Positions 1 to 64,000 of a stretch of 64,000 nucleotides of DNA are shown here, one piece after another; the first letter of the stretch is position 1; every line of letters begins with the position of its first letter. Source of the DNA: Streptomyces sp. NBC_01775. GTDB lineage: Bacteria; Actinomycetota; Actinomycetes; Streptomycetales; Streptomycetaceae. The translations under genes and the position numbers were made by a program. The notes under the pieces are model-generated. The model had not been told where the DNA came from. It was given only the letters and a program-made list of their open reading frames with translations, and did not search any database. The stretch covers positions 6,076,001-6,140,000 of the forward strand of contig NZ_CP109104.1 of the NCBI RefSeq assembly GCF_035917675.1, written 5' to 3'.

Positions 1-98
1 GTGGCCTCCTCCTCGTCGCGGCCCTCGCCACCCGCTGGGATGTGAGCTCCCGCACGGGGCCGGGCAAGACGGTCTGGGCGGAGGTGGACGCGCTGTAG
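1..98 (+). CDS. C-terminus of an ATP-binding (anti-sigma/HATPase-like) protein, partial
   Basis: The reading frame beginning at base 3 encodes the last 31 residues of a protein whose start lies left of the window; it ends at TAG 96-98. The tail has a hydrophobic LLLVAALATRW stretch followed by GKTVWAEV, which resembles the end of the small RsbW/SpoIIAB-like ATP-binding proteins common in Streptomyces. Such proteins use a GHKL ATPase fold to bind or phosphorylate anti-sigma partners. Only the C-terminus is visible, so the ATP-binding motifs cannot be checked. The call rests on tail similarity alone. Confidence 0.6.
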   Translation, partial: GLLLVAALATRWDVSSRTGPGKTVWAEVDAL

Positions 99-377
99 GC
101 CGGGCCGCCGCTGGGGGCCCGGCATCTCGCAGGCGTGGCCGACGGCCGTCAACTCGCAGTGCCCGTCCTTGCAGGAGCGTTGCAGGCGCCCTCGCGAAAC
201 GGTCTGAATCAGTCCGATCGTCCAGCACATGGGGCATCCGCGCAGCGCCAGCACGCTGAATGGCAGCAACAGCAAGCTGACCGGTCCGGTCACCGCGAAG
301 GAGCCGATCAGTCCGCCGAACCCGGCCATGCCACGGGCGAGATGCCGGGGCAGGGACGAACTGGCGAAGTCGGCCAC
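1..377 (-). CDS. small cysteine-containing membrane protein, open at window edge
   Basis: A GTG at 375-377 directly follows the TGA (378-380) of the decayed sigma factor, so the two read as an operon. The first roughly 80 codons look real: a hydrophobic segment (TGPVSLLLLPFSVLALRG), then CPMCW, and then a second cysteine pair in CKDGHCEL. I recognise the general look of small Streptomyces membrane proteins but cannot name a function. The frame stays open to base 1 and runs antisense over the end of the ATP-binding gene. Codons beyond about base 137 look like run-on, so the stop may have been lost or may lie just outside the window. Confidence 0.45.
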   Translation of the reverse strand, partial: MADFASSSLPRHLARGMAGFGGLIGSFAVTGPVSLLLLPFSVLALRGCPMCWTIGLIQTVSRGRLQRSCKDGHCELTAVGHACEMPGPQRRPGLQRVHLRPDRLARPRAGAHIPAGGEGRDEEEA

Positions 378-734
378 TCAGCCCTGGTTCTCGTCAGCGT
401 TTTGCTTGCCATCAGTGCTCCTTTCACAAGCCGAGTCGGGTGTCTCACGCAACATGCGCCGGACGGACGCGCGGGCCCGGTGCAGGCGCGACTTCATCGC
501 GGCAGTACTGAGGCCCAGCGCGTCGGCGGCCATCCGCCCGCTGTAGCCCTGGATGTCCCGCATGACCAGCACACGTCGCTCGTCGGCGGGCAGGGCGGCC
601 ACGGCCGCTGCCACCCTGTCCGCTTCCAGGTGTCGCAGGACCTCTTCCTCGGCGCGCTGCGCCGAGCCGCCGTCCGGGTCTGCCACGGAGCGCCTGGCTG
701 TGGCCACGCCGCGACAATGCCATCGGCCACACAA
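378..734 (-). pseudogene. ECF sigma factor reduced to region 4
   Basis: The 118-codon frame contains a good sigma-70 region 4: ALPADERRVLVMRDIQGYS, then GLSTAAMKSRLHRARASVRR, the helix-turn-helix that contacts the -35 element. ECF sigma factors are normally about 170-200 residues and need region 2 to bind core polymerase and melt the -10 element; none is present. The frame opens with a TTG immediately beside a 21-bp inverted repeat that belongs to the upstream minus-strand gene. It is therefore a 5'-truncated remnant, probably created by a rearrangement at about 735. It could still make a DNA-binding fragment, but a working sigma factor is unlikely. Confidence 0.7.
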
Positions 735-785
735 CTCAGGGCTTCTGCCGGGGCATTGCGATCGTGCCCGGGCAGAAGCCCTGAG
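735..785 (-). terminator. long hairpin downstream of the lysine-rich gene
   Basis: The arms at 735-755 and 765-785 pair over 21 bp with one mismatch, and the outer 15 bp (CTCAGGGCTTCTGCC and its complement) are perfect. The loop is 9 nt (756-764). It lies 59 nt after the stop of the minus-strand gene at 844-1431 and directly abuts the truncated sigma factor. A Streptomyces terminator without a U-tract is the simplest reading. Confidence 0.65.
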
Positions 786-843
786 AGGGGCCTCAGCGGA
801 ACGCAGGGAAAAGAACTCAGATCCCGTCAGCTCGCGGATTCCG

Positions 844-1431
844 TCAGCTCAGAATGAGTACGAAATTCCCCTTCTTGTTCTCGTTGCATTTGAAGAAGGT
901 GTAAGGGCGAAGGCGGTCCTGCTGAGCCATCTTGTTGGCGAACGCCTGGCAGTTCTCCGGCGTCTTGAATACTGCCTGCGTCCCCTTCTTCCCATCCTTG
1001 GCGCGAGTGAGTTTCCTCAACTCGACAGAAGTAAGCTTCCCCTTCTTCGTCTTCTTGGGGGTGACGATCCTGGTGAAGGACTTCTTCTTCTCGTGGGTGG
1101 GGGTCCTGGTGTGGGGCTTCTTCTTCTCGTGCGTGGGGGTCCGCGTGAGGGACTTCTTCTTCTCGTGGGTGGGGTTGAGCTTGGTGAAGGTTTTCTTCTT
1201 CTCCTTATTTGCCTCCTCCGCCGGCCTCAGTGCCTTGAACACCATAATCCGAAAGAACTCCTGGTCCGGGCAGACAGGATCTGTGAACTGGCTGTAAATG
1301 CAATCGCCCGACGACGCGGAAGCTGTTGCGCTCGACGTCGCGGAAGCTGTTGCGGGGGTGAGCAGAGACAGGCCGAGCGCGACGGCAAGGGTGCCCGTGG
1401 CGAATGCAGGTTTGAGAACTCGTTGGCGCAT
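844..1431 (-). CDS. secreted lysine-rich repeat protein
   Basis: The start is ATG 1429-1431, chosen because GGAGAG lies a few bases upstream. The 195-residue product opens with a signal peptide (MRQRVLKPAF, then a hydrophobic core ending ASATSSATASA). After a short region with CIYSQFTDPVC come four imperfect repeats of about 13 residues built on THEKKK, interleaved with S/T-rich LTRTP-type spacers, and a basic KKTKKGK stretch. A C-terminal domain with two further cysteines (ENCQAF, FFKCNEN) follows. The extreme positive charge suggests binding to anionic cell-wall polymer or nucleic acid, but I do not recognise the family. A strong hairpin follows the gene. Confidence 0.65.
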   Translation of the reverse strand: MRQRVLKPAFATGTLAVALGLSLLTPATASATSSATASASSGDCIYSQFTDPVCPDQEFFRIMVFKALRPAEEANKEKKKTFTKLNPTHEKKKSLTRTPTHEKKKPHTRTPTHEKKKSFTRIVTPKKTKKGKLTSVELRKLTRAKDGKKGTQAVFKTPENCQAFANKMAQQDRLRPYTFFKCNENKKGNFVLILS

Positions 1432-2491
1432 TAACTCTCCAGGTGGATGTGTGGTCAGTGTTCTGCTGACCAAGGCAGCTAAGCACAACGGGAATTAGTC
1501 CTCAAGCCGCGATGTGAATCAATCCTCAAGCGGCTACGTCATATGCATGCGGGCATGCCTGGAACACCCATCTCGTCGACCGAGCCCTCAATCTCCGGGG
1601 CGCGGGCGATCAGGTGGAACGCTTGGTGGCGGCCCTGATGACACCCAGGCACTAGTGCCCCCGGGATTGCTCTTACGCGAATACGACCGAGTGATCCGGG
1701 GAGAGGGGATCCGGATTAATCCACTCTGTGTCAAAGCCGTCCCCGCGCGTGCGCGAGAGCCCCGGCGAAGGGTACGTTCTCCGTCCTCCGACCGGATATC
1801 GAATTCTGGTCCCGGGCAGAGAGGCTGACGACTACGGATGCGGGCGAGGACCACACCGTTCGCCCATGTCTGTCATGACGACGCCGCAGGAGTGGCACCG
1901 CTGTCTTCGCGGTTGATGCTGCGTTGATCGAGCGCGTCCGCGTGGTGCAGGGTGCAGTTGGAATCCGTCTGACCACGGGGAACGCCGTACGCTGTCCCGG
2001 CGTATGATGCGGCGGTTTCCGACGAGTGTTCCTCGCCACCAGCCGTCTTCTTGGGACGTCCAGCGTTGCCGGCTCCGGCCCACTGGGCGGGTGGTCGCAA
2101 AGTTCTGGCACTCCTCCTCACTCTGAACGGCGCGGCTCAGGGCATCTGAGACCAGGTTTCCTTGGTCAAGGTGACACCGGAGGTGTGGGTGTTGGCGACC
2201 GGCCGCCATCGGGGAATCATCTTCGGTGACTCTCCTCCCCCATCCCGATCAAACGAACGTCTCACGTACGTGCATAACAACGGAGACTCGGCGGCATCGG
2301 TTCATCCCGGATCGGCGCCGTCGGTTGTCCATGTCCTGTCCGTACTGTGCGCATGGGCCCGTTCGGCCTGCGTTGTACGGAGCGTGCATGCGGTGTCGGA
2401 CCGTACGTGGTGTTCGATGGCGGGCCCGGCGGAAAGGTTCACGGCGAGCGCGGATATTTTCAGTAACCGACCGCTCCGAACGGGGTTCCCG
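1432..2491. other. about 1.06 kb without a convincing gene
   Basis: Several short frames exist on both strands, but none has a ribosome site, a recognisable domain or consistent third-position G/C bias. The segment 1432-1560 is less G+C-rich than the surroundings and contains the near-repeat CCTCAAGCCGC / CCTCAAGCGGC. It probably holds the promoter of the lysine-rich gene. The rest looks like decayed coding DNA, consistent with the remnants on both sides. Confidence 0.5.
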
Positions 2492-2611
2492 CGTGCGTCG
2501 GACGGGGGCTTCTGGCACGCAGACAAGGCCGCCAGCGCGCACCAGTTGTGGGCCGACGGCGTCTACATGGTTAATCCGTTCCTCGTCGAGTACGGCACGG
2601 AGTCCTACTGA
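2492..2611 (+). pseudogene. C-terminal remnant of a GH88/GH105-type hydrolase
   Basis: The last 39 codons before TGA 2609-2611 encode DGGFWHADK followed by ADGVYMVNPFLVEYGTE. This matches the hallmark end of the YteR/GH105 and GH88 families (pattern GGFWHK, then MWLDGLYMAGPFLAEY), which remove unsaturated uronic acids from plant polysaccharide fragments. The frame continues upstream without family similarity, and a full enzyme needs about 350 residues. It is therefore a truncated remnant. A terminator-like hairpin follows. Confidence 0.7.
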
Positions 2612-2627
2612 GCCCCGGAGCGGGCGA

Positions 2628-2668
2628 AAGGGGCCGCGTCCACCGGATGGTGGCGGACGCGGCCCCTT
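2628..2668. terminator. bidirectional hairpin terminator
   Basis: AAGGGGCCGCGTCC (2628-2641) pairs perfectly with GGACGCGGCCCCTT (2655-2668) around a 13-nt loop. It lies between the convergent GH88/105 remnant and the PepSY gene and could serve both strands. Confidence 0.8.
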
Positions 2669-2725
2669 CGGGCTCTCTCTCGGGGGCTTCAGGCGCGTGG
2701 CCGGTGCCTGGTGTCTGGTGCCTGG

Positions 2726-3409
2726 TCAGTCGTCGTCGCCGTCGTTGTCGTCCTGGTCGTCGTGGTCGATGTGCTGGCTCTGGACCTTGCCGTTGGCGGC
2801 GTCGATGGTGATGTCGTGGTTCTTGTGGTCCTTGCCGAGGACGTCGACCTCCCAGACGGTGGAGCCGTCGCGGTCGTTGTCGTCGAGGCTGTAGGCGGTG
2901 ACGGTGCCGGGGACGGTCTTGAGGGCCTTGGCGGTGGCCTTGTCGTGGCCGGTCTTGTCGGCCTTGAGCTGGGCCTGGGTCTCGGCGGCGTCCTGGGCGG
3001 CGTCGTCGTCGCGGTCGGTGTGCTTGTTGAGGACCTTGCCGTTGCCGGCGTCGATGGTGATGTCGTGGTTCTTGTGGTCCTTGCCCAGGACGTCGACCTC
3101 CCAGATGAGGGAGCCGTTGCGGTCGGCGTTGTCGAGCTCGGCGGAGGTGGCGGTGCCGGGGGCGGCCTTGAGGGCCTTGGTGGTGGCCTCGGACTGGCTG
3201 ATCTTGTCGGCCTTGACCTGGGCGCGGTCCTTGGCGGTGTCGTCGAGGTGGCGCTGGTTCTGGGGGAGCTGGACCGAGGAGTGCGGGGCGGGGGCGTCGT
3301 CGTCCGCGAAGGCGGTCGCGGCACCGGTGCTGCCGATCAGTGCGACGGCGGCGGCTGTGGCGAGGACGGCGGCGCGGGGGGTGAGCGTGCGCTTGGCGGT
3401 GGCCTTCAT
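2726..3409 (-). CDS. secreted protein with two PepSY domains
   Basis: ATG 3407-3409 is preceded by GGAGGA at 3417-3422. The 227-residue protein has a signal peptide (hydrophobic core AVLATAAAVALIGSTGAATA, cleavage near AFA). Two near-identical PepSY repeats of about 70 residues follow (roughly 60-135 and 140-215), each ending in WEVDVLGKDHKNHDITIDA, then NGKV. The C-terminus is acidic (HDDQDDNDGDDD). PepSY domains are thought to inhibit or modulate extracytoplasmic peptidases and often sit under two-component control. Direct repeats upstream (3501-3525) fit OmpR-type regulation. The family assignment is secure; the partner is unknown. Confidence 0.9.
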   Translation of the reverse strand: MKATAKRTLTPRAAVLATAAAVALIGSTGAATAFADDDAPAPHSSVQLPQNQRHLDDTAKDRAQVKADKISQSEATTKALKAAPGTATSAELDNADRNGSLIWEVDVLGKDHKNHDITIDAGNGKVLNKHTDRDDDAAQDAAETQAQLKADKTGHDKATAKALKTVPGTVTAYSLDDNDRDGSTVWEVDVLGKDHKNHDITIDAANGKVQSQHIDHDDQDDNDGDDD

Positions 3410-3500
3410 GGGGACGTTCCTCCGGGTGGTGTTGCGGCTTCCGTTCTGCCGGCGGGGGCCTGTCGTGCCCTTCCGACATGCACCACAGTGCGGAACGGAT

Positions 3501-3537
3501 CCTGAACACAGCCTGAAGTCCTGAAGCCCTCTTCAGG
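3501..3537 (-). promoter_or_regulatory. CCTGAA/TTCAGG repeat cluster, probable response-regulator site
   Basis: CCTGAA occurs at 3501, 3512 and 3520, and its complement TTCAGG at 3532-3537. The first two copies are spaced exactly 11 nt, the spacing favoured by OmpR/PhoB-type dimers. The cluster lies 92-128 nt before the PepSY start codon, where a promoter is expected. The regulator is not encoded nearby. Confidence 0.5.
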
Positions 3538-3556
3538 TTCCGGCCCCGGAACGGTG

Positions 3557-3597
3557 AAGGGCCGGCGTCGGCGGGCAACCCCGCTGAGCCGGCCCTT
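3557..3597. terminator. hairpin between the small secreted peptide gene and the PepSY gene
   Basis: AAGGGCCGGC (3557-3566) pairs with GCCGGCCCTT (3588-3597), with a GCGGG/CCCGC inner stem in the loop. It is the distal one of two hairpins after the 60-residue peptide gene. Confidence 0.65.
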
Positions 3598-3637
3598 CTG
3601 TCTGTCCGCCGGGCGGATCAGCCTCTCCCGCTACGGC

Positions 3638-3665
3638 GGGAGCGAGGGGAAGGCCCCTCGCTCCC
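3638..3665 (-). terminator. terminator immediately after the 60-residue peptide gene
   Basis: GGGAGCGAGGGG (3638-3649) pairs perfectly with CCCCTCGCTCCC (3654-3665) around a 4-nt loop, 2 nt beyond the stop codon of the gene at 3668-3850. Confidence 0.8.
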
Positions 3666-3667
3666 CG

Positions 3668-3850
3668 TCAGGGGAAGGGGTTTTCGGACGGTGCGAAGCG
3701 CGGGAGGCCGTTGTCGGGCGGCGCGATGTCCGCGTGATGGTCCTGCGGCGATATAGGCATGCTGTTGTCGGCCAAGGCCGGGCCGGCCATGCCACCGAGA
3801 ACGCCCACAGTGAGCGCGCAGGTGGCGAGGATCCTCTGAGAACGGGTCAC
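3668..3850 (-). CDS. 60-residue secreted peptide precursor
   Basis: The start is GTG 3848-3850, chosen because AAGGAG lies 7 nt upstream at 3857-3862. The longer frame upstream lacks a ribosome site. Residues 1-28 form a classical signal peptide (MTRSQRILATCALTVGVLGG, then MAGPALA). The mature part is only about 32 residues, Pro/Asp-rich with a histidine pair (SPQDHHADIAPPDNG) and no cysteine. It is followed directly by a strong terminator, so it is an independent small gene. I do not recognise a function. Confidence 0.7.
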   Translation of the reverse strand: MTRSQRILATCALTVGVLGGMAGPALADNSMPISPQDHHADIAPPDNGLPRFAPSENPFP

Positions 3851-4057
3851 CAAGACTCCTTCAGGAGAGCAACTGGGCCTCGAAGTACGGGAGTTAAAGT
3901 AGCGGAGTCGTGTGCCTCGTGTAAGGAAACGTGAGGATCGGTCGAACGTGGATCCGCTTCCGCGCCCGCCGGTGACGAGTCGAGTGGCCGACTCGGACGC
4001 ACCGTTCGGCACCGTGAGTTGACGATCACGTCAGGGCGCGGCGAGGTCTCGGGCGGC

Positions 4058-4357
4058 TCAGCCTTGGACGACGGCGTCGAGCAACCCGGGGAAACGCGCG
4101 TCCAGGTCCTCGCGGCGCAGCATCGTCCGCAGGTAGCGGCCTTCGCGGCGCTGGTGGATGACGCCGCTTTCCCGCAGCACCTTCCAGTGGTGACTGGCGC
4201 TGCTCTTGGTCATGTCCGGAAGGATCTCCTGACACGACAACTCCCGGCCGTCGGCGAGCGTGCGCACCACCCGCAGCCGCACAGGATGCCCCAGGGCGAC
4301 CAGCACCTCGTCTATGAGCAGCGCTTCCCGGCTCGGCAGGGTCTCGTACTCGGCCAT
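4058..4357 (-). CDS. ArsR/SmtB-family repressor
   Basis: This 99-residue winged-helix protein has the ArsR layout: ALGHPVRLRVVRTLADGRELS, then a recognition helix in KSSASHHWKVLRESGVI and the wing EGRYLRTML. The metal-binding ELCVCDL-type motif is replaced by LSCQEI with one cysteine. It may therefore sense something other than a metal. No efflux or detoxification gene is adjacent, so it may act only on itself or elsewhere. The mRNA looks leaderless: TACGAT lies 6 nt before the ATG, and an inverted repeat sits in the promoter, suggesting autoregulation. Confidence 0.85.
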   Translation of the reverse strand: MAEYETLPSREALLIDEVLVALGHPVRLRVVRTLADGRELSCQEILPDMTKSSASHHWKVLRESGVIHQRREGRYLRTMLRREDLDARFPGLLDAVVQG

Positions 4358-4363
4358 GTCCGC

Positions 4364-4381
4364 ATCGTACGACTGGAGTCG
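4364..4381 (-). promoter_or_regulatory. -10 box and operator of the ArsR gene
   Basis: On the minus strand TACGAT (4364-4369) ends 6 nt before the ATG at 4357, the arrangement of a leaderless transcript. Just upstream, CGACT and AGTCG flank two bases (4370-4381), a dyad where an autorepressor would block polymerase. A second AGTCGAAC half-site occurs near 4440. Confidence 0.5.
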
Positions 4382-4567
4382 AACGGTTGTGAGGGGGGTT
4401 ACGCGCGGGCCGTCCGCTCCGCGACTACGGTCCGGCTGTAGTCGAACCGGATGAACACGTTCTTCGTCCCTCGGCGAGGGCGCGTACCGCGAGGGTGCGC
4501 GCCCTCAGCTGTGCGCGTCGGGCGGACCGGCGGCTACGGCCTCGCGGCGGCGGGCTTCCGGGCCCCT

Positions 4568-4600
4568 CCGGCCGCGCCCGCTGCTGGAGGGCGCGGCCGG
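4568..4600 (-). terminator. terminator of the NEP1-like gene
   Basis: CCGGCCGCGCC (4568-4578) pairs perfectly with GGCGCGGCCGG (4590-4600) around an 11-nt loop, 6 nt after the stop codon of the minus-strand gene at 4607. Confidence 0.75.
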
Positions 4601-4606
4601 TCACCG

Positions 4607-5455
4607 TCACGCGTTCGGGTCGAAGGGGATCTCGGACGGCTTGGCCTTCTCCAGGTGGCTGTTGAACGTGTCGTCCTTGATGCCGAGGGTCGCGCTGCCG
4701 AAGTCGGCCTGGGTCAGCTTGTCGCGGAGGCCGGCGGGATAGCCGTCCCAGCCGACCAGGGTGGGGTACTGCCAGGTGCCCTTGTGGTTCTCCGGGGGCT
4801 CGTCGTTGGCGTTGGCGGCCCGGAAGCAGTGGGTGCTGATGCCGTCCTTGTGGTAGACGACCTTGGGGTGGGAGCCGTCGAAGGGCAGGTCGGCGCGCTT
4901 GTGGACGGTGAAGCCGCCGTGTGCGGACGTCGAGACGTACTCCGCCTGGTTGTTGTGCACCCACACCACGACGTGCTCCCAGTCGTGACGGTGCCCGGCG
5001 CTGCCGCCGCCGAGCGCGGCCTGGTCCTTCTCGAAGTAGGAGGCGTACGCCACGGCGCACCAGTCGTTGTTGCACTTCGTGCGGGCGTAGCCGTTGGTGT
5101 TCTCCAGGTCCGACAGGTCCCGGCAGTTGCCGTTGACGTCCCCGCCGAGCTTGAGGCCCTCCGCGATCGTGCCGTCGGGGCCGATCGCGGGGGTGGCGTA
5201 GCAGCCGTCGGTGTCGTAGTCGTACGCGGGCTGGAACGTGCGCTCCAGTTCGGTGGCGTTGCCGGGCAGCGCCGGGGGAGGGGCGGCCAGCGCGGTGCCC
5301 GGCAGGCCGACGACCAGCGCCACGGCACCGGCGAGCACCACCGGCGCCGTTCTGGTCCAGCGCCTGTTCCGGTGGCCGCCGTCCTGGTGGCTGCCGTCTT
5401 GGTGGTTGCTGTTCCGGCGGCTGCGACGGGTTTTCGGGCGCGCTGTCTCGCTCAC
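4607..5455 (-). CDS. secreted NEP1-like (NPP1 family) protein
   Basis: The 282-residue product has a long basic N-terminus with a small HQDG repeat, then a signal peptide (APVVLAGAVALVVGLPGTALA, residues about 38-58). The mature NPP1 domain carries the family hallmark GHRHDWE at residues 154-160, which in characterised NLPs binds a metal ion near the membrane-binding site. Four cysteines are present in the mature domain, among them CRDL, TKCNNDWC and THCFRA. NLPs of plant pathogens permeabilise eudicot membranes; many bacterial homologues are saprophytic and of unknown role. Family assignment is firm; toxicity is not implied. Confidence 0.9.
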   Translation of the reverse strand: MSETARPKTRRSRRNSNHQDGSHQDGGHRNRRWTRTAPVVLAGAVALVVGLPGTALAAPPPALPGNATELERTFQPAYDYDTDGCYATPAIGPDGTIAEGLKLGGDVNGNCRDLSDLENTNGYARTKCNNDWCAVAYASYFEKDQAALGGGSAGHRHDWEHVVVWVHNNQAEYVSTSAHGGFTVHKRADLPFDGSHPKVVYHKDGISTHCFRAANANDEPPENHKGTWQYPTLVGWDGYPAGLRDKLTQADFGSATLGIKDDTFNSHLEKAKPSEIPFDPNA

Positions 5456-5585
5456 GGGTACTCCTCGTCCTCCGGCGACGCGAATTCTTGGGCGATGGTG
5501 AGTGACTCAGGTTTCCCTCTCACCACTCCTGTGCCAAGAGCGCCTGAACGGTCACATGCGCGCGAAGGTGAGCGGAGTGCCCGCC

Positions 5586-6188
5586 TCAGCGGACCCGGTC
5601 GTAGACGAGAGCCAGCGTGCCGTGCTCGCCCGCGGCCTGGCCGGCGAGTGCCCACTGCCCCGCGGGCAGGCCGTCGTCGAAGAGGCGCGGCCCGCCGCCG
5701 AGGAAGACCGGGAAGATCGTGAGCGCCAGCCGGTCGACCTGGTCGGCCGCCAGCAGCGCCTTGATGACGCTCCCGCTGGAGAGCACGAGAATGTCGCCGC
5801 CCTCGGTCGCCTTGAGGTCCGCGACCACCTCGGCGGTCGGCTTGTCGACGACCGTCGTCCGCTCCCACGGCGCCTCGCCGAGGGTGGCGGAGAGGACCAC
5901 CTTCTCGGTGCCGACGAGCCACTTCGCGAAGTCCTCGTCGCGCGGGTCGACTCCCTCCATGCCGATGACGGTGGGCCAGAAACCGAGGAAACCCTCGGCG
6001 TTGACCCGCCCGAGCAGGGCCGTTGTCGCGGGCTGCCGGAGGCTGGTCAAGAGGTCGCGGGCGACGTCGGTGTGGGCGTACGGCATCACCCAGCTCATGT
6101 CCTGGGGGCCGTCCGGCCCGGCGTAGTGGCCGTCGAGGGAGAGGCTCATGTTGGTGACGACCCTGCGGCCGGCGATCTGCTCTGTCAC
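5586..6188 (-). CDS. DHFR/RibD C-terminal-domain reductase-like protein
   Basis: The start is GTG 6186-6188, with AAGGAG 6 nt upstream. The 200-residue protein follows the RibD_C pattern: an N-terminal strand VVTNMSLSLDGHYAGPDG, a middle LLGRVNAEGF segment, DILVLSSGSVIKAL (NADPH-binding part) and VFLGGGPRLFDDG near the end. These standalone proteins are NAD(P)H-dependent reductases of unassigned substrate. The gene lies between two secreted-protein genes with no pathway context. Confidence 0.85.
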   Translation of the reverse strand: MTEQIAGRRVVTNMSLSLDGHYAGPDGPQDMSWVMPYAHTDVARDLLTSLRQPATTALLGRVNAEGFLGFWPTVIGMEGVDPRDEDFAKWLVGTEKVVLSATLGEAPWERTTVVDKPTAEVVADLKATEGGDILVLSSGSVIKALLAADQVDRLALTIFPVFLGGGPRLFDDGLPAGQWALAGQAAGEHGTLALVYDRVR

Positions 6189-6278
6189 GTCGTGCTCCTT
6201 GTGTCGGTGTCGTGCTCGGTGCCGCCCCGCCGCCGTCGGCTCCCCCGGCGGCGGGGCGGCGGACCGCACACCGGCGGG

Positions 6279-6899
6279 TCAGTCGTGGGGGCTGTGGACC
6301 TCCTCGAAACCGGTGCTCTGCTCCCAGCGCAGGTAGTAGAGGCCCGAGTCGCTGTCGTAGAGGAAGACGACCCTGCTGCCGTCGTCGGTGATGCTGGTGT
6401 CCTGCCAGCCGTCGAAGTCCTTGACGGTCTTGATGTCCCAGCGGTTCAGGTCGCCGGTGCCCACGCCCGCGACGGACTCGGTCGGGGGCTCGCCGTCCGA
6501 GCAGTACTGGCCGAAGTCGGCGATCAGCGAGACCGTGCCGTTGGACTCCGCGAGGTCGACGCCCTGACAGAGGTCGGTCTTCGTCGCGTAGAGCGTCTTC
6601 CACGCGCTCCACTTCTGCGCTCCCGCCGCCTGGTGGCGCTCCTGGACGCCGGTGCCCTTGACCAGCCGGACGTGGACCTGCGAGCCGTCGCTGAGCTTGA
6701 GCGTCGACTCGTAGTCGCTGTTCGCGGCAGGTGAGGTGGCGGCGGAGCCCGGTGCGGACTGCTGGCCGGGCGCGGACTGCTGGGCCGGCGTGGCGGCGAG
6801 GGTGGTGCCGCCTCCGGCGAGCGTCAGCGCGAGGGCTGCCGTGCCGGTGGAGAGGGCGAGGGCGAGGTGCCGGCGCCGGGACCCGCTGGTTGTTGCCAT
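6279..6899 (-). CDS. secreted protein of unknown function
   Basis: ATG 6897-6899, or the adjacent in-frame GTG 6900-6902, is preceded by AGGAGG at 6909-6914. The 206-residue product has a signal peptide (SRRRHLALALSTGTAALALT) and a low-complexity linker with a duplicated QQSAPG. The mature domain of about 150 residues is rich in aromatic and acidic residues (WSAWKTLYATKTDLC, GLYYLRWEQSTGFEEV). Two cysteines could form one disulfide. I do not recognise the family. It is divergent from yhfZ. Confidence 0.75.
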   Translation of the reverse strand: MATTSGSRRRHLALALSTGTAALALTLAGGGTTLAATPAQQSAPGQQSAPGSAATSPAANSDYESTLKLSDGSQVHVRLVKGTGVQERHQAAGAQKWSAWKTLYATKTDLCQGVDLAESNGTVSLIADFGQYCSDGEPPTESVAGVGTGDLNRWDIKTVKDFDGWQDTSITDDGSRVVFLYDSDSGLYYLRWEQSTGFEEVHSPHD

Positions 6900-7024
6900 C
6901 ACATGTGCCTCCTAGGAATCGTCCCTGCGGTGACGAACGAGCCCGGCCCCCGGTTGCCTTCGGCCGGGAAAGAGCCGCGCGGAATGTGACGGGAGTCACG
7001 TGCGAGGCGAGCGGTGACGGACCC

Positions 7025-7054
7025 TTGTCAAATATCCAGAATCCTGGTTACTGT
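7025..7054 (+). promoter_or_regulatory. leaderless promoter of yhfZ with internal dyad
   Basis: TTGTCA (7025-7030) and TACTGT (7049-7054) form a sigma-70-like promoter with an 18-nt spacer. The predicted start of transcription falls at the GTG start codon at 7062, so the message should be leaderless. The spacer contains CCAG-AATC-CTGG (7036-7047), a candidate operator for autoregulation. Confidence 0.6.
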
Positions 7055-7061
7055 CCCGGAC

Positions 7062-8003
7062 GTGAACGGTTTCGACGAGCGCTTCCTGACCCGCAACGGA
7101 CTGGCGGCCCGCCGGCTCGCGGCCCTCCTGCTGGGCCACGAGCCGGACACCCGCCTGCCCCGGGCCCGCGACCTCGCCGAGCAGTTGAAGTGCGGCAACG
7201 GCACCATCCAGGCGGCGCTACGCCTGCTGGAGGAGTCCGGCGCCATCGAGACGGCGGCACGCGGCCACCTCGGCACCTTCCTCGTCCGCTCGGACCGCTC
7301 CGTGCTGTGGCGGCTGTCGGGTCTGGGCACCTTGCTCGCCGCGATGCCGCTGCCCTACTCCCGCCGCTACGAGGGCCTCGCCACCGGATTGCGGGCCGTC
7401 TTCGACGAGGCGGGCACGCCCTTCGCCGTGACGTTCATGCGCGGCGCCGGTGCCCGGACCACGGCGCTGCTGGAGGGCAAGGCCGACCTCGTCGTCCTCT
7501 CCCGCTTCGCCGCCGACCGGCTCGTCGAGGAGCACGAGGGCGCGCTGTCGCTGGTGGTGGACCTCGGTCCCGCCACCTACGTCGGAGCCCACGGCTTCCT
7601 GCTGCGCGAGGGCGCCTCGCTCCAGGCGGAGGGGCTGCGCGTGGCGGTCGACCACGCCTCGGAGGACCAGCGGATGCTCGCCGAGCGGGCGTTCGCCGGG
7701 CGCGACATCGAGTGGGTCGAGTGCTCGTACATGCAGCTGGGCGAACTGTTCGCGCAGGACCGCATCGACGTCACCGTCTGGAACCTCGACGAGGTGCAGG
7801 GCAGCCACGGCATGAACGTGGACGTGCTGCCGCTGGGCGACGAGATAACGCGGGACCTGTCCCTGCGGAATTCCAGCGCGGCGGTCATCGGCAGGGCCGA
7901 GAGCGAGACGGCGCTGAACGCCGTCCGCGACGCGGTCGACCCCGCCCGGGTGACAGCGCTCCAGACCGAAGTGCTCCGAGGTGACCGGATGCCCTCGTAC
8001 TGA
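7062..8003 (+). CDS. yhfZ: YhfZ-like GntR-type regulator with ligand-binding domain
   Basis: The start GTG 7062 was chosen over an upstream GTG at 7014 because a promoter with correct spacing puts transcription initiation on this codon. The 313-residue product begins with a winged helix (residues about 8-75: DTRLPRARDLAEQLKCGNGT, AALRLLEESGAIETAARG). A periplasmic-binding-like effector domain of about 230 residues follows (FMRGAGARTTALLEGKADLV, then EVLRGDRMPSY at the end). This is the organisation of E. coli YhfZ, and the next seven genes are its yhf neighbours. It probably controls the operon in response to a pathway metabolite. A repeat-rich spacer follows before yhfY. Confidence 0.85.
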   Translation: MNGFDERFLTRNGLAARRLAALLLGHEPDTRLPRARDLAEQLKCGNGTIQAALRLLEESGAIETAARGHLGTFLVRSDRSVLWRLSGLGTLLAAMPLPYSRRYEGLATGLRAVFDEAGTPFAVTFMRGAGARTTALLEGKADLVVLSRFAADRLVEEHEGALSLVVDLGPATYVGAHGFLLREGASLQAEGLRVAVDHASEDQRMLAERAFAGRDIEWVECSYMQLGELFAQDRIDVTVWNLDEVQGSHGMNVDVLPLGDEITRDLSLRNSSAAVIGRAESETALNAVRDAVDPARVTALQTEVLRGDRMPSY

Positions 8004-8007
8004 AAGG

Positions 8008-8102
8008 CACCACCGGATGCCTCATGACTGAACCGCACCACCGGATGCTTCATTTCGAACCGCACCACCGGATGCTCCGCACCGAACCGCGCACCCGGAT
8101 GC
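8008..8102 (+). repeat. four direct repeats of about 27-28 nt between yhfZ and yhfY
   Basis: CACCACCGGATGC recurs at 8008, 8036 and 8063, and a fourth copy lacking two bases lies at about 8092. Each is preceded by a GAACCG-like element. The repeat begins inside the stop-codon region of yhfZ and fills the spacer to the yhfY ribosome site. The units are not palindromic, so they look like a minisatellite more than a terminator. Confidence 0.75.
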
Positions 8103-8170
8103 TTCAGCATCCGCCCGCACCGTCAGAAACCAGAATCCCGATTTCCGTGGGGACTTGAGGAGGCCGCGCC

Positions 8171-8545
8171 ATGGACGACCAGCTGGCGCTCCGTATCCAG
8201 CTCTTCCGTGAGGGGGGTCAAGTCCGGCCCGAGGCCGTCGACTTCGTCGCGGCCGAGCTGACCGCGCTCGCCGACGAGGGGCGGCCGGTCACCGAGAAGA
8301 CGGCCGGGATGCTCACCAGCCATCTGATGATGGCCCTGACCCGGCTGCTCGACGGCGAGCCCGTCGAAGCGTTCCTCACCGACGAGCAGGTGGCGGCCGA
8401 GCTGGACGGCCACCCCGAGGCCGTCGCCCGCGCGCGGCGCACCGCGGCCCGCGCCAGCGCCGAACTGGGCGCGGACCTGCCCACATCCGAGATCAACTTC
8501 CTGGCGATGCACCTGGCCGTCCTCGCCCGGCGCGTCACCGGCTGA
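8171..8545 (+). CDS. yhfY: YhfY-like PRD-domain protein
   Basis: ATG 8171 is preceded by GAGGAGG at 8157-8163. The 124-residue protein is a single PRD-like helical domain. It carries the two histidines typical of PTS-regulated domains (TSHLMMAL and FLAMHLAVL). Stand-alone PRD proteins of this kind are called YhfY in E. coli; PRDs in antiterminators and activators are phosphorylated by PTS components on such histidines. Lying between yhfZ and yhfU, it probably has a regulatory role in this operon, perhaps acting with YhfZ. Confidence 0.8.
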   Translation: MDDQLALRIQLFREGGQVRPEAVDFVAAELTALADEGRPVTEKTAGMLTSHLMMALTRLLDGEPVEAFLTDEQVAAELDGHPEAVARARRTAARASAELGADLPTSEINFLAMHLAVLARRVTG

Positions 8546-8566
8546 ACACGTCACGGCTGAAACCGC

Positions 8567-8610
8567 GCACCATCCGGTGCGGCCGGACATCAGCACCCTC
8601 CGGTGCGGCC
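8567..8610 (+). repeat. direct and inverted repeat between yhfY and yhfU
   Basis: GCACCATCCGGTGCGGCC (8567-8584) and GCACCCTCCGGTGCGGCC (8593-8610) are 17/18 identical. Each can fold into a small GCACC/GGTGC hairpin. They may tune expression between the two genes or simply be another repeat expansion. Confidence 0.65.
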
Positions 8611-8652
8611 CGACACCAACCAGAACCCATCAAGCCAAGAGAGGCGACAGCC

Positions 8653-9012
8653 ATGACGAAGATCCTCACCGGCGGAGTCGGCAAGACCGAGGTCGCCCAT
8701 ACCGTCACCGCGCTCGGTCTCGACGGCGTACAGGTCGCCGTATCCAGCGACATGGACGCGGCGATGAAGCTGCGCGCCGGGCAGGCCGACTACTACCTGG
8801 GCACCTGCCACACCGGAGCGGGCGCCTCCCTCGGCGTCCTGGTGGGTCTCATGGGGCAGCCCGCCTGCCACACCTTCGGCCGGAGCGTCCCGTCCGGGGA
8901 CGACATCGCGGCCCTTCTCGCCGACGGCAAGAAGGTCTTCGGGTTCGCCATGGACCAGATCGACACCGTCGCCCCGCTGATCGCCCGCGCCATCGCCGCG
9001 CGCGGCGCCTGA
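8653..9012 (+). CDS. yhfU: YhfU-like DUF2620 protein
   Basis: The 119-residue protein has a GAGAGG ribosome site before ATG 8653. It carries a glycine-rich start (KILTGGVGKTEVAHTVTALG) and a cysteine/histidine motif (YLGTCHTGAGASLG), and ends FGFAMDQIDTVAPLIARAI. This matches the DUF2620/YhfU family, found in yhf operons beside the YhfT membrane protein. Its small size and location suggest a soluble partner or subunit of the YhfT transporter, but no activity is known. Confidence 0.85.
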   Translation: MTKILTGGVGKTEVAHTVTALGLDGVQVAVSSDMDAAMKLRAGQADYYLGTCHTGAGASLGVLVGLMGQPACHTFGRSVPSGDDIAALLADGKKVFGFAMDQIDTVAPLIARAIAARGA

Positions 9013-9049
9013 CCGGGCCCGACGCGTCCCGGGTGTGAGGGAGTAACCC

Positions 9050-10432
9050 ATGAGCAGCACCGTGATCCAGCTGGCGGCCGGAGTCCGGCTCGACTTCTCG
9101 CTGCCCCAGCAGCTCATCGTCATCGGCCTGTGCGCGCTGACCGCGTTCATCTCGCACATGGCCCTGGCCGTCTTCAACGACGGCGTGCGCCCCTTCACGC
9201 TGGACTTCATCCAGGGGCGGACCACCCGCACGGCCACCACGGCGGTCTCCTTCGGACTGTCCGCCGGCTTCATCTTCGGGCTGGGCGCGCCGATGGCGCT
9301 CTCCTCCGGCGTCCTGAACCCGTGGCTGCTCTTCCTCCCCACCGACGTCCTGGGCCTCCTGTCGCCCAAGAAGTGGCTCGCGCCGATCCTGGGCGCCGGG
9401 TGGGGCGCGGTGGTCGTCTTCGGGCTGGGCGGCGCCAACGACCTGGCGCACGACCTGCCGGTGGACTTCCTGACGGCGATGCAGCAGATGTCCACGCCGA
9501 TCCTGTTCCTGTTCACGCTGTTTCCGGTGCTCGCCATCACCAAGCAGTTCGGGCGCGTGCGGGGCGGGATCGCGGGCGTCGTCGAACTGGCCCTCGTCGT
9601 ACTGACGATGAAGCTGTGGCCGAACATGTTCGCGGGCGCGCTGGCCATGGCCGTCGGCGTCCTGATGCTGATCGGCCTGGCCGTCTCCCGTGACCTCAAG
9701 CAGCGCAAGGCCGACCGCGCGGCGGCGGCCGAGGCGGGCCACGCGGACGGTGCCCCGGACGAGGCGGACGAGGCGGACGCCGAGGCGGACGACCCGATGG
9801 CCTCGCTCTTCAGCGCCAGCGCTGCCCGGCTGCGCCGCTACCTGCCGCTGTTCATGGTGCTCGGCGCGGGCGTCTGTCTCCTGGCGCAGACGCACATATT
9901 CGGCGGCGGTGAGGCCACCAGCTTCCTCATAGCGAAGGGGCAGTATTCGGAGGCGGCCCAGGTCGACTTCTACCGGGTGTTCGGCTTCCTCCCGCTGATC
10001 GCGACCACCGCCCTGGCCTCGGGCGCCTACGGCATCGCGGGCTTCACGCTCGTCTACCCCCTCGGCTATCTGATGCCGAACCCGGTGCTCGCCCTGCTGG
10101 TGGGGGCCGTGGTCTTCGCGCTGGAGGTCCTGGCGCTCTCCTGCATCGGCAAGTTCCTCGGCAAGCTGCCGAGCGTGCGCGACTCCTCCGAACACCTGCG
10201 CAGCGCGATCTCCGAGAGCCTCCAGCTGGCCATCCTGTTCGGCTCGCTGATGGCCGCCAACGCGATGGGCGCGGGCCTCGGCATCCTCGTCGTCGGCGGG
10301 CTCTACCTGCTCAACGAGGCCATGGGACGGCCCGTCGTCCGGATGGCGGCGGCCCCGGCCGCGGTGATCGTCGGCGGCATCCTGCTCAACGCCTTGTACT
10401 GGCTCGACCTGTTCACCCCCGTCAAGGGCTGA
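9050..10432 (+). CDS. yhfT: YhfT-like membrane transporter
   Basis: GAGGGAG precedes ATG 9050. The 460-residue protein is mostly hydrophobic, with roughly ten or more membrane segments in two halves. A charged cytoplasmic linker rich in Ala, Asp and Glu (EADEADAEADD region, about residues 223-247) separates them. The first half contains a conserved-looking loop HMALAVFNDGVRPFTLDF. It matches YhfT, the predicted transporter of the yhf operon. With YhfU next door it likely moves the pathway substrate across the membrane. The linker shows an EADEADAEAD micro-repeat of the kind seen elsewhere in this operon. Confidence 0.85.
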   Translation: MSSTVIQLAAGVRLDFSLPQQLIVIGLCALTAFISHMALAVFNDGVRPFTLDFIQGRTTRTATTAVSFGLSAGFIFGLGAPMALSSGVLNPWLLFLPTDVLGLLSPKKWLAPILGAGWGAVVVFGLGGANDLAHDLPVDFLTAMQQMSTPILFLFTLFPVLAITKQFGRVRGGIAGVVELALVVLTMKLWPNMFAGALAMAVGVLMLIGLAVSRDLKQRKADRAAAAEAGHADGAPDEADEADAEADDPMASLFSASAARLRRYLPLFMVLGAGVCLLAQTHIFGGGEATSFLIAKGQYSEAAQVDFYRVFGFLPLIATTALASGAYGIAGFTLVYPLGYLMPNPVLALLVGAVVFALEVLALSCIGKFLGKLPSVRDSSEHLRSAISESLQLAILFGSLMAANAMGAGLGILVVGGLYLLNEAMGRPVVRMAAAPAAVIVGGILLNALYWLDLFTPVKG

Positions 10433-10476
10433 GGCAGCGAGCCGGGCAGGGCGCCACCCCAGAAGGGCACCGCACC

Positions 10477-11577
10477 ATGAGCACCCCCTACGTCTCCGAA
10501 ACCGGACTCCACGCGTCCGACAACGAACCGCACGCCCCGGGGACCGGCCTCCACGCGTCCGGAACCGAACCGCACGCCCCGGAGGCCGGACTCCACGCCC
10601 CGGAGGCCGGACTCCACGTGCGCACCGTCACCGGGCCGCTGGCCTGCGCCTCCGTGCGCGGCCCGGTGCTCGCCCACGAGCACCTGGTCCTCGACCTGGA
10701 CCTCAAGGGTGACGGCGCCGCCGTCCTGGACGCGGACCGGCACGGGGCGTCGGTCGGCGCCGAACTCACCGCGCTGCGCGAGGAGTTCGGCCTCTCCCTC
10801 GTCGTCGAGCTGACCTGCCGGGGGATGGGCCGCGATCCGCGCGCTCTCGCCCGGATGTCGCGCGAGACGGGCGTCGCCGTCGTCGCCGCCACGGGCTGGT
10901 ACTACGAGCCCTTCCACCCGGCGGAGCTGACTCACGCCACTGTCGAGCAGCTCACCGCCACCCTCGTCGCGGAGACGGGTGGGGGCGGGCACACCGGCAT
11001 AGAGGGCACCGGCATGGACGGCACCGGCATTCGGCCCGGTGTCATCGGCGAGGTCGGCAGCCACGGGGAGGTGCCGAGCGAGCCGGAGGCCAGGTCGCTG
11101 CGGGCCGCGGCGCGGGCGGCCCGCACCACCGGCCTCTCGGTGGCCACCCACGCGCAGCTCGGACGCGGCGGCCCGGCCCAGCTCGATGTGCTGACCGGCG
11201 AGGGGCTGCCCCCGCACCGCGTCAGCGTCGGACACCAGGACCTCCTCGACGACCCCGCCGTGCACCGGGAACTCGCGGCTGCGGGCGCCTATGTCGCCTT
11301 CGACACCGTCGGTAAGGACGGCTACCAGAGCGACGAGACACGCCTGCGGCTGCTGCTGGCCCTCCTGGAGGCCGGGCACGCCGACCGGATCCTGCTCAGT
11401 TGTGACATCTCACGCCACGGCTACCTGCGTACCGAGGGCGGCCAGGGCTACGGGCACCTGTTCCGCTCGTTCCTGCCCGCCGCGCGGGCCGTGGGCGTGG
11501 ACGACGACCTCATCGACCTGATGACCCGGCGCAACCCGCTGCGCTTCCTGACCGGCGCGAGCCCGGAGGAGATCTGA
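10477..11577 (+). CDS. php: phosphotriesterase-homology protein (PHP)
   Basis: The 366-residue protein belongs to the phosphotriesterase branch of the amidohydrolase superfamily. Metal ligands are visible: HEH at residues 67 and 69, Glu192 in GEVGS at the place of the carbamylated lysine, His225 (THAQLG), His253 (VGHQD) and Asp310 (LLSCDISRHG). Glu instead of Lys as bridging ligand is the known feature of E. coli PHP. The enzyme probably hydrolyses a lactone or ester; natural substrates of PHP are not established. The first 47 residues are not part of the barrel: they are six 7-residue repeats. A second repeat (GIEGTGMDGTGIRPG) interrupts the barrel near residue 180. Confidence 0.85.
   Translation: MSTPYVSETGLHASDNEPHAPGTGLHASGTEPHAPEAGLHAPEAGLHVRTVTGPLACASVRGPVLAHEHLVLDLDLKGDGAAVLDADRHGASVGAELTALREEFGLSLVVELTCRGMGRDPRALARMSRETGVAVVAATGWYYEPFHPAELTHATVEQLTATLVAETGGGGHTGIEGTGMDGTGIRPGVIGEVGSHGEVPSEPEARSLRAAARAARTTGLSVATHAQLGRGGPAQLDVLTGEGLPPHRVSVGHQDLLDDPAVHRELAAAGAYVAFDTVGKDGYQSDETRLRLLLALLEAGHADRILLSCDISRHGYLRTEGGQGYGHLFRSFLPAARAVGVDDDLIDLMTRRNPLRFLTGASPEEI
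10498..10620 (+). repeat. 21-nt tandem repeat encoding a heptapeptide repeat in php
   Basis: Six consecutive units of 21 nt encode ETGLHAS, DNEPHAP, GTGLHAS, GTEPHAP, EAGLHAP and EAGLHVR. Every unit keeps a central His at position 5. The repeats lie before the conserved PHP domain and stay in frame. Confidence 0.85.
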
Positions 11578-11578
11578 G

Positions 11579-12937
11579 ATGGCGGCCCCCACCCTCCCGC
11601 CGACCCACCCACTGGCCACCGTCCCGGTCGAGGACGCCATCGCGCACCAGTTCCGGCTGTTGGAGCACACCGCGGCGCACTTCGAGGGCGGACAGCTCTT
11701 CGACGCCGACGCCGGGGTGGTGCCCGGTCTCGGCAGACCCCGCACCACGGCCCGCGTCGAGGCCATCCTCGCCGACTACTTCGGCGCCGAGGACGCCGCG
11801 CTCGTGCAGGGAGCGGGCACCGGCGCCATCCGCGCCGCGCTCAACGCCGCCGTACGCCCCGGCGAACCGCTGCTCATCCACCGCGCCCCGGTCTACCGCA
11901 CCACGCGGGTCACGCTGCGCGGGCTCGGCGTGGAGACCGTCCAGGCCGACTTCAACGACGGGGAGACGCTGCGCGCCGCGCTGGCACCGGGCCGGTTCCG
12001 GTGGGCCTACGTCCAGCACACCCGGCAGCGTCTGACCGACTCCTACGACCCCGGCGAGGTGCTGGCGGCCTGCCGTGCGGCGGGGGTGCGCACCCTCACC
12101 GACGACAACTACGCCGTCTTCCGCGTGCCCGCCTCCGGCGTCGAACTCGGGTCCGACGCCTCCTGCTTCTCCCTGTTCAAGCTGCACGGCCCCGAGGGCG
12201 TGGGCGCCGTCGTCGGCTCCGCCGACCTGGTCGGACGCGTCCGCGCCGACAACTACTCCGGCGGCGGACAGGTGCAAGGGCACCAGGCGCTGGACGCGCT
12301 GCGCGCCCTCACCCACGTCCCCGTGCTGTGGGCCGTGCAATCGCGCGTCGGGAGTGAGGTCGCCGAGCGGCTCGCGGCGGGCGAGGTGCCCGGCGTCGCC
12401 GAGGTGCGGCTGGCCAACGCGCAGGACAGATGCGTGCTCATCCGGCTGGAGCGGCCGGTGGCCGCCCGCCTCCCCGAGACGGCACAGAGGTTCGGCGCCG
12501 CGTCCTATCCTGTCGGCTCCAACTCCCGCTACGAGATCGCGCCGCTCTTCTACCGCATGTCCAGCTCGACCCTGGACGACGCGCCCGAGCTGGCCGACTG
12601 GGTCGTGCGCGTCAACCCGATGCGCGCCGGTGCCGACCTGGTCCTGGACATCCTCCGCCGCGCCCTGGACGAGCTGGCTTCGGGCACCGGCGAACCGACG
12701 GCCGGCGTCCGCGAACCGGCCCTCGGAGCCGACGAGCCGACGTGCGGCGCCCCCGGCCAGGGCGGCACCCTCGGTCAGGGCGGCGCCCCAGGCCAGGGCG
12801 GCGCCCCAGGCCAGGACGGCGCCCCAGGCCAGGACGGCGCCCCAGGCCAGGACGGCGCCCCAGGCCAGGACGGCGCCCCAGGCCAGGACGGCGCGCCCTC
12901 GCACCACCCCGCACCGCAGCACCACACAAAGGACTGA
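11579..12937 (+). CDS. yhfS: YhfS-like PLP-dependent enzyme with collagen-like tail
   Basis: ATG 11579 follows the php stop by 1 nt, so translation is probably coupled. Residues 1-365 form a fold-type I PLP enzyme related to YhfS: VQGAGTGAIRAAL (cofactor phosphate region), TDDNYAVF with the Asp for the pyridine nitrogen, and the Schiff-base candidate Lys201 in CFSLFKLHGPEGVG. YhfS resembles cystathionine-type lyases and aminotransferases, but its reaction is unknown. The last 70 residues are unlike the family: about 17 Gly-X-Y triplets built from GAPGQD, which is collagen-like, then a His/Pro-rich end. Confidence 0.85.
   Translation: MAAPTLPPTHPLATVPVEDAIAHQFRLLEHTAAHFEGGQLFDADAGVVPGLGRPRTTARVEAILADYFGAEDAALVQGAGTGAIRAALNAAVRPGEPLLIHRAPVYRTTRVTLRGLGVETVQADFNDGETLRAALAPGRFRWAYVQHTRQRLTDSYDPGEVLAACRAAGVRTLTDDNYAVFRVPASGVELGSDASCFSLFKLHGPEGVGAVVGSADLVGRVRADNYSGGGQVQGHQALDALRALTHVPVLWAVQSRVGSEVAERLAAGEVPGVAEVRLANAQDRCVLIRLERPVAARLPETAQRFGAASYPVGSNSRYEIAPLFYRMSSSTLDDAPELADWVVRVNPMRAGADLVLDILRRALDELASGTGEPTAGVREPALGADEPTCGAPGQGGTLGQGGAPGQGGAPGQDGAPGQDGAPGQDGAPGQDGAPGQDGAPSHHPAPQHHTKD
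12746..12898 (+). repeat. 18-nt tandem repeat encoding a collagen-like tail of YhfS
   Basis: Eight complete units, consensus GGCGCCCCAGGCCAGGAC, run from 12746 to 12889 and a partial unit follows. The last five are almost identical, so the array expanded recently. Each unit encodes GAPGQD or GAPGQG, that is two Gly-X-Y triplets. Confidence 0.9.
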
Positions 12938-12938
12938 C

Positions 12939-14159
12939 GTGTTCCTCGACAGCCTGCTCGCCCGCAACCCGGGGCTCGCCGAAGCCGCGGCCGACCTCCA
13001 CCGGCGCGGTGAGATTCCGCCCGACACGTACGTCATGGACCTCGACGCCGTGGCCGCGAACGCAGCCCTCCTGGCCGCCGAGGCCGAACGGCTCGGACTC
13101 GGCCTGTGGTTCGTCGTCAAGCAGTTCGGACGCAACCCCGAACTGATCGAGGCCGTCTCCCGCGCGATCCCCGCCTACGCCGCCATCGACGCGGACGAGG
13201 CCCGCACCCTGCACGCCGCCGGCGCCCGCGCGGGCAACCTCGGCCACCTGGTGCAGATCCCGCACCGCGCGCTGCCCGAACTGCTGGCCCTGCGCCCGGA
13301 GACCGTCACGGTCTACGACCTGGACAACGCGCGCGCCGTCTCCGAACACGCGCTGCGCCTCGGCTTCGTCCAGGACGTCCTCGTACGGCTCGAAGGCGCC
13401 GAGGGCGCGGTCTACCCGGGTCAGGAAGGCGGGGTCCCGCTCCGGGGGCTCGACGCGTTCGCCGAGGCCGCCGAGCGGCTGGAGGGCGTACGGCTCGCCG
13501 GGGTCACCGCCTTCCCCTGCGTCCTGTGCGACCCGGCGACGGGCGTCCCCGCACCCACCCCGAACTTCGACATCGCCCTCAAGGGACGCGACGTCCTCGC
13601 CGCGCGCGGGCACTCGGGCCTCAAGCTGAGCGCCCCCAGCGCCACCTCCGTGGCGACACTTCCCCTGCTGGCCCGGCTCGGCGCCACCCACGGCGAACCC
13701 GGCCACGCGCTGACCGGCACCACCCCGCTGCACGCGCTCGATCCCACACAGCCGGAGAAGCCCGCGCAGCCGGAGAAGCCCGCGTACGTGTACGTCACCG
13801 AGGTCGCCCACACGCTGGCCGACGGCCGGCCCGCGCTGTTCGGCGGCGGCTTCTACCCCCGCTCGCACCTCAAGTCCGCGCTGCTGCCCCGGACCGGCGC
13901 ACGCCTGGCGGTGCGGGGCGCGCCCGCCGAGAACATCGACTACTACCGCCTCCTCGAAGCCCCGGACCCGGATCCCGGCGGCTCCGGCTCCGGCTCCGGC
14001 TTCGGCTCCGGCTCCGGAGTGCGTGCCGGAGACACGGCGCTGCTGGCCTTCCGCACCCAGGTCTTCGTGACGCGCTCGACCGTCGCCGTCGTCGCGGGCC
14101 TGGCGGCCGGAGCGCCGCGCCTCACCGGGCTCTACGACGCGCGGGGGCGGGCGCTGTGA
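12939..14159 (+). CDS. yhfX: YhfX-like PLP enzyme (alanine racemase-type barrel)
   Basis: GTG 12939 lies 1 nt after the yhfS stop. The 406-residue protein resembles YhfX, a relative of the alanine racemase N-terminal barrel. YVMDLDAVAANAALL is followed by the likely PLP lysine Lys61 in WFVVKQFGRNPELI. Later come a cysteine-rich ITAFPCVLC-like segment (GVTAFPCVLCDPATG) and a C-terminal beta domain (FGGGFYPRSHLKSAL). Two repeats sit in linkers: a duplicated QPEKPA near residue 275 and a Gly-Ser array (GSGSGSGFGSGSG) near 350. The reaction is unknown; with YhfS it gives the operon two PLP enzymes. Confidence 0.85.
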   Translation: MFLDSLLARNPGLAEAAADLHRRGEIPPDTYVMDLDAVAANAALLAAEAERLGLGLWFVVKQFGRNPELIEAVSRAIPAYAAIDADEARTLHAAGARAGNLGHLVQIPHRALPELLALRPETVTVYDLDNARAVSEHALRLGFVQDVLVRLEGAEGAVYPGQEGGVPLRGLDAFAEAAERLEGVRLAGVTAFPCVLCDPATGVPAPTPNFDIALKGRDVLAARGHSGLKLSAPSATSVATLPLLARLGATHGEPGHALTGTTPLHALDPTQPEKPAQPEKPAYVYVTEVAHTLADGRPALFGGGFYPRSHLKSALLPRTGARLAVRGAPAENIDYYRLLEAPDPDPGGSGSGSGFGSGSGVRAGDTALLAFRTQVFVTRSTVAVVAGLAAGAPRLTGLYDARGRAL

Positions 14160-15478
14160 CGGGCGGGGCGGCCGACAGGGCGGTCGGCGAGGCGGGCGGC
14201 ATCCCCGACGACAGCGGCGGCAGGACCGTCATCGTCGTCCTCGACGGCTTCGGGACCGGCGCCATGCCGGACGCGGGGGCCCTGCGCCCCGGCGACGTGA
14301 CGGCCGACACCTGCGGCCACGTACTCGACCACGCCCGCGAGGAGTTCGGCCGCCCGCTGCGGCTGCCCGCGCTCGGCGCGCTCGGGCTCGGCCTCGTCCA
14401 CCCGCACCCCGACCTGGCCCGCCGGACCCAGCTGCCGGTGGCGGCGGGCCGCGCCGCGCTCGGCTACCCCGGCGCGGACACCTTCGCGGGCCACCAGACC
14501 CTGATGGGGGCCGACTTCAGCCGGGTGACGGTGGCACGGCTGGGCGACCACCTGGAGGAGGTCACCCGGGCGCTGCGCGAGGCCGGGCACTGTGTCGAAC
14601 TCCTGGACGGCAAACCGCTGTTGGCCGTCGACGGCGGCGTACTCGTGCACGACAACCTGGAGGCCGACCCCGGCATCAACTGGAACGCCTCCGGCCGCCT
14701 GGAGGACCTCACCTTCGACGGCATCCTCACCATCGCCCGCACGGTACGCTCCCTCGCACCCGTCGCCCGCGTCATCGCGGTGGGCGGCCACGCGGACGGT
14801 CCGCTGAGCGGCTTCGTACGCGACGGCGACGGCGGCACGGTCGGCCTCGACACCCCGGCCACCGGCTTCTACCGCAACGGCGGCCTCCAGGTGCGGCACC
14901 TGGGCGCGAGCCTGGACCACACCCGCCAGCTCCCCGAACTCGCCGCGCGTGCCGGGATCCCGGTGACGCTCGTCGGCAAGGCCGCCGACATCCTGGAGTG
15001 CGAGTCCGCCGTACGCCGCCCGGCCGTGCCCACGGCCGACGTGCTCGCGCACACCCTGGAGGCCGTCCGCGCACCGGCCGTCCGCGGGCCGGCCGCCCGC
15101 GCTCCGGGCCGTGCGCTCGTCGTGGCCAACGTGCAGGAGAGCGACCTGGCGGGCCACCAGCAGGACCCCACGCGCTACGCCCGGATCCTGGAGCAGGCCG
15201 ACGCGGGCCTGGCCGCGCTGATCGCGCTGCTCGACCGGCCCGGCGACCGCCTCGTGGTCACCGGCGACCACGGCAACGACCCGACGATCGGCCACGCGTA
15301 CCACACCCGCGAGTACGTCCCCGTCCTCGTCCACCGCCCCGAGGCCACCGCGCTCGAACTCCTGCCGGACGCGGGCAGCCTCGCGGACGTGGGCGCCACG
15401 GCCGCCGCTTCCCTGGGCCTCGACCCCACGGAACTGGCCAACGGAACCCAGCTGCGCCGCGCACCCGACGCGGCCTGA
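14156..15478 (+). CDS. yhfW: YhfW-like phosphopentomutase-family protein
   Basis: GTG 14156 overlaps the yhfX stop (GTGA). The 440-residue product has the alkaline-phosphatase-superfamily metal site of phosphopentomutase: VVLDGFGTGAMPDAG, the probable nucleophile Thr in DTFAGHQTLMG, NVQESDLAGHQ, TGDHGNDPTIG and HTREYVPVLV. YhfW is a DeoB paralogue in yhf operons. It probably interconverts or transfers phosphate on a pentose-like metabolite, which would fit an operon for an unusual sugar phosphate. It ends the operon, and a hairpin follows 50 nt later. Confidence 0.85.
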   Translation: MTGGAADRAVGEAGGIPDDSGGRTVIVVLDGFGTGAMPDAGALRPGDVTADTCGHVLDHAREEFGRPLRLPALGALGLGLVHPHPDLARRTQLPVAAGRAALGYPGADTFAGHQTLMGADFSRVTVARLGDHLEEVTRALREAGHCVELLDGKPLLAVDGGVLVHDNLEADPGINWNASGRLEDLTFDGILTIARTVRSLAPVARVIAVGGHADGPLSGFVRDGDGGTVGLDTPATGFYRNGGLQVRHLGASLDHTRQLPELAARAGIPVTLVGKAADILECESAVRRPAVPTADVLAHTLEAVRAPAVRGPAARAPGRALVVANVQESDLAGHQQDPTRYARILEQADAGLAALIALLDRPGDRLVVTGDHGNDPTIGHAYHTREYVPVLVHRPEATALELLPDAGSLADVGATAAASLGLDPTELANGTQLRRAPDAA

Positions 15479-15527
15479 GCCCTGTTCGGCCCCGCACGAC
15501 GCGCGTGCTCGACCGGCTGCCCGACAC

Positions 15528-15555
15528 CTCGTCACCGGCCTGGCCGGTGACGAGG
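15528..15555 (+). terminator. terminator of the yhf operon
   Basis: CCTCGTCACCGG (15528-15539) pairs perfectly with CCGGTGACGAGG (15544-15555) around a 4-nt core. It lies 50 nt after the yhfW stop codon. Confidence 0.8.
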
Positions 15556-15608
15556 AGGGCCGGTAAACGGGAGGACGGGCGCGGGGCGGCGCTCGTAGAG
15601 TGCCGGGC

Positions 15609-15980
15609 ATGCCCGGCATCCGCTCCACCCACTTCGTGTGCCCGCCCTGCCGCACGGCGCTGAAACGCCCGGTGGGACAGCCGGGCCCGCCTCCGCCGTG
15701 TGCCCACTGCGGCCATCCCATGACCGACGCCGGCCCTCAACTCGCCGTACCACCACGGCGCGACGCCGACGGCTGGGCCGCCCTCGCCGCCGTCCTCGAA
15801 GCGGGCCTGCGCTTCCCCGCGATCGGCTGCGAGGCCGACGGCCCCGGCTACCGCCCCCGCACCATGCGCGAGGTCGAGGAACGCCGCACAGCGGCCCACC
15901 GGACCGGCCGCCCCGTGGCCGAAATGCTGGCGACCCGGGACCCGTGGGACGAGGACGGGCCCGCCCACGCTCCTGCCTGA
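15609..15980 (+). CDS. small zinc-ribbon protein
   Basis: The 123-residue product has two CxxC pairs (FVCPPCRTALK and PPCAHCGHPM) that should bind zinc. An LAAVLEAGLRF segment and the conserved block GPGYRPRTMREVEERR follow. Streptomyces genomes carry this small family, sometimes mislabelled deoxyxylulose-phosphate synthase; its role is unknown. The gene is probably leaderless: TAGAGT (15596-15601) lies exactly 7 nt before ATG 15609, and no ribosome site is seen. Confidence 0.8.
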   Translation: MPGIRSTHFVCPPCRTALKRPVGQPGPPPPCAHCGHPMTDAGPQLAVPPRRDADGWAALAAVLEAGLRFPAIGCEADGPGYRPRTMREVEERRTAAHRTGRPVAEMLATRDPWDEDGPAHAPA

Positions 15981-15993
15981 GCGTGCCCCCGCC

Positions 15994-17265
15994 CTACAGC
16001 ACGCCCCCCGCCGCATCGTGGAACAGCTCCGGCCAGCAGCGGAAGTCGTCGGGGCCCGTGACAGGGGTGCAGGCGACGGGGTCGACGGTGGCCAGGGTAT
16101 GGAGCATCGTGGTGGCGAGCTGGTAGTAGAACTCGCCGGTGTCGCCGGTCAGATTGTGCCGTTCCGCAAGCGCCTGCTCGCGGCTGTACAGCCACAGAGT
16201 GAAGGCCAGCGTGGAGATGTCGGCGTTCAGCTGTGTCGTCGTGTCGCCGTCGTAGGTCATGTGACGGACCTCGCCGGTGCGGCCGTCGAGCACGACCGTG
16301 AGGTCATTGGCCAACCCGCCGAGGACGAGCAGGTGCCCGGCGTCGGCCGGGAGTTGGTCGGTGCCGTCGTACAGGTGCCGGAGCCTCGGATCCCGGCGGG
16401 AGCGCTCACGGTCCTCGGACACGGTCAGCAGCAGATCCTCCGGCCCGCACGGCCAGAACAGCCCGCATTCACCGGGGAGTCCGGCCTCGGCCAGAAACCG
16501 GCGGGTCGGCCCGTGCTCCAGCGCGTCGGGTATGCGCGACGGGTCCGCCCGGACGAGCCCCTCGGGGCCGAACTCCTCCTCCAGCAGCTCCTTCGGCAGC
16601 TCCAGCCGCAGGCCCCGGCCCGGCGCGGCGATCAGGGACAGGGGACGGAACAGCGCCGTGATGCGCCAGAACATGGGGACCGCCGTGTCCCAGCTGGCCG
16701 GGTCACCCGCCACGCTCCAGCCGTCCGTGCCCCACTCCTCGCCGGTGACGACGGCCAACAGGAGAGCCGACGCCTCGGCGGCCACGTCGGCACCGGTGCG
16801 CCCCGCCAGCGGAGCGAACCGGCCGCACAGGGCGTCGAGTTCGCTCACCGCCGTCAAAAAGCGGGCCAGTGCGTCCAGGGACGGAGCGAGCGGGAACGCC
16901 TCGGCGTGCCGGGGGGCGCTCATTTCCAGGGTGAAGACCCGTCCGGTGTCCCCGTCGAGCAGGATCTCGTGCGCGGCCTCGCTGCCGGTGAACAGGTGGC
17001 CGATGGCCAGCAGACGCGCGATGCCGGGGTCGAGCTCGGCCGCGTCGTCCTTCTCGTCGACCACGTGCGCCACCGTCACCACCCGGGACTCGGCCAGGTG
17101 CGGGAACAGCATCAGACCCGTGCCGGTGGGCAACCCGGCACCCGCACTGTCGCTGGCGCCCGCATCGGCGACGGCCCCCGCGCCCGTCAGCCGGCGCCGC
17201 GTCGGCGCGTGCGTGATCGCCGGTGTCAGTGCCTCCCGCGGCACTGTGAGAACCGCTCGCGTCAT
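15994..17265 (-). CDS. tandem SUKH-4 family immunity-type protein
   Basis: I took ATG 17263-17265, because the seven residues added by an upstream start look unlike the family. The 423-residue protein has two related halves of about 200 residues. Each has an IGHLFTGSEAAHEILLDGDTGRVFTLE- or LLVLGGLANDLTVVLDGRTGEVRHMTY-type core followed by SLDALARFL or STLAFTLWLY, the pattern of SUKH-4 immunity proteins. SUKH proteins usually neutralise polymorphic toxins. No toxin gene lies beside it, so it may be an orphan or protect against non-kin toxins. It converges with the zinc-ribbon gene over a 13-nt gap. Confidence 0.8.
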   Translation of the reverse strand: MTRAVLTVPREALTPAITHAPTRRRLTGAGAVADAGASDSAGAGLPTGTGLMLFPHLAESRVVTVAHVVDEKDDAAELDPGIARLLAIGHLFTGSEAAHEILLDGDTGRVFTLEMSAPRHAEAFPLAPSLDALARFLTAVSELDALCGRFAPLAGRTGADVAAEASALLLAVVTGEEWGTDGWSVAGDPASWDTAVPMFWRITALFRPLSLIAAPGRGLRLELPKELLEEEFGPEGLVRADPSRIPDALEHGPTRRFLAEAGLPGECGLFWPCGPEDLLLTVSEDRERSRRDPRLRHLYDGTDQLPADAGHLLVLGGLANDLTVVLDGRTGEVRHMTYDGDTTTQLNADISTLAFTLWLYSREQALAERHNLTGDTGEFYYQLATTMLHTLATVDPVACTPVTGPDDFRCWPELFHDAAGGVL

Positions 17266-17617
17266 CCCCGACCCCCGCCGAACCATGTCTGGCGATCACT
17301 ACGACTGCGATCACCACGACAGCACCCTAGTGCCGTGACCGGCAATGTTTGCCCGGAAGGAGCGTCGTCGTGGGGGCACCCCCTGCTCGGAGAGCTTGGG
17401 GGAGTGCGTGCCGGGCGGCGCGACGGGGCAAAGCTTGCCGGGAGGGGCACTAGGTGCCTTCGAAGTCCCGTCTGCCCGCCGGGCGGACGACGCTGCTTTG
17501 AAGACACTCCCTGGAGGCGGGCACCGGCATCACGGTCCGGCGGGAGGAACCCCTCGGGGGCGGAGGGGGCTCAACCGCCGGGGCGCCGCTGGGGTCAGCG
17601 GCGCCCCGGCGGCCGGC
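17266..17617. other. 352-nt intergenic region with a palindromic element
   Basis: No gene is supported here. It contains a compound hairpin at 17372-17402, in which GGGGGCACCCCC overlaps CCCCC-T-GCTC paired with GAGC-TT-GGGGG, and the terminator of the GH114-type gene at 17578-17609. The hairpin resembles short palindromic elements scattered in Streptomyces intergenic DNA. Confidence 0.55.
17578..17609 (-). terminator. terminator of the GH114-type gene
   Basis: CCGGGGCGCCGCTG (17578-17591) pairs perfectly with CAGCGGCGCCCCGG (17596-17609) around a 4-nt loop, 8 nt after the stop codon of the minus-strand gene. Confidence 0.85.
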
Positions 17618-18466
17618 TCAGCAGGTTTCCCGTACGTGTTCCGGGTCGCCCTCGGGCGTCACGTTCTCATCGCGCTTGACGATGCTCAGCCGGTCCTTCC
17701 AGCCGGAGCAGGCGCGCTCCATGCCTTCAGCCCCGTACTCGATCACCACGACGCGGTCGTCGTACGCCTCGGCGTAGCTTCCGCACTCTTCCCAATGGCC
17801 GCACTCCTCGGCGACGGCGAAGTCCGTGCCCAGCTCATCGCGGGCTTCGGCCAGCTCGGAGGTGTTCTTCTGGGCGATGGCCAGGCCCTTGGAGTGGGCG
17901 TGATCGGCCAGTCGCTTGGAGAGCGCCTTGGCGCCCTCCGCGTCCAGCTGGTCGAACCGGTCGTAGGTGTCGAGGTTGTCCGGCTCGACGGCCTGGAAGC
18001 CCTTCGAGGCGCAGTCGTCGATCCAGCCGTTCACCTTCTCGGCGATCCGCTTGCGCTTGTCGTCGGTCCGGGTGTCGAGCACGGCCTCCTTCCACTTGCC
18101 GTCGTAGACGACGTCACCGTTGTCGTCCCGCAGGAGCAGGTCGTCCTCCCACTCACCCTCGGCGCCCGGCTGAGTCTGGAAAGCGTTGACGTAGCAGATG
18201 TTGTACAGCTTGTCGGCCGGCTTCGCGGTGTGGTCGCGGGAGACGATGTCGACGCCCTCCGGCGGCGTGTACGCGCCGCCGATCTGGTAGTCGAAGCCGC
18301 CGTTCTTCGGCGGCAGGGAGATCTCCGCCTTCGCGGCATCGGCCTTGCTGCCACCGGTGTTGACCGCTCCGGCGTTGAACGCTCCGGTGACAAGGAGACC
18401 CGCACCGGCGGCGGCTGCCACGGTGAGGGAGATGAATCTGCGGGACTTGAAACGATGTTGGCTCAC
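17618..18466 (-). CDS. secreted GH114-type (endo-alpha-1,4-polygalactosaminidase-like) protein
   Basis: The start GTG 18464-18466 follows GGAG at a good distance and gives a proper signal peptide (FKSRRFISLTVAAAAGAGLL). The 282-residue product has the TM1410/GH114 barrel: GGFDYQIGGAYTPPEGV near residue 60, KLYNICYVNAFQTQPG, a KGFQAVEPDNLDTYDRF block with the acidic active-site residues, GLAIAQKNTSEL and FAVAEECGHWEEC. GH114 enzymes cleave polygalactosamine-containing exopolysaccharide such as fungal galactosaminogalactan. Streptomyces homologues may degrade fungal or self matrix. It stands alone between a promoter region and a terminator. Confidence 0.85.
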   Translation of the reverse strand: MSQHRFKSRRFISLTVAAAAGAGLLVTGAFNAGAVNTGGSKADAAKAEISLPPKNGGFDYQIGGAYTPPEGVDIVSRDHTAKPADKLYNICYVNAFQTQPGAEGEWEDDLLLRDDNGDVVYDGKWKEAVLDTRTDDKRKRIAEKVNGWIDDCASKGFQAVEPDNLDTYDRFDQLDAEGAKALSKRLADHAHSKGLAIAQKNTSELAEARDELGTDFAVAEECGHWEECGSYAEAYDDRVVVIEYGAEGMERACSGWKDRLSIVKRDENVTPEGDPEHVRETC

Positions 18467-18829
18467 TTTGGAACTCCGCTGTGGGGGATGCGGCCCCGCC
18501 TCGGGCCCGCGCAGGCCCTGGCGACTCAGTCCGGGCTCGCGGCGGGGGGATGCCGACACACCGGCTGGGCGCACCTCTGGTGCCGACTGTCGTCGGCGCA
18601 CAGGGAGTAAAGCGAGACCGCTCGGCGGCTGTCAACAGATCGCGGACGCGGCCCTGTTGGTGTATGGGAGGCCGATCCGGAGCCCGGCCGAAAAGCGCTA
18701 CGGACACCGTTTTGACGGTCCGGCGACAAAGAACCCCCCGATCCCTGTGAACTTTTCCCCCGGGTCCGCCATCGAACTCTGTGTACGGCCCGACAACGGG
18801 GGACGAGCGAGCAGGGAGTTGGCCGCGGG
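18467..18829. other. divergent promoter region, 363 nt
   Basis: This gap separates the minus-strand GH114-type gene from the plus-strand lipoprotein gene and must carry both promoters. The stretch around 18745-18785 is less G+C-rich and has GTGAACTTTT followed by CGAACTCTGTG. I could not assign a clear -35/-10 pair. No coding frame is supported. Confidence 0.4.
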
Positions 18830-19663
18830 ATGGCACGGCACGAGGGCATGACGAACGGGCAGTACGAGCGGGGGATCACCGAGGCGGGGACTGCCGGGGC
18901 GGGTGCCGGGCAGGTCCGTACGGCGCCCAGCCGGTTCGGCCGTCCGGCGCGGGTCGCGGCGGCGGCCGTCGCGGTGCTGGCCGCGAGCGCTCTGCTGACC
19001 GGGTGCGGCGACAAGGACAAGGCCGCCTCCGGACCTCAGAAGGTCGGCGGCGACGCGGTCCCCGCGGGCTCCTCCTCGCACAACAAGCCGCAGGGCGAGA
19101 GCGAGGACAGCGACAGCACGAGCGGCGGATCGAACACGACCGGGGCCGGCCCCTCCAAGACCCCGGCCTCCGGCGGTTCCGCGTCGTCCGGCGGCAGCGC
19201 GGCCACCGGCGGTACGGCCGACGGGGGGTACGGCTCCGGCGCGCCGAGCACCTGCACCGCCGACGACCTGAAGGCGTCGATCGGCCCCAACCACCCGGGC
19301 GCGGGCCAGGAGAACTTCGCCCTCGTCTTCACCAACAAGTCCGGCCAAAGCTGCTCCGTCCGCGGCTTCCCGGGCTTCGCCTTCATCAACAGCGAGGGCG
19401 AGCAGGTCTCCGTCGACCCCCAGCGCGACGGCAGCGGCGCGCAGACCATCCGGCTCACCCCCGGGATGAGCGCTTCGGCGCCGCTGTCGTTCAGCAACCC
19501 GCAGGCGACCGGAGCGGTAACCGTCGTCCCGGCCGCTGCCCTGCTCACCCCGCCCGACCAGCGTGCCTCCATCCGGGTCGACTGGACCGGCGGCCCGGTC
19601 AGCGCCACCGGCAAGGCGTCCGTCCCGAAGATCGGCACCCTCTCCCCGGGCGCCGGCGGCTGA
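18830..19663 (+). CDS. lipoprotein with DUF4232-like domain
   Basis: The 277-residue product has a cytoplasmic start, a membrane segment and a lipobox LLTGC near residue 63, so it should be lipid-anchored outside the membrane. A disordered Ser/Gly/Thr linker of about 80 residues follows. The C-terminal beta-domain of about 130 residues (STCTADDLKASIG, FALVFTNKSGQSCSVRGFPG, ending SVPKIGTLSPG) has the DUF4232 pattern common in actinobacterial lipoproteins. Function is unknown. An alternative ATG lies 18 nt further in. Confidence 0.8.
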   Translation: MARHEGMTNGQYERGITEAGTAGAGAGQVRTAPSRFGRPARVAAAAVAVLAASALLTGCGDKDKAASGPQKVGGDAVPAGSSSHNKPQGESEDSDSTSGGSNTTGAGPSKTPASGGSASSGGSAATGGTADGGYGSGAPSTCTADDLKASIGPNHPGAGQENFALVFTNKSGQSCSVRGFPGFAFINSEGEQVSVDPQRDGSGAQTIRLTPGMSASAPLSFSNPQATGAVTVVPAAALLTPPDQRASIRVDWTGGPVSATGKASVPKIGTLSPGAGG

Positions 19664-19987
19664 CCCGCCCGGTCCGGCTCCGAGCCGCCCCCTGACCACC
19701 CCCCACACCCGGCTGTCCAGCCGGAACCGCTGCCCTCGCCTGGACCTTTCCCCGGGCGGGGGCAGCGGCGCGAGGTCGGGTACGGGGGTCGGGTGCGGGG
19801 GTCGGGTGCGGGGCCGGGTGTGGGGCCGGGGCGGATCACCGGCCCGGCTGCCACCCACGTCGGCCCGGCTGCCACCCACGCCGTGTCGGCCACCACCAAC
19901 ATCGGCGTCGGCCGCCCACCCACCCCGCTCCATGGGTATCCCTCGGCGGGTGTGGCTGGCTTCGGCGAGTGGGCCAATACTCAAGAC
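19664..19987. other. 324-nt spacer with G-rich and C-rich short repeats
   Basis: No gene is supported. From about 19778 GGGTCGGGTGCGG-like units recur. From 19840 a CGGCCCGGCTGCCACCCACG unit appears twice in tandem. The repeats lie upstream of the XRE/MmyB regulator and could reflect repeat expansion like that elsewhere in this window. Confidence 0.5.
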
Positions 19988-20890
19988 ATGAACGCGAGAC
20001 GGCAGTTGGGGGAGTTCCTACAGGCTCGGCGCTCGCAGTTGCGGCCCGGGGACGTCGGACTGGAGACCTACGGCGAACGCCGCCGGGTGCCGGGGCTGCG
20101 GCGCGAGGAACTGGCGCTGCTGGCCGGGGTGAGCCAGTCGTACTACGCACGGCTGGAGCAGGGGCAGTCGAACGCCTCGGCGGAGATTCTCGAAGCGCTC
20201 GCGCAGGCGCTTCGGCTGGGCGAGGCCGAGCGTCGCCATCTGCGGGAGCTCGCGGAGGGCACGCGACGGCGCGAGCGGGCGCGCCGGCCGGCACCGGAGC
20301 GGGTGACCGCCGCGGTGGCGCAACTGGTGGCCTCGCTGGGGGACGTGCCCGTGGTCGCGCTCGGCCGGCGCAGCGACGTCCTCGCGTGGAACCGCGCGGG
20401 ACACGCGCTGTACGCCGGGCACCTCGACCCGGACGGCCCGGCCGTACCGGATCGGCGCCCCAACATGGCCCGCCTGGTGTTTCTGGACGCGCACACCAGG
20501 GACCTGTACGCCGACTGGCCGGCCAAGGCAAAGGCCGTGGTGGGTGCCTTGCGATTGGCGTCCGGCCGTTATCCGGACGACCCGGCACTGGCCTCACTCA
20601 TCGGTGAACTGGCCCTCAGAAGCAGCGAATTCGCGTCGCTGTGGGCCACTCACCGGGTCAAAACCGGTGACGCCGCGGTATATGAAATGCGGCATCCGTT
20701 GGTGGGCGGCATGGACGTCACCCAGCAGACGTTGCACACCGAACAGGGGCAGTGCGTGGTCGTAGCGACCACCGAGCCCGATTCGCCGTCCCGTGCCGCC
20801 ATGACTCTCCTGGTGCACAGCGCGGCGGCAGGCGGGGACGACGTCCAGTCGGCCCCGGTGCGCGGCCCCAGCCCGGCACGGCGCGCGTAA
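19988..20890 (+). CDS. XRE-family regulator with MmyB-like ligand domain
   Basis: I chose ATG 19988; the upstream extension is low-complexity. The 300-residue protein starts with an XRE helix-turn-helix (LGEFLQARRSQLRPGDVGLE, VPGLRREELALLAGVSQSYY, RLEQGQSNASAEILEALAQA, residues 6-75). The C-terminal MmyB-like domain (VVALGRRSDVLAWNRAGHAL, NMARLVFLDAHTRDLYADW) is thought to bind a fatty-acid-like ligand. In actinobacteria such regulators usually control an adjacent gene, often divergent; here the secreted propeller gene follows in the same direction across four 14-nt repeats. Confidence 0.85.
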   Translation: MNARRQLGEFLQARRSQLRPGDVGLETYGERRRVPGLRREELALLAGVSQSYYARLEQGQSNASAEILEALAQALRLGEAERRHLRELAEGTRRRERARRPAPERVTAAVAQLVASLGDVPVVALGRRSDVLAWNRAGHALYAGHLDPDGPAVPDRRPNMARLVFLDAHTRDLYADWPAKAKAVVGALRLASGRYPDDPALASLIGELALRSSEFASLWATHRVKTGDAAVYEMRHPLVGGMDVTQQTLHTEQGQCVVVATTEPDSPSRAAMTLLVHSAAAGGDDVQSAPVRGPSPARRA

Positions 20891-20929
20891 CCCGGGGCGG
20901 CGCGCGAAATCACCCCACCCGCCATCAGC

Positions 20930-20985
20930 AACCAGCAATCGGTAACCAGCAATCGATAACCACTGATCGGTATCCACTGATCGGC
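20930..20985 (+). repeat. four tandem 14-nt units before the propeller gene
   Basis: The units are AACCAGCAATCGGT, AACCAGCAATCGAT, AACCACTGATCGGT and ATCCACTGATCGGC, with no spacer between them. They lie 55-110 nt before the next start codon, in a promoter position. The array may be an operator array for the XRE/MmyB regulator or a minisatellite. Confidence 0.8.
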
Positions 20986-21039
20986 AGCCCGGCAACGCAT
21001 CCGTGATGCCGTGCGCCCAAAAACAGCCGTGGAGGAAAC

Positions 21040-22074
21040 ATGAAGAAGAAGTCAGCCATATTCGCTTCCGCGCTCGCCGCAGCCGGAATGACCCTCGTCA
21101 CCGCCTTCATGGCGGCCCCTTCCCCGGCCGACGCGGCTTCCCCGGCCGACGCCGTGCCGACCGCGAAGGCCCGAATCGCCGCGCACTTCGACCTGTCGCG
21201 CGGACAGCTGCCGGAGAACATCGCGCTGGAACCCGACGGCACAGCCGACGTCACCTTCGCCAAGGCCCGGCAGGTTGCCACCGTCAGCCCGGAGGGCAGA
21301 ACGCGGATCCTGGCCACCATGCCGAATCCGGCCGACGGAGGGGTGAAAACCCCCGCGCTCGGCTTCGCGCTGACCACGGGCATCGTCCGCGCCCACGACG
21401 GGACGCTGTACTTCCTCTACGCCAGCGGCACTTCGGACCTGACCGGCCTGTGGCGGCTGCGTCCCGGCGGCACTCCGCACCGTATCGCCGCCCTGCCCGC
21501 CGACGGCCTGCCCAACGGCCTGGCGCTGGACGAGCGCCACGACAGGCTCTACGCCGCCGACTCCGTGAAGGGCGCCATCTACACCGTTCCCACGAGGGGA
21601 GGCGAAGCGAGTACCTGGTCCGCCGCTCCCGAGCTCGCGGCGAAGGGCTTCCTCGGCGTCAACGGGCTGAAGATCCACAAGGGCGCGCTGTGGGCGACCA
21701 ACCTCGACCAAGGCACCGTGCTGCGCGTCCCGTTCGGCCACACCGGGCGGCCCGGCCCGGTCCAGACCCGGGCCACCGGCCTCGTCGGTATCGACGACTT
21801 CGCCTTCACCGGCAAGGGCGACGAGATAGTCGCCGCCCTCAACTCCCCCAACGAGGTCGTACGCATCCGGCGCGACGGCACCTCCTCGACCGTGCTGAAC
21901 GCCGCTGACGGTCTCCAGAACCCGACCTCGGTCGCGCTGCGCCACGGCAGGCTCTACGTGCTCAGCGCCGCCTACACCACGGCGGCCGACCCCAACCTGC
22001 TGCTCGCCCGTCTGCCGCGGTCACCGCAGGCGCAGGCGCAGGCGCAGGCGCAGACGCAGACGCAGGGCCAGTGA
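21040..22074 (+). CDS. secreted SMP-30/gluconolactonase-like beta-propeller protein
   Basis: GGAGGA precedes ATG 21040. The 344-residue product has a signal peptide (SAIFASALAAAGMTLVTAF, with a duplicated SPADAA near the cleavage site) and a propeller-like domain. Repeats include LPENIALEPDGTADVTF, GLPNGLALDERHDRLYAADS, LGVNGLKIHKGALWATN and LQNPTSVALRHGRLYVL. SMP-30/NHL-type proteins bind a divalent cation and may hydrolyse lactones; here the substrate is unknown. The C-terminus is a QAQAQAQ-QTQTQ low-complexity tail encoded by tandem hexanucleotides. Confidence 0.8.
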   Translation: MKKKSAIFASALAAAGMTLVTAFMAAPSPADAASPADAVPTAKARIAAHFDLSRGQLPENIALEPDGTADVTFAKARQVATVSPEGRTRILATMPNPADGGVKTPALGFALTTGIVRAHDGTLYFLYASGTSDLTGLWRLRPGGTPHRIAALPADGLPNGLALDERHDRLYAADSVKGAIYTVPTRGGEASTWSAAPELAAKGFLGVNGLKIHKGALWATNLDQGTVLRVPFGHTGRPGPVQTRATGLVGIDDFAFTGKGDEIVAALNSPNEVVRIRRDGTSSTVLNAADGLQNPTSVALRHGRLYVLSAAYTTAADPNLLLARLPRSPQAQAQAQAQTQTQGQ

Positions 22075-22161
22075 CCCGGCACCCGTACCGGTCGGCACAC
22101 CCGCGCTCGATCCCACCCCCCCCTGGTGGCGTCGGCGAGAACGTCTCCGAGGGTTCCACCG

Positions 22162-22233
22162 CCTGCCATCGGGCAGCGACCTGCCATCGGGTGACGACCT
22201 GCCACTGAGCAACGACCTGCCATTGGGCGACGG
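22162..22233. repeat. four tandem 18-nt units in a convergent spacer
   Basis: The first unit is CCTGCCATCGGGCAGCGA; the next three follow with 3-5 differences each at 22180, 22198 and 22216. They end 12 nt before the stop of the minus-strand dehydrogenase-like gene at 22246. No hairpin with long arms is formed, so this is a minisatellite, not a terminator. Confidence 0.85.
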
Positions 22234-22245
22234 CGCGGTTTCCTG

Positions 22246-23508
22246 TCAGGCGCCCAGCGCGTGTACCGGGCGTGCCGCGTACAGGAAGTGTTCGCCGATG
22301 GCACGCAGTCGGCGGGCGGGCGATCGGCGGGTCGTGAGGGTCCTGGTGTTGCGCCAGAACCGGTCCATGTCCGCGGCGTCGACGAGTTCCAGGACGCGTC
22401 CTGTGATGTGCAGCGCGGACTCGCCGGCGGTGGCCTCGGCCGTCGCCACGGACACGGCGATCCGCGAGCACTCCTCGGCGTCGAGTTCCCTCCCTCGCAG
22501 GACGCCGTCCGTCAGGGCGTGTGTCGCGTGCTCGACGACTGTCGCTGCCACGTGGGCCGCTGCCGCGAGTTCCCCGTACGTCTGAAGGAGGTCGGGGTCG
22601 GGGCCGGTCGTGAGGGGCTCGGGGTCGTGCCGCCGACGGGCGGACGAGTGCGCGTGGGACGTGATCAAGGTGGCGTCGCGTGCCTCGGCCAGCGCCCCTT
22701 CGGCGATGCCGAGGACCACGTGGGCGGTCATCATCCGGAGCGCGAGGGGAACGAGGGCTGTGATCGGTGGCGCCAGGTGTTCGTCTCCCGCGACCGACCC
22801 GAGCACCTGGTTCTCGCTGACCTCCAGGTGATCGAAGGTGAGCGTGCCGGAACCGGTGAGGCGCTGGCCGAGCAGGTGGTCCACGGGATCGAGGGTGACC
22901 GCGGTGTCGGACGGATCGACCAGCAGCACCGCGCGCGACCCTCCTGTGCCGGCGCGGCGGGCCGACAGGACGATGCGGTCGGCCACCAGGGCACCCGGAA
23001 CCAGCGCGCTGCGCCCGCTGAGGTTGTAGCCGCGGTCGTCGGCGGTGACCGTCAGGGGGTCGTCCATGGCCCGGTCGGTGTCCGCGCCCGATCCGGTCTC
23101 GCCGGCCAGCAGCCGGCCGGGGCCGACCGTGTGGGCCTCCCAGGAAAGCCCCCGGTCGGTGGGCAGCAGGAGGCGTCCGCTCCAGGACAGGACGTAGTGC
23201 CGGCCCAGCAGTTCGGCGATGGAGCTGTCCGCGGCGGCGAGGCGGCGGACGATGCGGAAGGCGAACGGCCACGCCAGGCCGCCGCCTTCGGGCGGGGGCG
23301 GGGCGAGCGCGGTGAGCAGGCCGGACTCGTGGACCCGTGCCATCTCCTCGACAGGCGGCCGGCCGGCCCGGTCGCGCTCGGGCGCGTCGACGGCGAGGTC
23401 GTCAGCGAGCTCGCGGGCGATGTGCTCCCAGTGCTCCGGGGATCCCTCGGGGTCATCCGCCCCGTCCTCTTCACGCAGGATCACGGCAGCCTCTTCACGC
23501 AGGATCAC
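22246..23508 (-). CDS. acyl-CoA dehydrogenase-like flavoprotein (SfnB/DszC type)
   Basis: The 420-residue protein has the acyl-CoA dehydrogenase arrangement. An N-terminal helical domain (MARVHESGLLTALAP, then SSIAELLGRHYVLSW) is followed by a central beta-domain (GYNLSGRSALVPGALVADRI, TGSGTLTFDHLEVSENQVLG) and a C-terminal helical bundle. It looks closest to the SfnB/DszC group, flavin-dependent enzymes of organosulfur use. That fits the neighbouring TauE/SafE permease, Rrf2 regulator and DszA-type fragment. The first nine codons are duplicated (ILREE twice), giving two possible GTG starts, 23508 and 23481. Confidence 0.8.
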   Translation of the reverse strand: MILREEAAVILREEDGADDPEGSPEHWEHIARELADDLAVDAPERDRAGRPPVEEMARVHESGLLTALAPPPPEGGGLAWPFAFRIVRRLAAADSSIAELLGRHYVLSWSGRLLLPTDRGLSWEAHTVGPGRLLAGETGSGADTDRAMDDPLTVTADDRGYNLSGRSALVPGALVADRIVLSARRAGTGGSRAVLLVDPSDTAVTLDPVDHLLGQRLTGSGTLTFDHLEVSENQVLGSVAGDEHLAPPITALVPLALRMMTAHVVLGIAEGALAEARDATLITSHAHSSARRRHDPEPLTTGPDPDLLQTYGELAAAAHVAATVVEHATHALTDGVLRGRELDAEECSRIAVSVATAEATAGESALHITGRVLELVDAADMDRFWRNTRTLTTRRSPARRLRAIGEHFLYAARPVHALGA

Positions 23509-23627
23509 GGCCGGCGCCAGGCGTGCGGGGAACAGAGCGGCAGACGGGGGGTCGGTGTCACGCGTGAGCCTCCAGAGAAGAGGGGTGGACGCAGGGCATT
23601 GGGTGCCGGGTGGTGAACGGCATCACC

Positions 23628-23648
23628 GTCACCGGTCCGGCCGGTGAC
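23628..23648 (-). terminator. hairpin after the TauE/SafE permease gene
   Basis: GTCACCGG (23628-23635) pairs with CCGGTGAC (23641-23648) around 5 nt. It lies 35 nt after the permease stop codon. Confidence 0.6.
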
Positions 23649-23682
23649 GAGTGTCACCGTCACCGGCCAGGCGCGGGTTCGT

Positions 23683-24615
23683 TCAGGTGGACGCCGGTTG
23701 CGCGGCTTCGTCGGCGGATTCCGCGGCGGGCTCCGCCTGCGGGGACGGCTGGCGGCGGTGCTCCCGGATGGAGTGGGCCAGCGCTGCCGCCCACACCGCG
23801 TAGATGATCCCGTAGACGGTCCACTGGACGGCGTCCCCGACGGAGAGCCAGTCGCTGCGCAGCAGCGTGCGGACGTTGGTGAGGACGATGATGCCGCCGA
23901 CCCCGGAGCCGAGTACCCGTGGCGGTACGTGGCGCACCAGCCAGGCGGCGATGGGTGCGGCGACGAGTCCGCCGATGAGCAGCGCGACCGCCCAGCCCGC
24001 GTTGATGCCCTCGGAGCCGAGGCCGTAGAGGAACCCGAGGCTGGCGGCGACCGCGACCAGGAACTCACTGGTGTCGATCGAGCCGATGACCTTGCGCGGC
24101 TCCATCCGGCCGCTGGCGAGGATCGCCGGGGTGCCGACCGGTCCCCAGCCGCCCCCGCCGGTGGCGTCCATGAATCCGGCCACCAGGCCCAGCGGGGCCA
24201 GGAACCGCTTGCGCAGCGGCTTGCCCAGGTTGCCGGTGGGCAGCCCCTGAAGGGTGAAGCGCAGCAGCACGTACAGGCCGAGGGCCAGCAGCAGGAGGGA
24301 CATCAGCGGTTCGGCTGTCTCGGTGGACAGCTTGGACAGGAAGGTCGCGCCGGCGAAGGCGCCGACGGCGCCGGGGATCCCGATCTTGGCGACCACGCGC
24401 CAGTCGACGTTGCCGAAGCGCCAGTGCGCCGCGCCCGAGGCCAAGGTGGTGCCGATCTCGGCGAGGTGCACGGTGGCGGAGGCCGCAGCCGGGTTCGTGC
24501 CGATGGCCAGCAGGAGGGTGGTGGAGGTGACGCCGTAGGCCATCCCCAGGCTGCCGTCCACCAGTTGGGCACCGAGCCCCGCCAGGGCCAGCAGTATCAG
24601 CGTGCGCACAGTCAC
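23683..24615 (-). CDS. TauE/SafE (TSUP) family permease
   Basis: The 310-residue protein has about eight hydrophobic segments. It shows TSUP hallmarks: GLGAQLVDGSLGMAYGVTST near the start and GLVAGFMDATGGGGWGPVGTP near the middle, the duplicated loop signature of the family. TSUP proteins export sulfite or sulfonates or import sulfur compounds. The position next to an Rrf2 regulator and an SfnB/DszC-type enzyme supports a sulfur role. A dyad at 24647-24667 lies in its promoter. The C-terminus is charged and cytoplasmic. Confidence 0.85.
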   Translation of the reverse strand: MTVRTLILLALAGLGAQLVDGSLGMAYGVTSTTLLLAIGTNPAAASATVHLAEIGTTLASGAAHWRFGNVDWRVVAKIGIPGAVGAFAGATFLSKLSTETAEPLMSLLLLALGLYVLLRFTLQGLPTGNLGKPLRKRFLAPLGLVAGFMDATGGGGWGPVGTPAILASGRMEPRKVIGSIDTSEFLVAVAASLGFLYGLGSEGINAGWAVALLIGGLVAAPIAAWLVRHVPPRVLGSGVGGIIVLTNVRTLLRSDWLSVGDAVQWTVYGIIYAVWAAALAHSIREHRRQPSPQAEPAAESADEAAQPAST

Positions 24616-24637
24616 CTCACGGATCTCGGGTCGGTGG

Positions 24638-24667
24638 ATCCTAGTTTTCCTACCGGACTAGTAGGAA
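24638..24667 (-). promoter_or_regulatory. TSUP promoter with candidate Rrf2 operator
   Basis: TTCCTAC (24647-24653) and GTAGGAA (24661-24667) form a perfect dyad with a 7-nt centre. On the minus strand TAGGAT (24638-24643) could be the -10 box, so a bound repressor would cover the promoter. A related site with the same ATCCTAGT core lies at 26061-26068. Confidence 0.55.
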
Positions 24668-24751
24668 TGATGGCCGGAGAGAGCGGGCATCACAAGCGGC
24701 TGTCCATCATCCGGACTGGAATGTCCCGGTCCGTGGGCGGCGGCCGGTCGG

Positions 24752-24812
24752 TGAGATACCGGAAGGGCTGCGCTGAGATACCGGAAGGGCTGCGCTGAGA
24801 CGCCGGAGGGCT
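24752..24812. repeat. 22-nt tandem repeat at the rrf2 3' end
   Basis: A 22-nt unit starting TGAGATACCGG and ending GGGCTGCGC occurs at 24752 and, identically, at 24774. A partial diverged copy follows at 24796 and runs up to the stop codon of the Rrf2 gene. Confidence 0.8.
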
Positions 24813-25269
24813 AGGGATTGGTCCAGGCGGCCGGGGCCTCGGTCAGCAGAGACACCTCACCGGGGAGGCGGCCGGAGACCACGTCCGCGAGCGAGACGCC
24901 TTCGAGGATCCGCCGGACGTTGACCCGCAGTGCGATCCACAGCGGCAGCAGCGACTCGGCCGGTCCGCTGTACGACAGCTCCGGAGGGCGCACGCCACGC
25001 ACCGAGACCAGCGGTCCCTCGACGACCCGGATGATGTCGGCGATGCTGATGTCCTCCGCCGGCTTCGCCAGCCGGTAGCCGCCGTTGATGCCCCGCTGGC
25101 TGACGACGAGCTCCCCGCGACGCATGTCGTTGAGGATGCCTTCGAGGAACTTGTGCGGGATGTCCTGTGCCTCGGCGATGGCCTCCGCCTTCAGCGGTGC
25201 GCCTGCCTCGGCCCCCGCAAGCTGAAGTGCGGCGCGCACCGCATAGTCCGCCTTGGCCGAGATCCGCAT
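24811..25269 (-). CDS. Rrf2-family transcriptional regulator
   Basis: The 152-residue protein has the Rrf2 winged helix: MRISAKADYAVRAALQLA, IAEAQDIPHKFLEGILNDMR, RRGELVVSQRGINGGYRLAKP. The three cysteines that bind the Fe-S cluster in IscR/NsrR are absent (no Cys at all), so it is more like CymR-type regulators of sulfur metabolism. It likely represses the TSUP gene and the locus to its right via TAGGAT/ATCCTA sites. The transcript should be leaderless: CATAAT lies 6 nt before the ATG. Confidence 0.9.
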   Translation of the reverse strand: MRISAKADYAVRAALQLAGAEAGAPLKAEAIAEAQDIPHKFLEGILNDMRRGELVVSQRGINGGYRLAKPAEDISIADIIRVVEGPLVSVRGVRPPELSYSGPAESLLPLWIALRVNVRRILEGVSLADVVSGRLPGEVSLLTEAPAAWTNP

Positions 25270-25275
25270 GACGGC

Positions 25276-25281
25276 ATTATG
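25276..25281 (-). promoter_or_regulatory. -10 box of the leaderless rrf2 gene
   Basis: On the minus strand CATAAT (5 of 6 matches to TATAAT) ends 6 nt before ATG 25269. No ribosome site fits in the gap, so transcription should begin at or next to the start codon. Confidence 0.55.
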
Positions 25282-25361
25282 CCCCGAGGACCCGCTGCTC
25301 CTCCGTTGGTGTCGTGGCGGGCGTCCCGAGGCTCAGGTCCCGCGGCACCGCGCGGGCCACC

Positions 25362-25760
25362 GGTCTGCCCGGAGTCCACGGAGAGCATGCCGCCGCGCAC
25401 CACCTCGGCGGCGTAGGCGCTCTCGTGCAGGGTCAGGCCGATGACCGCGGTGAGGGTCGGGCCGAGCAGATGCACCGTTTTGACGGTGGCGAACTGCGGG
25501 CCGAACGGGATACCGAGGCCGAGTGTCGGGTACAGCGCGCCGATGTTGAACCAGAACAGCAGCTGCACCAGCAGCGGCGTCGACCGGAAGACCCACACGT
25601 AGCCCCGGCTCAGCGTGCGCAAAACCGGGTTTGCCGACAGCCGTATCACCGCCAGTGCGGTGCCGAGCAGGAAGCCGAGCACCATGACCGCACCGGTCAG
25701 CCAAAGGGTCAGCGGCAATCCGTCGAGCACGGTTGGCGTGGTGAAGTACCGGCCCACCAC
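25362..25760 (-). pseudogene. truncated amino-acid-type ABC transporter permease
   Basis: About 133 codons match the HisM/GlnP-type permease family: [19 protein letters not shown], then [20 protein letters not shown], and [22 protein letters not shown] residues ([17 protein letters not shown]). The match stops abruptly after SVDSGQT, where the EAA loop should continue with QALGMT and two more membrane segments. The frame then runs into unrelated codons. Upstream it abuts a monooxygenase fragment on the other strand. It is therefore a remnant of a transporter, plausibly for cystine or an organosulfur compound given the neighbours. Confidence 0.8.
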
Positions 25761-25793
25761 GTCCCATTCGTCACGCAATCGCCCCCGCTCCCC

Positions 25794-25845
25794 GGCGGCC
25801 TGTCGGTCCTTCCCGGCGGCCTGTCGGTCCTTCCCGGCGGCCTGG
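25794..25845. repeat. 21-nt tandem repeat at the junction of two gene fragments
   Basis: GGCGGCCTGTCGGTCCTTCCC occurs at 25794 and 25815, and a third partial copy starts at 25836. The array sits exactly where the ABC permease remnant meets the monooxygenase remnant. Confidence 0.8.
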
Positions 25846-25961
25846 ACGACTTCGTCGACCGGGTCGTCCCGCTGCTCCAGGAACGCGGCGTCTTCCGCAC
25901 CGAGTACGACGGCTCCACCCTGCGCGGCCACCTGGGCCTGCCCACGCCGCATCAGCGATGA
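25836..25961 (+). pseudogene. C-terminal remnant of an NtaA/SnaA/DszA-type flavin monooxygenase
   Basis: The last 41 codons before TGA 25959-25961 encode [20 protein letters not shown] and [18 protein letters not shown]. That is the conserved C-terminus of luciferase-like FMN-dependent monooxygenases such as NtaA, SnaA and DszA (pattern FVDLVVPELQRRGLFRTEY, then TLREHLGL). The other roughly 400 residues are missing. These enzymes degrade sulfonates and thiophenes or similar compounds, matching the sulfur-related neighbourhood. Confidence 0.8.
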
Positions 25962-26056
25962 CCGGGAACCGGGCCCCTCTCACGTGGTGAGACGGCCGAG
26001 TGAGGATCGGGAGAACCTCTTGACGGAGCGGGCGACGCGGCCGGACACTCCAAAAC

Positions 26057-26083
26057 GGGAATCCTAGTGAATTGGTAGGGATC
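26057..26083. promoter_or_regulatory. candidate Rrf2-type operator before the leader peptide
   Basis: ATCCTA (26061-26066) and TAGGGAT (26076-26082) form an imperfect dyad. The ATCCTAGT core is shared with the TSUP promoter site at 24638. It lies directly upstream of the leader peptide and could control transcription in either direction. Confidence 0.45.
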
Positions 26084-26084
26084 A

Positions 26085-26243
26085 ATGGGCCGTGCTGCGC
26101 TGCACCACCTCGGCGGCGACGATGTCCGTGTCGCCATCCGGCCGCTGCCCCTCCTGACGTCCCGTCGCCACATCGACCTGGTGCGCGTGTGCAGCGCGGC
26201 GGACTCCCCGCACGGTGGCGGCCCCGCCCCGGACCACGCCTGA
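26085..26243 (+). CDS. putative leader peptide of the RRHIDL type
   Basis: A 52-codon frame from ATG 26085 to TGA 26241 contains LTSRRHIDLVRVCSAADSPH (residues 24-43). The block RRHIDL-R-V is the hallmark of actinobacterial putative leader peptides, which usually precede sulfur-metabolism genes and end near a cysteine. Here Cys36 follows directly. Such upstream frames are thought to act in cysteine-responsive attenuation. The next gene, a glutathione S-transferase-like protein, begins 164 nt downstream. The true start is uncertain, since family members are often shorter, with about 20-35 residues. Confidence 0.65.
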   Translation: MGRAALHHLGGDDVRVAIRPLPLLTSRRHIDLVRVCSAADSPHGGGPAPDHA

Positions 26244-26407
26244 CTCCCCTCCCGCACAAGTACCGCATCCAGGCCACACCCTGGCCGCACCTCTCCCGGC
26301 CGCGCCGATGCCGTCGCGTGCCGGAACAGCCGCGCGCCGGTGCCGTCGTGTGTCCGTGACCGGCACATCGAAGGTACCGGGCGAACCCCGCACTTCGAGG
26401 GAGACGT

Positions 26408-27262
26408 ATGCCCGCCCCACTCCCGACAGCCGTGCCGTCCTTCCGGAGCAGGATCGGGCGTGACGCGCGCAGCGGTTACCACGCTGTGCCACGCCGCTAC
26501 CGGCTCCACCTCACACTCTCCTGCCCGCGTTGTCTTCAGATCGCCATCACGAACAGCCTGCTCGGCCTCGACGACACCCTCCCCGTGACGCTGCTGCCCG
26601 CCGTGCCCGACGCGCCAGGTGGCGGACATCAGGCGCTGCGCCCGCTGTACGAGACCAGCTCGCACCAGCACCCCGGACCGGCGGTGGCGCCGGTGCTCAG
26701 CGACGAGTGGACCGGACGCATCGTCAGCACTCACGCCCCCGACATCCTGCGGGACCTGGCCCTGCGCTTCGGCGCCGGTGGCCCCGAGCTCCACCCGTGC
26801 GGTACCGAGGAGGAGTTGGCGGAGGTCGCCCGGCTCTGCGAGCAGGGCATCACCGCGTCGGCGCAGCGTGCCGGGCAGCCGGGCGCCGACCCGTCGGCCC
26901 TGGCCACCTTGCTTTCCGGACTTGACGCACTGGAGCGACGGCTCACCTCCCAGCCGTACGTGCTGGGCCCCGAACCGACCCTCGCGGACGTGCAGGTGTG
27001 GGTGACCCTGCTGCGACTGGACACCGTGCACCGCTGGCACCTGGACGCCGGAGCGGTGCACAGCATCACCGGCCACCCGCGGCTGTGGGCGTACGCGCGA
27101 CGGCTGGCGGCGCTCCCCGCCTTCGGCTCCCACCTCGACGTGGACGGCATCGACCGCAGGCATCATGCCCACTGCCGGGGCCACGAGGCCGCCGGCGCGG
27201 CGGTGCGGATCGTGGACTGGACGGCGTACGCGTCACAGCAGGCTCCGGAGCCGGTGCGGTAG
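26408..27262 (+). CDS. glutathione S-transferase-like protein (glutathionyl-hydroquinone reductase type)
   Basis: GAGGGAG precedes ATG 26408. The 284-residue product has a thioredoxin-like N-terminal part with a catalytic-site CxxC (LTLSCPRCLQIA, where Xi-class enzymes have CPWAHR). LYETSSHQHPGPAVAPVLSD follows, and then a helical GST C-domain (YVLGPEPTLADVQVWVTLLRLD). It resembles ECM4/YqjG-type enzymes, which reduce glutathionyl-hydroquinones. Streptomyces uses mycothiol, so the thiol partner is unclear. The RRHIDL leader upstream points to sulfur-dependent control. It converges with the dehydrogenase gene at 27307. Confidence 0.75.
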   Translation: MPAPLPTAVPSFRSRIGRDARSGYHAVPRRYRLHLTLSCPRCLQIAITNSLLGLDDTLPVTLLPAVPDAPGGGHQALRPLYETSSHQHPGPAVAPVLSDEWTGRIVSTHAPDILRDLALRFGAGGPELHPCGTEEELAEVARLCEQGITASAQRAGQPGADPSALATLLSGLDALERRLTSQPYVLGPEPTLADVQVWVTLLRLDTVHRWHLDAGAVHSITGHPRLWAYARRLAALPAFGSHLDVDGIDRRHHAHCRGHEAAGAAVRIVDWTAYASQQAPEPVR

Positions 27263-27306
27263 GCGGGCCGCCTGCCGCGCCTCCCCCGAACCGTGCCCGG
27301 CCCCCG

Positions 27307-28371
27307 TCAGGACCGCAGGGCCTTCAGGTGGGCCGTGCGGACCTCGGGGGTCTGGCCCTGTACGACGAGGAACAGGCCCTCCCTGGCGAGGCGCTGGGCC
27401 GGGTGGGAGAGGCCGAAGGCACGGCCGCCGCCCGCGGCGATCGCGGCCGTGGTGGCGGCGCGCATCAGGTCGTAGGCCCGGGTCTTGGCCGCGAGCCTGT
27501 CGTCCAGCCGCTCGGCGGGCGCGACCTCGTCGACCAGGGCGTAGGCGTCCCGGCGTGCCGCGTCCAGGCGCTCGCGCAGGACGCCCGCCGTCTCCTTGGC
27601 CTCGCCGTCGCCGGACGCGTCGACGAGGTCGAGCGCGGCGCGGGCCACGCCGAAGACGGCCGGATTGGTGTTGGTGTTCTTCGGCCGGTCCTCCGTCGCC
27701 CAGCGCTCGTGCGGGAGGCGCACCGCCACCGCCTCGTCGGGCACCACGAGCCCGTCGAGCAGCAGCCCGACCGTGCGTGAACCGGTGAGCGCGGCGAGCT
27801 GGAGCGGGTCCGTGGCGGTGAGCCCCGGCTGCTCGCCGGCGCCTGCGACGCCGAAGACCACCTCGCCGTCCTCGGTCCCACCGCCCAGCAGGAACACGTC
27901 GTTCAGCCCCCAGCCCGTGTACCAGGGCACGCGCCCGTCGAAGCGCCAGCCGCCCGCCACCCGGGTGGCCCGTACGGGCAGCTTCGGGTAGGCGCGCAGG
28001 TGCGAGAAGGCGATCCCGGCGAGCACCGTGCCCTCGCTCAGCGGGCGCAGCCACCGTTCGCGCGCCGCCGCCGTGTCCTCGCCGCCCGCGGCCAGCGTCC
28101 GCACCGGCGTGTGGTGCTGAGCCTGGATGAAGAACGTCGAGCAGCAGGCGCCCGCCAGGGTCTCGGCGATCTCCCGGCCGACGGCGGCCGGGGCCTCCGC
28201 ACCGCCGTACGCCGCCGGTGCGTTGACCCCCAGCACGCCTGACGCCTTCACAGCCGCGATCGCCTCGGGCGTGACGCCCTCGCGATCGTGCGTCTCGGCG
28301 GCGGGGGAGAGGACGTTGTCGGCCAGCCGGTGGGCCGCCGCGACGAGGGGGTGGTCGAGCGTGTCGGTCAT
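27307..28371 (-). CDS. acyl-CoA dehydrogenase family protein
   Basis: ATG 28369-28371 overlaps the stop of the gene before it (ATGA). The 354-residue protein has VLGVNAPAAYGGAEAPAAVG and IAETLAGACCSTFFIQAQHH (N-domain), GGWRFDGRVPWYTGWGLNDV and LLLDGLVVPDEAVAVRLPHE (beta-domain), and a C-terminal bundle ending VVQGQTPEVRTAHLKALRS. The catalytic glutamate cannot be placed with confidence. It is the last gene of the operon that starts with the ABC transporter, so it probably oxidises something imported or produced by that system. Confidence 0.8.
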   Translation of the reverse strand: MTDTLDHPLVAAAHRLADNVLSPAAETHDREGVTPEAIAAVKASGVLGVNAPAAYGGAEAPAAVGREIAETLAGACCSTFFIQAQHHTPVRTLAAGGEDTAAARERWLRPLSEGTVLAGIAFSHLRAYPKLPVRATRVAGGWRFDGRVPWYTGWGLNDVFLLGGGTEDGEVVFGVAGAGEQPGLTATDPLQLAALTGSRTVGLLLDGLVVPDEAVAVRLPHERWATEDRPKNTNTNPAVFGVARAALDLVDASGDGEAKETAGVLRERLDAARRDAYALVDEVAPAERLDDRLAAKTRAYDLMRAATTAAIAAGGGRAFGLSHPAQRLAREGLFLVVQGQTPEVRTAHLKALRS

Positions 28372-29429
28372 GCGTGGGGCTCCTCGGAGATGGTGCGGGG
28401 CTCGCCCAGGGTGAGCATCAGGCGGTTGGCCCAGGCGAAGACGGCGACGACGTGGACGAGGTCCAGGATCTCGGTGTCGTCCAGCCCCGCGTCCGTCCGC
28501 AGCGCCGTGAGGTCGAGCGGCTGGTTGGGCTCGCGGGTGAGGCGGACCGCGAAGTCGGCCACGGCACGCCGCCGCGCGGTGCCCGTGTCCGCGTCCGGGC
28601 CCTCGTCGAGGATCGCCCGGGCCGGTGCCGCGCTCTCGTCGGCCTTGTTGAGCTGGGCGAAGCGCCGGGCGTGCACGGAAGCGCAGTACACACAGCCGTT
28701 GACGCGTGAGACGGCGAGCGCGGCGATCTCCCGGTCGCGGCGGTCCAGCCCGCGCGGCGCGTACATGATCGCGTTGTAGAGCCGCGAGCGCTCGCGCAGC
28801 GACGTCACATCGTGGACGAGCGCCAGGTAGTACGGCGAGGTTTTCGCCGTCGGCAGCGACTCCTCCAGCACGGCGAGCTGCTCGGGCGTGGCCCGGTTCA
28901 CGTCGACCGTCTCCACCCAGGCGTCCCACTCCAGCGCGTCGATGGTGAACGGGCGCCCCTCGCTCGCCACGTCGTACGCGGGGAGCTCCCCGCCCTCCGC
29001 CGGGAGCCCGCCGAGCGCCCGCAGCCCGGCCGCGAGCCGCGCCTGGTAGGTGACGAACGCGACGAGCTGCGAGGCCGCGACGGCCTCGGGGGCCTCCCAG
29101 CCCGCCTCCGTCAGGGCCGCGATGTCCTTGGGTCCCGCCGTGGAGGGGGCGAGGACGAGGAGGTCGGCGTGGCGCCGCAGCGCCGCGAAGCGCGCGGACG
29201 GGGCGGGGGCCGGGCTCAGGTCCCGGTAGTGGGCCGCCAGCGCCCGCGCGCCGTCCAGTTCGGCGGCGTAGGCGGCGAGCCCCGCGCGCTCGGCACGGGG
29301 CAGGCCGCCGGTGCCGGTCAGCAGCGCGGCATGGGCGCCCTGGGTGTGGGCGTGCGCCTTGTCGCGGTACGTCCGCAGGGCGGCGGGCGTACCGGCGACG
29401 GCGTCGATCACGTCGGACGTTGCAGACAT
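28368..29429 (-). CDS. two-domain CMD/AhpD-like protein
   Basis: The 353-residue protein looks like a fusion of two alpha-helical carboxymuconolactone-decarboxylase/AhpD-type domains. The N-terminal half (DVIDAVAGTPAALRTYRDKA, SQLVAFVTYQARLAAGL) lacks active cysteines. The C-terminal half has the AhpD motif CVYCASVHARRF (C-x2-C-x3-H). Paired proteins of this sort (Avi_7170/Avi_7169 types) occur beside flavin enzymes and ABC transporters. A peroxide- or quinone-reducing role is possible. The gene overlaps the acyl-CoA dehydrogenase gene by 4 nt and follows the permease gene by 42 nt. Confidence 0.75.
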   Translation of the reverse strand: MSATSDVIDAVAGTPAALRTYRDKAHAHTQGAHAALLTGTGGLPRAERAGLAAYAAELDGARALAAHYRDLSPAPAPSARFAALRRHADLLVLAPSTAGPKDIAALTEAGWEAPEAVAASQLVAFVTYQARLAAGLRALGGLPAEGGELPAYDVASEGRPFTIDALEWDAWVETVDVNRATPEQLAVLEESLPTAKTSPYYLALVHDVTSLRERSRLYNAIMYAPRGLDRRDREIAALAVSRVNGCVYCASVHARRFAQLNKADESAAPARAILDEGPDADTGTARRRAVADFAVRLTREPNQPLDLTALRTDAGLDDTEILDLVHVVAVFAWANRLMLTLGEPRTISEEPHA

Positions 29430-29471
29430 GGGGTGCCTTTCGGGGGTTCCTGGGGGCCTTGCGGGGAGGGC

Positions 29472-30383
29472 TCAGCCCGTCGCGTCCTCGCTCGCCCGGT
29501 ACGCGCGCAGATACAGGCGCGCGCCCGCGACCAGGAGGATCGCCACGCACACCGCCAGCGCGGAGGCGAGGCCGAGGTCCTGGTCGGCGAAGGCCAGCTT
29601 CTTGATCTCCAGCGGGACGGTCGTCGAGGTGTCCATCGGCCCGCCGCCGGAGAGCAGGTAGGGCAGATCGAAGTCGTACGCCGTCCAGATCGTGCGCATC
29701 AGCATGGCGACGATCAGCGCGGGCGCGATCCACGGCAGTGTCACGTACCGGAAGACCCCGAACCGCCCGGCCCCGTCCAGCGCCGCCGCCTCGCGCAGCT
29801 CGCCCGGCAGGGTCTGGAGGCGGGCGAGGACGACGATCACGATGAACGGCACGTACTTCCAGCAGTTCACTGCGACCAGCGCCGACATCACGGTGGCCGG
29901 GTCGGCGAAGGGGTTCACCAGAGTGTCGCTCAGCCCGAGCGCCCGCAGCAGATAGCCGGCCATCCCCGAGGTGTCGTTGAACGCGAAGCGGAACACCATC
30001 GCGGCGACCACGGCGGGGACGACGTAGGGGAAGAGCACGAGCCCGCGCGCCAGGGTCTGGCCGCGCAGCCCGGCGTTGAGGAGCAGCGCGACGGCGACCC
30101 CGGCGACGGCCTGGATCACGACGTTCCCCGCGACCCACAGCACGCTGCGCCCGAACGCGCCGCGCACGGCCGGGTCCTCCCACAGGCGGCGGTAGTTCTC
30201 CAGGCCGAGGAAGGTGTGCTCGCGGGTGAGGAAGTCGACGCGGAAGAAGCTGTCGAAGACCGAGGCGAGGAAGGGATGGACGGCGAAGACGAGCAGCAAC
30301 AGGAGCGCGGGCACCAGCATGAGGGTGCCGAGCGCACGGTCGGACAGGCCCCGGCGCGGCGCTTTCCGCGTTGTGGCAGTCAC
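29472..30383 (-). CDS. ABC sugar-type permease (MalF-like)
   Basis: GTG 30381-30383 overlaps the stop of the upstream permease gene. The 303-residue protein has six membrane segments, including RALGTLMLVPALLLLLVFAV at the start. The binding-protein-dependent EAA loop is ELREAAALDGAGRFGVFRYVTLPWIAP. It pairs with the MalG-like permease encoded just upstream. The operon has no ATPase gene, so the transporter probably uses the shared Streptomyces ATPase MsiK, encoded elsewhere. Confidence 0.9.
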   Translation of the reverse strand: MTATTRKAPRRGLSDRALGTLMLVPALLLLLVFAVHPFLASVFDSFFRVDFLTREHTFLGLENYRRLWEDPAVRGAFGRSVLWVAGNVVIQAVAGVAVALLLNAGLRGQTLARGLVLFPYVVPAVVAAMVFRFAFNDTSGMAGYLLRALGLSDTLVNPFADPATVMSALVAVNCWKYVPFIVIVVLARLQTLPGELREAAALDGAGRFGVFRYVTLPWIAPALIVAMLMRTIWTAYDFDLPYLLSGGGPMDTSTTVPLEIKKLAFADQDLGLASALAVCVAILLVAGARLYLRAYRASEDATG

Positions 30384-31234
30384 TTCACGGCCCCCTGACC
30401 GATTCCGCCGACGAGGAACTTCTGGACGAATACGAACAGCACCAGCACGGGAGCGACCACGATCAGCGCGGCGGCCATCAGCACGCCCCAGGAGTAGACG
30501 CTCGTCTGGTCCATGAGCAGCGAGAGCCCCGGGCTGAGCGTCAGCTTCTCCGGCTCCGCCATCAGCGTGGAGGCGAAGAGGTACTCGCTCCAGGCCGCGT
30601 TGAAGGCGAACACGGCGGTCGCGACCATCCCCGGCACCGACTGCGGCAGCACCACCCGCACGAACGCGCCGAACCGGGTGCAGCCGTCGACCATCGCCGC
30701 GTCCTCCAGCTCGACGGTGAGCCCGTGGAAGTACGAGCGCAGCGTCCACAGCGCGAACGGCAGCAGCGTGGCCGTGTAGATCACGATCAGCGCGACGAGG
30801 TTGTTGGCGAGCCCGAACCGGGCCACGAGCTGCGAGACCGGCACCAGCACGAGGATCGGCGGCACCAGATACGCGAACAGCGACAGCTCCCCGATCCACC
30901 GCAGCCCCGGTATCCGGAACCGGACGAGCGCGTACGCGGCACAGGTGCCGAGCACGACGACCAGCAGCGTCGAGACCGCGGCCACGATCAGCGAGTTGGT
31001 GAGGTACGTGCCGAAGGAGGAGATCTCGAAGAGCGTGCGGAAGTTGTCGAGCGTGACGTCGTGCGGGAGGAACGTCGGAGGGTAGGAGATGATCTCCTCG
31101 TCCGGCTTGACGGCCGTGAACAGGATCCACAGCAGCGGCAGGTCGGCGATGAGCACGACGGCGACGAGCGCCACGTACTGGAGCACACGCCCCGGTCCGA
31201 AGGGCCTGGTCCTCGCGGGGTGCAGGGTCCTCAT
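30380..31234 (-). CDS. ABC sugar-type permease (MalG-like)
   Basis: ATG 31232-31234 overlaps the stop of the binding-protein gene (ATGA). The 284-residue product has six membrane segments, starting with YVALVAVVLIADLPLLWIL. The EAA loop is ELEDAAMVDGCTRFGAFVRVVLP and the C-terminus is FVQKFLVGGIGQGAVK, typical of MalG/carbohydrate uptake family 1 permeases. The four-base overlaps on both sides suggest translational coupling of the three transporter genes. Confidence 0.9.
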   Translation of the reverse strand: MRTLHPARTRPFGPGRVLQYVALVAVVLIADLPLLWILFTAVKPDEEIISYPPTFLPHDVTLDNFRTLFEISSFGTYLTNSLIVAAVSTLLVVVLGTCAAYALVRFRIPGLRWIGELSLFAYLVPPILVLVPVSQLVARFGLANNLVALIVIYTATLLPFALWTLRSYFHGLTVELEDAAMVDGCTRFGAFVRVVLPQSVPGMVATAVFAFNAAWSEYLFASTLMAEPEKLTLSPGLSLLMDQTSVYSWGVLMAAALIVVAPVLVLFVFVQKFLVGGIGQGAVK

Positions 31235-32640
31235 GCCGCGGGCCTCCACTCGGGATTGGCCGACTTCCAGTCGCGGGCCGCGAAGGCGAACTGGTCCACC
31301 GCCCGGCGCCACGCCTGCTCGGGGTCGTCGCCGCGCAGCAGGATCGACTGCACCATCGACGCGTCGGCCGGGGGCGGCGCCCACGCCTTGCCCGCCCAGG
31401 GGCAGGGGTTGGAGCGCTTGCCGTCGTAGCGCTTGTTCACGACCGAGCCCATGGCCATGTCGGGGCTCATCGCGTCCGGGACGAGATCCACGATGGTGCG
31501 CACCCAGCCGCCGTGCTTCTTGAGGTACGGGTCGTCCGAGACGCCGATCTCCTCGCGGAGCCGGGCCTTGACCGACTTCAGCGGCGGGACGAGGTGTCCG
31601 GGGACGGTGAGGGAGAACTTCAGCGCGTTCTCCCCGGTGGTCAGCTCCTTGAGGAAGGCCCTGGCCTCGCGTCTGTGCCGGGTGTGCGCGAAGACGCTGT
31701 ACTGGTTCTTGCCGCCGTACGCCAGCCGCCCGGTGCGGAACGGGCCCGCCGGGACCGGCAGGACGCCGGTGACCTCGGCGATCTTCGGGTTCTGCGCGGC
31801 GAGGTTGACGCCGAGCCTGCCCGCCATGGTCGCGAAGGCGGCCTTCCCGGAGATGTAGGTGTTCATCAGGTCCGGGTAGTTGGTGTTGTACGCGCCCTTG
31901 CGCCCGTACCGCATGATCGCGACGTGCCGCTTCACGGCGTCGAGCACCTCGTCCTTGCCGAACAGGACCTCGCCGTCCGGGCCGTAGTAGTCCCAGCCCG
32001 ACTGGTAGACGTACGGGGCGAGGAACTGGGTCGTCATCCCGGGGGTGTTTCCGGCGCCGGAGGAGATTCCGTCGATTCCGTCCCTGCCGTGCAGCTCGCG
32101 CACCGCGCCGAGGAACTGGCCGTAGGTGCGTGGCGGGTCGATGCCCGCCTTGTCGAGCAGGTCCTTGCGGTAATAGAGGACCGAGGCGTTGGCCTGGAAC
32201 GGCATCGCGTAGTCCTCACCCCGGTCCACGATGCGGGTGCCGGGCAGGAAGTCGTCCTCGCCGATCTCCTCGATCATGCCGGTCAGCGGCAGCAGATAGC
32301 CCTTCACGGCCCAGTCGAGGATGTTCGCGGCGGGCGGGGCGAAGACGCCGATGTCGGTGCCGGTCTGCATGGCCGACTGGAGGTACTGGAGCTGGTTCTC
32401 GTCCGAGTACAGCGTCATCTTCACGGTGACGCCGGGATGCCCGCGCTCGAACTTCTCGATCACGGAGCGGTAGAAGGCGAGCGACTTGGGGTCCGACTCG
32501 GTCGTGTAGAAGGGCACGACCTTGCCGCCGGAGGCGGCTCCGGAGCCGCATGCCGAGAGCAGTGCGGAACCGGAGGCGGCGGTGGCGGACGCGGCGGCCA
32601 GCGACAGCAGGCCGCGCCGCGATATGCGAGCGGAGGGCAT
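31231..32640 (-). CDS. ABC extracellular solute-binding lipoprotein (family 1)
   Basis: The 469-residue product begins MPSARISRRGLLSLAAASA, a twin-arginine-like signal, and has a lipobox LLSAC near residue 31. The family 1 binding-protein fold is visible: IEKFERGHPGVTVKMTLYSD, AMPFQANASVLYYRKDLLDK, YISGKAAFATMAGRLGVNLA and GKNQYSVFAHTRHRREARAF. Its ligand is probably an oligosaccharide, but the gene set downstream (CMD and acyl-CoA dehydrogenase) leaves other ligands open. A good promoter lies 165-194 nt upstream. Confidence 0.9.
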   Translation of the reverse strand: MPSARISRRGLLSLAAASATAASGSALLSACGSGAASGGKVVPFYTTESDPKSLAFYRSVIEKFERGHPGVTVKMTLYSDENQLQYLQSAMQTGTDIGVFAPPAANILDWAVKGYLLPLTGMIEEIGEDDFLPGTRIVDRGEDYAMPFQANASVLYYRKDLLDKAGIDPPRTYGQFLGAVRELHGRDGIDGISSGAGNTPGMTTQFLAPYVYQSGWDYYGPDGEVLFGKDEVLDAVKRHVAIMRYGRKGAYNTNYPDLMNTYISGKAAFATMAGRLGVNLAAQNPKIAEVTGVLPVPAGPFRTGRLAYGGKNQYSVFAHTRHRREARAFLKELTTGENALKFSLTVPGHLVPPLKSVKARLREEIGVSDDPYLKKHGGWVRTIVDLVPDAMSPDMAMGSVVNKRYDGKRSNPCPWAGKAWAPPPADASMVQSILLRGDDPEQAWRRAVDQFAFAARDWKSANPEWRPAA

Positions 32641-32804
32641 GGCGGTCCGGGGGAGGAGATGCGAAGGGAGAACGGACGGTGCGGAAAGGGACCGCTCAAC
32701 ATCCCGTGGAGGTGGACCGCCGCAGATCGAGGTACCGGCGCTGGGTAAGACGCAGAGCTCCCACAGCCGCCTCCTCGGATCCTTGTGCGATACAGATGAC
32801 CGTG

Positions 32805-32834
32805 AAGCTATGCGGTGGGCTCATCCGCTGTCAA
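32805..32834 (-). promoter_or_regulatory. sigma-70-type promoter of the ABC operon
   Basis: On the minus strand a perfect TTGACA (32829-32834) and TAGCTT (32805-32810) are separated by 18 nt. Transcription would begin near 32798, leaving a 5' leader of about 160 nt before the binding-protein gene. Confidence 0.65.
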
Positions 32835-33256
32835 AGCAACTACTGGGTGACTTCGGGCCGGCTGGGGAGCACGATTGCACACGGCCCGCAGAACCGGGCT
32901 CAAGTTTCCCCGGCAGAACCGGGCTCAAGAGAGCCGCAACCGTCTTCTGATCCTGAATCCGAGCGCGCTTTCCGGCAGCTGAACACCGCTGCCCGCTCCC
33001 GAACGATTCAGGCGCCGGGGAGGGCGAGCTGTGGTGTCGCGCTCACCACCCCCGGACGCGCCGGTCGTGCAGACCCGGTCCGACGACAGGGCCCCTCATC
33101 GCGAACTGCGCGGAGGGCCAACACGCCGCTACGGGACCGGCGTTGGACCGGTCAGCGGCTGTCTTGCCCCGACCGCCGTTGCCGGAACGCTCATCCAGCG
33201 CCCTGCGGCGGAGAGCCCAACCGGGGCACGAGGGTCGGAGGTGGCTATATCGCCCA
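32835..33256. other. spacer between the ABC operon and the aaRS-homologue cluster
   Basis: No gene is supported. GCAGAACCGGGCTCAAG occurs twice, at 32888-32904 and 32913-32929, 25 nt apart. With the promoters on either side the full intergenic region is 831 nt. It separates two oppositely oriented gene blocks and marks the left border of the cluster. Confidence 0.55.
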
Positions 33257-33284
33257 AAATTCGCTACGACTTGGTCGCGAATTT
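33257..33284 (+). promoter_or_regulatory. inverted repeat upstream of the cluster promoter
   Basis: AAATTCGC (33257-33264) and GCGAATTT (33277-33284) are perfect 8-bp arms with a 12-nt centre. The site ends 15 nt before the -35 box of the cluster promoter, the usual place for an activator. No regulator gene is present in the cluster itself. Confidence 0.55.
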
Positions 33285-33299
33285 GCGTCATAGCGACTC

Positions 33300-33329
33300 T
33301 GGACAGGTCTCGACTCGTGGAGCTAAGAT
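33300..33329 (+). promoter_or_regulatory. promoter of the aaRS-homologue cluster
   Basis: TGGACA (33300-33305) and TAAGAT (33324-33329) form a sigma-70-like promoter with an 18-nt spacer. Transcription would start near 33336, about 135 nt before the first gene. Confidence 0.55.
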
Positions 33330-33413
33330 CAGTCCGAATTTTCATTAACGAATCTCGAATCAGGATAGCTGGCTCGACCCTCACGCGTATTGGATCGATG
33401 TCACTTCAGTGTG

Positions 33414-33428
33414 TCGAGTGACACTCGA
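33414..33428 (+). promoter_or_regulatory. 15-bp palindrome in the leader of the cluster
   Basis: TCGAGTG-A-CACTCGA is a perfect dyad with one central base. It overlaps a second repeat, TGTCACT (33399-33405) with AGTGACA (33417-33423), which could form an alternative hairpin in the RNA. It is a repressor site or a leader hairpin about 45 nt before the first start codon. Confidence 0.5.
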
Positions 33429-33471
33429 AGGCGTTGATGGTCATCATCTGACCGGTGAGAAGGGGCGTTAA

Positions 33472-34608
33472 TTGCTGGGTCCATACGAGGCGCTGGATGA
33501 CGGCCGTATTCGGTTCCGAGGTAATCGCGTTCATGGGCAGATCGATGATGTGAGAAAGATCGAGGCGCCGGTTTCGAGGTTTCGGAGTCGAGTGCAGGAT
33601 CTCGCGACGGACAAATCGTTCGCGAGTATCGCCAAGATCAATCACCGTGTCTTCTCAGCAGCCCATTCGTATTTCGCCGGGCGCGGTGCGCTCTTCACTC
33701 TCCTCCCTCTCATCACGCGCATGATCTCGTCACCCGGGGCGGTGTACGGGAAAGAGGCGATAAGTTACACGTCGGACACTTCCCCCGTCACTCTCTCCTG
33801 GTTCGATCTGCCGGATCCGGCGTTCCTCTCCGAGTCCTCGCAGATCTACCTTGAGCTGGCGTTGGCCCAGCCAGGAGTGGACGAGGTGTACAGCGTGTAC
33901 AACTCCTTCCGGCTGGAGACGAGCGACTTCTCCCATCTCTCGGAGTTCCATCACATCGAATTCGAGGGAAGGGTTCCGCAGGAAGACAATCTGCGCTGTG
34001 CTATCGGCCTGCTCTCGACCGTCCTGAAAGAACTCCTGGAGAAAGAGGAGGAGTCCCTCGCGCATTTCCTGTCGGCGGACAGGATGGCCGAACTGGCGTC
34101 AATGACAGCACCTTCGGCCTACACGCATCTGACCTTCCGCGAGGCGCTCGAACTACTTCATGAGGACACCGGTGAGGACCGGTTCCGTCGCTTTACCACC
34201 GAAGGGACATTCGGGAGCTGGGAGGAGATCCGGCTGACCTGGATCTGCGGTGGTCCCGTGACGGTCAGCCGTTACCCGCTCCTTGAGGTTCCCTTCTACC
34301 ACGCGGAGATCCAGGACTCGGACCCGAAGACCGCCCACAACGCGGACATCATCTGGCCCGGCTACCGGGAGATAGTCGGCAGCGGTGAACGCATCGGCGG
34401 GACCGATGAACTCGCGGCGAAGGCCGAGATATTCCAGCTCCCTCCGCAGGATTACGCACCGTATCTGGAAACGCGCGAGCTGGACGGCTGGCGTCGTAGT
34501 TCAGGGTTCGGCCTCGGCTGGGAGCGTCTTCTCCAAGGCGTGCTGGAGATGCCGGCGATCTGGGATGTCTGCCATTTCCCGCGAACGCATCTCGCGCTCA
34601 AGCCCTGA
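33472..34608 (+). CDS. AsnRS/AspRS-like class II synthetase core without anticodon domain
   Basis: The start is TTG 33472, supported by AGAAGGGG 7 nt upstream. The 378-residue protein matches the class IIb catalytic core. SSQIYLELALAQPGVDEVYS is followed by SFRLETSDFSHLSEFHHIEF, which is motif 2 with the catalytic Arg but SHL in place of RHL. At the end, GFGLGWERLLQGVLEMPAIW and HFPRTHLALKP are motif 3 and the family terminus. The OB-fold anticodon domain of true AsnRS/AspRS is absent. Stand-alone cores of this kind are known to act as amide synthetases, for example archaeal AsnA-type enzymes. It is probably an amino-acid-activating enzyme of the pathway. It opens the cluster. Confidence 0.8.
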   Translation: MLGPYEALDDGRIRFRGNRVHGQIDDVRKIEAPVSRFRSRVQDLATDKSFASIAKINHRVFSAAHSYFAGRGALFTLLPLITRMISSPGAVYGKEAISYTSDTSPVTLSWFDLPDPAFLSESSQIYLELALAQPGVDEVYSVYNSFRLETSDFSHLSEFHHIEFEGRVPQEDNLRCAIGLLSTVLKELLEKEEESLAHFLSADRMAELASMTAPSAYTHLTFREALELLHEDTGEDRFRRFTTEGTFGSWEEIRLTWICGGPVTVSRYPLLEVPFYHAEIQDSDPKTAHNADIIWPGYREIVGSGERIGGTDELAAKAEIFQLPPQDYAPYLETRELDGWRRSSGFGLGWERLLQGVLEMPAIWDVCHFPRTHLALKP

Positions 34609-34654
34609 TCATTCATCAGGAACTCAACGGCATGGAACGGGGAGGGGCACACGC

Positions 34655-35506
34655 ATGACTTTGATCAACGATGAAGAGTTCGAGCAGTTCTTCGAGCCGT
34701 ACGCACAGAACGTGGACGGCTTCTACGAGGCCTCGTACTGGCGGCTCTGCGACGAGGTCGTACGCGAGCTGATGCGGCGTCACCTCCACGTACAGCCGGA
34801 CGAGCATGTGCTGGACGCGGGCGGGGGCACCGGGCGCTGGGCCCGGTGGACCGTTCGCGAGCTCGGGACGCGGGTCACGGTCGCCGACAGGTCGCGCGCC
34901 ATGCTCGATCAAGCGGCCAAGAGCCTCACGGGTGCGGAGGCCGAAGACGTCGCCGGTAAGATCGAGCTTCTGCGCTGCGACATCGAGGACGCTCCGGAAC
35001 TCCCCAGCGATTCCTTCGACGGTCTCGTCAGCATCTACAACATGCTCAGCTTCAACACCGACCCCGGTCAGGCGTTCGCCACGATGCACCGGGTTCTGAA
35101 GCCGGGCAAGCACGGCCTGGTCATGGGTCAGGGGTTCGCCAACGCCCTGGCATCGAAGTTCAACAGGGACCACGCGTCCGCGGACGAGATCCGCAAGCTC
35201 GCGGAGACCTCGATCGTGCAGTGGGCACCGCACGTTCCCGCTCTCCGGGTGTTCTCCGCCGACGCCCTCACCGAGCTGGCGACCCAGGCAGGCTTCGAGG
35301 TACGCGGCGTCTTCGGGGTCACGAGTCTCATCACCCCCGAGCCGGAGGACTTCACCTACCCGTACGAGAAGATGAGCGAGATCTCCAAGTCGCTGGACGA
35401 CCCCGCCATCTTCGAGGCCGCGCTTGAGCAGGAACTCGCCGTGAACGGGCTGCCGGGATGGGCCGATCGCGGGGTGAACCTGATAGTTCACGTGTACAAG
35501 CCGTGA
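34655..35506 (+). CDS. class I SAM-dependent methyltransferase
   Basis: GGGGAGGGG lies before ATG 34655. The 283-residue protein has the Rossmann SAM site HVLDAGGGTGRWARW (motif I), TVADRSRAMLDQA (acidic residue for the ribose) and LLRCDIEDAPELPSDSFDGL with LSFNTDPGQAFATMHRVLKPG (motifs II-III). The C-terminus is family-specific and does not reveal a substrate. It is the second gene of the cluster and overlaps the next methyltransferase gene by 4 nt. Confidence 0.85.
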   Translation: MTLINDEEFEQFFEPYAQNVDGFYEASYWRLCDEVVRELMRRHLHVQPDEHVLDAGGGTGRWARWTVRELGTRVTVADRSRAMLDQAAKSLTGAEAEDVAGKIELLRCDIEDAPELPSDSFDGLVSIYNMLSFNTDPGQAFATMHRVLKPGKHGLVMGQGFANALASKFNRDHASADEIRKLAETSIVQWAPHVPALRVFSADALTELATQAGFEVRGVFGVTSLITPEPEDFTYPYEKMSEISKSLDDPAIFEAALEQELAVNGLPGWADRGVNLIVHVYKP

Positions 35507-36285
35507 CACGAGCGACCGGGCCGACGGCACGCCAGGCGGCGGAGCCGTACGAGTATCTGGCACAGGTCTACGACCGCTGGACCGCCGAGAACCAGTACGA
35601 GGCGTGGTGCGACTTCGTCGAGGAAGAGTGGCGGTCCGGCCCTGTCGAGGTCCGTGAGGTTCTCGAACTGTGCTGCGGGACGGGCACCGTCCTGCGGCAC
35701 CTGGCCGGGCGGGGCTATTCCGTCACGGGCGTGGACCGCTCGGCCCGCATGCTGGAACGTGCGCGGGAGAAGCTGGGCACGCAGATCCCGCTCGTCCGGG
35801 CCGAGCTGCCCGAACTGCCCGCCGACGGCCCGTTCGACGCGGTCCTCTGCGTCTTCGACAGCGTGAACTACCTGAGTGACGAAGACGGCCTCCGGGAGAC
35901 CCTGCGGGCGGCCGGCAGGGTGCTGCGACCGGGCGGCACCTTCATCTTCGACGTCAACTCGCACCGCAAGCTGAGCGAGATGTTCGGGTCGTCGCACTAC
36001 GGCGACGACCTGGCGGACTTCGCGTACGTGTGGCGGAACAGGTTCGAACCTGCCACCTCCTGCTGCGACTTCCTGATCACGTTGTTCGTGCGCGCGCCGG
36101 ACGGCACCTATACCCGGCACGAGGAACACCACCGTCAGCGAGCCTACGACCGCTCCCACCTGGCGTCGCTCGCGAGGAGCGCCGGGTTCTCAGGCGTGGA
36201 GATCCACGACGACTACAGCCGACGCCCGGCGGGCCCGGAGACGCTGCGGGAGACGTGGGTGCTCACCAAGGCACTGGAGGCGTGA
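35503..36285 (+). CDS. class I SAM-dependent methyltransferase
   Basis: GTG 35503 overlaps the preceding stop (GTGA). The 260-residue protein has VLELCCGTGTVLRHLAGRGY (motif I), TGVDRSARMLERARE and DAVLCVFDSVNYLSDEDGLR, then VLRPGGTFIFDVNS. The second half (DYSRRPAGPETLRETWVL at the end) resembles small-molecule N- or O-methyltransferases. It is not a close copy of the preceding methyltransferase, so the two probably act at different positions. Confidence 0.85.
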   Translation: MTRATGPTARQAAEPYEYLAQVYDRWTAENQYEAWCDFVEEEWRSGPVEVREVLELCCGTGTVLRHLAGRGYSVTGVDRSARMLERAREKLGTQIPLVRAELPELPADGPFDAVLCVFDSVNYLSDEDGLRETLRAAGRVLRPGGTFIFDVNSHRKLSEMFGSSHYGDDLADFAYVWRNRFEPATSCCDFLITLFVRAPDGTYTRHEEHHRQRAYDRSHLASLARSAGFSGVEIHDDYSRRPAGPETLRETWVLTKALEA

Positions 36286-37310
36286 GGTTGGACGGGCCCT
36301 GGAACGCAGTGCACCCCGCCCGGCCGCCGAGCCTGCGGCCGGGAGACGTCATCGGTGTCATCAGCCCGTCCTCACCCGGCGCGCCCGTGGCACCGCAGCG
36401 CTTCCGCCGCGCGACCGACGCGCTGCGGGGCATGGGATTCGAGGTCAGGGAGGGAGCGCGGACCTGGAGCACCGGTGACAGCGCGGGCACGCCGCAGGAG
36501 CGGGCCGCCGAGATCAACGGCTTCCTCCGCGACCCCGAGGTGCGGGCGGTCATCGCCACGATCGGGGGGTACACGTGCAACGCGGTCCTGCCGCTGATCG
36601 ATTACGCCGCGCTGCGGCAGGACCCGAAGATCGTGATCGGATACAGCGACATCACGGCGCTGCTGCTCGCCTGCGTGGCCAAGTCGGAGGTCGTGACCTT
36701 CCACGGACCCACCCTGCTGGCGGAGTTCGGTGAGTTCCCGGCGCCCCTTCCGTACACCCGGGACAGTTTCTGCGAGGTCCTGAGCCGTCCCGTGGCCGCC
36801 GGTCCGCTTCGGCAGCCGTCGGAGCGGACCGACCAGTTCCTGCTCTGGGACGCGGAGGACACCCGGGCGCGTGCGCCGGAGACCGCTCCGCCGAGGTTAT
36901 GGATCACCGAGGGGAGGGCCGACGGCCCGCTCCTCGGCGGCAACCTCGAAACCCTGTCCGTACTGGCAGGCACCGAGTACCTCCCTGACCTCCGCGGCGC
37001 GGTCCTGCTGTGGGAGACCTGCGCCACCTCCGTCAGCAGGGTCGATCAGCTGCTGACCCAACTCGGCATGCTGGGCCTCACCGACAGCCTGGCGGGAATG
37101 ATCGTGGGTCAGGGGTTCCGGGCCCCACCGGAGTTCGAAGGGGCACTGCACGCGCACCTGGCCGAGCGGTACGCCGACTGCGGCTTCCCCGTCGTCGTGG
37201 GCGCGCTCGTCGGCCACTCCGACCCCATGCCGACCCTGCCGCTGGGCTGCCGAGTCGTCCTCGACTCGGCGCGAGGGTCTGTCGAGGTGATCGATGCCGC
37301 TGTTCGATGA
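36282..37310 (+). CDS. S66 peptidase, MccF/LD-carboxypeptidase type
   Basis: GTG 36282 overlaps the preceding stop. The 342-residue product has the S66 catalytic triad: Ser122 in VIGYSDITALLLA, Glu223 in PLLGGNLETLSVL and His312 in VGHSDPMPTLPLG. The N-terminus RPGDVIGVISPSSPGAP is also typical. In MccF this family confers immunity to microcin C and aminoacyl-sulfamoyl adenylates by cleaving the amide to the nucleotide; LdcA members trim peptidoglycan. TEGRADGPLLGGNLETL is closer to MccF. Inside a cluster with three synthetase homologues, self-immunity is the better reading. Confidence 0.8.
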   Translation: MRLDGPWNAVHPARPPSLRPGDVIGVISPSSPGAPVAPQRFRRATDALRGMGFEVREGARTWSTGDSAGTPQERAAEINGFLRDPEVRAVIATIGGYTCNAVLPLIDYAALRQDPKIVIGYSDITALLLACVAKSEVVTFHGPTLLAEFGEFPAPLPYTRDSFCEVLSRPVAAGPLRQPSERTDQFLLWDAEDTRARAPETAPPRLWITEGRADGPLLGGNLETLSVLAGTEYLPDLRGAVLLWETCATSVSRVDQLLTQLGMLGLTDSLAGMIVGQGFRAPPEFEGALHAHLAERYADCGFPVVVGALVGHSDPMPTLPLGCRVVLDSARGSVEVIDAAVR

Positions 37311-37767
37311 CGAGGTCAGCGCGTGCGCGGCCCGGCTTCTGGGAGATTCCGGCTTCACGCGGCTGCTCGCGGTGCCGTCCATCCCCGTCAACAGCCCGCA
37401 GGGATTCCGCTATCCCCTCCGGACCAGGACGGCGGACGGGAGCGAATGGTATCTGCGCTCCTGGGGCACCGACTTCCGGACCGTGAGCCGCTCCTGGCTC
37501 CGCCGGGGCCTCTGCGCGTCCTTCTCGCTCGGCTGGGCCGTCATTCCGGAAGGGCAGACCGACCGGCTGCTCATGATCGAGGCCTTCGGGACGGACGGCT
37601 CCGCGACGGCCGCCCGCAAGGAGAGCGCGCTGGACGCCGTCGCGCCCTACGTGTGCCGGACGACGGTGGCGGAGGGCGAGCAGTGGGGCCGTACGACGCT
37701 GCGCATCGCGGCGCTGCTGCGGCCCGGGCCGCGGACCACGGACGGGAGTGCTCCTCGTGATCGCTGA
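37294..37767 (+). CDS. hypothetical protein coupled to the ProRS-like gene
   Basis: ATG 37294 overlaps the end of the peptidase gene by 17 nt, and its own end overlaps the next gene. The 157-residue protein has no recognisable domain, signal peptide or membrane segment. Notable segments are GFRYPLRTRTADGSEWYLRS and DRLLMIEAFGTDGSATAARK. Its tight overlap on both sides suggests a partner of the ProRS-like protein or of the peptidase. Function unknown. Confidence 0.7.
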   Translation: MPLFDDEVSACAARLLGDSGFTRLLAVPSIPVNSPQGFRYPLRTRTADGSEWYLRSWGTDFRTVSRSWLRRGLCASFSLGWAVIPEGQTDRLLMIEAFGTDGSATAARKESALDAVAPYVCRTTVAEGEQWGRTTLRIAALLRPGPRTTDGSAPRDR

Positions 37768-38992
37768 CGCCTACCTCCGTACGCTGGAGGACGCCCGGTT
37801 CGTGCTGCCCGGGTCCTACGGCCGGGGCATCCCGGTGTGGCAGGACGCCGGGCTCCGCGCGGCCCGCCGCCTGGTATCGGCTTTCGAGTCGGCCCTCGGA
37901 CAGTGGTGGTCGCCCCGCACCGTCGAGCACCCCTTCCTCATGCCCGCCGCCGAGTACCAGCAGGTGTTCGACGACTACACGAATGTCTACGAGACCGTCG
38001 TCCCCGAGGCCGGCGGATCCTTCGTGCTGGCACCCGACAACATGCCGGCCAGCGTCGGCTGGCTGCGGGAGCACGGCGGCGAGGATCCGCTGGTGGCCGT
38101 CGGGGGGCTGTTGCGCATGCTGCCCGGCGGGGCCCAGCCGCTCTTTCGCGACCGGCACATCTGGCCGGCCGTCCAAGTGACGCATCTCGTCGGGGAACAG
38201 GACGCCCTGGACGAGCTGGAGCGTCACCGGGCAGCACTCACCCGGCTGCACGAGCTGCTGTGCCTCCCGGTGATGACCGTGAGCACCGGGAGCCTCGCCT
38301 CGTACGGCCGGACGACCTGGCTGATGGTCAGTTGCCTCCCCGACGGGCGTCCCACCGTCACGGCGACGCTCTACGTGATGTCGGGTCACTACCGCGACAG
38401 GCTGCTGGCCGGCAGGGAAGTGATCGATGTCGGCTTCACCGGCAAACTCCTGGCTCTCGTCGCCCTGCACCACCGGGACGCGTCCGGCCTGGTCCTGCCT
38501 TCGGTCCTCGCCGACACACAGGTCGGGGTGCTCGCCGGGGCGGAGGACCGGCGGCTTCGGGAGCGGTGCGCGCAGCAGGCTCGGGGGGACATCCGGGTAC
38601 GGACGGTGGACCCCGGGCCCCGGCAGTCCACCCGCCGGCGCGCCGAGCGGCGGCTGCTGAGGGAGGGCGTTCCGCTCGTCGTCGGGGAACGGCCCGGGGG
38701 CCCGCGCGTCGCGCGCAGACACCCCCTCCGCAGGGCGGACCTCCCCGCCCTGCCGGACCCGGGGACGCTGCGCGGCGAACTCGCCGCACACGACGACCGT
38801 CTCGGACGGACCGCGGCCGACCGGTTCGCGGCCGGCCTCCGGGAGGCGGGACGTCTGGTCGCCCGCTGCGGCGGGTGCGCCGCGACGGGAAAGGAAGAGA
38901 TCTTCGGCCGGACCGTCCCCGAGGTGTCCGCCCGCTGCGGCACATGCGGGGCGCCCGGAAGCGAAGTCCTGCTGGGTGGACGTTTCTACTGA
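37757..38992 (+). CDS. degenerate archaeal-type prolyl-tRNA synthetase paralogue
   Basis: I chose GTG 37757, with GGGAG 8 nt upstream, rather than GTG 37748. The 411-residue protein follows the ProRS layout: LPGSYGRGIPVWQDAGLRAA, SFVLAPDNMPASVGWL (for L-PTSE), PLFRDRHIWPAVQVTHLVGE, PDGRPTVTATLYVMSGHYRD and HRDASGLVLPSVLADTQVGV, which leads into the anticodon-binding fold. The C-terminus CGGCAATGKEEI ... RCGTCG resembles the zinc-binding end of archaeal/eukaryotic-type ProRS. Motif 3 is altered (VGFTGKLLALVALHHRD, lacking the usual G-x-S-x-R), so tRNA charging is doubtful. It may activate an amino acid or hydrolyse or bind a product. Confidence 0.75.
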   Translation: MIADAYLRTLEDARFVLPGSYGRGIPVWQDAGLRAARRLVSAFESALGQWWSPRTVEHPFLMPAAEYQQVFDDYTNVYETVVPEAGGSFVLAPDNMPASVGWLREHGGEDPLVAVGGLLRMLPGGAQPLFRDRHIWPAVQVTHLVGEQDALDELERHRAALTRLHELLCLPVMTVSTGSLASYGRTTWLMVSCLPDGRPTVTATLYVMSGHYRDRLLAGREVIDVGFTGKLLALVALHHRDASGLVLPSVLADTQVGVLAGAEDRRLRERCAQQARGDIRVRTVDPGPRQSTRRRAERRLLREGVPLVVGERPGGPRVARRHPLRRADLPALPDPGTLRGELAAHDDRLGRTAADRFAAGLREAGRLVARCGGCAATGKEEIFGRTVPEVSARCGTCGAPGSEVLLGGRFY

Positions 38993-39043
38993 TCTGCGGA
39001 CGATTTCCACTGAACTCACGTGTACAGCGGGAAGGGGCTCCAC

Positions 39044-39964
39044 ATGCGATCGCTACGCGACTCCAGTGATGTACGCGAGGACCCGGACGGTCTGACCGGG
39101 CGGCTCCGTGAGGACGGCTATCTCTACCTGCCCGGTGCCCTCGACCCGGACAGGGCCGAGGCCGTCTCCGCCGACCTGCGCGCCGCGCTGCACGGGGTCG
39201 GCTGGCTGGACGAGCCGGGCACGACGCGGGTGCGCTCCCGCGACCGCAAGTTCACCGGCGAGTCGATGAGCGGGGGATACGCCGCGTTGCAGGGCGTGGA
39301 GTCGTTCCACGCCCTGGGCCACGACCAGGCCCTGCTGGAGCTGACCTCGGGCATCCTCGGCGGTCCGGGCTTCTGTCATCCGGCACGGGTGGGCAGGGTC
39401 TCGTTCCCCGAGGCCGGCGCGGGGGGCTTCTTCACCAGGCCGCACCAGGACTTCTCCGTCCTGCACGTCACCACGGACGTGCTCACGACCTGGATCCCGT
39501 TCACGGCCTGCTCGGACGACCACCAGGGCGTGTGCATCCTCCCCGGGTCCCACCGCGAGGGGTACCGGCGACCCGACCCCACGATGGGCGGCGCACGGCC
39601 GCTGTACGTACGGGAGGAACCGGAGGACCCACGATGGGCCACCGCCGACTTCCAGCTCGGGGACATCGTCGTCTTCCACAGCCTCACCGTGCACGGGGCG
39701 ATGACCAACCACAGCGACCGGGTCCGTCTGTCGGCCGACTTCCGCTACCAGCTGCCGACGGACCCGCTGCGGCCGGAGTGGTTGCACCCGCACGGATGGC
39801 CGCGCACCCCCGACTGGCCGGAGCTGACACAGGGCTGGAGCTCACAGCGGTGGACCGAGGCACCCGCCGAGGTTCCGCTGATCCCCGCGCCGGAGGGCCT
39901 CGAATACCTGGAGATACTCGACGGCCTCGAGCCGCCGCGGTCGCGCGTACTCTCCGGCGCATGA
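39044..39964 (+). CDS. PhyH-type Fe(II)/2-oxoglutarate dioxygenase
   Basis: GGAAGGGG precedes ATG 39044. The 306-residue protein starts LREDGYLYLPGALDPDRAEA, the usual opening of phytanoyl-CoA dioxygenase-like enzymes. The iron ligands are His134 and Asp136 (TRPHQDFSV) and the distal His217 (FHSLTVHGA). An arginine in DRVRLSADFRY should bind 2-oxoglutarate. The enzyme probably hydroxylates or otherwise oxidises a pathway intermediate. Confidence 0.85.
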   Translation: MRSLRDSSDVREDPDGLTGRLREDGYLYLPGALDPDRAEAVSADLRAALHGVGWLDEPGTTRVRSRDRKFTGESMSGGYAALQGVESFHALGHDQALLELTSGILGGPGFCHPARVGRVSFPEAGAGGFFTRPHQDFSVLHVTTDVLTTWIPFTACSDDHQGVCILPGSHREGYRRPDPTMGGARPLYVREEPEDPRWATADFQLGDIVVFHSLTVHGAMTNHSDRVRLSADFRYQLPTDPLRPEWLHPHGWPRTPDWPELTQGWSSQRWTEAPAEVPLIPAPEGLEYLEILDGLEPPRSRVLSGA

Positions 39965-40085
39965 CGGGCGACGGGCCCGACCGCGTCGAGCTGACCACCG
40001 CCTCCGCCCTCCGGCCGACGCGGAGCCGGTGCGGGCGTTCCGCCGGGACCTGTGGAATCAGTCAGTGACCAAGATCGGAGCGACT

Positions 40086-40892
40086 GTGCCGGATCCCTAC
40101 CTTCGTCCCGCCGCCGACACCACGATCGACCCGGAGGAACTCGCGGACCTGTGTACGCGCCTCCGCGCGCCCGACTGCCCGCGGGAGGGCGTTGTCGGGC
40201 TCGGCCGGTGGGAGCTGGAGTACCGCGACCCGCGCGCGTTCGCGACGACCGTGGAACTGCTGTTCCGCGACGGGGTCTACGACGTCGACGGACTCGCACG
40301 GCCCGCGGTCGTCCTCGACGGGGGCTCGTGGCTCGGGCTCAGCGTGCTGCGCTTCCGCTCGCTGTTCCCCGACGCGCTGATCCGCGCCTTCGAGCCCGAT
40401 CCGGAGCTGTTCGAGGTGCTGACCCGGAACCTGGAGCGCAACGGCGTCGGGAACGTGGAGCTGCACAACGTCGCCCTCGCCGACCAGGAGGGCGAGCTGG
40501 AGTTCCTGGCCACCGGCAACGACGCCGGAAGCCTGCGCGTACGGTCGCCCAGGGGCCGTCTCACGACGGTGCCCGCCCGGGTGCCGAGCGCGTACGTGAC
40601 CGCACCGCTGTCGCTGCTGAAGCTGAACGTCGAGGGCTCCGAATGGGACGTCATCGACGAACTGGGCGACCGGCTCGGCCTCGTGGACCAGTTGCTCATC
40701 GAATACCACGGCTTCGGTGACCTGCCGCAGACGCTCCACCGCATCCTCGGCCGTCTCCACGAGCACGGCTTCACCTACATCGTCAGCCATTTCAACGAGC
40801 GGAACCGAGCCTGTGTGCCACCGCTGCGGCTCACCGCCGACTTCCGGTACTTCCTGCTGATCTATGCCCGGCAACTCGGCGCGGGCGAATGA
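40086..40892 (+). CDS. FkbM-family methyltransferase
   Basis: GTG 40086 follows GGAG by 5 nt; a GTG at 40065 is also in frame. The 268-residue protein has a SAM-binding core typical of FkbM: VVLDGGSWLGLSVLRFRSLF, RAFEPDPELFEVLTRNLERN, VELHNVALADQEGELEF and LKLNVEGSEWDVID. FkbM enzymes O-methylate sugar or polyketide hydroxyls. Here a sugar or amino-alcohol hydroxyl is plausible. The radical SAM gene starts 12 nt later. Confidence 0.85.
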   Translation: MPDPYLRPAADTTIDPEELADLCTRLRAPDCPREGVVGLGRWELEYRDPRAFATTVELLFRDGVYDVDGLARPAVVLDGGSWLGLSVLRFRSLFPDALIRAFEPDPELFEVLTRNLERNGVGNVELHNVALADQEGELEFLATGNDAGSLRVRSPRGRLTTVPARVPSAYVTAPLSLLKLNVEGSEWDVIDELGDRLGLVDQLLIEYHGFGDLPQTLHRILGRLHEHGFTYIVSHFNERNRACVPPLRLTADFRYFLLIYARQLGAGE

Positions 40893-40903
40893 GGTGTTCG
40901 TAG

Positions 40904-41641
40904 ATGGGACTCTTCTCCGACCATCAGCCCATGTTCGTCGAGGTCGAGACGACCACGTACTGCAACCGCCGGTGCTCCTACTGCCCGAACAGCGTCTTCG
41001 ACCGTGGTCTGCGGGCGAACGAGGTCCAGATGTCCGAGGAGCTCTTTCACAAGATCGTGCAGGATCTGGGACGCAACCACTTCTGCAACCAGTTCAGTCC
41101 GCACAACTACGGTGAACCACTGGCCGACCGGCGCATGCCGCGACTCCTGGAAATGGCCAGGGCCGAGATGCCGAGGGCCCGTATCGCTCTCTACACCAAC
41201 GGCGACTACCTCACGCCCCAGCTCTTCGAGAAGCTCAACACGTCGGTCGACGCCTTCGTCATCACGCAGCACGGCGAGAAGATGCCGCCCGGCGTCAAGC
41301 AGATCCTCGACGAGTCCGGAGGCTCGCACCCGAAGATCCGCTACAAGACCTCGCAGGCCATCAAGCTGAACGCCTCCAACCGCGCCGGACTCATCCCCAT
41401 GGCGGTCAAGCGCCGCACGGCGTGCGGCGTGGTGATGAACGAGCTGCACATCAACGCGCACGGTCAACTCATCCTGTGCTGCGAGGACTTCCTCGCCCGG
41501 AAGGTCTTCGGGAACATGGCGGAGATGACGATCGAGGAGGCGTGGTCCTCGGAGGAGCGCATGCGGGTACACCGGGCCAACGTCCGCGGCGACTTCGCGC
41601 TGGACCAGTGCGCCACCTGCGGCCACGGCCGGATCACATGA
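40904..41641 (+). CDS. radical SAM/SPASM-type enzyme
   Basis: The 245-residue protein has the radical SAM motif C20-x3-C24-x2-C27 in TTYCNRRCSYC. The barrel shows ARIALYTNGDYL and VDAFVITQHGEKM. At the end, RRTACGVVMNELHINAHGQLILCCEDF and then DQCATCGHG give a cysteine set for at least one auxiliary cluster. This is the SPASM/Twitch pattern of enzymes that modify peptides or sugars. At 245 residues it is short, and no precursor peptide gene is evident, so a small-molecule substrate is likely. Its stop overlaps the next start. Confidence 0.85.
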   Translation: MGLFSDHQPMFVEVETTTYCNRRCSYCPNSVFDRGLRANEVQMSEELFHKIVQDLGRNHFCNQFSPHNYGEPLADRRMPRLLEMARAEMPRARIALYTNGDYLTPQLFEKLNTSVDAFVITQHGEKMPPGVKQILDESGGSHPKIRYKTSQAIKLNASNRAGLIPMAVKRRTACGVVMNELHINAHGQLILCCEDFLARKVFGNMAEMTIEEAWSSEERMRVHRANVRGDFALDQCATCGHGRIT

Positions 41642-42435
41642 TTCCGGAACCGTCGTCAGAGCAGTGCGGGCAGTACGAACGAGTGGTGGCCGTGTCCCCG
41701 CATTTCGACGACGCGGTGCTGTCCGTGGGCGGCCTCCTCGGGACCCTGGCGGGCCGTTCCCTCGTCGTCACCGTCCACGGCGGCCCTCCCCCGGACGGCC
41801 CGCCGTCCCGCTGGGACCGGCTGTGCGGGTTCGGTTCCGGTGCCGCCGCGGCGGCGGCCAGAGGAGAGGAGGACCGGGCCGCGTGCGGCGTCATCGGCGC
41901 GGACTTCGCGCACCTGCCCCTACCGGACGGCGCCTACGGCGCACCGGCGTCCGCCGGCGCGCTGACGGACGTGCTGGAGGCACATGTCACCGAGGAGACC
42001 CTGGTACTCGTCCCGGCCGGTGTCGCCCGGCACCCCGACCACCACCGCACCCGAGACGTGTCCCTGGCGGCACTGGAGGCGCTGGGCGCGGGCCAGGTGT
42101 GGCTGTACGCAGACCAGCCGTACGCGGGCTGGTCCGGCCACTGGGCCGGGCCGGGCGCGGAGGAACTGGCCGACGAGGTGTGGCGGGATCGCCTCGCGCC
42201 CGTCACGGAGAGCTTCGGCCTCCCGGAGGCGCGGACTCTTCGGCTCACGGACCAGATGTGGCGGGTGAAGCACCACGCGGCCCTCGCGTACGCGTCACAG
42301 CTGGGGCCGCTGGCCTCCCGAGCGGGCCATTTCCTGGCCTTCGACGGGCCGCTGCGGACCGAACTCGTCTGGCGGGTGGGGCTGAGGCCGGAATCCTCGA
42401 ACCCCGGCACAGCAGAAAGAATGAGTGGAAAGTGA
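41638..42435 (+). CDS. PIG-L family (GlcNAc deacetylase-like) hydrolase
   Basis: ATG 41638 overlaps the preceding stop. The 265-residue protein has the zinc site of PIG-L/MshB deacetylases: VVAVSPHFDDAVLSVGGLL (usually PHPDD, here PHFDD) and VARHPDHHRTRDVSLAAL. Such enzymes deacetylate N-acetyl-amino sugars or related amides in mycothiol and antibiotic pathways. With the glycosyltransferases beside it, it probably unmasks an amino sugar. Confidence 0.85.
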   Translation: MIPEPSSEQCGQYERVVAVSPHFDDAVLSVGGLLGTLAGRSLVVTVHGGPPPDGPPSRWDRLCGFGSGAAAAAARGEEDRAACGVIGADFAHLPLPDGAYGAPASAGALTDVLEAHVTEETLVLVPAGVARHPDHHRTRDVSLAALEALGAGQVWLYADQPYAGWSGHWAGPGAEELADEVWRDRLAPVTESFGLPEARTLRLTDQMWRVKHHAALAYASQLGPLASRAGHFLAFDGPLRTELVWRVGLRPESSNPGTAERMSGK

Positions 42436-43181
42436 ATATATTCTTCTATTGGTCCGGCCAGGAATTCGACTTCGGGAATTACCTCGCGGTCGCGTCCGCC
42501 GCGTGCCGCACGCCCGGCTCGAACGTCGTCGTGGTGGTGGACGAGCGCCCCGTGGACAACGTGCATTTCAGCAGGATCGAGCGGCTGCCCGGGGTCACGC
42601 TGGAGCCCCTCGACCTCGAATCGCTGGTCTCGCCCGAACTGCGGCTCCTCTACGGTCGTATGCGCTTCGTGGCGCACCGTTCGGACCTCGTGCGGCTCGC
42701 GCTGCTGGCCAAGTACGGGGGCGTGTATCTCGACACGGACACGTTGACGGTGGCCGACCTGAGCGGAACACCGGAGGTGCTGCTGCTGGACGACGGCAAG
42801 ATCGTCCACCTGGGTTGCATGGCTCTGCCCGCCGGCCACCCCGTACTGGCTGCCACGCTGGCCGTCCTGGAGGAAATGCCGGAGGTGGACCTGGACGTCT
42901 ACCAGAGCATCATCTACTACTGGACACGGGTCGTGCGCGCCCACTCACCGGCGGTGGAGTTCGGCGATCTCCACGCCTACTTCCCCGTGCACTGGAAGAG
43001 CTGGGAACGGGTGTTCACGGAGCGGTGGCCCTTGGAAGGGATCCGGGTCCTGCACCACTACGGATACCATAGTCGGCGGTACACGCGTGCCATGGACGAG
43101 GAGTGGATCCGCCGCAACGACTGCCTGTTCAGCGATCTCGCCCGCCCCCTGCTGCGCGACCTGCACGGTCTGGACCGGTAG
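42432..43181 (+). CDS. DXD glycosyltransferase (capsular/GT32-like)
   Basis: GTG 42432 overlaps the preceding stop (GTGA). The 249-residue protein starts VNIFFYWSGQEFDFGNYLAV. It has the nucleotide-sugar and metal motif RSDLVRLALLAKYGGVYLDT followed by DTLTVADL, the DXD signature of GT32-like transferases. The end RVLHHYGYHSRRYTRAMDEE is also family-like. It should transfer a sugar onto the pathway product. The first 20 codons are A/T-rich compared with the neighbours. Confidence 0.8.
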   Translation: MNIFFYWSGQEFDFGNYLAVASAACRTPGSNVVVVVDERPVDNVHFSRIERLPGVTLEPLDLESLVSPELRLLYGRMRFVAHRSDLVRLALLAKYGGVYLDTDTLTVADLSGTPEVLLLDDGKIVHLGCMALPAGHPVLAATLAVLEEMPEVDLDVYQSIIYYWTRVVRAHSPAVEFGDLHAYFPVHWKSWERVFTERWPLEGIRVLHHYGYHSRRYTRAMDEEWIRRNDCLFSDLARPLLRDLHGLDR

Positions 43182-43297
43182 GGCGCATGCGCGTAATCCC
43201 GTCTCCGGTGAGTAACCGCACGGGATACGCTGTCTCCAAGGATGTGTCGGGTGACCGGCGGACTGCGGACCGTACTGCGGACAGTTATGAGGGCGAA

Positions 43298-44863
43298 GTG
43301 AGCAACAGCAGTTTCATCTCCACCACGATTCCATATGTGAATGCCCGGCCGCACCTCGGGCATGCGCTGGAGTACGTTCAGGCGGACTGCTTCGCGCGCT
43401 TCATGCGCCTTCAGGGACGTGACGTCTTCTTCCTCACCGGCTCCGACGAAAACAGCCTGAAGAATGTCATCGCGGCCGAATCCGAGGGAATTCCGACGAG
43501 GGAACTCGTCGACCGGAACGTCGCCTATTTCGAGAACCTGACCGAGCAGCTCAAGCTCAGCCAGGACCAATTCATCCGGACGAGCGTGGACCCCCGTCAC
43601 ATCGCGGGCGCCTCCCGCGTCTGGGAATTGATCGCGGCCAACGACGACATCTACAAGCAGTCCTACGAAGGGCTGTACTGCGTCGGCTGCGAGCAGTTCT
43701 ACTCGCCGGCGGAGCTGGTGGACGGAAAGTGCCCCGAGCACCTGGTCCCGCCGGAGCTGGTCAAGGAGGAGAACTATTTCTTCCGGCTCTCCCGCTACCA
43801 GGACAGGCTCCTGGAGGCGCTCAAGAGCGGCCGGCTCCAGGTGGTCCCCAAGAGCCGCTACAACGAGGTCGTGAGCTTCGTCGAGTCCGGCCTGCAGGAC
43901 ATCAGCGTCTCCCGCTCCACGGAGCGCGCACGGGGCTGGGGCATCCCGGTGCCGGGCGACCCGAGCCAGGTGATCTACGTCTGGATCGACGCCCTCACCA
44001 ACTACATCAACGCGCTCGGCTGGTCCGACGGTGACGACCGCTACAAGCGCTACTGGGAGGACGCGGAATCCCGCACCCACGTCCTGGGCAAGGGCGTCAC
44101 GCGCTTTCACGCCGTCTACTGGCCCGCGATGCTCATGGCGGCAGATCTCCCGCTGCCCACGGAGACGATGGTGCACGGCTACATCACGGCCAACGGCCAG
44201 AAGCTCAGCAAGTCGCTGGGCAACGCGGTCGACCCCGTGGCGGTCATCGACAAGTACGGCATCGACGCGGTGCGGTACGCGCTGCTCGCCGACCTCTCGC
44301 CCTTCGAGGACGGGGACTTCAGCGAGGAGCGGCTCGTCCAGCGCTACACCAACGACCTGGCCAACGGCCTCGGCAACCTGGTCAGCCGGGTCGCCAGCAT
44401 GGTCGGACGCTACCGCGACGGGGTGATCCCGGAGGCGTCCGGCGAGCGCGAGGAGCAGGACGACCGGCTCGCCCAGCAGGTCGCGGACACCATCACCGGG
44501 GTGACGGCCTCGATGGAGCGCTGGGACCACCGTGAGGCGCTGAACCACGTCGGCGACCTGATCCGCGCCTCCAACTCGTACGTCGACGCCAACGCGCCGT
44601 GGCACCTCGCCAAGGCCGCGAAGGGCGGCGACGAGGCGGCGTCCGCCCGTATGGACACCGTCTTCCTGTACCTCGCGGGCGCCATCCGCCAGGCGAGCTT
44701 GCTGATGCTGCCCTTCGTGCCGGAGTCGGCGGAGAAGATCCTCAAGGTCGTCGGTGAGGAGAACCACCGCCTCGTCGAGCCCTCGGCCTGGCTCGACGGC
44801 CTGGCAGGCAGGGCGATGGAGCGGCCCGAGCCGATCTTCCCGCGGCTCGACGTGGTGGTCTGA
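43298..44863 (+). CDS. metG: methionyl-tRNA synthetase, probable second (resistance-type) copy
   Basis: The start GTG 43298 follows GAGG; an ATG at 43187 would add residues unlike the family. The 521-residue enzyme is complete: STTIPYVNARPHLGHALEYV (HIGH-type motif, residues 18-22), the zinc-knuckle region YCVGCEQFYSPAELVDGKCP, VIYVWIDALTNYINALGW, HAVYWPAMLMAADLPLPTE and GQKLSKSLGNAVDPV (KMSKS-type, about residues 302-306), then an anticodon domain. It belongs to the shorter Bacillus-type lineage, whereas the housekeeping Streptomyces enzyme I recall is of another type. A copy inside a biosynthetic cluster next to an MccF-like gene suggests self-resistance to a MetRS inhibitor. Confidence 0.85.
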   Translation: MSNSSFISTTIPYVNARPHLGHALEYVQADCFARFMRLQGRDVFFLTGSDENSLKNVIAAESEGIPTRELVDRNVAYFENLTEQLKLSQDQFIRTSVDPRHIAGASRVWELIAANDDIYKQSYEGLYCVGCEQFYSPAELVDGKCPEHLVPPELVKEENYFFRLSRYQDRLLEALKSGRLQVVPKSRYNEVVSFVESGLQDISVSRSTERARGWGIPVPGDPSQVIYVWIDALTNYINALGWSDGDDRYKRYWEDAESRTHVLGKGVTRFHAVYWPAMLMAADLPLPTETMVHGYITANGQKLSKSLGNAVDPVAVIDKYGIDAVRYALLADLSPFEDGDFSEERLVQRYTNDLANGLGNLVSRVASMVGRYRDGVIPEASGEREEQDDRLAQQVADTITGVTASMERWDHREALNHVGDLIRASNSYVDANAPWHLAKAAKGGDEAASARMDTVFLYLAGAIRQASLLMLPFVPESAEKILKVVGEENHRLVEPSAWLDGLAGRAMERPEPIFPRLDVVV

Positions 44864-44930
44864 CCGACAGCGGAAGCCCGGGGGCGAGGGATTCCTCGCT
44901 TCCGGTCGGCTGATGAGGGGGCAATGAATC

Positions 44931-46940
44931 GTGACAGCCATGTCGGATCTGGTGGACATAACCACCACTTCGGTAGGCCGAGACACTCTGCTCACCACGT
45001 ACAGCAGCTTCTTCGAGAACATCTCGTACAGCGGTTCATTCCGCGTTGTGGTGACCATCGACCCCGCATACGGAGTCGAGGAAGAGGAGGTGGAGGAGAC
45101 CGTACGGTTCCTTGAGGATCTGCCGAGGCAGTATTCCCAAGTCCGCGAGGTCGTAGTGGAACGCCTCCCGAAGCGGATCGGTTTGCAAGGCGCGCTTTCA
45201 CTGCTTTTCGCGCATGCCGCGGCTCCGGTCGGAGTGCACTTGGAAGACGACTGGAGGTTCATCGCACCTGTGGACCTGGACGTCCTGATCTCCGAGCTGT
45301 ACGCGCACGAAAGCAGCCAAATAGTGCTGACGAACTCGCATGCGGCAAGAGGCGGGACCTTCGAGCGCCTCGACGAGGTGGCGGAGGTCCCGGGAACCGC
45401 GGGCCGTCTGCTCCGGCTGAACAGGTCGAGCTGGGCGGCGCACTATATGCCGCTGTGCCCCCATCTCCACCGCACGGACCGGTGGGCACCGACCGTCGCG
45501 AGGGCTCTCGCGCTCACCGACGGTGTGCGATGCCCGGACGAACGGGTGCGCGAGCGGGTTGTGGCCGAGCAGGCGACGGACCGGCACAACGTGCTGTGGA
45601 CGCGTGATGTCGTCGCCGAGGACCTGGGCCGCGAGTGGCTGGTCAAGCGCGCCCGGTACAAGGCCATCACCCCGGAGTACGCGGGGGACGCCGAGACCGG
45701 CGGTGCGACGCGGAGATCCGGCGACGCACCACTCGTACTGAAGCGTTCGGCCGCTCTGAGATCCCGGGCCGAGAAGTTGATCCCCGGCATGACGCAGACA
45801 TTCCACAAACGCCCCGAGAACTTCGCCGACGGGGAATACCCCGTGTACGCGGAACGCGGTCGCGGATCCCTTCTGTGGGACGTCGACGGCAACTCCTACG
45901 TGGACTTCGTCATGGCGCTCGGCGCGGCCTCACTCGGCCATGACCATCCGGTGCTGAGCAACGTCGTCCGAGAGCGGCTCGGCCGTGGGGTGCTGCTGTC
46001 CCTTCCGGCCCAGACCGAAATCACCGCGGCTGAAGAGCTGGTGAGCGCGGTCCCCGGAATCGAGATGGTCCGATTCCTCAAGACGGGCGCGGAGGCGTGC
46101 TCGGCCTCCATGCGTCTTGCCCGGCACCTGACCGGACGAGAGCACTTCCTCCTGGCCGGATATCACGGCTGGCACGACCAGTTGGGCGGGCCCAGCGCGG
46201 GCGTTCCGACCAGTGCCGCACGGCTGGGGGAGCGCTCGACCCTAGACAGCCCTGCCGACGAATCGCGATTCCTCGCGGCGGTGCGTGAGCGCGGTGAGCA
46301 GCTCGCGGGCGTGATGGTGAGCACGCCGTACCACCGGGTGCTCAGCGCCGAGTTCCTGAGCGAACTCCGCGCCGCCTGCGACGAGCACGGTTGCCTGCTG
46401 GTGCTCGACGAGATCGTCACCGGATTCCGGCTCGCTCCCGGCGGCTTGGGACAGTTCCACGGCGTGCACGCGGACATTCTCTGCTTTTCCAAGGGGATGG
46501 CGGCCGGAATGCCCCTGGCGGCGGTTGCCGGCCCACGGCACATCATGGACAGGTTCGCCGAGATCCGGGTCTCCACGACCTTCGGCGGTGAACTCCTTTC
46601 CCTGGAGGCCATGAAGGCGGCACTGCGCGAGTACGGGCGGACCAACTACTACGAGCACATCGCGGCGCTCGGGCGACAGCTACGTGACGGGATCAACGAG
46701 CATGCGGTGGGGCTGGGACTCGGCGAGATCGTGACCGGCTACGACCCGATGCCGTGCCTGCACTTCGATACGGACCCCGCAGCACACCAGCGGATCGCCC
46801 GGAAGTTCCTGGCAGAGATGGCGCGACGCGGGTTCCTGCTGCGACGTGACGTCAACTTCATCTCCGCGGCCCACACTTCGGACCAGATCGATGACGCGGT
46901 GTCGGCCTCGGCGGAAGCGCTGAGAGCGGCCCACACTTGA
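44931..46940 (+). CDS. glycosyltransferase-like / class III aminotransferase fusion
   Basis: GTG 44931 follows GAGGGGG by 9 nt. The 669-residue protein has two parts. Residues 1 to about 240 look like a GT-A glycosyltransferase (VDITTTSVGRDTLLTTYSSF, then GVHLEDDWRF with the acidic metal motif). Residues about 275-669 are a glutamate-1-semialdehyde-aminotransferase-like PLP enzyme: GNSYVDFVMALGAASLGHDH, FLKTGAEACSASMRLARHLT, LLVLDEIVTGFRL, and the PLP lysine Lys521 in CFSKGMAAGMPLAA. The fusion suggests that one protein both handles and aminates a sugar-like or ketone-bearing intermediate. I do not know a described protein with this architecture. Confidence 0.8.
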   Translation: MTAMSDLVDITTTSVGRDTLLTTYSSFFENISYSGSFRVVVTIDPAYGVEEEEVEETVRFLEDLPRQYSQVREVVVERLPKRIGLQGALSLLFAHAAAPVGVHLEDDWRFIAPVDLDVLISELYAHESSQIVLTNSHAARGGTFERLDEVAEVPGTAGRLLRLNRSSWAAHYMPLCPHLHRTDRWAPTVARALALTDGVRCPDERVRERVVAEQATDRHNVLWTRDVVAEDLGREWLVKRARYKAITPEYAGDAETGGATRRSGDAPLVLKRSAALRSRAEKLIPGMTQTFHKRPENFADGEYPVYAERGRGSLLWDVDGNSYVDFVMALGAASLGHDHPVLSNVVRERLGRGVLLSLPAQTEITAAEELVSAVPGIEMVRFLKTGAEACSASMRLARHLTGREHFLLAGYHGWHDQLGGPSAGVPTSAARLGERSTLDSPADESRFLAAVRERGEQLAGVMVSTPYHRVLSAEFLSELRAACDEHGCLLVLDEIVTGFRLAPGGLGQFHGVHADILCFSKGMAAGMPLAAVAGPRHIMDRFAEIRVSTTFGGELLSLEAMKAALREYGRTNYYEHIAALGRQLRDGINEHAVGLGLGEIVTGYDPMPCLHFDTDPAAHQRIARKFLAEMARRGFLLRRDVNFISAAHTSDQIDDAVSASAEALRAAHT

Positions 46941-47442
46941 GCGGTGCTGTCGCTGGGTGATCAGGTGGCAGGCAGCCATATTGTTTCACCCGCCGCCCTG
47001 TGCCTCGCGAATTCGAGGCGGCGCCGAGTTACTTCCCGGCAGAGTGCTTCGAAGTGCTGTGCGCACATGCGCGGACGCACTGCCGGCCGTGAGCCATGCC
47101 ACCGCGGCTTCGGACAAGAGACCCACTCCGGTCCGCGCCGGGCGGGGCGCCGGAGGTGCCCCGGGTCGAGCAGACGACCGAATGGCCACGGGCGAGTGCT
47201 GTGCCGGCCACCGTGCGGGAGAGGAAGGCCCGTTCCCCCAACAACCGGCACACGCACGCGACTTGCCCCTCTGCGGGTGGGCGCAGGTATCCGGCATCTC
47301 CGTCCTTGCCTGACGGCCGACTCGATATTACGATCACGCGCCGAGGCGGCATGCCCCTTCTAGGACCTGCGGGTCCGATGGTTGCGATCTTGAAAGGTTG
47401 CGGTTCGGCCCACCCGTCACAGCGCCAGAGGGAGTAGCCCCG
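46941..47442. other. 502-nt gap inside the cluster
   Basis: No convincing gene is present; small frames on both strands lack ribosome sites and family features. The region breaks the otherwise continuous operon and carries a candidate promoter at 47306-47334 for the second half of the cluster. It could be the scar of a lost gene. Confidence 0.5.
47306..47334 (+). promoter_or_regulatory. candidate promoter of the second cluster operon
   Basis: TTGCCT (47306-47311) and TACGAT (47329-47334) are 17 nt apart. The region is A/T-richer than the surroundings. The HemK-like gene begins about 108 nt downstream of the -10 box. Confidence 0.4.
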
Positions 47443-48573
47443 GTGAGCACGCGGCAAGTCGTTCGCTGGACCGAAGCCGACGAGGAGCGATCCGCCCGCT
47501 GGCGCTCCGAGGACGGAGTGCCGCTGCCGGAACGTACCGTCGTCGCGGACGACCGTACGGTGCCCGGGGCCGCGTACCGACTGGCCGCCGACGGCACAGG
47601 GATGCTGTGGCGCGGCGATTTCCGGAACGCACGCCGACTGCTGCGGGACATGAAGGAACGCGCCGACCGGGCGCTGCGGGAAAGGAAGCTGCCGGAGGCA
47701 CCGGTCGAGGCGTACCGCGCGCACCGCCGGGCGCGGGCTGAGCGGGCGCACACGCTCGGCATGCTGCTGGTGCCGTTCGAGCCCGACGGCGCCGTTGCCC
47801 TCCGCAACGCGCCCGACGTCCAGGAGGCATGCAAGGAGGCGTACGGCTCGGGGGACGAACCGTTCGTCGCTCCGCTCCGGGAGCTGCTGCACCTGATCTG
47901 GGCGCGGGAGGAACGCCGGAAGGGCTTCGAGGTGCCCGCGCTCGGGGACCGTGTCCACCCGCACTACGGCGTCTTCACACCCGTGGGGCGGGGCGAGTAC
48001 ATGGATCTGGTGGCCGAGGCGCCGTTGCCCACACGGACCCTGGCGTTCGACATCGGCACCGGCAGCGGCGTGCTGACGGCGCTGCTGGCCCACCGGGGCG
48101 TCGAGCGGATCGTCGCGACGGACCAGGAGCCGCGTGCCCTGACGTGCGCGCGGGAGAACCTGACCCGGCTGGGCCTGGCCGACCGGGTGGAGTTCCTGCG
48201 GACCGATCTCTTTCCCCCGGGGCGCGCCGGGCTCGTGGTGTGCAACCCGCCGTGGGTTCCGGGGGAGCCGCATTCGCCCGTCGAGCGCGCGATGTACGAC
48301 CCCGACAGCCGCATGCTGCGAGGCTTCCTCGACGGCCTGGCGGCGCATCTGGAGCCGGGTGGCGAGGGGTGGCTGGTGATCTCGGACTTCGCCGAGCACG
48401 TCGGCCTCCGGCCTCGGTCCGAGCTGCTCGCGGCGTTCGGGGCGGCGGGTCTGGAGGTCGTCGCGCGGACGGACATGAGGCCGCGGACTCCCTGGGTCCC
48501 GGACGAGAACGAGCCGTTCCCCGCGGCACGCGCGGCCGAAGTGACCTCTCTCTGGCGTCTCGCCGCCCGCTGA
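47443..48573 (+). CDS. HemK/PrmC-like methyltransferase with N-terminal extension
   Basis: GAGGGAG precedes GTG 47443. The 376-residue protein has a SAM site (TRTLAFDIGTGSGVLTALLA) and the catalytic loop NPPW (LVVCNPPWVPG) of N5-glutamine and related amino-methyltransferases. A helical N-terminal region of about 170 residues precedes it. NPPW/NPPY enzymes methylate amide or amino nitrogens of proteins, nucleobases or small molecules. Cluster context favours a small molecule, but a resistance methyltransferase acting on RNA or protein is possible. Confidence 0.75.
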   Translation: MSTRQVVRWTEADEERSARWRSEDGVPLPERTVVADDRTVPGAAYRLAADGTGMLWRGDFRNARRLLRDMKERADRALRERKLPEAPVEAYRAHRRARAERAHTLGMLLVPFEPDGAVALRNAPDVQEACKEAYGSGDEPFVAPLRELLHLIWAREERRKGFEVPALGDRVHPHYGVFTPVGRGEYMDLVAEAPLPTRTLAFDIGTGSGVLTALLAHRGVERIVATDQEPRALTCARENLTRLGLADRVEFLRTDLFPPGRAGLVVCNPPWVPGEPHSPVERAMYDPDSRMLRGFLDGLAAHLEPGGEGWLVISDFAEHVGLRPRSELLAAFGAAGLEVVARTDMRPRTPWVPDENEPFPAARAAEVTSLWRLAAR

Positions 48574-48659
48574 GACCGGACGGTCCGCAACCACCGCACG
48601 ACGATCACCGCGAGCAGTACGAGGCGGGGCGCGCCCCTGGAGGGCGGAGGGAGGAAACC

Positions 48660-49622
48660 ATGAACGTGCCGAAGTCGCCGCCGCGGCAGGCGCCCACGAC
48701 CACGCACCGGGTGGAATGGAGGGCGTTGCCGCGAGAGGTCCGGCTGGCCCTCGAAGAGCGGCTGGGGTCCCGCGTCGTCGCGTCGGAGACTCAGCACGGG
48801 GGGTTCTCGCCCGGTATGGCCGCCATCGTGACCTGCGCCGACGGGAGCGAGCACTTCATCAAGGCGGTGAACCCCGGCCTCAATCCCGTGTCACCGGGGA
48901 TGTACCGGGAGGAGGCGTCGTACTCCGCCGCGCTGCCGGACGGACTGCCCGTCCCACGTCTCCGCCATGTGCACGATGACGGCGACTGGATCGCGCTCGT
49001 CTTCGACGCCGTCATCGGAAGGACCCCCGACGTCCCGTGGAGCGCGGCGGACGTCCGGCGTCTCCTGGACACGATCCAGGTCCTGGCCGACGCACCGCTC
49101 ACCGGAGACCCGGTCGGTCTGCCTTCCGTTCCGGACCGTCTTGAGTACAGCTTCGGCGCCTACCGCCGGCTGGCGGAGAGGCCGCAGGACCTCACCGCCT
49201 GGGAACGCGGGAACATCGACCGGCTGGTCCCCGCGGCCGAGTCCGCCCTGGAGTTCGTGGCAGGCGATTCCCTCGTGCACCTCGATCTGCGTGCGGACAA
49301 CATCGTCCTGGCCCACGACGGGGGCGCGTACATAGTCGACTGGTCCTGGGCCTCGACGGGTGCCCCCTGGGTGGACGAGGTCTGCTTCCTCGTGAACGTC
49401 GCGACCTACGGGGGGAACGCGGAGCGTTTCCTCACCGCCGACCAGCACCTTGCCTCGGTGCCCCGGGACCACGTCACCGGCTTCCTCGCCGGACTGAGCG
49501 GGATGTGGACGGAGGCCCTCGCCGAACCGGCGCCGCCCGGCCTGCCCACGCTGCGCGCGTTCCAGCGGCTCGAGAGGGACGCCACGCTCGCCTGGGTCCG
49601 AGCCCGTACGGGCTGGAGCTGA
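48660..49622 (+). CDS. APH-fold phosphotransferase
   Basis: GGAGGGAGG lies before ATG 48660. The 320-residue protein has the aminoglycoside-phosphotransferase fold: FIKAVNPGLN (lysine for ATP), the catalytic loop LVHLDLRADNIVLAHDGGAY and VDWSWASTGAPWVDEVCFLV (the DFG-like metal Asp). It may phosphorylate a hydroxyl of the product, as a biosynthetic step or as self-protection. A second APH-fold gene lies 1.6 kb downstream. Confidence 0.85.
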   Translation: MNVPKSPPRQAPTTTHRVEWRALPREVRLALEERLGSRVVASETQHGGFSPGMAAIVTCADGSEHFIKAVNPGLNPVSPGMYREEASYSAALPDGLPVPRLRHVHDDGDWIALVFDAVIGRTPDVPWSAADVRRLLDTIQVLADAPLTGDPVGLPSVPDRLEYSFGAYRRLAERPQDLTAWERGNIDRLVPAAESALEFVAGDSLVHLDLRADNIVLAHDGGAYIVDWSWASTGAPWVDEVCFLVNVATYGGNAERFLTADQHLASVPRDHVTGFLAGLSGMWTEALAEPAPPGLPTLRAFQRLERDATLAWVRARTGWS

Positions 49623-49704
49623 AGACCCCGAACCGTCACCGTCAACGTCACCGAAACCGCCGCCAGGCCCCCGATGGGACACGCATGAACAGGAGATCCG
49701 GTAC

Positions 49705-50571
49705 ATGAGTGAAATCCTCGTCTCCGTCCACGGCAACACCCTCGACGTCCGTACCCAGCTCGTGGTCGTGGACACGGACACGGCCACCGCGCGACGAGCG
49801 CCGTTCGATCTGCCGGACGGGTTCCAGCGGTACATGGGGCTCGCCGTGGACGGCCCGCGGGTATCCGCCCTCGCGGTCTACCTGGACAACCGGACCTCGC
49901 TGGTCACCCTGGACAGGACCGGGGACGGGCCGACGCTCGTACGGCCACTGCCCGGTGTCATGGACGGACACAGCATGCTCGCCGAGGACGGTGACGTCCA
50001 CGCCGTGTCCTCGGGGACGGACGAACTCGTGCGGTTCTCCTTCTCCGAGGACCGTGCGGAACCGGAACCGGAACCGGAGCCGGAACGGCGGACGGTGTGG
50101 CGCGCTAGCGACGAGGAGCGCGACACCCACCACATCAACTGCGTGCTCCGGCTGGACGGGAACATCCTCGTGTCCGCCTTCGGACCCTCGTCCACGGGCT
50201 ACCGGCGCCACGCCATGGACGGCTACATCTTCGACGTGACGGACAACCGGCCGGTGCTCACCGGGGTCGCGCAGCCCCATTCCGTCACGGTACGCGAAGG
50301 CCTCCTGTACTACTGCGCATCCGGTACCGGGGAATTCCGCTCGGAAAAAGGCACCGTCATCGCCCTCGACGGCTATCTCCGTGGCGCATGCTGGCTCTCC
50401 GACGACCTCGTGTGCATCGGCACCAGCGCCGGGCGTGCCAAGGACAGGAAGAGCCATTCCGCTCGCGAGGACTGCGCCGTGTGGATCGTCGACGTGACCT
50501 CCGGCGCCGTGGTGAGCCGTATTCCCATGGGGCGGTTCGGCCCTGAGATATACGACATCGTCCTTTTGTGA
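49705..50571 (+). CDS. TIGR03032/DUF4915-like beta-propeller protein
   Basis: AGGAG precedes ATG 49705. The 288-residue protein has beta-propeller features with no signal peptide: RYMGLAVDGPRVSALAVYLD, DTHHINCVLRLDGNILVSAF, GVAQPHSVTVREGLLYYCAS and GYLRGACWLSDDLVCIGTSA. These repeats match the TIGR03032 type often seen with glycosyltransferases and other sugar-modifying genes. A Glu-Pro repeat (EPEPEPEPE, about residues 119-127) is inserted in one blade. Catalytic role unknown. Confidence 0.7.
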   Translation: MSEILVSVHGNTLDVRTQLVVVDTDTATARRAPFDLPDGFQRYMGLAVDGPRVSALAVYLDNRTSLVTLDRTGDGPTLVRPLPGVMDGHSMLAEDGDVHAVSSGTDELVRFSFSEDRAEPEPEPEPERRTVWRASDEERDTHHINCVLRLDGNILVSAFGPSSTGYRRHAMDGYIFDVTDNRPVLTGVAQPHSVTVREGLLYYCASGTGEFRSEKGTVIALDGYLRGACWLSDDLVCIGTSAGRAKDRKSHSAREDCAVWIVDVTSGAVVSRIPMGRFGPEIYDIVLL

Positions 50572-50640
50572 CGAGGGAGGGGCCGATCATGTCCTCGCAC
50601 CGGGAAAGCGGTCTCGTGGAATTCCGGGGAGGTACGCCCC

Positions 50641-51258
50641 ATGGGCATGCGCGCGGCCGATGACGCCGAGCCGCCGTCGGCGACGTTCTCCAGGGCGTAT
50701 TTCGACGGTCGCTACGCCCGCGACCCCGACCCCTGGGGAATGGCGACCAAATGGTACGAGCGGCGCAAGTACGCCGTGACGCTCGCGGCGCTGCCGCGGG
50801 CGGGCTACCGCGACTGCTTCGAACCCGGCTGCGGGACAGGCGAACTCACCCGCCTATTGGCTCCGCGCTGCGAGCGTCTGCTGGCCGTCGACTTCGCCGA
50901 ATCGGCCGTGGGATCGGCCCGTTCAGCCGTGAGCGAGTTCGCCCACGTCGAGGTCCGGCAGGCCACGCTGCCGGAGGACCTGCCCGACGGACGCTACGAC
51001 CTCGTCGTCGTCAGCGAGATCCTGTACTACCTCTCCGGTGACGACCTCAAGGTGACGCTGGACGGCCTTCTCGGACGGCTGGAGGCCGGCGGCGACCTCG
51101 TCGTGGTCCACTGCCGGGCTTCCGACCGCCGCCACGGCTACGACGGATTCAACGTGCACTCGTCGGTCGCGTCGCGGCCGGAACTGGAGAGCCTGGTGCA
51201 CCACGAGGACGAGGAATTCGTGCTGGACGTCTTCCGCCGGTCCGGAGAGTGCCCGTGA
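50641..51258 (+). CDS. NodS-like SAM-dependent methyltransferase
   Basis: GGGGAGG lies 8 nt before ATG 50641. The 205-residue protein begins FSRAYFDGRYARDPDPWGMA, then KWYERRKYAVTLAALPRAGY and FEPGCGTGELTRLLAPRC (SAM site), followed by DLVVVSEILYYLSGDDL. This is the pattern of NodS-type N-methyltransferases, which methylate the free amine of a deacetylated glucosamine. Together with the PIG-L deacetylase it suggests N-methylation of an unmasked amino sugar. Its stop overlaps the next start. Confidence 0.85.
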   Translation: MGMRAADDAEPPSATFSRAYFDGRYARDPDPWGMATKWYERRKYAVTLAALPRAGYRDCFEPGCGTGELTRLLAPRCERLLAVDFAESAVGSARSAVSEFAHVEVRQATLPEDLPDGRYDLVVVSEILYYLSGDDLKVTLDGLLGRLEAGGDLVVVHCRASDRRHGYDGFNVHSSVASRPELESLVHHEDEEFVLDVFRRSGECP

Positions 51259-52061
51259 CCTCCACACTTCCGCTCACGCAATGGGCCGAACTGCCCGCCG
51301 AGGTACGGGAAGCGGTCGAGGAACGCGCCGGGCCGGTCACCGAAGCGGAGCACCTGGACTTCGGCGAGGGCGCCGAGCTGGCCTCGATCCTGACCACCCC
51401 GGACGGGAAGGTGTTCGCCAAGGGCACCTTCATCGACGGCCCGCTGGCACCGCGCCTCGACAGCGAGGCCAGGATCAACCCCCGGGTGGCACGGCTGGCC
51501 CCCCGGCTCCTGTGGCGGGTGGCGGCCGGAAAGTGGCTCGTCGCCGGATTCGCGTACGTGCCGGGCAGGCACGCGGACTACTCGCCCGGTTCCCCCGACC
51601 TGGACAGACTGGCCGAAGCGGTGGCGGTGCTCCAGGACCTGCCCTGCCCGGACCAGGTGACCTGGCGGGTCGAGCGGCGCTGGTCGGGGTTCACGGACCA
51701 GGCGCATGTGATGACGGGCGAGGCCCTGGTCCACAAGGACCTGAACCCCCGTAACGTCCTCATCACCGAGGAGCGCGCGTACGTCGTCGACTGGGCCACG
51801 CCGTGCAGGGGAGCGGCATGGGTGGAACCCGCCCTGCTGGTACCGAGGCTGGTCGGGCACGGACACAGCCCCCGGGAGGCGGAGGAGTGGGTGGCGCAGT
51901 TCCCGTCCTGGAGCCGCGCGACGGCCGGGGCGCTGGACGTGTTCGCAGACGCGGAGGCCCGCAAACGGCAGTGGCTGGCCTCGGAGTGGCCGCTGCCCCG
52001 CCAGCTACAGAATGCCAAAGGAGCCTGGAAATGGGCCCGTTGGCGGTCTCTTCGCCGCTAG
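51255..52061 (+). CDS. APH-fold phosphotransferase
   Basis: GTG 51255 overlaps the preceding stop (GTGA). The 268-residue protein has the kinase-like fold: KVFAKGTFIDGPLAP (ATP-binding lysine region), LVHKDLNPRNVLITEERAYV (catalytic loop with Asp and Asn) and VDWATPCRGAAWVEPALLV (metal Asp). It is clearly related to, but not a duplicate of, the first APH-like protein. It ends the cluster; the type IV secretion gene begins 182 nt later. Confidence 0.85.
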   Translation: MTSTLPLTQWAELPAEVREAVEERAGPVTEAEHLDFGEGAELASILTTPDGKVFAKGTFIDGPLAPRLDSEARINPRVARLAPRLLWRVAAGKWLVAGFAYVPGRHADYSPGSPDLDRLAEAVAVLQDLPCPDQVTWRVERRWSGFTDQAHVMTGEALVHKDLNPRNVLITEERAYVVDWATPCRGAAWVEPALLVPRLVGHGHSPREAEEWVAQFPSWSRATAGALDVFADAEARKRQWLASEWPLPRQLQNAKGAWKWARWRSLRR

Positions 52062-52243
52062 ACTCCCGTCCGACTCCCCTCGCCGGTTGCTGAGACGTGT
52101 GCGGGTGCAGATCTCCTGGATCTCCTCGTACCGGTACGCCGCCACAGGCAGAGCACCTCTTTCGTCCTCGCCGGTCATCCCCGGATCTCCGGTCCTCGGC
52201 GGCGAGCGGGGCGTCCCACCTTGAAGAGAGAGGTATCAACGGG

Positions 52244-54223
52244 GTGTCCAAGAGCGCGAAAGGCAAGTCCGGCGCCGACATACCGGCCCACGCGTGGTCG
52301 ACGGATGAGATGTTCGGCGCGGGTGCGGTCTTCCTGCTGGCCATGGCCTGGGTGCTGGGCGCGCTGGCCTGGGCGGCGGGCGGACTTGCCGCACTGGTCA
52401 CGAACGGCGCCTGGCCCGGCCAGGCCCTTTCCTCATCGTTCTTCCTGCTCATTCATCTGGCCCTGAACTGGGACGCACGCGCACTCGCGTGGCCTGCCGC
52501 CGACCGGCCGCTGCTGGGGCCCGACTGGCTGTTCTGGACGGTTTACGCCGTCCTGGTCCTCATCGTGGGGACCGTGGTGAAAAGGACGATCTCCTGGGTT
52601 TTCCGGATACTGGGCGAGCGGCGCCGTTCGCGGCACGTCAACGTCCGTCAGGCGCAGCGCGACAACTCGGTCGTCTGGGGCGGCACCAGCGATGTCGAAT
52701 CCCTCGTGGTCCCGGACAGGAACGCTCTCTCCGGGCGTGTCTACCTGGGGGAGATGGCCGACAACCCCGCCGCCCGGCTGGCGACTTCGCGATACACGTC
52801 GATCGCGGTCATCGCACCCACGGGTTCGTCAAAGACGGTGAAGTACGTCGTGCCGACCATTCTGACCTGGCCCGATGCCGTATTCGTCACGTCCACGAAG
52901 AACGACATCGCGGACCTGACCCTGAACTTCCGTGCCGAGACGCTCGGCCGGCCGGTCTATATCTTCGACCCCACGGGAGAATGGCCGGAGGAGCAGCGCA
53001 AATATCTGTGCGCGTGGTCACCGCTCATGGCGATCCAGGATTATGCCGACGCCGACAAGGTCGCCCAGTGGCTCTCCGAGGCGGCGGTCGAGAACAGCAA
53101 CGCGGATGCGAAGGCACGCTTCTGGATCAACCTCACGCAGATCGCCATGGGGCCCATGCTGTGGATCGCCAGGAAGAGCAACAAGACGATGCTGGACGTG
53201 GCGGACTGGATCGGCTACCAGAATTTCGAAGAGGTGGAGAGACTCTTCGACGTGTACGAGAGCGGATCCCTGGACCAGTCCGCGAAAGAGGACCTCGCGG
53301 TGGCCCGCCGCGGGCTGTTCGCCACCCAGCAGCGCGACAAGATGACACGCTCCGGGATCTTCTCCAACGCGGACTTCATCCTGAAGCCGTTCCTTTCCGC
53401 GCAGATGGCACCCACGACGGACATCAGATTCGACGACGAGGGCAATCCCTACAGCCCCTTCGGGCTCCGGATCCTGGACGTCGAGCGCGTCCTCGACGAG
53501 GGCGGCACCATCTATGCCATCAGCGACGAGGAGGAACAGGAAATGTTGCGCCCTGTCTTCCAGTCCGTGGCGCAGTCCTACCTCCGGGCCTGCCGGAAGC
53601 GGCAGCGGCGCCAGGGCGCCGGTCCGCTGATGAACCCTCCGCTGCTCCTGCTGGAGGAAGCAGCCAACGTCGCCCCGCTGCCGACCCTCGACAAGATGGC
53701 CGCGACCTACCGGGGGTTCGGCATCGTCATCATGTCCATCTGGCAGGACGAGGCGCAGGTGTCGACGATCTACGACACCCGGGCCCCCACGGTCCTGGGC
53801 AACCACACCACCCGGCTCTACCTGCCCGGGTCCTCCGACGACACGACGCTGGACCGGCTCTCCCGGCTCATCGGTGACCAGTCCGTCGCACTGACCAGAT
53901 TCGGATACACGCACCACGAAGGGCACCAGCGGATCACGGCCCAGGAGGGCGCCGAGGACGTCCGGCTCGCCCCCATCGACTATCTGCGTACGCTCCCGAA
54001 GGACGTCGCGATCGTCCTGTCCGGCAACCTGCCGCCCATCAAGGTGTCGGCGACACCCTGGTTCAAGGACCCGGAGATGCGCGCGCGCATCGGGCCCGAG
54101 ATGTGCGAGAAGTACGACCGTGCCTTCGGCGAAGCCCAGTCGGGTGCCGCCCCGGCACCGAGCGGGGCCGCGTACCTCGCGACGCCCGCCCCCCGGCGGT
54201 TCCGCAAGCGGTCGCAGCCGTAG
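52244..54223 (+). CDS. VirD4/TraG-type coupling ATPase
   Basis: The start GTG 52244 has AGAGAGG about 12 nt upstream. The 659-residue protein has two N-terminal membrane segments (AVFLLAMAWVLGALAWAAGG and WLFWTVYAVLVLIVGTVV). The RecA-like ATPase follows, with Walker A IAPTGSSKTVKYVVPTILTW, Walker B LLLLEEAANVAPLPTLDKM and the TraG motif GFGIVIMSIWQDEAQVSTIY. This is the type IV coupling protein that recruits substrates to the secretion channel. It heads the T4SS-like locus, but two minus-strand genes and a third separate it from the rest. Confidence 0.9.
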   Translation: MSKSAKGKSGADIPAHAWSTDEMFGAGAVFLLAMAWVLGALAWAAGGLAALVTNGAWPGQALSSSFFLLIHLALNWDARALAWPAADRPLLGPDWLFWTVYAVLVLIVGTVVKRTISWVFRILGERRRSRHVNVRQAQRDNSVVWGGTSDVESLVVPDRNALSGRVYLGEMADNPAARLATSRYTSIAVIAPTGSSKTVKYVVPTILTWPDAVFVTSTKNDIADLTLNFRAETLGRPVYIFDPTGEWPEEQRKYLCAWSPLMAIQDYADADKVAQWLSEAAVENSNADAKARFWINLTQIAMGPMLWIARKSNKTMLDVADWIGYQNFEEVERLFDVYESGSLDQSAKEDLAVARRGLFATQQRDKMTRSGIFSNADFILKPFLSAQMAPTTDIRFDDEGNPYSPFGLRILDVERVLDEGGTIYAISDEEEQEMLRPVFQSVAQSYLRACRKRQRRQGAGPLMNPPLLLLEEAANVAPLPTLDKMAATYRGFGIVIMSIWQDEAQVSTIYDTRAPTVLGNHTTRLYLPGSSDDTTLDRLSRLIGDQSVALTRFGYTHHEGHQRITAQEGAEDVRLAPIDYLRTLPKDVAIVLSGNLPPIKVSATPWFKDPEMRARIGPEMCEKYDRAFGEAQSGAAPAPSGAAYLATPAPRRFRKRSQP

Positions 54224-54293
54224 GGAAGCGGTAGCGGTCGTAGGGCTCGCGAGGAGCCGTGCGGCGGACGGCGGCCCGGGGCGCGGCGCGCGC

Positions 54294-54363
54294 GTCGGAA
54301 CCGGGCCGTCGGAACCGGGCCGTCGGAACCGGGCCGTCGGAACCGGGCCGTCAGAACTGGGCC
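54294..54363. repeat. five tandem 14-nt units between convergent genes
   Basis: GTCGGAACCGGGCC is repeated four times without change from 54294 to 54349. A fifth, diverged unit (GTCAGAACTGGGCC, 54350-54363) carries the stop codon and last codons of the minus-strand phosphatase-like gene. So the array seems to have grown out of the 3' end of that gene. Confidence 0.9.
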
Positions 54364-55154
54364 GTCAGCCCCGCAGCGTCCAGCAGATAGGCGGTCATCG
54401 GAGCGTAGAACCTCGGGCTGGTCACGTGATCGTCCAGCGGGACCACCACCTGGAGCGTGCCCTCGGCCTCGCCGAGGAACAGGGCCGGGTCGTTGCAGTC
54501 CGCGTATCCCACCGCGTCGACGCCGCGCTGCCCCGCGCACCCCGCCCAGCCGTGGTCGGCGACCACCAGATCGGGCAGGGGCCGCCCGTCCAGGGCAAGC
54601 CGGTCCAGGACCGCAGCCATGGGGGCGGGGGAGTGGGTGTGCCGCAGCCTGGCGCGGCGCTCCAGCATGGCCACGTCGCAGAACTGGGAGACGGTCCCCT
54701 CCTCCCCGAGGTGCAGGTCCTCCGGGACCTCGACGATCTCGCACCCGGCGGCGTGCAGCGCCGAGGCCGTGGCGCTGTGCACCTCCAGCAGCCCGCCGGG
54801 GTGGCCCGTGGCGAACAGCACCCGCTCCTGTGCCTCGGCCGCCTTCCGCAGCACGGCCGCCAGCCGGTCCAGCGCGCCGACCGTCAGTTCCGGGTCGATG
54901 GTGTCCTGCCCGGAACGGTGCCGGGGATCGCCGCTCACCCCACACCGCTCCGCCATGACGGCCAGCACGTCCAGTTCGTCGGCCCAGCGGTCGCCCAGCT
55001 CCAGGCCGAGCCAGAAGTACCGGTCGCCGCCCGCCAGTTCGCGGTAGTGGGAGAGGTTGTTCTCCCGGGGGGTGGCGACATCGCCCGCGATGCGGGTACG
55101 GACGAGGTGGTCGATCAGCTCGGCACGGCTGGGCACGGTGCTGGGTATGGGCAT
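54351..55154 (-). CDS. phosphatase-like protein of a Streptomyces-type family
   Basis: I chose ATG 55152-55154 (MPIPSTVPSRAELIDHLVRT); an ATG three codons earlier is equally possible and neither has a clear ribosome site. The 267-residue protein has conserved-looking blocks RIAGDVATPRENNLSHYREL, GDRYFWLGLELGDRWADELD, RVLFATGHPGGLLEVH and LVVADHGWAGCAGQRGVDAV, then GYADCNDPALFL. Homologues in Streptomyces are annotated as phosphatases, but the reaction is not established. Context with the secretion genes is probably incidental. Confidence 0.7.
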   Translation of the reverse strand: MPIPSTVPSRAELIDHLVRTRIAGDVATPRENNLSHYRELAGGDRYFWLGLELGDRWADELDVLAVMAERCGVSGDPRHRSGQDTIDPELTVGALDRLAAVLRKAAEAQERVLFATGHPGGLLEVHSATASALHAAGCEIVEVPEDLHLGEEGTVSQFCDVAMLERRARLRHTHSPAPMAAVLDRLALDGRPLPDLVVADHGWAGCAGQRGVDAVGYADCNDPALFLGEAEGTLQVVVPLDDHVTSPRFYAPMTAYLLDAAGLTAQF

Positions 55155-55216
55155 GGGGTCCATTGTCGCGTCCGCGTCCGCGGGAATGTGGCGTACCCGG
55201 GGTGGCGGCGGCCCGG

Positions 55217-55846
55217 TTACTGCTTGGCGCGCAGCTCGTCCAGCCGGGTCCGCAGGTTCCTGACCACCTTGCTGTCCTCGCCCTCGGTCGCGACGAGCAT
55301 GGCCAGCACATCCGCCCCGGTGCTGAGTTTCTCCTGTGGGTCTGTGACGGATGCCCATGTGAACAGGGCCCGCCGCGCCGAGGCGCGGGTGAGCGAGTGG
55401 TGGTGCCCGACCACCGCCGCCTGGAGGCCGGAGGTGTGCAGATACCAGCGGGTAGCCGTGGCGTGATCCTCCATCAAGTGGGCGAGCCAGCCCCGCAACT
55501 CGCGCATATTGATGGTGTGCGAGTGTGCCGGGCCGAACTCGGCGGTGATCTGCTGGTCCAGTTGTTCCGCTTCGATGGCGGCCCGCGCCACGTGTGCCGG
55601 GTCCCTTGTCCGAAACGCGGTGGTAACCCTCGCCACGCGCTTGCTGTACTTCGCCGGAGGCGGTTCGGGCATGGATTGTGCGCGTTGCCGTGCTTTCGGC
55701 CCTGGCCCCAGCTCAGGCAGTGGCCCGGCCGCGGTCAGCCGCGCCGCTTGCTCAGCCGTCGGCAAAGGCGAGATCTGGGGTGCGGTGAAGTCCCAGAAGG
55801 CCGGGCTGACAGTGCCCCACGGGGCGAACGTCGCCTCTTCGTCCAT
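55217..55846 (-). CDS. hypothetical protein of the T4SS-like locus
   Basis: The start ATG 55844-55846 gives a 209-residue protein (MDEEATFAPWGTVSPAFWDF) and removes an upstream extension with non-coding character. The second half is helical with TPR-like spacing (RELRGWLAHLMEDHATATRW, then HHHSLTRASARRALFTWASV), ending VVRNLRTRLDELRAKQ. No catalytic motif is visible. It lies downstream of the lytic transglycosylase gene on the same strand and may belong to the same transcript. Confidence 0.6.
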   Translation of the reverse strand: MDEEATFAPWGTVSPAFWDFTAPQISPLPTAEQAARLTAAGPLPELGPGPKARQRAQSMPEPPPAKYSKRVARVTTAFRTRDPAHVARAAIEAEQLDQQITAEFGPAHSHTINMRELRGWLAHLMEDHATATRWYLHTSGLQAAVVGHHHSLTRASARRALFTWASVTDPQEKLSTGADVLAMLVATEGEDSKVVRNLRTRLDELRAKQ

Positions 55847-55904
55847 GATTGCTTCGCATCGTCCGTTCGGTACTGGTCTCAAGTCCGCGCCATGGCTCAC
55901 CAGG

Positions 55905-56963
55905 TCAGATGCGCACGCCACGGTGGCGCAGATAGGGGACCGGGTTGACGTCCGAGCCGTATTCCGGTCCGGTACGGATCTCGAAATGCAAGTGCGGGCC
56001 GGTGACATTGCCCGTGGCACCCGACAGGCCGATCTTCTTCCCGCCCCGCACAGTGTCGCCCTTCGAGACGCTCAATGCGGACAGATGGGCGTAATGGCTG
56101 TACTTGCCGTCGCTGTGCCGGATGACGACCTGGTTTCCGTAGGCTCCCCCCTTGCCGGCCGTGACGACGGTGCCTGGGCCGGCGGCCTTGACGGTCGTGC
56201 CGGTCGGTACGGCGAAGTCGACGCCGGTGTGATAGCCGCTGGACCAGTTCGGACCGGTCGCGTGATACACCGTGCCGAGTGCGCCGCTGGTCGGTCGCGT
56301 CCAGCCACCGGAACCACCGGCTTCGCCGGAGGCGGTCAGCTGGCGCGACATCGCCATGATGTTCTTGACGTAGTCGTACGTCTGGCGGTTCGCGAACGAC
56401 GGTGGGGGCACACCCGCGTAACGCTCAACGGCGCACCACCCCGCGTTGTAGCCCGCCAGCGCCAACTCGGTCGGGGAGCCGTTGAACTCCGAGGGGTGCT
56501 TGACGGTCTCCTTCGGACAGTCGTTGTACTTGGCGGGGTTCTTGGCCCTCTTCAGCAGTGAGCACATGAACCTGCCCTGTGCCGGTATCGCGTCCTCGGG
56601 GTCCCAGACGTCCCCGCCCTTCCCCCAGGTCTTCCAGGTGCCCGGCATGAACTGGGCTATCCCCTGGGCCCCGGCGGACGATCCGGCTTTGGGGTCGAAG
56701 CCCGACTCCTGCTTCAACTGAGCCGCCAGCACGGAGGGGGACAATCCGGCCTTGCAGTCGCCGGCGGCTGCCTTGATGAGCCCCTCGTACTGACTGGGCA
56801 CCCCGCCGCGCCCGACCTTCAGTGCCCCTCCGGCCAGGACAGGGTCAGCGGAGTCCGAACCGTCGTCGGTCAGGGAAGCCAGCACGAAGATGCCCATTAT
56901 CAGGCCGAACGGCAAGGTGAGCACGGCCGCAAGCGTCAGCTTCAGTAAGAGTTTGATATCCAA
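55905..56963 (-). CDS. lytic transglycosylase / M23 endopeptidase fusion
   Basis: I prefer TTG 56961-56963, because upstream codons to a GTG at 57026 are A/T-rich and unlike coding DNA here. The 352-residue protein has an N-terminal membrane segment (KLTLAAVLTLPFGLIMGIFV) and an SLT lysozyme-like domain (VLAAQLKQESGFDPKAGSSA with the catalytic Glu, GAQGIAQFMPGTWKTW). A Gly-rich linker and an M23 domain follow (HTGVDFAVPTGTTVKAAGPG, HSDGKYSHYAHLSAL, GPHLHFEI). This VirB1-type protein opens the cell wall for assembly of the secretion channel. Confidence 0.85.
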   Translation of the reverse strand: MDIKLLLKLTLAAVLTLPFGLIMGIFVLASLTDDGSDSADPVLAGGALKVGRGGVPSQYEGLIKAAAGDCKAGLSPSVLAAQLKQESGFDPKAGSSAGAQGIAQFMPGTWKTWGKGGDVWDPEDAIPAQGRFMCSLLKRAKNPAKYNDCPKETVKHPSEFNGSPTELALAGYNAGWCAVERYAGVPPPSFANRQTYDYVKNIMAMSRQLTASGEAGGSGGWTRPTSGALGTVYHATGPNWSSGYHTGVDFAVPTGTTVKAAGPGTVVTAGKGGAYGNQVVIRHSDGKYSHYAHLSALSVSKGDTVRGGKKIGLSGATGNVTGPHLHFEIRTGPEYGSDVNPVPYLRHRGVRI

Positions 56964-57293
56964 CCAGGCCCCCCATGGCCCCCGTGCCTGCGTAAATTTG
57001 CAATTTGCTCTATCGAAGAGCGGCACATTAGGAAGAGATCATTCCGCTTTCGGAGGGCGGACTGGCGCTACGCGCCGCATTCTTCCGATCCGCGTGATAC
57101 CCCATCAACTAGTGGTAGATTCCGCACAGTTGACAGAGTGTTCTACCACAGCCGTCACGCTGATGGCACGTGGACACCTGCGTTTCTGTCTGCTAGACAC
57201 TCACTTCGCGGCTCGCGTCTGTCGCGGTCGCCTCGCCATACGCTCACTTCAGGGTGTTGGCTACGGTAAATGCGATTTTCAAGCGGGGGCCTT
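56964..57293. promoter_or_regulatory. divergent promoter region of the T4SS-like locus with a long dyad
   Basis: This 330-nt region is less G+C-rich than its surroundings and separates the minus-strand transglycosylase gene from the plus-strand secretion operon. GTGGTAGA (57112-57119) and TCTACCAC (57142-57149) are perfect arms around 22 nt that include TTGACA (57130-57135), a good -35 box. The dyad is a candidate operator for both directions. Confidence 0.5.
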
Positions 57294-58211
57294 GTGAAAG
57301 CGCAGCTTGTGATGTCACTCACGAGCCAAAATCGACTGATAATACCCGTTTTGAGCGCGGTCGGTGGCAGCGGGCGGTCCACGACAGCCGGCCTGCTGGC
57401 CTGCGCTCTGTCGACGATGGGCGCAACTGCCGTACTGGACATGGCGCCACGCCTGGCCTCGCCCTGGCCCGCTTGGAGCGCCGAGCCCGGAACCGGCTTG
57501 CTCTCCCTCCCCCCGGACCGGCCGCTCACCCGCAGCCAGGTCCACGCGGCGGCGTCCCGCTTTCAGGTTCCCGGCGGCGGCGCATGGCACGTGCTCACCG
57601 ATCACCAGGAGTGGAATCACCCACCCCTCGCTCTCCCCGAAGATCCGGCCGCCTGGTACCAGTTGGCCGCGATCGGCGGGTGGCAGGCGGTCATCGCGGA
57701 CACCGTCCATCCGGTCGCTCACGAGGTGCTCACCGCGCGCTGCGCCGGATCGGCCGGCCTGACCGCCCGCTGGTGCCAACTGCCGTTCTCGGTACCGGTG
57801 CTGTGCGCGGCCGAAACCGGCTCCGGTGTCCGGGCCCTTCAGACGGCCGTCAAGGCGGCCTCGGCCGAAGGGCTCCCGCTCCACCGGATGATCGTTGTTC
57901 TGACCGCCATCGGCGAGGGCCGGTCCCCCGCCTCGGTGAAGGCCGCCGCCGCGATGCTCGCACCGCGAGTCGGGGCGGTCATCCAGGTGCCCTATGACCC
58001 CCGCATCCGCGCCCATGGGATGCGCGACGCATCCCATCTGAAGCCCCGATTGCTGGAGGCCGGCCGACAACTCGCCCACGCCGTGGTGGGTTCGGCCCAG
58101 GCGGCCTGGGGCGATCCACTCCCTGCGGCTGCTGTGCCACGTGCCCGGACAGCAGTCCCTGCCCGCGTCGACCACACCGTCCGCAACGCTTCGAAAAAGG
58201 TTCTTGCATGA
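57294..58211 (+). CDS. MinD/ParA-like P-loop protein
   Basis: GTG 57294 has GCGGGGG upstream; ATG 57312 is an alternative. The 305-residue protein begins LIIPVLSAVGGSGRSTTAGL, a deviant Walker A (GGSGRST in place of KGGVGKT). The rest keeps the ParA/MinD order: TAVLDMAPRLASPWPAW, then WQAVIADTVHPVAHEVL and MIVVLTAIGEGRSPASVKAA. The usual signature lysine of the deviant motif is replaced by Gly-Ser, so ATP hydrolysis may be weak. It is the first gene of the secretion operon and may position the machine. Its stop overlaps the next start. Confidence 0.75.
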   Translation: MKAQLVMSLTSQNRLIIPVLSAVGGSGRSTTAGLLACALSTMGATAVLDMAPRLASPWPAWSAEPGTGLLSLPPDRPLTRSQVHAAASRFQVPGGGAWHVLTDHQEWNHPPLALPEDPAAWYQLAAIGGWQAVIADTVHPVAHEVLTARCAGSAGLTARWCQLPFSVPVLCAAETGSGVRALQTAVKAASAEGLPLHRMIVVLTAIGEGRSPASVKAAAAMLAPRVGAVIQVPYDPRIRAHGMRDASHLKPRLLEAGRQLAHAVVGSAQAAWGDPLPAAAVPRARTAVPARVDHTVRNASKKVLA

Positions 58212-58546
58212 GTCAGTTTCTGCAGTCCCTGCATGCCTTCGCCGGTGACCCGCACCTTCAGCTCCTCGCCGGTGACAAGCCCATCGTTCCGGGGTACAAG
58301 CCCAAGCTGCCCGGCGAGGTCCGGACGCCCACCAGCACGATTCTCGCCTGGACCGCGGGAGGCGGCCTCTCGCTGGCGGTACTGGGCGGGCTCGTCGGCT
58401 GGGGCATGGTCGGCATCGGGCACAACACCGAGCGGGCGGCTCTCGCCGCCCGCGGGAAGTCCTCGATCCTCTGGAGCCTGATCTCCGGGGTGGGTATCGG
58501 AGTCACTTCCGGTCTGGTCATGGGCTTCTACAACATGGCGAACTGA
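58208..58546 (+). CDS. small membrane protein, candidate VirB2-like subunit
   Basis: ATG 58208 overlaps the preceding stop (ATGA). The 112-residue product has a hydrophilic N-terminus and two hydrophobic segments (LSLAVLGGLVGWGMVGIGHN and ILWSLISGVGIGVTSGLVMG). Size, two-helix pattern and position before VirB8- and VirB6-like genes resemble T4SS VirB2-like subunits. Sequence similarity is not recognisable to me, so this is by context only. Confidence 0.6.
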   Translation: MSQFLQSLHAFAGDPHLQLLAGDKPIVPGYKPKLPGEVRTPTSTILAWTAGGGLSLAVLGGLVGWGMVGIGHNTERAALAARGKSSILWSLISGVGIGVTSGLVMGFYNMAN

Positions 58547-58553
58547 GGCGGGA

Positions 58554-59318
58554 ATGGAAGACCAAGACCGTGTGGCCCGCCGGGCCCGTCTCCGCCTGAT
58601 AGGCATCGGGGCGCTCTTACTCGCCGTGCTGGTCGGCGGCGCCGTCCTGCTGATCAGTGCCGCAAGCAGCCAGGACGCGTCCGGCGCGACCTCCGGTGAC
58701 CGGAAATCCAGCACACCCGAGCCGGGCCCGTCGGCCTCTTCGCGGGGCAAGATGACGCCGGCGAAGGCCAAGCCCATGCGCGTCCTGAAACCGAAGAGCC
58801 AAAAGGACGGCTTCTCCGTCGGTTTTCCCCGCAGTGGCCCCGGGGCCACCTCAGCGGCCGTCTACTACTTGGAGGAGTCCCCCTTCCTCGATGACGTCAG
58901 GACCAGGCAGCAACTGAAGGCCATCACCTCCAGGAAATCTCCCGCCTCCATCGACAAGGAGATCTCCGAGGTCCGCAAGCTGCGCGAAAAGGTGGGGTTG
59001 CCGCCATCCGGCGGCGTGCCGGGAGGGCTGACCTTCACCACCACCGTCGAAGCGGTAAAGGCGACGCCGCTGCGCAGCCGAAGTCTGGTCCAGGTCTGGC
59101 TGAACTACGACCGCTTCGCGACCAAGCCCGATGGCACCCCGGCAGCGAAGCCGTTGAAGGACGAGACGGTTGATGTCCTCCTCAAATGGGAGGGCGGCGA
59201 CTGGAAGATCACCGATGAGCCGCGCTACCGCAAGCTGCGGACTTTCCCGGCGGCTTACGCCTCCGACAGTCCCATTGCCTGGCAGAGCGGTTGGTGGCAG
59301 GTGCGGCATGAGGCATGA
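58554..59318 (+). CDS. VirB8/TcpC-like membrane-anchored protein
   Basis: The 254-residue protein has one membrane anchor (LIGIGALLLAVLVGGAVLLI, residues 15-34), a disordered Ser/Pro linker and a C-terminal domain of about 170 residues. That domain has an NTF2-like feel (SRSLVQVWLNYDRFATKPDG, TVDVLLKWEGGDWKITDEPR). Such a build matches VirB8/TcpC-type scaffold proteins that link inner-membrane parts of the channel. It overlaps the following VirB6-like gene by 11 nt. Confidence 0.65.
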   Translation: MEDQDRVARRARLRLIGIGALLLAVLVGGAVLLISAASSQDASGATSGDRKSSTPEPGPSASSRGKMTPAKAKPMRVLKPKSQKDGFSVGFPRSGPGATSAAVYYLEESPFLDDVRTRQQLKAITSRKSPASIDKEISEVRKLREKVGLPPSGGVPGGLTFTTTVEAVKATPLRSRSLVQVWLNYDRFATKPDGTPAAKPLKDETVDVLLKWEGGDWKITDEPRYRKLRTFPAAYASDSPIAWQSGWWQVRHEA

Positions 59319-61314
59319 CCGTTTCCGGCGAGCACTGACCCTGCTGCTGTCCTTGGTGTGCTGTCTCGGCCTCACGGCGGCCGGTGCGCCCATGGCGTCC
59401 GCGGAGGACGACCCCAAGGCGTATGTCGACTTCGGTCCTCCGAAGGACCCGCCCAAGGAGTGGACCGAAGGGGGCGTGGGCCCCCAGGGCATAGGTCTCG
59501 ACGACAACGACCACTGGTGCAACGTCAACATGGGGGCAGACCCCAAGAATTGCGACACGGAAAAGGCCATCGGTGAGATCCCCGGTACCTATGAGCCGTG
59601 CAGCGACGTCATGGACGGCTGCTCCAAGAAGGACCTGAAGAAGCACGAGCTCAAGGAGCTCAAGGAGTGGCGGAAGAAGGCCGATCACAACCACAAGAAC
59701 TACAAGAAGCTCAATGAGCTCCTCACCAAGTGCGTGAACAAGGGCGGGATGTTCCAGGACTGCTCGAACGAGCATGGTCCGAACTACCCGATGATCAACG
59801 TGAAGACGCCATGGGACTGGGTCGGCGACGCGATCGCGAGTCTGGCGACCGACATGCTCACCAAGGCGGCCGAATACATCGGCAAGTCGGTCGTATGGGT
59901 GCTCAAACAGTTCGCCGACGCGTTCAACAGCTGGTCCACCATCGATCTCGCCAAGACCGGTATCGGTCCCACGATGAGCATCATGACGGGTCTCTCGGTG
60001 CTGCTGGCGGCCTTCCTGCTGTTGATGCAGTTCGGCAAGCTGGCCATCAGTCAGCAGGGCAGTCCGCTGGTGACCGCGCTCACCGGACTGGCCAAATGGG
60101 CGGTGATCCTGGCCGTCTACGTGGTCGCCATCCAGACCGCGCTCGACTGGTCCGACCAGCTGAGCACCGCGATCATCAACGAGACCTTCGACCGCGGCGG
60201 CAGCGGTGAGAAGGATGCCCAAAAGGCGATGCAGCAACAGCTCGGCGAGCTGTTCGCCGGCCTCGGCGCGGCCGGCGGGACAGCCGCTGCCGGTGGCGCC
60301 CTGATCACCGGCAGCGGCATGGTGGCTTCCTCGGTCGGCTTCATCATCGTCATCGGCATTCTCTGCATTCTGGCCATCGGCGGACTGTGGATCGAGATGC
60401 TGATGCGTCAGGCCGGGCTCATGATCCTGGTCGCTGTGATGCCCCTCGTCCTGGCGGGGCAGATGGCGGACTCGACCCGCGAGTGGTGGCCCAAGGCCCG
60501 TAACGCGGTGATCTCGCTGATTCTGATGAAGCCGGTGATCGTGATCTGTTTCTCCATCGGCTTCAACGCCATGAGTCATGGTGACGGCGCCCGCAATGTC
60601 CTGGTCGGCCTGCTGATCTTCATCCTGTCGTGCTTTGCCTGGCCGGTGATCGCCCGGTTCATGACCTTCACCACCAACGGCGACGGCAACAGCACCACTT
60701 CCGGACTCATCGGCGCGGTCGGCTCGAACATGTCGGCGATGTTCGCCGGCTACCGGCCGCAGATGGGGCCCGGAGGCGCGGGCATGATCGGCGGGGGCGT
60801 CGGCTTCACCAAGGGGCTGGAGGAGGACAACGCCACCACCGGCGGTTCCGGCGGCGGTGGCGGCTCCGGCGGCTCCGGCGGTGGTGGCGGCGGTGGCGGC
60901 TTCTGGTCCAAGTTCATGAAGGGAAGCGGTTCCGGCGGCTTCGGCCACAAGGTCGGCGGTGTCGTGGGGATGGGCCTGCAGGCCGCAGCCATGGGCAAGG
61001 ACATCCTGGAGGACTCGGCGGCCAACACCGCGGCCCACGCCGGCCTCGGTCCGAGCTCCACTCCCGACCGCCACGTGGTCATCGGCCGCCGCGGCCAGCG
61101 CGGCGGCGGCGCCTCGGGGGGCGGAGAAGAGGAAGAGCCTCCGCCGCCGCCACCACCACCGCCGCCGCACGCACCGGGAGGGTATTCCGCGAACCTGGAG
61201 CGGGACGCGCCCCCCGAGCGGGCCGCGCCCACGGAGCCCCCGGCTCCGCCACTTCCGCCGGGAGGGAACCAGCCCATCGTGGCCCCGCCGGAATCCTACT
61301 CATGGAGGGATTAG
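59308..61314 (+). CDS. VirB6/TrbL-like polytopic membrane protein
   Basis: ATG 59308 lies inside the end of the previous gene. The 668-residue product has a signal-peptide-like start (ALTLLLSLVCCLGLTAAGA) and an extracytoplasmic region of about 180 residues with several cysteines. At least five membrane segments follow (MSIMTGLSVLLAAFLLLMQF, AVILAVYVVAIQTALDW, SSVGFIIVIGILCILAIGGL, GLMILVAVMPLVLAGQM, VLVGLLIFILSCFAWPVIA). The C-terminus has a Gly-rich stretch (GGSGGGGGSGGSGGGGGGGG) and a Pro-rich one (EEPPPPPPPPPPHAPGG). This is the layout of VirB6-type channel proteins in actinobacteria. Confidence 0.8.
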   Translation: MRHDRFRRALTLLLSLVCCLGLTAAGAPMASAEDDPKAYVDFGPPKDPPKEWTEGGVGPQGIGLDDNDHWCNVNMGADPKNCDTEKAIGEIPGTYEPCSDVMDGCSKKDLKKHELKELKEWRKKADHNHKNYKKLNELLTKCVNKGGMFQDCSNEHGPNYPMINVKTPWDWVGDAIASLATDMLTKAAEYIGKSVVWVLKQFADAFNSWSTIDLAKTGIGPTMSIMTGLSVLLAAFLLLMQFGKLAISQQGSPLVTALTGLAKWAVILAVYVVAIQTALDWSDQLSTAIINETFDRGGSGEKDAQKAMQQQLGELFAGLGAAGGTAAAGGALITGSGMVASSVGFIIVIGILCILAIGGLWIEMLMRQAGLMILVAVMPLVLAGQMADSTREWWPKARNAVISLILMKPVIVICFSIGFNAMSHGDGARNVLVGLLIFILSCFAWPVIARFMTFTTNGDGNSTTSGLIGAVGSNMSAMFAGYRPQMGPGGAGMIGGGVGFTKGLEEDNATTGGSGGGGGSGGSGGGGGGGGFWSKFMKGSGSGGFGHKVGGVVGMGLQAAAMGKDILEDSAANTAAHAGLGPSSTPDRHVVIGRRGQRGGGASGGGEEEEPPPPPPPPPPHAPGGYSANLERDAPPERAAPTEPPAPPLPPGGNQPIVAPPESYSWRD

Positions 61315-61317
61315 CCC

Positions 61318-62844
61318 ATGCCGGTCCCAGAGCCCGTCACCTACGGCGGCTGGCAGTCCGAACGCAGCGGATTCATGGGCAACCTGTCGGGGCCCGGCTT
61401 CGCCCTGGTGGCGGCTTCGACCGTCATCGGGCTCATCCCGCTCTACCAGCGAAGCTGGTCCGCGACGATCGTTTCCCTTCCGCTCGCCCTGCTGTTGCTC
61501 GCCCTCGCCTTCGGGCGCGTCCTGGGGCTGTCAGCGGACCAATGGATCATTCTCGCAGTGAGGCATCAGATCGCCGTGGCCACCAAGAAGAACCTCTTCC
61601 TCTCCGGCGCCTTCGCTCCCCGGACCAGGACCGGGGAACAGCCGATGGACCTGCCCGGGGTCCTCGCCCGTCTGCGCATCCTCAACGCGCCCGACGGGCT
61701 GGGCGGGGAACTCGGAGTCGTCCACGACCCGGTCGACAGCACCTACACCGCCATCGCCCGAATCGGCTTCCCCGGCCTGGCGCTGATCGACACGGACAAG
61801 CAGAACACCCGCGTCGGCGCGTGGGCCGCCTTCCTGCGCTCACAGTGCAAGGAAGACGGGGCGATCACCAGGATCGCCGTACACCAGCGCTCCCTCCCCG
61901 ACGACGGGACCGAGCTCAGGTCATGGACCGATCGCCACATCACCTCCGACGCCCCGCCCGCCGCGATACAGGCCCTGGACGAACTCATGGTCGGCGCGGG
62001 GCCGGTGGCCACCATCCGCGAGACCTATCTGTCCCTCACGTTCTCCTCCGCACGCGCACGCCTGGCGGTCAGGGCAGCCGGTGGCGGCCAGATCGGCGCA
62101 GCCGCCGTCCTCGTCCGTGAGATCCACGCCATGCAGGGGGCGTTGAGCAGCGCCGGTCTCCAGGTCGAGGAGATGCTGACGCCCCGCAAGGTCGCCCAGG
62201 CCATCCGCACGGCCTACGACCCGGAGTCGCAGCTGATGCTCGCCGCCCGCAACAACGCCGCGCAGGAATCCACCTGGGAGGGCGCCCCGCCGGGCCTCGA
62301 TCCGGCGGTGGCCGGACCCGCCGCGGCGGAGACCAGCTGGGGCGTGTACCGGCACGACGGGGCATGGACGGTCTCGTACCAGGTGCGCGGGCTGCCCCAG
62401 TCCGAGGTGTACGCCACCTTCCTCCAGCCCCTGCTGAGGCCCCGGCGCAACGCCCGCCGTTCGCTGTCGCTGGTGTACGAGCCGATCGGCCCCGTCAAGG
62501 CGCGCCAGGAGCTGGCGCGGGAAAAGGCCAAGCGGGACGCCGCACGGCAGCTGCGCTCCAAGACCGGCCGGACGGAGTCCGAGGACGAGCGCCGCGAGTC
62601 GATGACCGCCCGCGCGCAGGATGTGGCGCGGGCCGCCGGTCACGGCGTGCTCCGGCTGAGCTGTCTGCTGGCCGTCACCGTGATGGACGAGGACGAACTG
62701 GAGATCGCCTGCGCGGAACTCCAGGCCGATGCCTCAGCCGCCGGCCTGGAGATCCGGCGGGTGTGGGGTGCCCAGGACGCGGGCTTCGCAGCCGCCGCGC
62801 TGCCGCTGGGCCACGGGCTGCCGGACCGGCGGGTGGGCGTCTGA
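61318..62844 (+). CDS. SCO6880/PrgI-family protein
   Basis: The 508-residue product begins with a short hydrophilic segment and two membrane helices (GFALVAASTVIGLIPLYQR and IVSLPLALLLLALAFGRVLG), the PrgI/VirB3-like part. A large cytoplasmic domain follows (PGVLARLRILNAPDGLGGEL, YVQ-like ETYLSLTFSSARARLAVRAA, ARAAGHGVLRLSCLLAVTVM). That domain resembles the N-terminal part of VirB4 proteins but lacks Walker motifs. This is the SCO6880 family arrangement of Streptomyces. It overlaps the ATPase gene by 1 nt (TGATG), so the two probably work as a split VirB3-VirB4 pair. Confidence 0.8.
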   Translation: MPVPEPVTYGGWQSERSGFMGNLSGPGFALVAASTVIGLIPLYQRSWSATIVSLPLALLLLALAFGRVLGLSADQWIILAVRHQIAVATKKNLFLSGAFAPRTRTGEQPMDLPGVLARLRILNAPDGLGGELGVVHDPVDSTYTAIARIGFPGLALIDTDKQNTRVGAWAAFLRSQCKEDGAITRIAVHQRSLPDDGTELRSWTDRHITSDAPPAAIQALDELMVGAGPVATIRETYLSLTFSSARARLAVRAAGGGQIGAAAVLVREIHAMQGALSSAGLQVEEMLTPRKVAQAIRTAYDPESQLMLAARNNAAQESTWEGAPPGLDPAVAGPAAAETSWGVYRHDGAWTVSYQVRGLPQSEVYATFLQPLLRPRRNARRSLSLVYEPIGPVKARQELAREKAKRDAARQLRSKTGRTESEDERRESMTARAQDVARAAGHGVLRLSCLLAVTVMDEDELEIACAELQADASAAGLEIRRVWGAQDAGFAAAALPLGHGLPDRRVGV

Positions 62845-64000
62845 TGCGTCTTTCTCTCAACCGCCGCCGGATCGACGACACCACGCTCGAAGCCGCCCCG
62901 CTGGCCGGCCTGATCGACATCAACTCGGAGGCGTCACCGCCCGCCCCTCAGCCCACCGCACGTGAACTGCGGCGCGCCCGGATGCTGGAGGACCCCGACG
63001 GGGCCATGCGTGTGGCCCCCAGGAAGGGGTGGCGACAGCCGTTCGCCGGACGGGCCGCCTCGCTCCTGCGGCCGGAGGTGTTCCGGGCCGACACCGCGCG
63101 GGCCGCGGGCATCTATCCCTTTCTGCACGCGGGCAGCCTGCCGCCGCTCGGCGCCTACATGGGCTGGAACACCCTGACCGCGCAGGCGTTCTCCGCCCAC
63201 CCGGCGGCCTGGGTGGGCGAGGGGCTGTGCACCAACCCCAACGTCATGATCACGGGCATCCCCGGCAGCGGTAAGAGCGCCCACATCAAGGCCCTCTGCT
63301 TCAGGCTGATGGCCTTCGGCCAGCGCACACTGATCGCCGGCGACGTCAAGGGCGAGTACCGGCAGCTCTGCCGTCATCTGGGCGTGGAGCCGGTCCGGCT
63401 CGGCCCCGGACTGCCCGGCCGTCTCAACCCTCTGGACGCCGGACCGCTGGGGGAGGACCTCCACAAGATCACCGATCGGGAGATGCTCCGTGCCCGGCTC
63501 AAGGAGATCCACCGCCGGCGCCTCACCCTGCTGAAGGCCCTGCTGGAGCTCCAGTTGCGGCGCAACCTCCTGCCCCAGGAGGAGGAGTGCCTGGACATCG
63601 CGGTACGGGAGGTGACGGGGGAGCTGGCCGACGCCGACGAACACCGCCGGGAGGTTCCCACCCTGCCGCGTGTCTACTTGGTGCTGAAGGACCCCACCGA
63701 GCGCATGGCGCGTGAACTGCGGGTGCGCGGCGAGGACGTACAGACCGCGCGGGAGCAGATGGCCTCCATCCGTTCCGCCCTCGGTGGCATGATCCATGGC
63801 CATCTGGGAGGTCTGTTCGACCAGCACACCTCCATCTCGCTGGACTGGGACGCGCCGATCCAGTCCGTCGACATCTCCGCCCTTGAGCAGTACGGGGACG
63901 AGACCGTGGCGATGGTGCTGACCTGCGTCTCCTCCTGGGCCCAGGCCGCCATCGACCGTCCCGGGCTGCCCTGGATCGTGGTACGGGACGAGCTGTGGCG
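62844..64000 (+). CDS. VirB4-like conjugation ATPase, partial
   Basis: ATG 62844 overlaps the previous stop. The visible 385 residues include WVGEGLCTNPNVMITGIPGS, a Walker A at residues 138-145 (GIPGSGKS), then FGQRTLIAGDVKGEYRQLC. The last codons, LPWIVVRDELWR, are the Walker B region. This is the motor domain of VirB4/TraC-like ATPases that energise type IV secretion. A coiled-coil-like segment rich in Leu and Arg (about 215-260) separates the motifs. The remaining C-terminal part lies beyond the window. Confidence 0.85.
   Translation, partial: MRLSLNRRRIDDTTLEAAPLAGLIDINSEASPPAPQPTARELRRARMLEDPDGAMRVAPRKGWRQPFAGRAASLLRPEVFRADTARAAGIYPFLHAGSLPPLGAYMGWNTLTAQAFSAHPAAWVGEGLCTNPNVMITGIPGSGKSAHIKALCFRLMAFGQRTLIAGDVKGEYRQLCRHLGVEPVRLGPGLPGRLNPLDAGPLGEDLHKITDREMLRARLKEIHRRRLTLLKALLELQLRRNLLPQEEECLDIAVREVTGELADADEHRREVPTLPRVYLVLKDPTERMARELRVRGEDVQTAREQMASIRSALGGMIHGHLGGLFDQHTSISLDWDAPIQSVDISALEQYGDETVAMVLTCVSSWAQAAIDRPGLPWIVVRDELW

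Follow-up and report, generated by a model that had tools for sequence, protein, structure and literature searches.

A MetRS-bearing Streptomyces gene cluster related to that of agrocin 84, probably encoding a Trojan-horse antibiotic

The closest described system is the agn cluster of agrocin 84, an antibiotic that blocks a single enzyme of protein synthesis; it is carried by plasmid pAgK84 of Rhizobium rhizogenes K84. In the literature, AgnA of this cluster is a shortened AsnRS without the anticodon domain (PMC4392301), and AgnB2 is the self-immunity LeuRS (PMC5059758). MetRS, in turn, is presented as a pursued antibacterial target, with aminoquinolones, REP8839, compounds 1717 and 2144, and CRS3123, the last having completed phase I trials (PMC7916415). 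No natural MetRS inhibitor or MetRS-bearing agrocin-like cluster is among the literature matches listed.

An open reading frame and Pfam profile search of the window (the whole 64,000-nucleotide stretch analysed, from a soil bacterium) shows a block of 18 genes at 33472–52061, all co-directional on the plus strand, followed at its right edge by a coupling protein gene:

33472–34608, +, AsnRS catalytic core without anticodon-binding domain (AgnA-type ligase); PF00152, 1.4e-30
34655–35506, +, SAM methyltransferase MT1; PF13649 on the longer frame 34385–35506
35458–36285, +, SAM methyltransferase MT2; PF13649, 2e-21; 35% to AgnC3, 2e-42
36282–37310, +, MccF-type S66 peptidase, probable self-immunity hydrolase; PDB MccF, 7e-55; 37% to AgnC5, 8e-61
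37294–37767, +, conserved 157-aa protein of no known family; homologues only
37748–38992, +, derivative of ProRS whose active site is altered (AgnC1-type); 32% to AgnC1
39020–39964, +, PhyH-type oxygenase; PF05721, 1.5e-19; 29% to AgnC6, 2.5e-33
40029–40892, +, FkbM-type methyltransferase; PF05050, 2.6e-7
40904–41641, +, radical SAM/SPASM enzyme, BtrN-like; PDB BtrN, 1.1e-30
41638–42435, +, PIG-L deacetylase; PF02585, 4.7e-11; PDB Dbv21, 1.4e-13
42432–43181, +, DXD glycosyltransferase; PF04488, 1e-11
43298–44863, +, full-length MetRS, probably the immunity copy; PF09334, 4.9e-99 (longer frame, from 43103)
44931–46940, +, putative glycosyltransferase N-terminal domain fused to a class-III aminotransferase; PF00202, 1.3e-43, residues 303–590
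47398–48573, +, methyltransferase, MTS/PrmC-like; PF05175, 2.8e-11
48660–49622, +, APH-fold kinase 1 (weak assignment: ThiK, 5e-4; Pfam search without match)
49705–50571, +, DUF4915/TIGR03032 protein; PF16261, 2.3e-18
50641–51258, +, NodS-like methyltransferase; PF05401, 2.6e-15
51249–52061, +, APH-fold kinase 2; PF01636, 6e-6
52097–54223, +, T4SS coupling protein (TraG/VirD4-like); PF02534, 4.5e-37

Homology searches match all 18 genes in a second same-genus genome (G069) and 16 of them in an Actinomadura draft genome (G392), confirming the preliminary description of 18 co-directional genes around synthetase homologues. These two and the window's own genome (G000) define the close cluster, whose genes are kept together as a block across all three; a fourth, divergent cluster, which also has a MetRS and matches 10/18 genes, lies in genome G023 of the same genus. 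The 157-aa protein, with no match in Pfam or NCBIfam, is 72% identical in G069, 66% in Actinomadura, and 34% in G023. A TraG-type gene also adjoins the cluster in G069 and G392; however, in G069 the DNA to the right of it (window positions 54349–64000) is 86–87% identical, against 78–84% for pieces of the cluster, so it looks like part of a neighbouring locus. It was dropped as a pathway member and is probably just a neighbour.

Counterparts of five of the 17 agn proteins compared are found in the window, at 27–37% identity: AgnA, AgnC1, AgnC5, AgnC6, and AgnC3. Eleven yield nothing in the window at 1e-3, including the methyltransferase adjoining agnA; agnD, agnE, agnF, and agnG have none at this threshold in the 18 genes plus TraG, and AgnB2 shows only a distant class-I match to the window MetRS (27% over 203 residues). 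The anticodon-less AsnRS core, the MccF-like S66 peptidase, and the ProRS-derived AgnC1 protein are agrocin 84-type traits that the window shares. Hence, the earlier statement that no characterised cluster is alike was wrong, and the notion of a cluster with no known relative was overturned by the ProRS-like protein matching agnC1: the core is already described, in agrocin 84, and the novelty is the MetRS-bearing variant. A match to a known cluster, named beforehand as grounds for refutation, applies in part, since agrocin 84 fits in its core, while identity is low and the full-length synthetase differs. The view of a genuine biosynthetic cluster resting on synthetase homologues is upheld; these three homologues probably have separate roles.

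The AsnRS core matches asnS family models solely from position 127–130 onward and is 27% identical to AgnA (E 2e-20). Class-II motifs are retained across 130 aligned rows, and the 33 AgnA-type rows form one clade against five other rows (support 99/94, in a tree with few outgroups and long branches). The AsnRS-like protein of the MetRS-bearing G023 cluster, which shares 10 of the 18 genes, is 43% identical to AgnA and bridges the window and agn. Several plasmid records name AgnA-type proteins "asparagine synthetase A", which would suit an asparagine synthetase, or else a protein-modifying ligase, amid unrelated neighbours. Such a reading is extremely improbable: asnS models give 135–150 bits, whereas asparagine-synthetase models, including the archaeal-type synthetase A, give 52–80 bits, under curated cut-offs of 309–389, so that the asparagine-synthetase assignment was rejected; moreover, the cluster genes are conserved as a block. 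The AsnRS core probably has an assembly role of the AgnA type.

Sequence comparison supports the ProRS origin of the AgnC1-type protein, the match to AgnC1 covering 273 residues. A class-level search with it yields one of 394 genomes, the window's own, although with about four candidates scored per genome this says little on spread. The ProRS-like families of actinobacteria and archaea are both ProRS-derived; matching their profiles against each other gives a probability of 58%, and a shared ancestry beyond that was dropped as a claim. Eight of 23 divergent ProRS-like relatives lie on a contig identical in size to that of a MetRS relative among the 120 listed; the same contig-matching test is insensitive, because for close ProRS-like relatives it recovers MetRS in only one case of nine.

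In each of the four cluster genomes read (G000, G069, G392, and G023), MetRS sits within the cluster. No intact MetRS besides the cluster copy was found in the three close-cluster genomes: genome searches give no second strong match in G000 (99.97% complete) or in the Actinomadura draft, and in G069 the second gene is broken, with pieces in three frames and one stretch missing. In each of 12 comparison same-genus genomes MetRS lies outside the cluster-MetRS clade, no clade copy being found there. Among 16 same-genus genomes with a clade MetRS, 15 have another MetRS-type gene too, including G023, which retains it alongside the cluster copy. A role as an assembly enzyme was considered and dropped, since a full-length MetRS, in a genome where no other was found, more likely has an essential role. 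Variants of the KMSKS site are uninformative as a resistance mark, given their spread among the 120 MetRS relatives (KLSKS 60, KISKS 28, KMSKS 5, KQSKS 2, no pattern match 25). By analogy with AgnB2, the cluster MetRS is most likely an immunity copy and therefore a pointer to the target, which suggests that the product is a natural antibiotic aimed at MetRS. The earlier proposal to test extracts against MetRS pointed the right way.

The old MetRS could also have become dispensable through gene displacement, with no inhibitor involved. In that case assembly would be agrocin-like, the cluster MetRS would be an ordinary replacement of the housekeeping gene rather than a target marker, and the target would be another enzyme. 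In genome G330, a related MetRS (64%) is the sole one found, with no other cluster gene in the surrounding 28.7 kb, hence the clade is not strictly tied to the cluster; an accessory MetRS (51–54% identity) occurs in 14 of 392 same-genus genomes, with no other cluster gene near it in the seven read. Both observations favour replacement. Still, we consider it unlikely: every cluster genome read has MetRS inside the cluster, the pathway of agrocin 84, the relative that has been characterised, comes with an immunity synthetase, and a full synthetase is likewise present in three plasmid relatives that are uncharacterised.

The amino-sugar genes allow another reading, namely an aminoglycoside- or mycothiol-like pathway in which the AsnRS core joins an amino acid onto an amino-sugar that has been deacetylated, without a nucleotide warhead. 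MshC performs such a ligation with CysRS logic. The BtrN-like enzyme, PIG-L, class-III aminotransferase, and NodS-like methyltransferase of the window agree with this, as does G023, with a YdjC-type protein and no PIG-L match. The aminotransferase fusion has glutamate-1-semialdehyde aminomutases as its best PDB matches, with C-6' aminotransferases also in the list; it is 58% identical to the copy in G023 and 45% to those in G069 and G392, which sit elsewhere in the cluster. We regard the amino-sugar pathway as distinctly improbable, however: in the sole characterised relative, genes of the AgnA, AgnC1, and MccF types are those of a nucleotide antibiotic, and archaeal sets consist of an AsnRS core, methyltransferase, MccF, and often a second synthetase-like gene, with few sugar genes. 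MshC is absent from the family-model matches of the AsnRS core, and the window MetRS scores 25.9 bits against an MshC cut-off of 485.

On balance, we favour an agrocin-84-like Trojan-horse antibiotic cluster with MetRS as the probable target. Observed are the gene content, the agn homology, the conservation, and the lack of another intact MetRS in the three close-cluster genomes; from these we infer the product, each enzymatic step, resistance, immunity, and target. Against this reading weigh the low identity to agn and its eleven unmatched proteins, the related MetRS of G330 outside any cluster, the further MetRS gene of G023, and the plasmid and archaeal loci that lack an extra full-length synthetase. 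The AsnRS core and the ProRS-derived protein would make a stable mimic of an aminoacyl-adenylate, with an N-acyl phosphoramidate nucleotide as its probable form; the methyltransferases and the PhyH oxygenase may tailor it toward a likeness to Met-AMP. An N-acyl phosphoramidate adenine nucleotide is the product type that marks agrocin 84-like clusters. The glycosyltransferase, together with PIG-L, the BtrN-like enzyme, and the aminotransferase, may attach an amino-sugar by aminoglycoside-type chemistry, for uptake or for masking the toxin. Inside the producer, the MccF-type peptidase would cut the acyl-nucleotide bond, and the cluster MetRS would be a resistant copy that took over housekeeping aminoacylation. 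The small aminoacyl, amino-sugar, or nucleotide-like product proposed in the preliminary description was a sensible guess.

Of the nine plasmid loci read, four have an extra full-length synthetase beside AgnA-type genes: pAgK84 and the Xenorhabdus locus a LeuRS, the Exiguobacterium and Peribacillus loci an AlaRS. There is none at the other five and at most archaeal loci. Gene sets of an AsnRS core, a methyltransferase, and MccF are seen again in DPANN-type archaea (12 loci), with the MccF-family gene missing at two (L104, L106), its match split over two adjoining frames at L099, and the AsnRS-like gene partial at L106 and L107. MT1 is 26–32% identical to methyltransferases adjoining AsnRS-like genes at loci L102, L103, and L105. 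We tentatively propose, at somewhat less than even chances, that aminoacyl-adenylate mimics built by synthetases form a superfamily with programmable targets, spanning bacteria and DPANN-type archaea, and that the window is its MetRS branch. The core would be an AgnA-type AsnRS, a methyltransferase, and MccF; a degenerate class-II synthetase (ProRS-, AlaRS-, LysRS-, or AspRS-like) would help set the acyl unit, and the immunity synthetase, where present, would name the target (Leu, Ala, Met). Within this scheme, our closer guess is that methylating an Asn-type side chain yields a near-isostere of methionine. If so, there is a natural MetRS inhibitor whose producers lack their sensitive MetRS, agrocin 84 belongs to a larger family as one of its branches, and a full-length synthetase, where present, predicts the target from sequence; if the archaeal sets function alike, very small archaea also make such compounds.

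Compared with known systems, the cluster shares with the 2-deoxystreptamine aminoglycosides (butirosin/neomycin) a BtrN-like radical SAM enzyme, a deacetylase, and an aminotransferase domain whose matches include C-6' aminotransferases, but its core is synthetase-based, with no Pfam match for ring formation in the 18 genes. With microcin C, as far as described in PMC7916415, it shares the MccF-type immunity peptidase and the aminoacyl-nucleotide Trojan-horse logic; there the basis is a ribosomal peptide, here synthetase cores, with no Pfam match to ThiF-type MccB at 1e-3 among the 18 genes. The Xenorhabdus, Exiguobacterium, and Peribacillus plasmid clusters share the AgnA-type ligase (39–42% to AgnA), methyltransferase, S66 peptidase, and extra synthetase, which is LeuRS or AlaRS unlike in the window; their second synthetase-like protein is ProRS-like in Xenorhabdus and AlaRS-like in the other two. 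Agrocin 84 shares the AgnA, AgnC1, AgnC5, AgnC6, and AgnC3 types and a full-length class-I synthetase within the cluster, but has LeuRS where the window has MetRS; the window cluster differs further by its amino-sugar tailoring genes, its 27–37% identity, and its actinobacterial chromosomal location, agn being on a plasmid.

In the genome carrying the window (9.34 Mb, 99.97% complete; window at G000:C1:6076001-6140000), 18 genes, all on the plus strand, occupy positions 33472 to 52061.

Genes of the cluster, in order
Genes 1-4, plus strand: AsnRS-like core, methyltransferase MT1, methyltransferase MT2, MccF-type S66 peptidase
Genes 5-8, plus strand: 157-aa conserved protein, ProRS-derived protein, PhyH oxygenase, FkbM methyltransferase
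Genes 9-12, plus strand: BtrN-like radical SAM enzyme, PIG-L deacetylase, DXD glycosyltransferase, MetRS
Genes 13-15, plus strand: two-domain protein with a class-III aminotransferase, MTS/PrmC-like methyltransferase, APH-fold kinase
Genes 16-18, plus strand: DUF4915 protein, NodS-like methyltransferase, second APH-fold kinase

The gene list of the preliminary description is essentially correct; its weakly supported entries are the glycosyltransferase part of the aminotransferase fusion and the first APH-fold kinase. The cluster is a real, conserved unit: all 18 genes are matched in the same-genus genome G069 (45–93% identity) and 16 of them in Actinomadura sp. NBRC 104425 (45–85%). Nucleotide similarity between the window and G069 starts at 33398. 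A close AsnRS gene is rare: of 392 genomes of the genus, two have one at E 1e-40, and one of these is the genome carrying the window. A divergent version, with ten of the 18 genes matched and a YdjC-type protein and a P450 next to them, is present in a third genome of the genus, G023; comparison with the 18 window genes gave no PIG-L match at this locus. The glycosyltransferase/aminotransferase gene has a closer copy in G023 (58%), while its 45% match is placed elsewhere in both G069 and the Actinomadura draft; therefore, as far as sequence can tell, it has probably been swapped between cluster types. Right of the cluster, 52097-64000 holds the gene of a TraG-like coupling protein and several others, among them one for an M23/SLT peptidase; the encoded proteins are 69–90% identical to those of the corresponding G069 flank, and the cluster may be located at this locus or travel with it. 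Elsewhere in the window, at 7014-12937, are genes akin to the YhfZ/YhfT/YhfS group.

Comparison of 17 proteins of pAgK84, the agrocin 84 plasmid, with the 18 cluster proteins of the window plus TraG (cut-off 1e-3) matches AgnA with the AsnRS core (27% identity, 2e-20), AgnC1 with the ProRS-like protein (32% over 273 residues, 1e-23), AgnC5 with MccF (37%, 8e-61), AgnC6 with PhyH (29%, 2.5e-33), AgnC3 with MT2 (35%, 2e-42) and, distantly, AgnB2 with MetRS (27% over 203 residues). The remaining 11, including the methyltransferase adjoining agnA, have no match at this cut-off among these window proteins. The AsnRS-like protein of G023 is 43% identical to AgnA. At 1e-5 the plasmid matches of the ProRS-like protein are confined to five Agrobacterium/Rhizobium plasmids; one record calls the gene agnC1, and the other four list it as hypothetical. 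Judged by these similarities, the core of the cluster is that of agrocin 84. AgnA is described as a truncated AsnRS homologue without the anticodon-binding domain (PMC4392301), and AgnB2 as a second, TM84-resistant LeuRS (PMC5059758). TM84, the processed form of agrocin 84, is a LeuRS inhibitor: an N-acyl phosphoramidate similar to Leu-AMP (PMC4307249; PMC7916415).

By this analogy, the AsnRS core and the ProRS-like protein would most likely form a stable acyl-nucleotide resembling Met-AMP, tailored by the methyltransferases and PhyH, with the amino-sugar genes supplying an uptake or masking group; our guess is that an amide-methylated Asn side chain would be near-isosteric with methionine. 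The producer's MccF would hydrolyse the compound, much as MccF acts hydrolytically on microcin C (PMC7916415), and the cluster MetRS would tolerate it, having taken over service to the cell.

The MetRS genes of the three close-cluster genomes were surveyed by searching with PF09334. The cluster MetRS is the only strong match in the window's genome and the Actinomadura draft, other matches reaching 72 bits at most, in other long frames. G069 has, in addition to the cluster copy, a second MetRS gene in pieces, one piece with an internal stop; against an intact 617-residue relative it aligns at residues 43-272 (75%), 256-294 (62%) and 377-616 (81%), in three frames, and upstream of it is a homologue of the gene preceding MetRS in genomes G013 and G117. 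No MetRS remnant was seen at the best-matching neighbour locus of the window's genome, where the other surroundings differ and the neighbour may be a paralogue. A MetRS outside the cluster clade is present in all 12 same-genus comparison genomes, and in a further set of 16, each with a clade MetRS, 15 have another MetRS-type gene as well. In the remaining genome, G330, the sole MetRS found is of the clade (64%), with no other cluster gene in the 28.7 kb around it. This case, and a second MetRS besides the cluster copy in G023, weigh against a strict rule of replacement. Separately, MetRS genes 51–54% identical to the window's occur in 14 of 392 same-genus genomes (L050-L063), each also with another MetRS-type gene; they may point to further chemistry or resistance directed at MetRS.

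The plasmid survey covered nine loci that have AgnA-type genes, in a collection whose gene tables are incomplete. Six (pAgK84, Bradyrhizobium, Xenorhabdus, Exiguobacterium, Streptomyces NBC_01707, Peribacillus) have an annotated S66 peptidase; none is annotated at the Pantoea, S. changanensis and NBC_00829 loci in these incomplete tables. At four loci there is an additional full-length synthetase, which is a LeuRS for pAgK84 and Xenorhabdus (the latter 42% identical to AgnB2) and an AlaRS for Exiguobacterium and Peribacillus.

Plasmid relatives of the cluster
Exiguobacterium, L122 11939-26229: AgnA-type ligase, AlaRS-like core, 595-aa AlaRS
Peribacillus, L126 9807-16427: AgnA-type ligase, AlaRS-like core, 595-aa AlaRS
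Streptomyces sp. NBC_01707, L124 15917-24059: AgnA-type, methyltransferase, ProRS-like, S66 and molybdopterin dehydrogenase genes
Bradyrhizobium, L118 13907-17692: S66 peptidase, AgnA-type protein, HAD hydrolase, methyltransferase; near nodU

The first two are probable AlaRS-directed relatives; the NBC_01707 set would, at a guess, suit a nucleotide of the phosmidosine kind (prolyl, 8-oxoadenosine).

The proteins closest to the AsnRS core beyond its own clade are 50–60% identical, and the few named ones are archaeal or bear synthetase names (both among the best 120 of 467). In the phylum of a Nanoarchaeota MAG, 11 of 371 genomes have relatives of the core; together with one from Micrarchaeota, they give 12 archaeal loci (L003, L004, L098-L107), which we take to be from DPANN-type archaea. 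Ten have an MccF-family gene, nine a methyltransferase from one of two families, and five a ProRS-like gene; other second synthetase-like neighbours are AlaRS-like (L003), LysRS-like with a radical SAM gene (L101) and AspRS-like (L103). Six of the methyltransferases are 32–43% identical to the one adjoining agnA. These archaeal gene sets, which combine an AsnRS core with a methyltransferase, an S66 peptidase and a second synthetase-like gene of varying type, possibly make agrocin-like antibiotics.

No such cluster was found among top-ranked matches in the open-licence literature, by title and start of abstract. The assembly logic is already known from agrocin 84; as far as we have seen, the association with MetRS, the version with amino-sugar genes in actinobacteria and the sets found in archaea are new.
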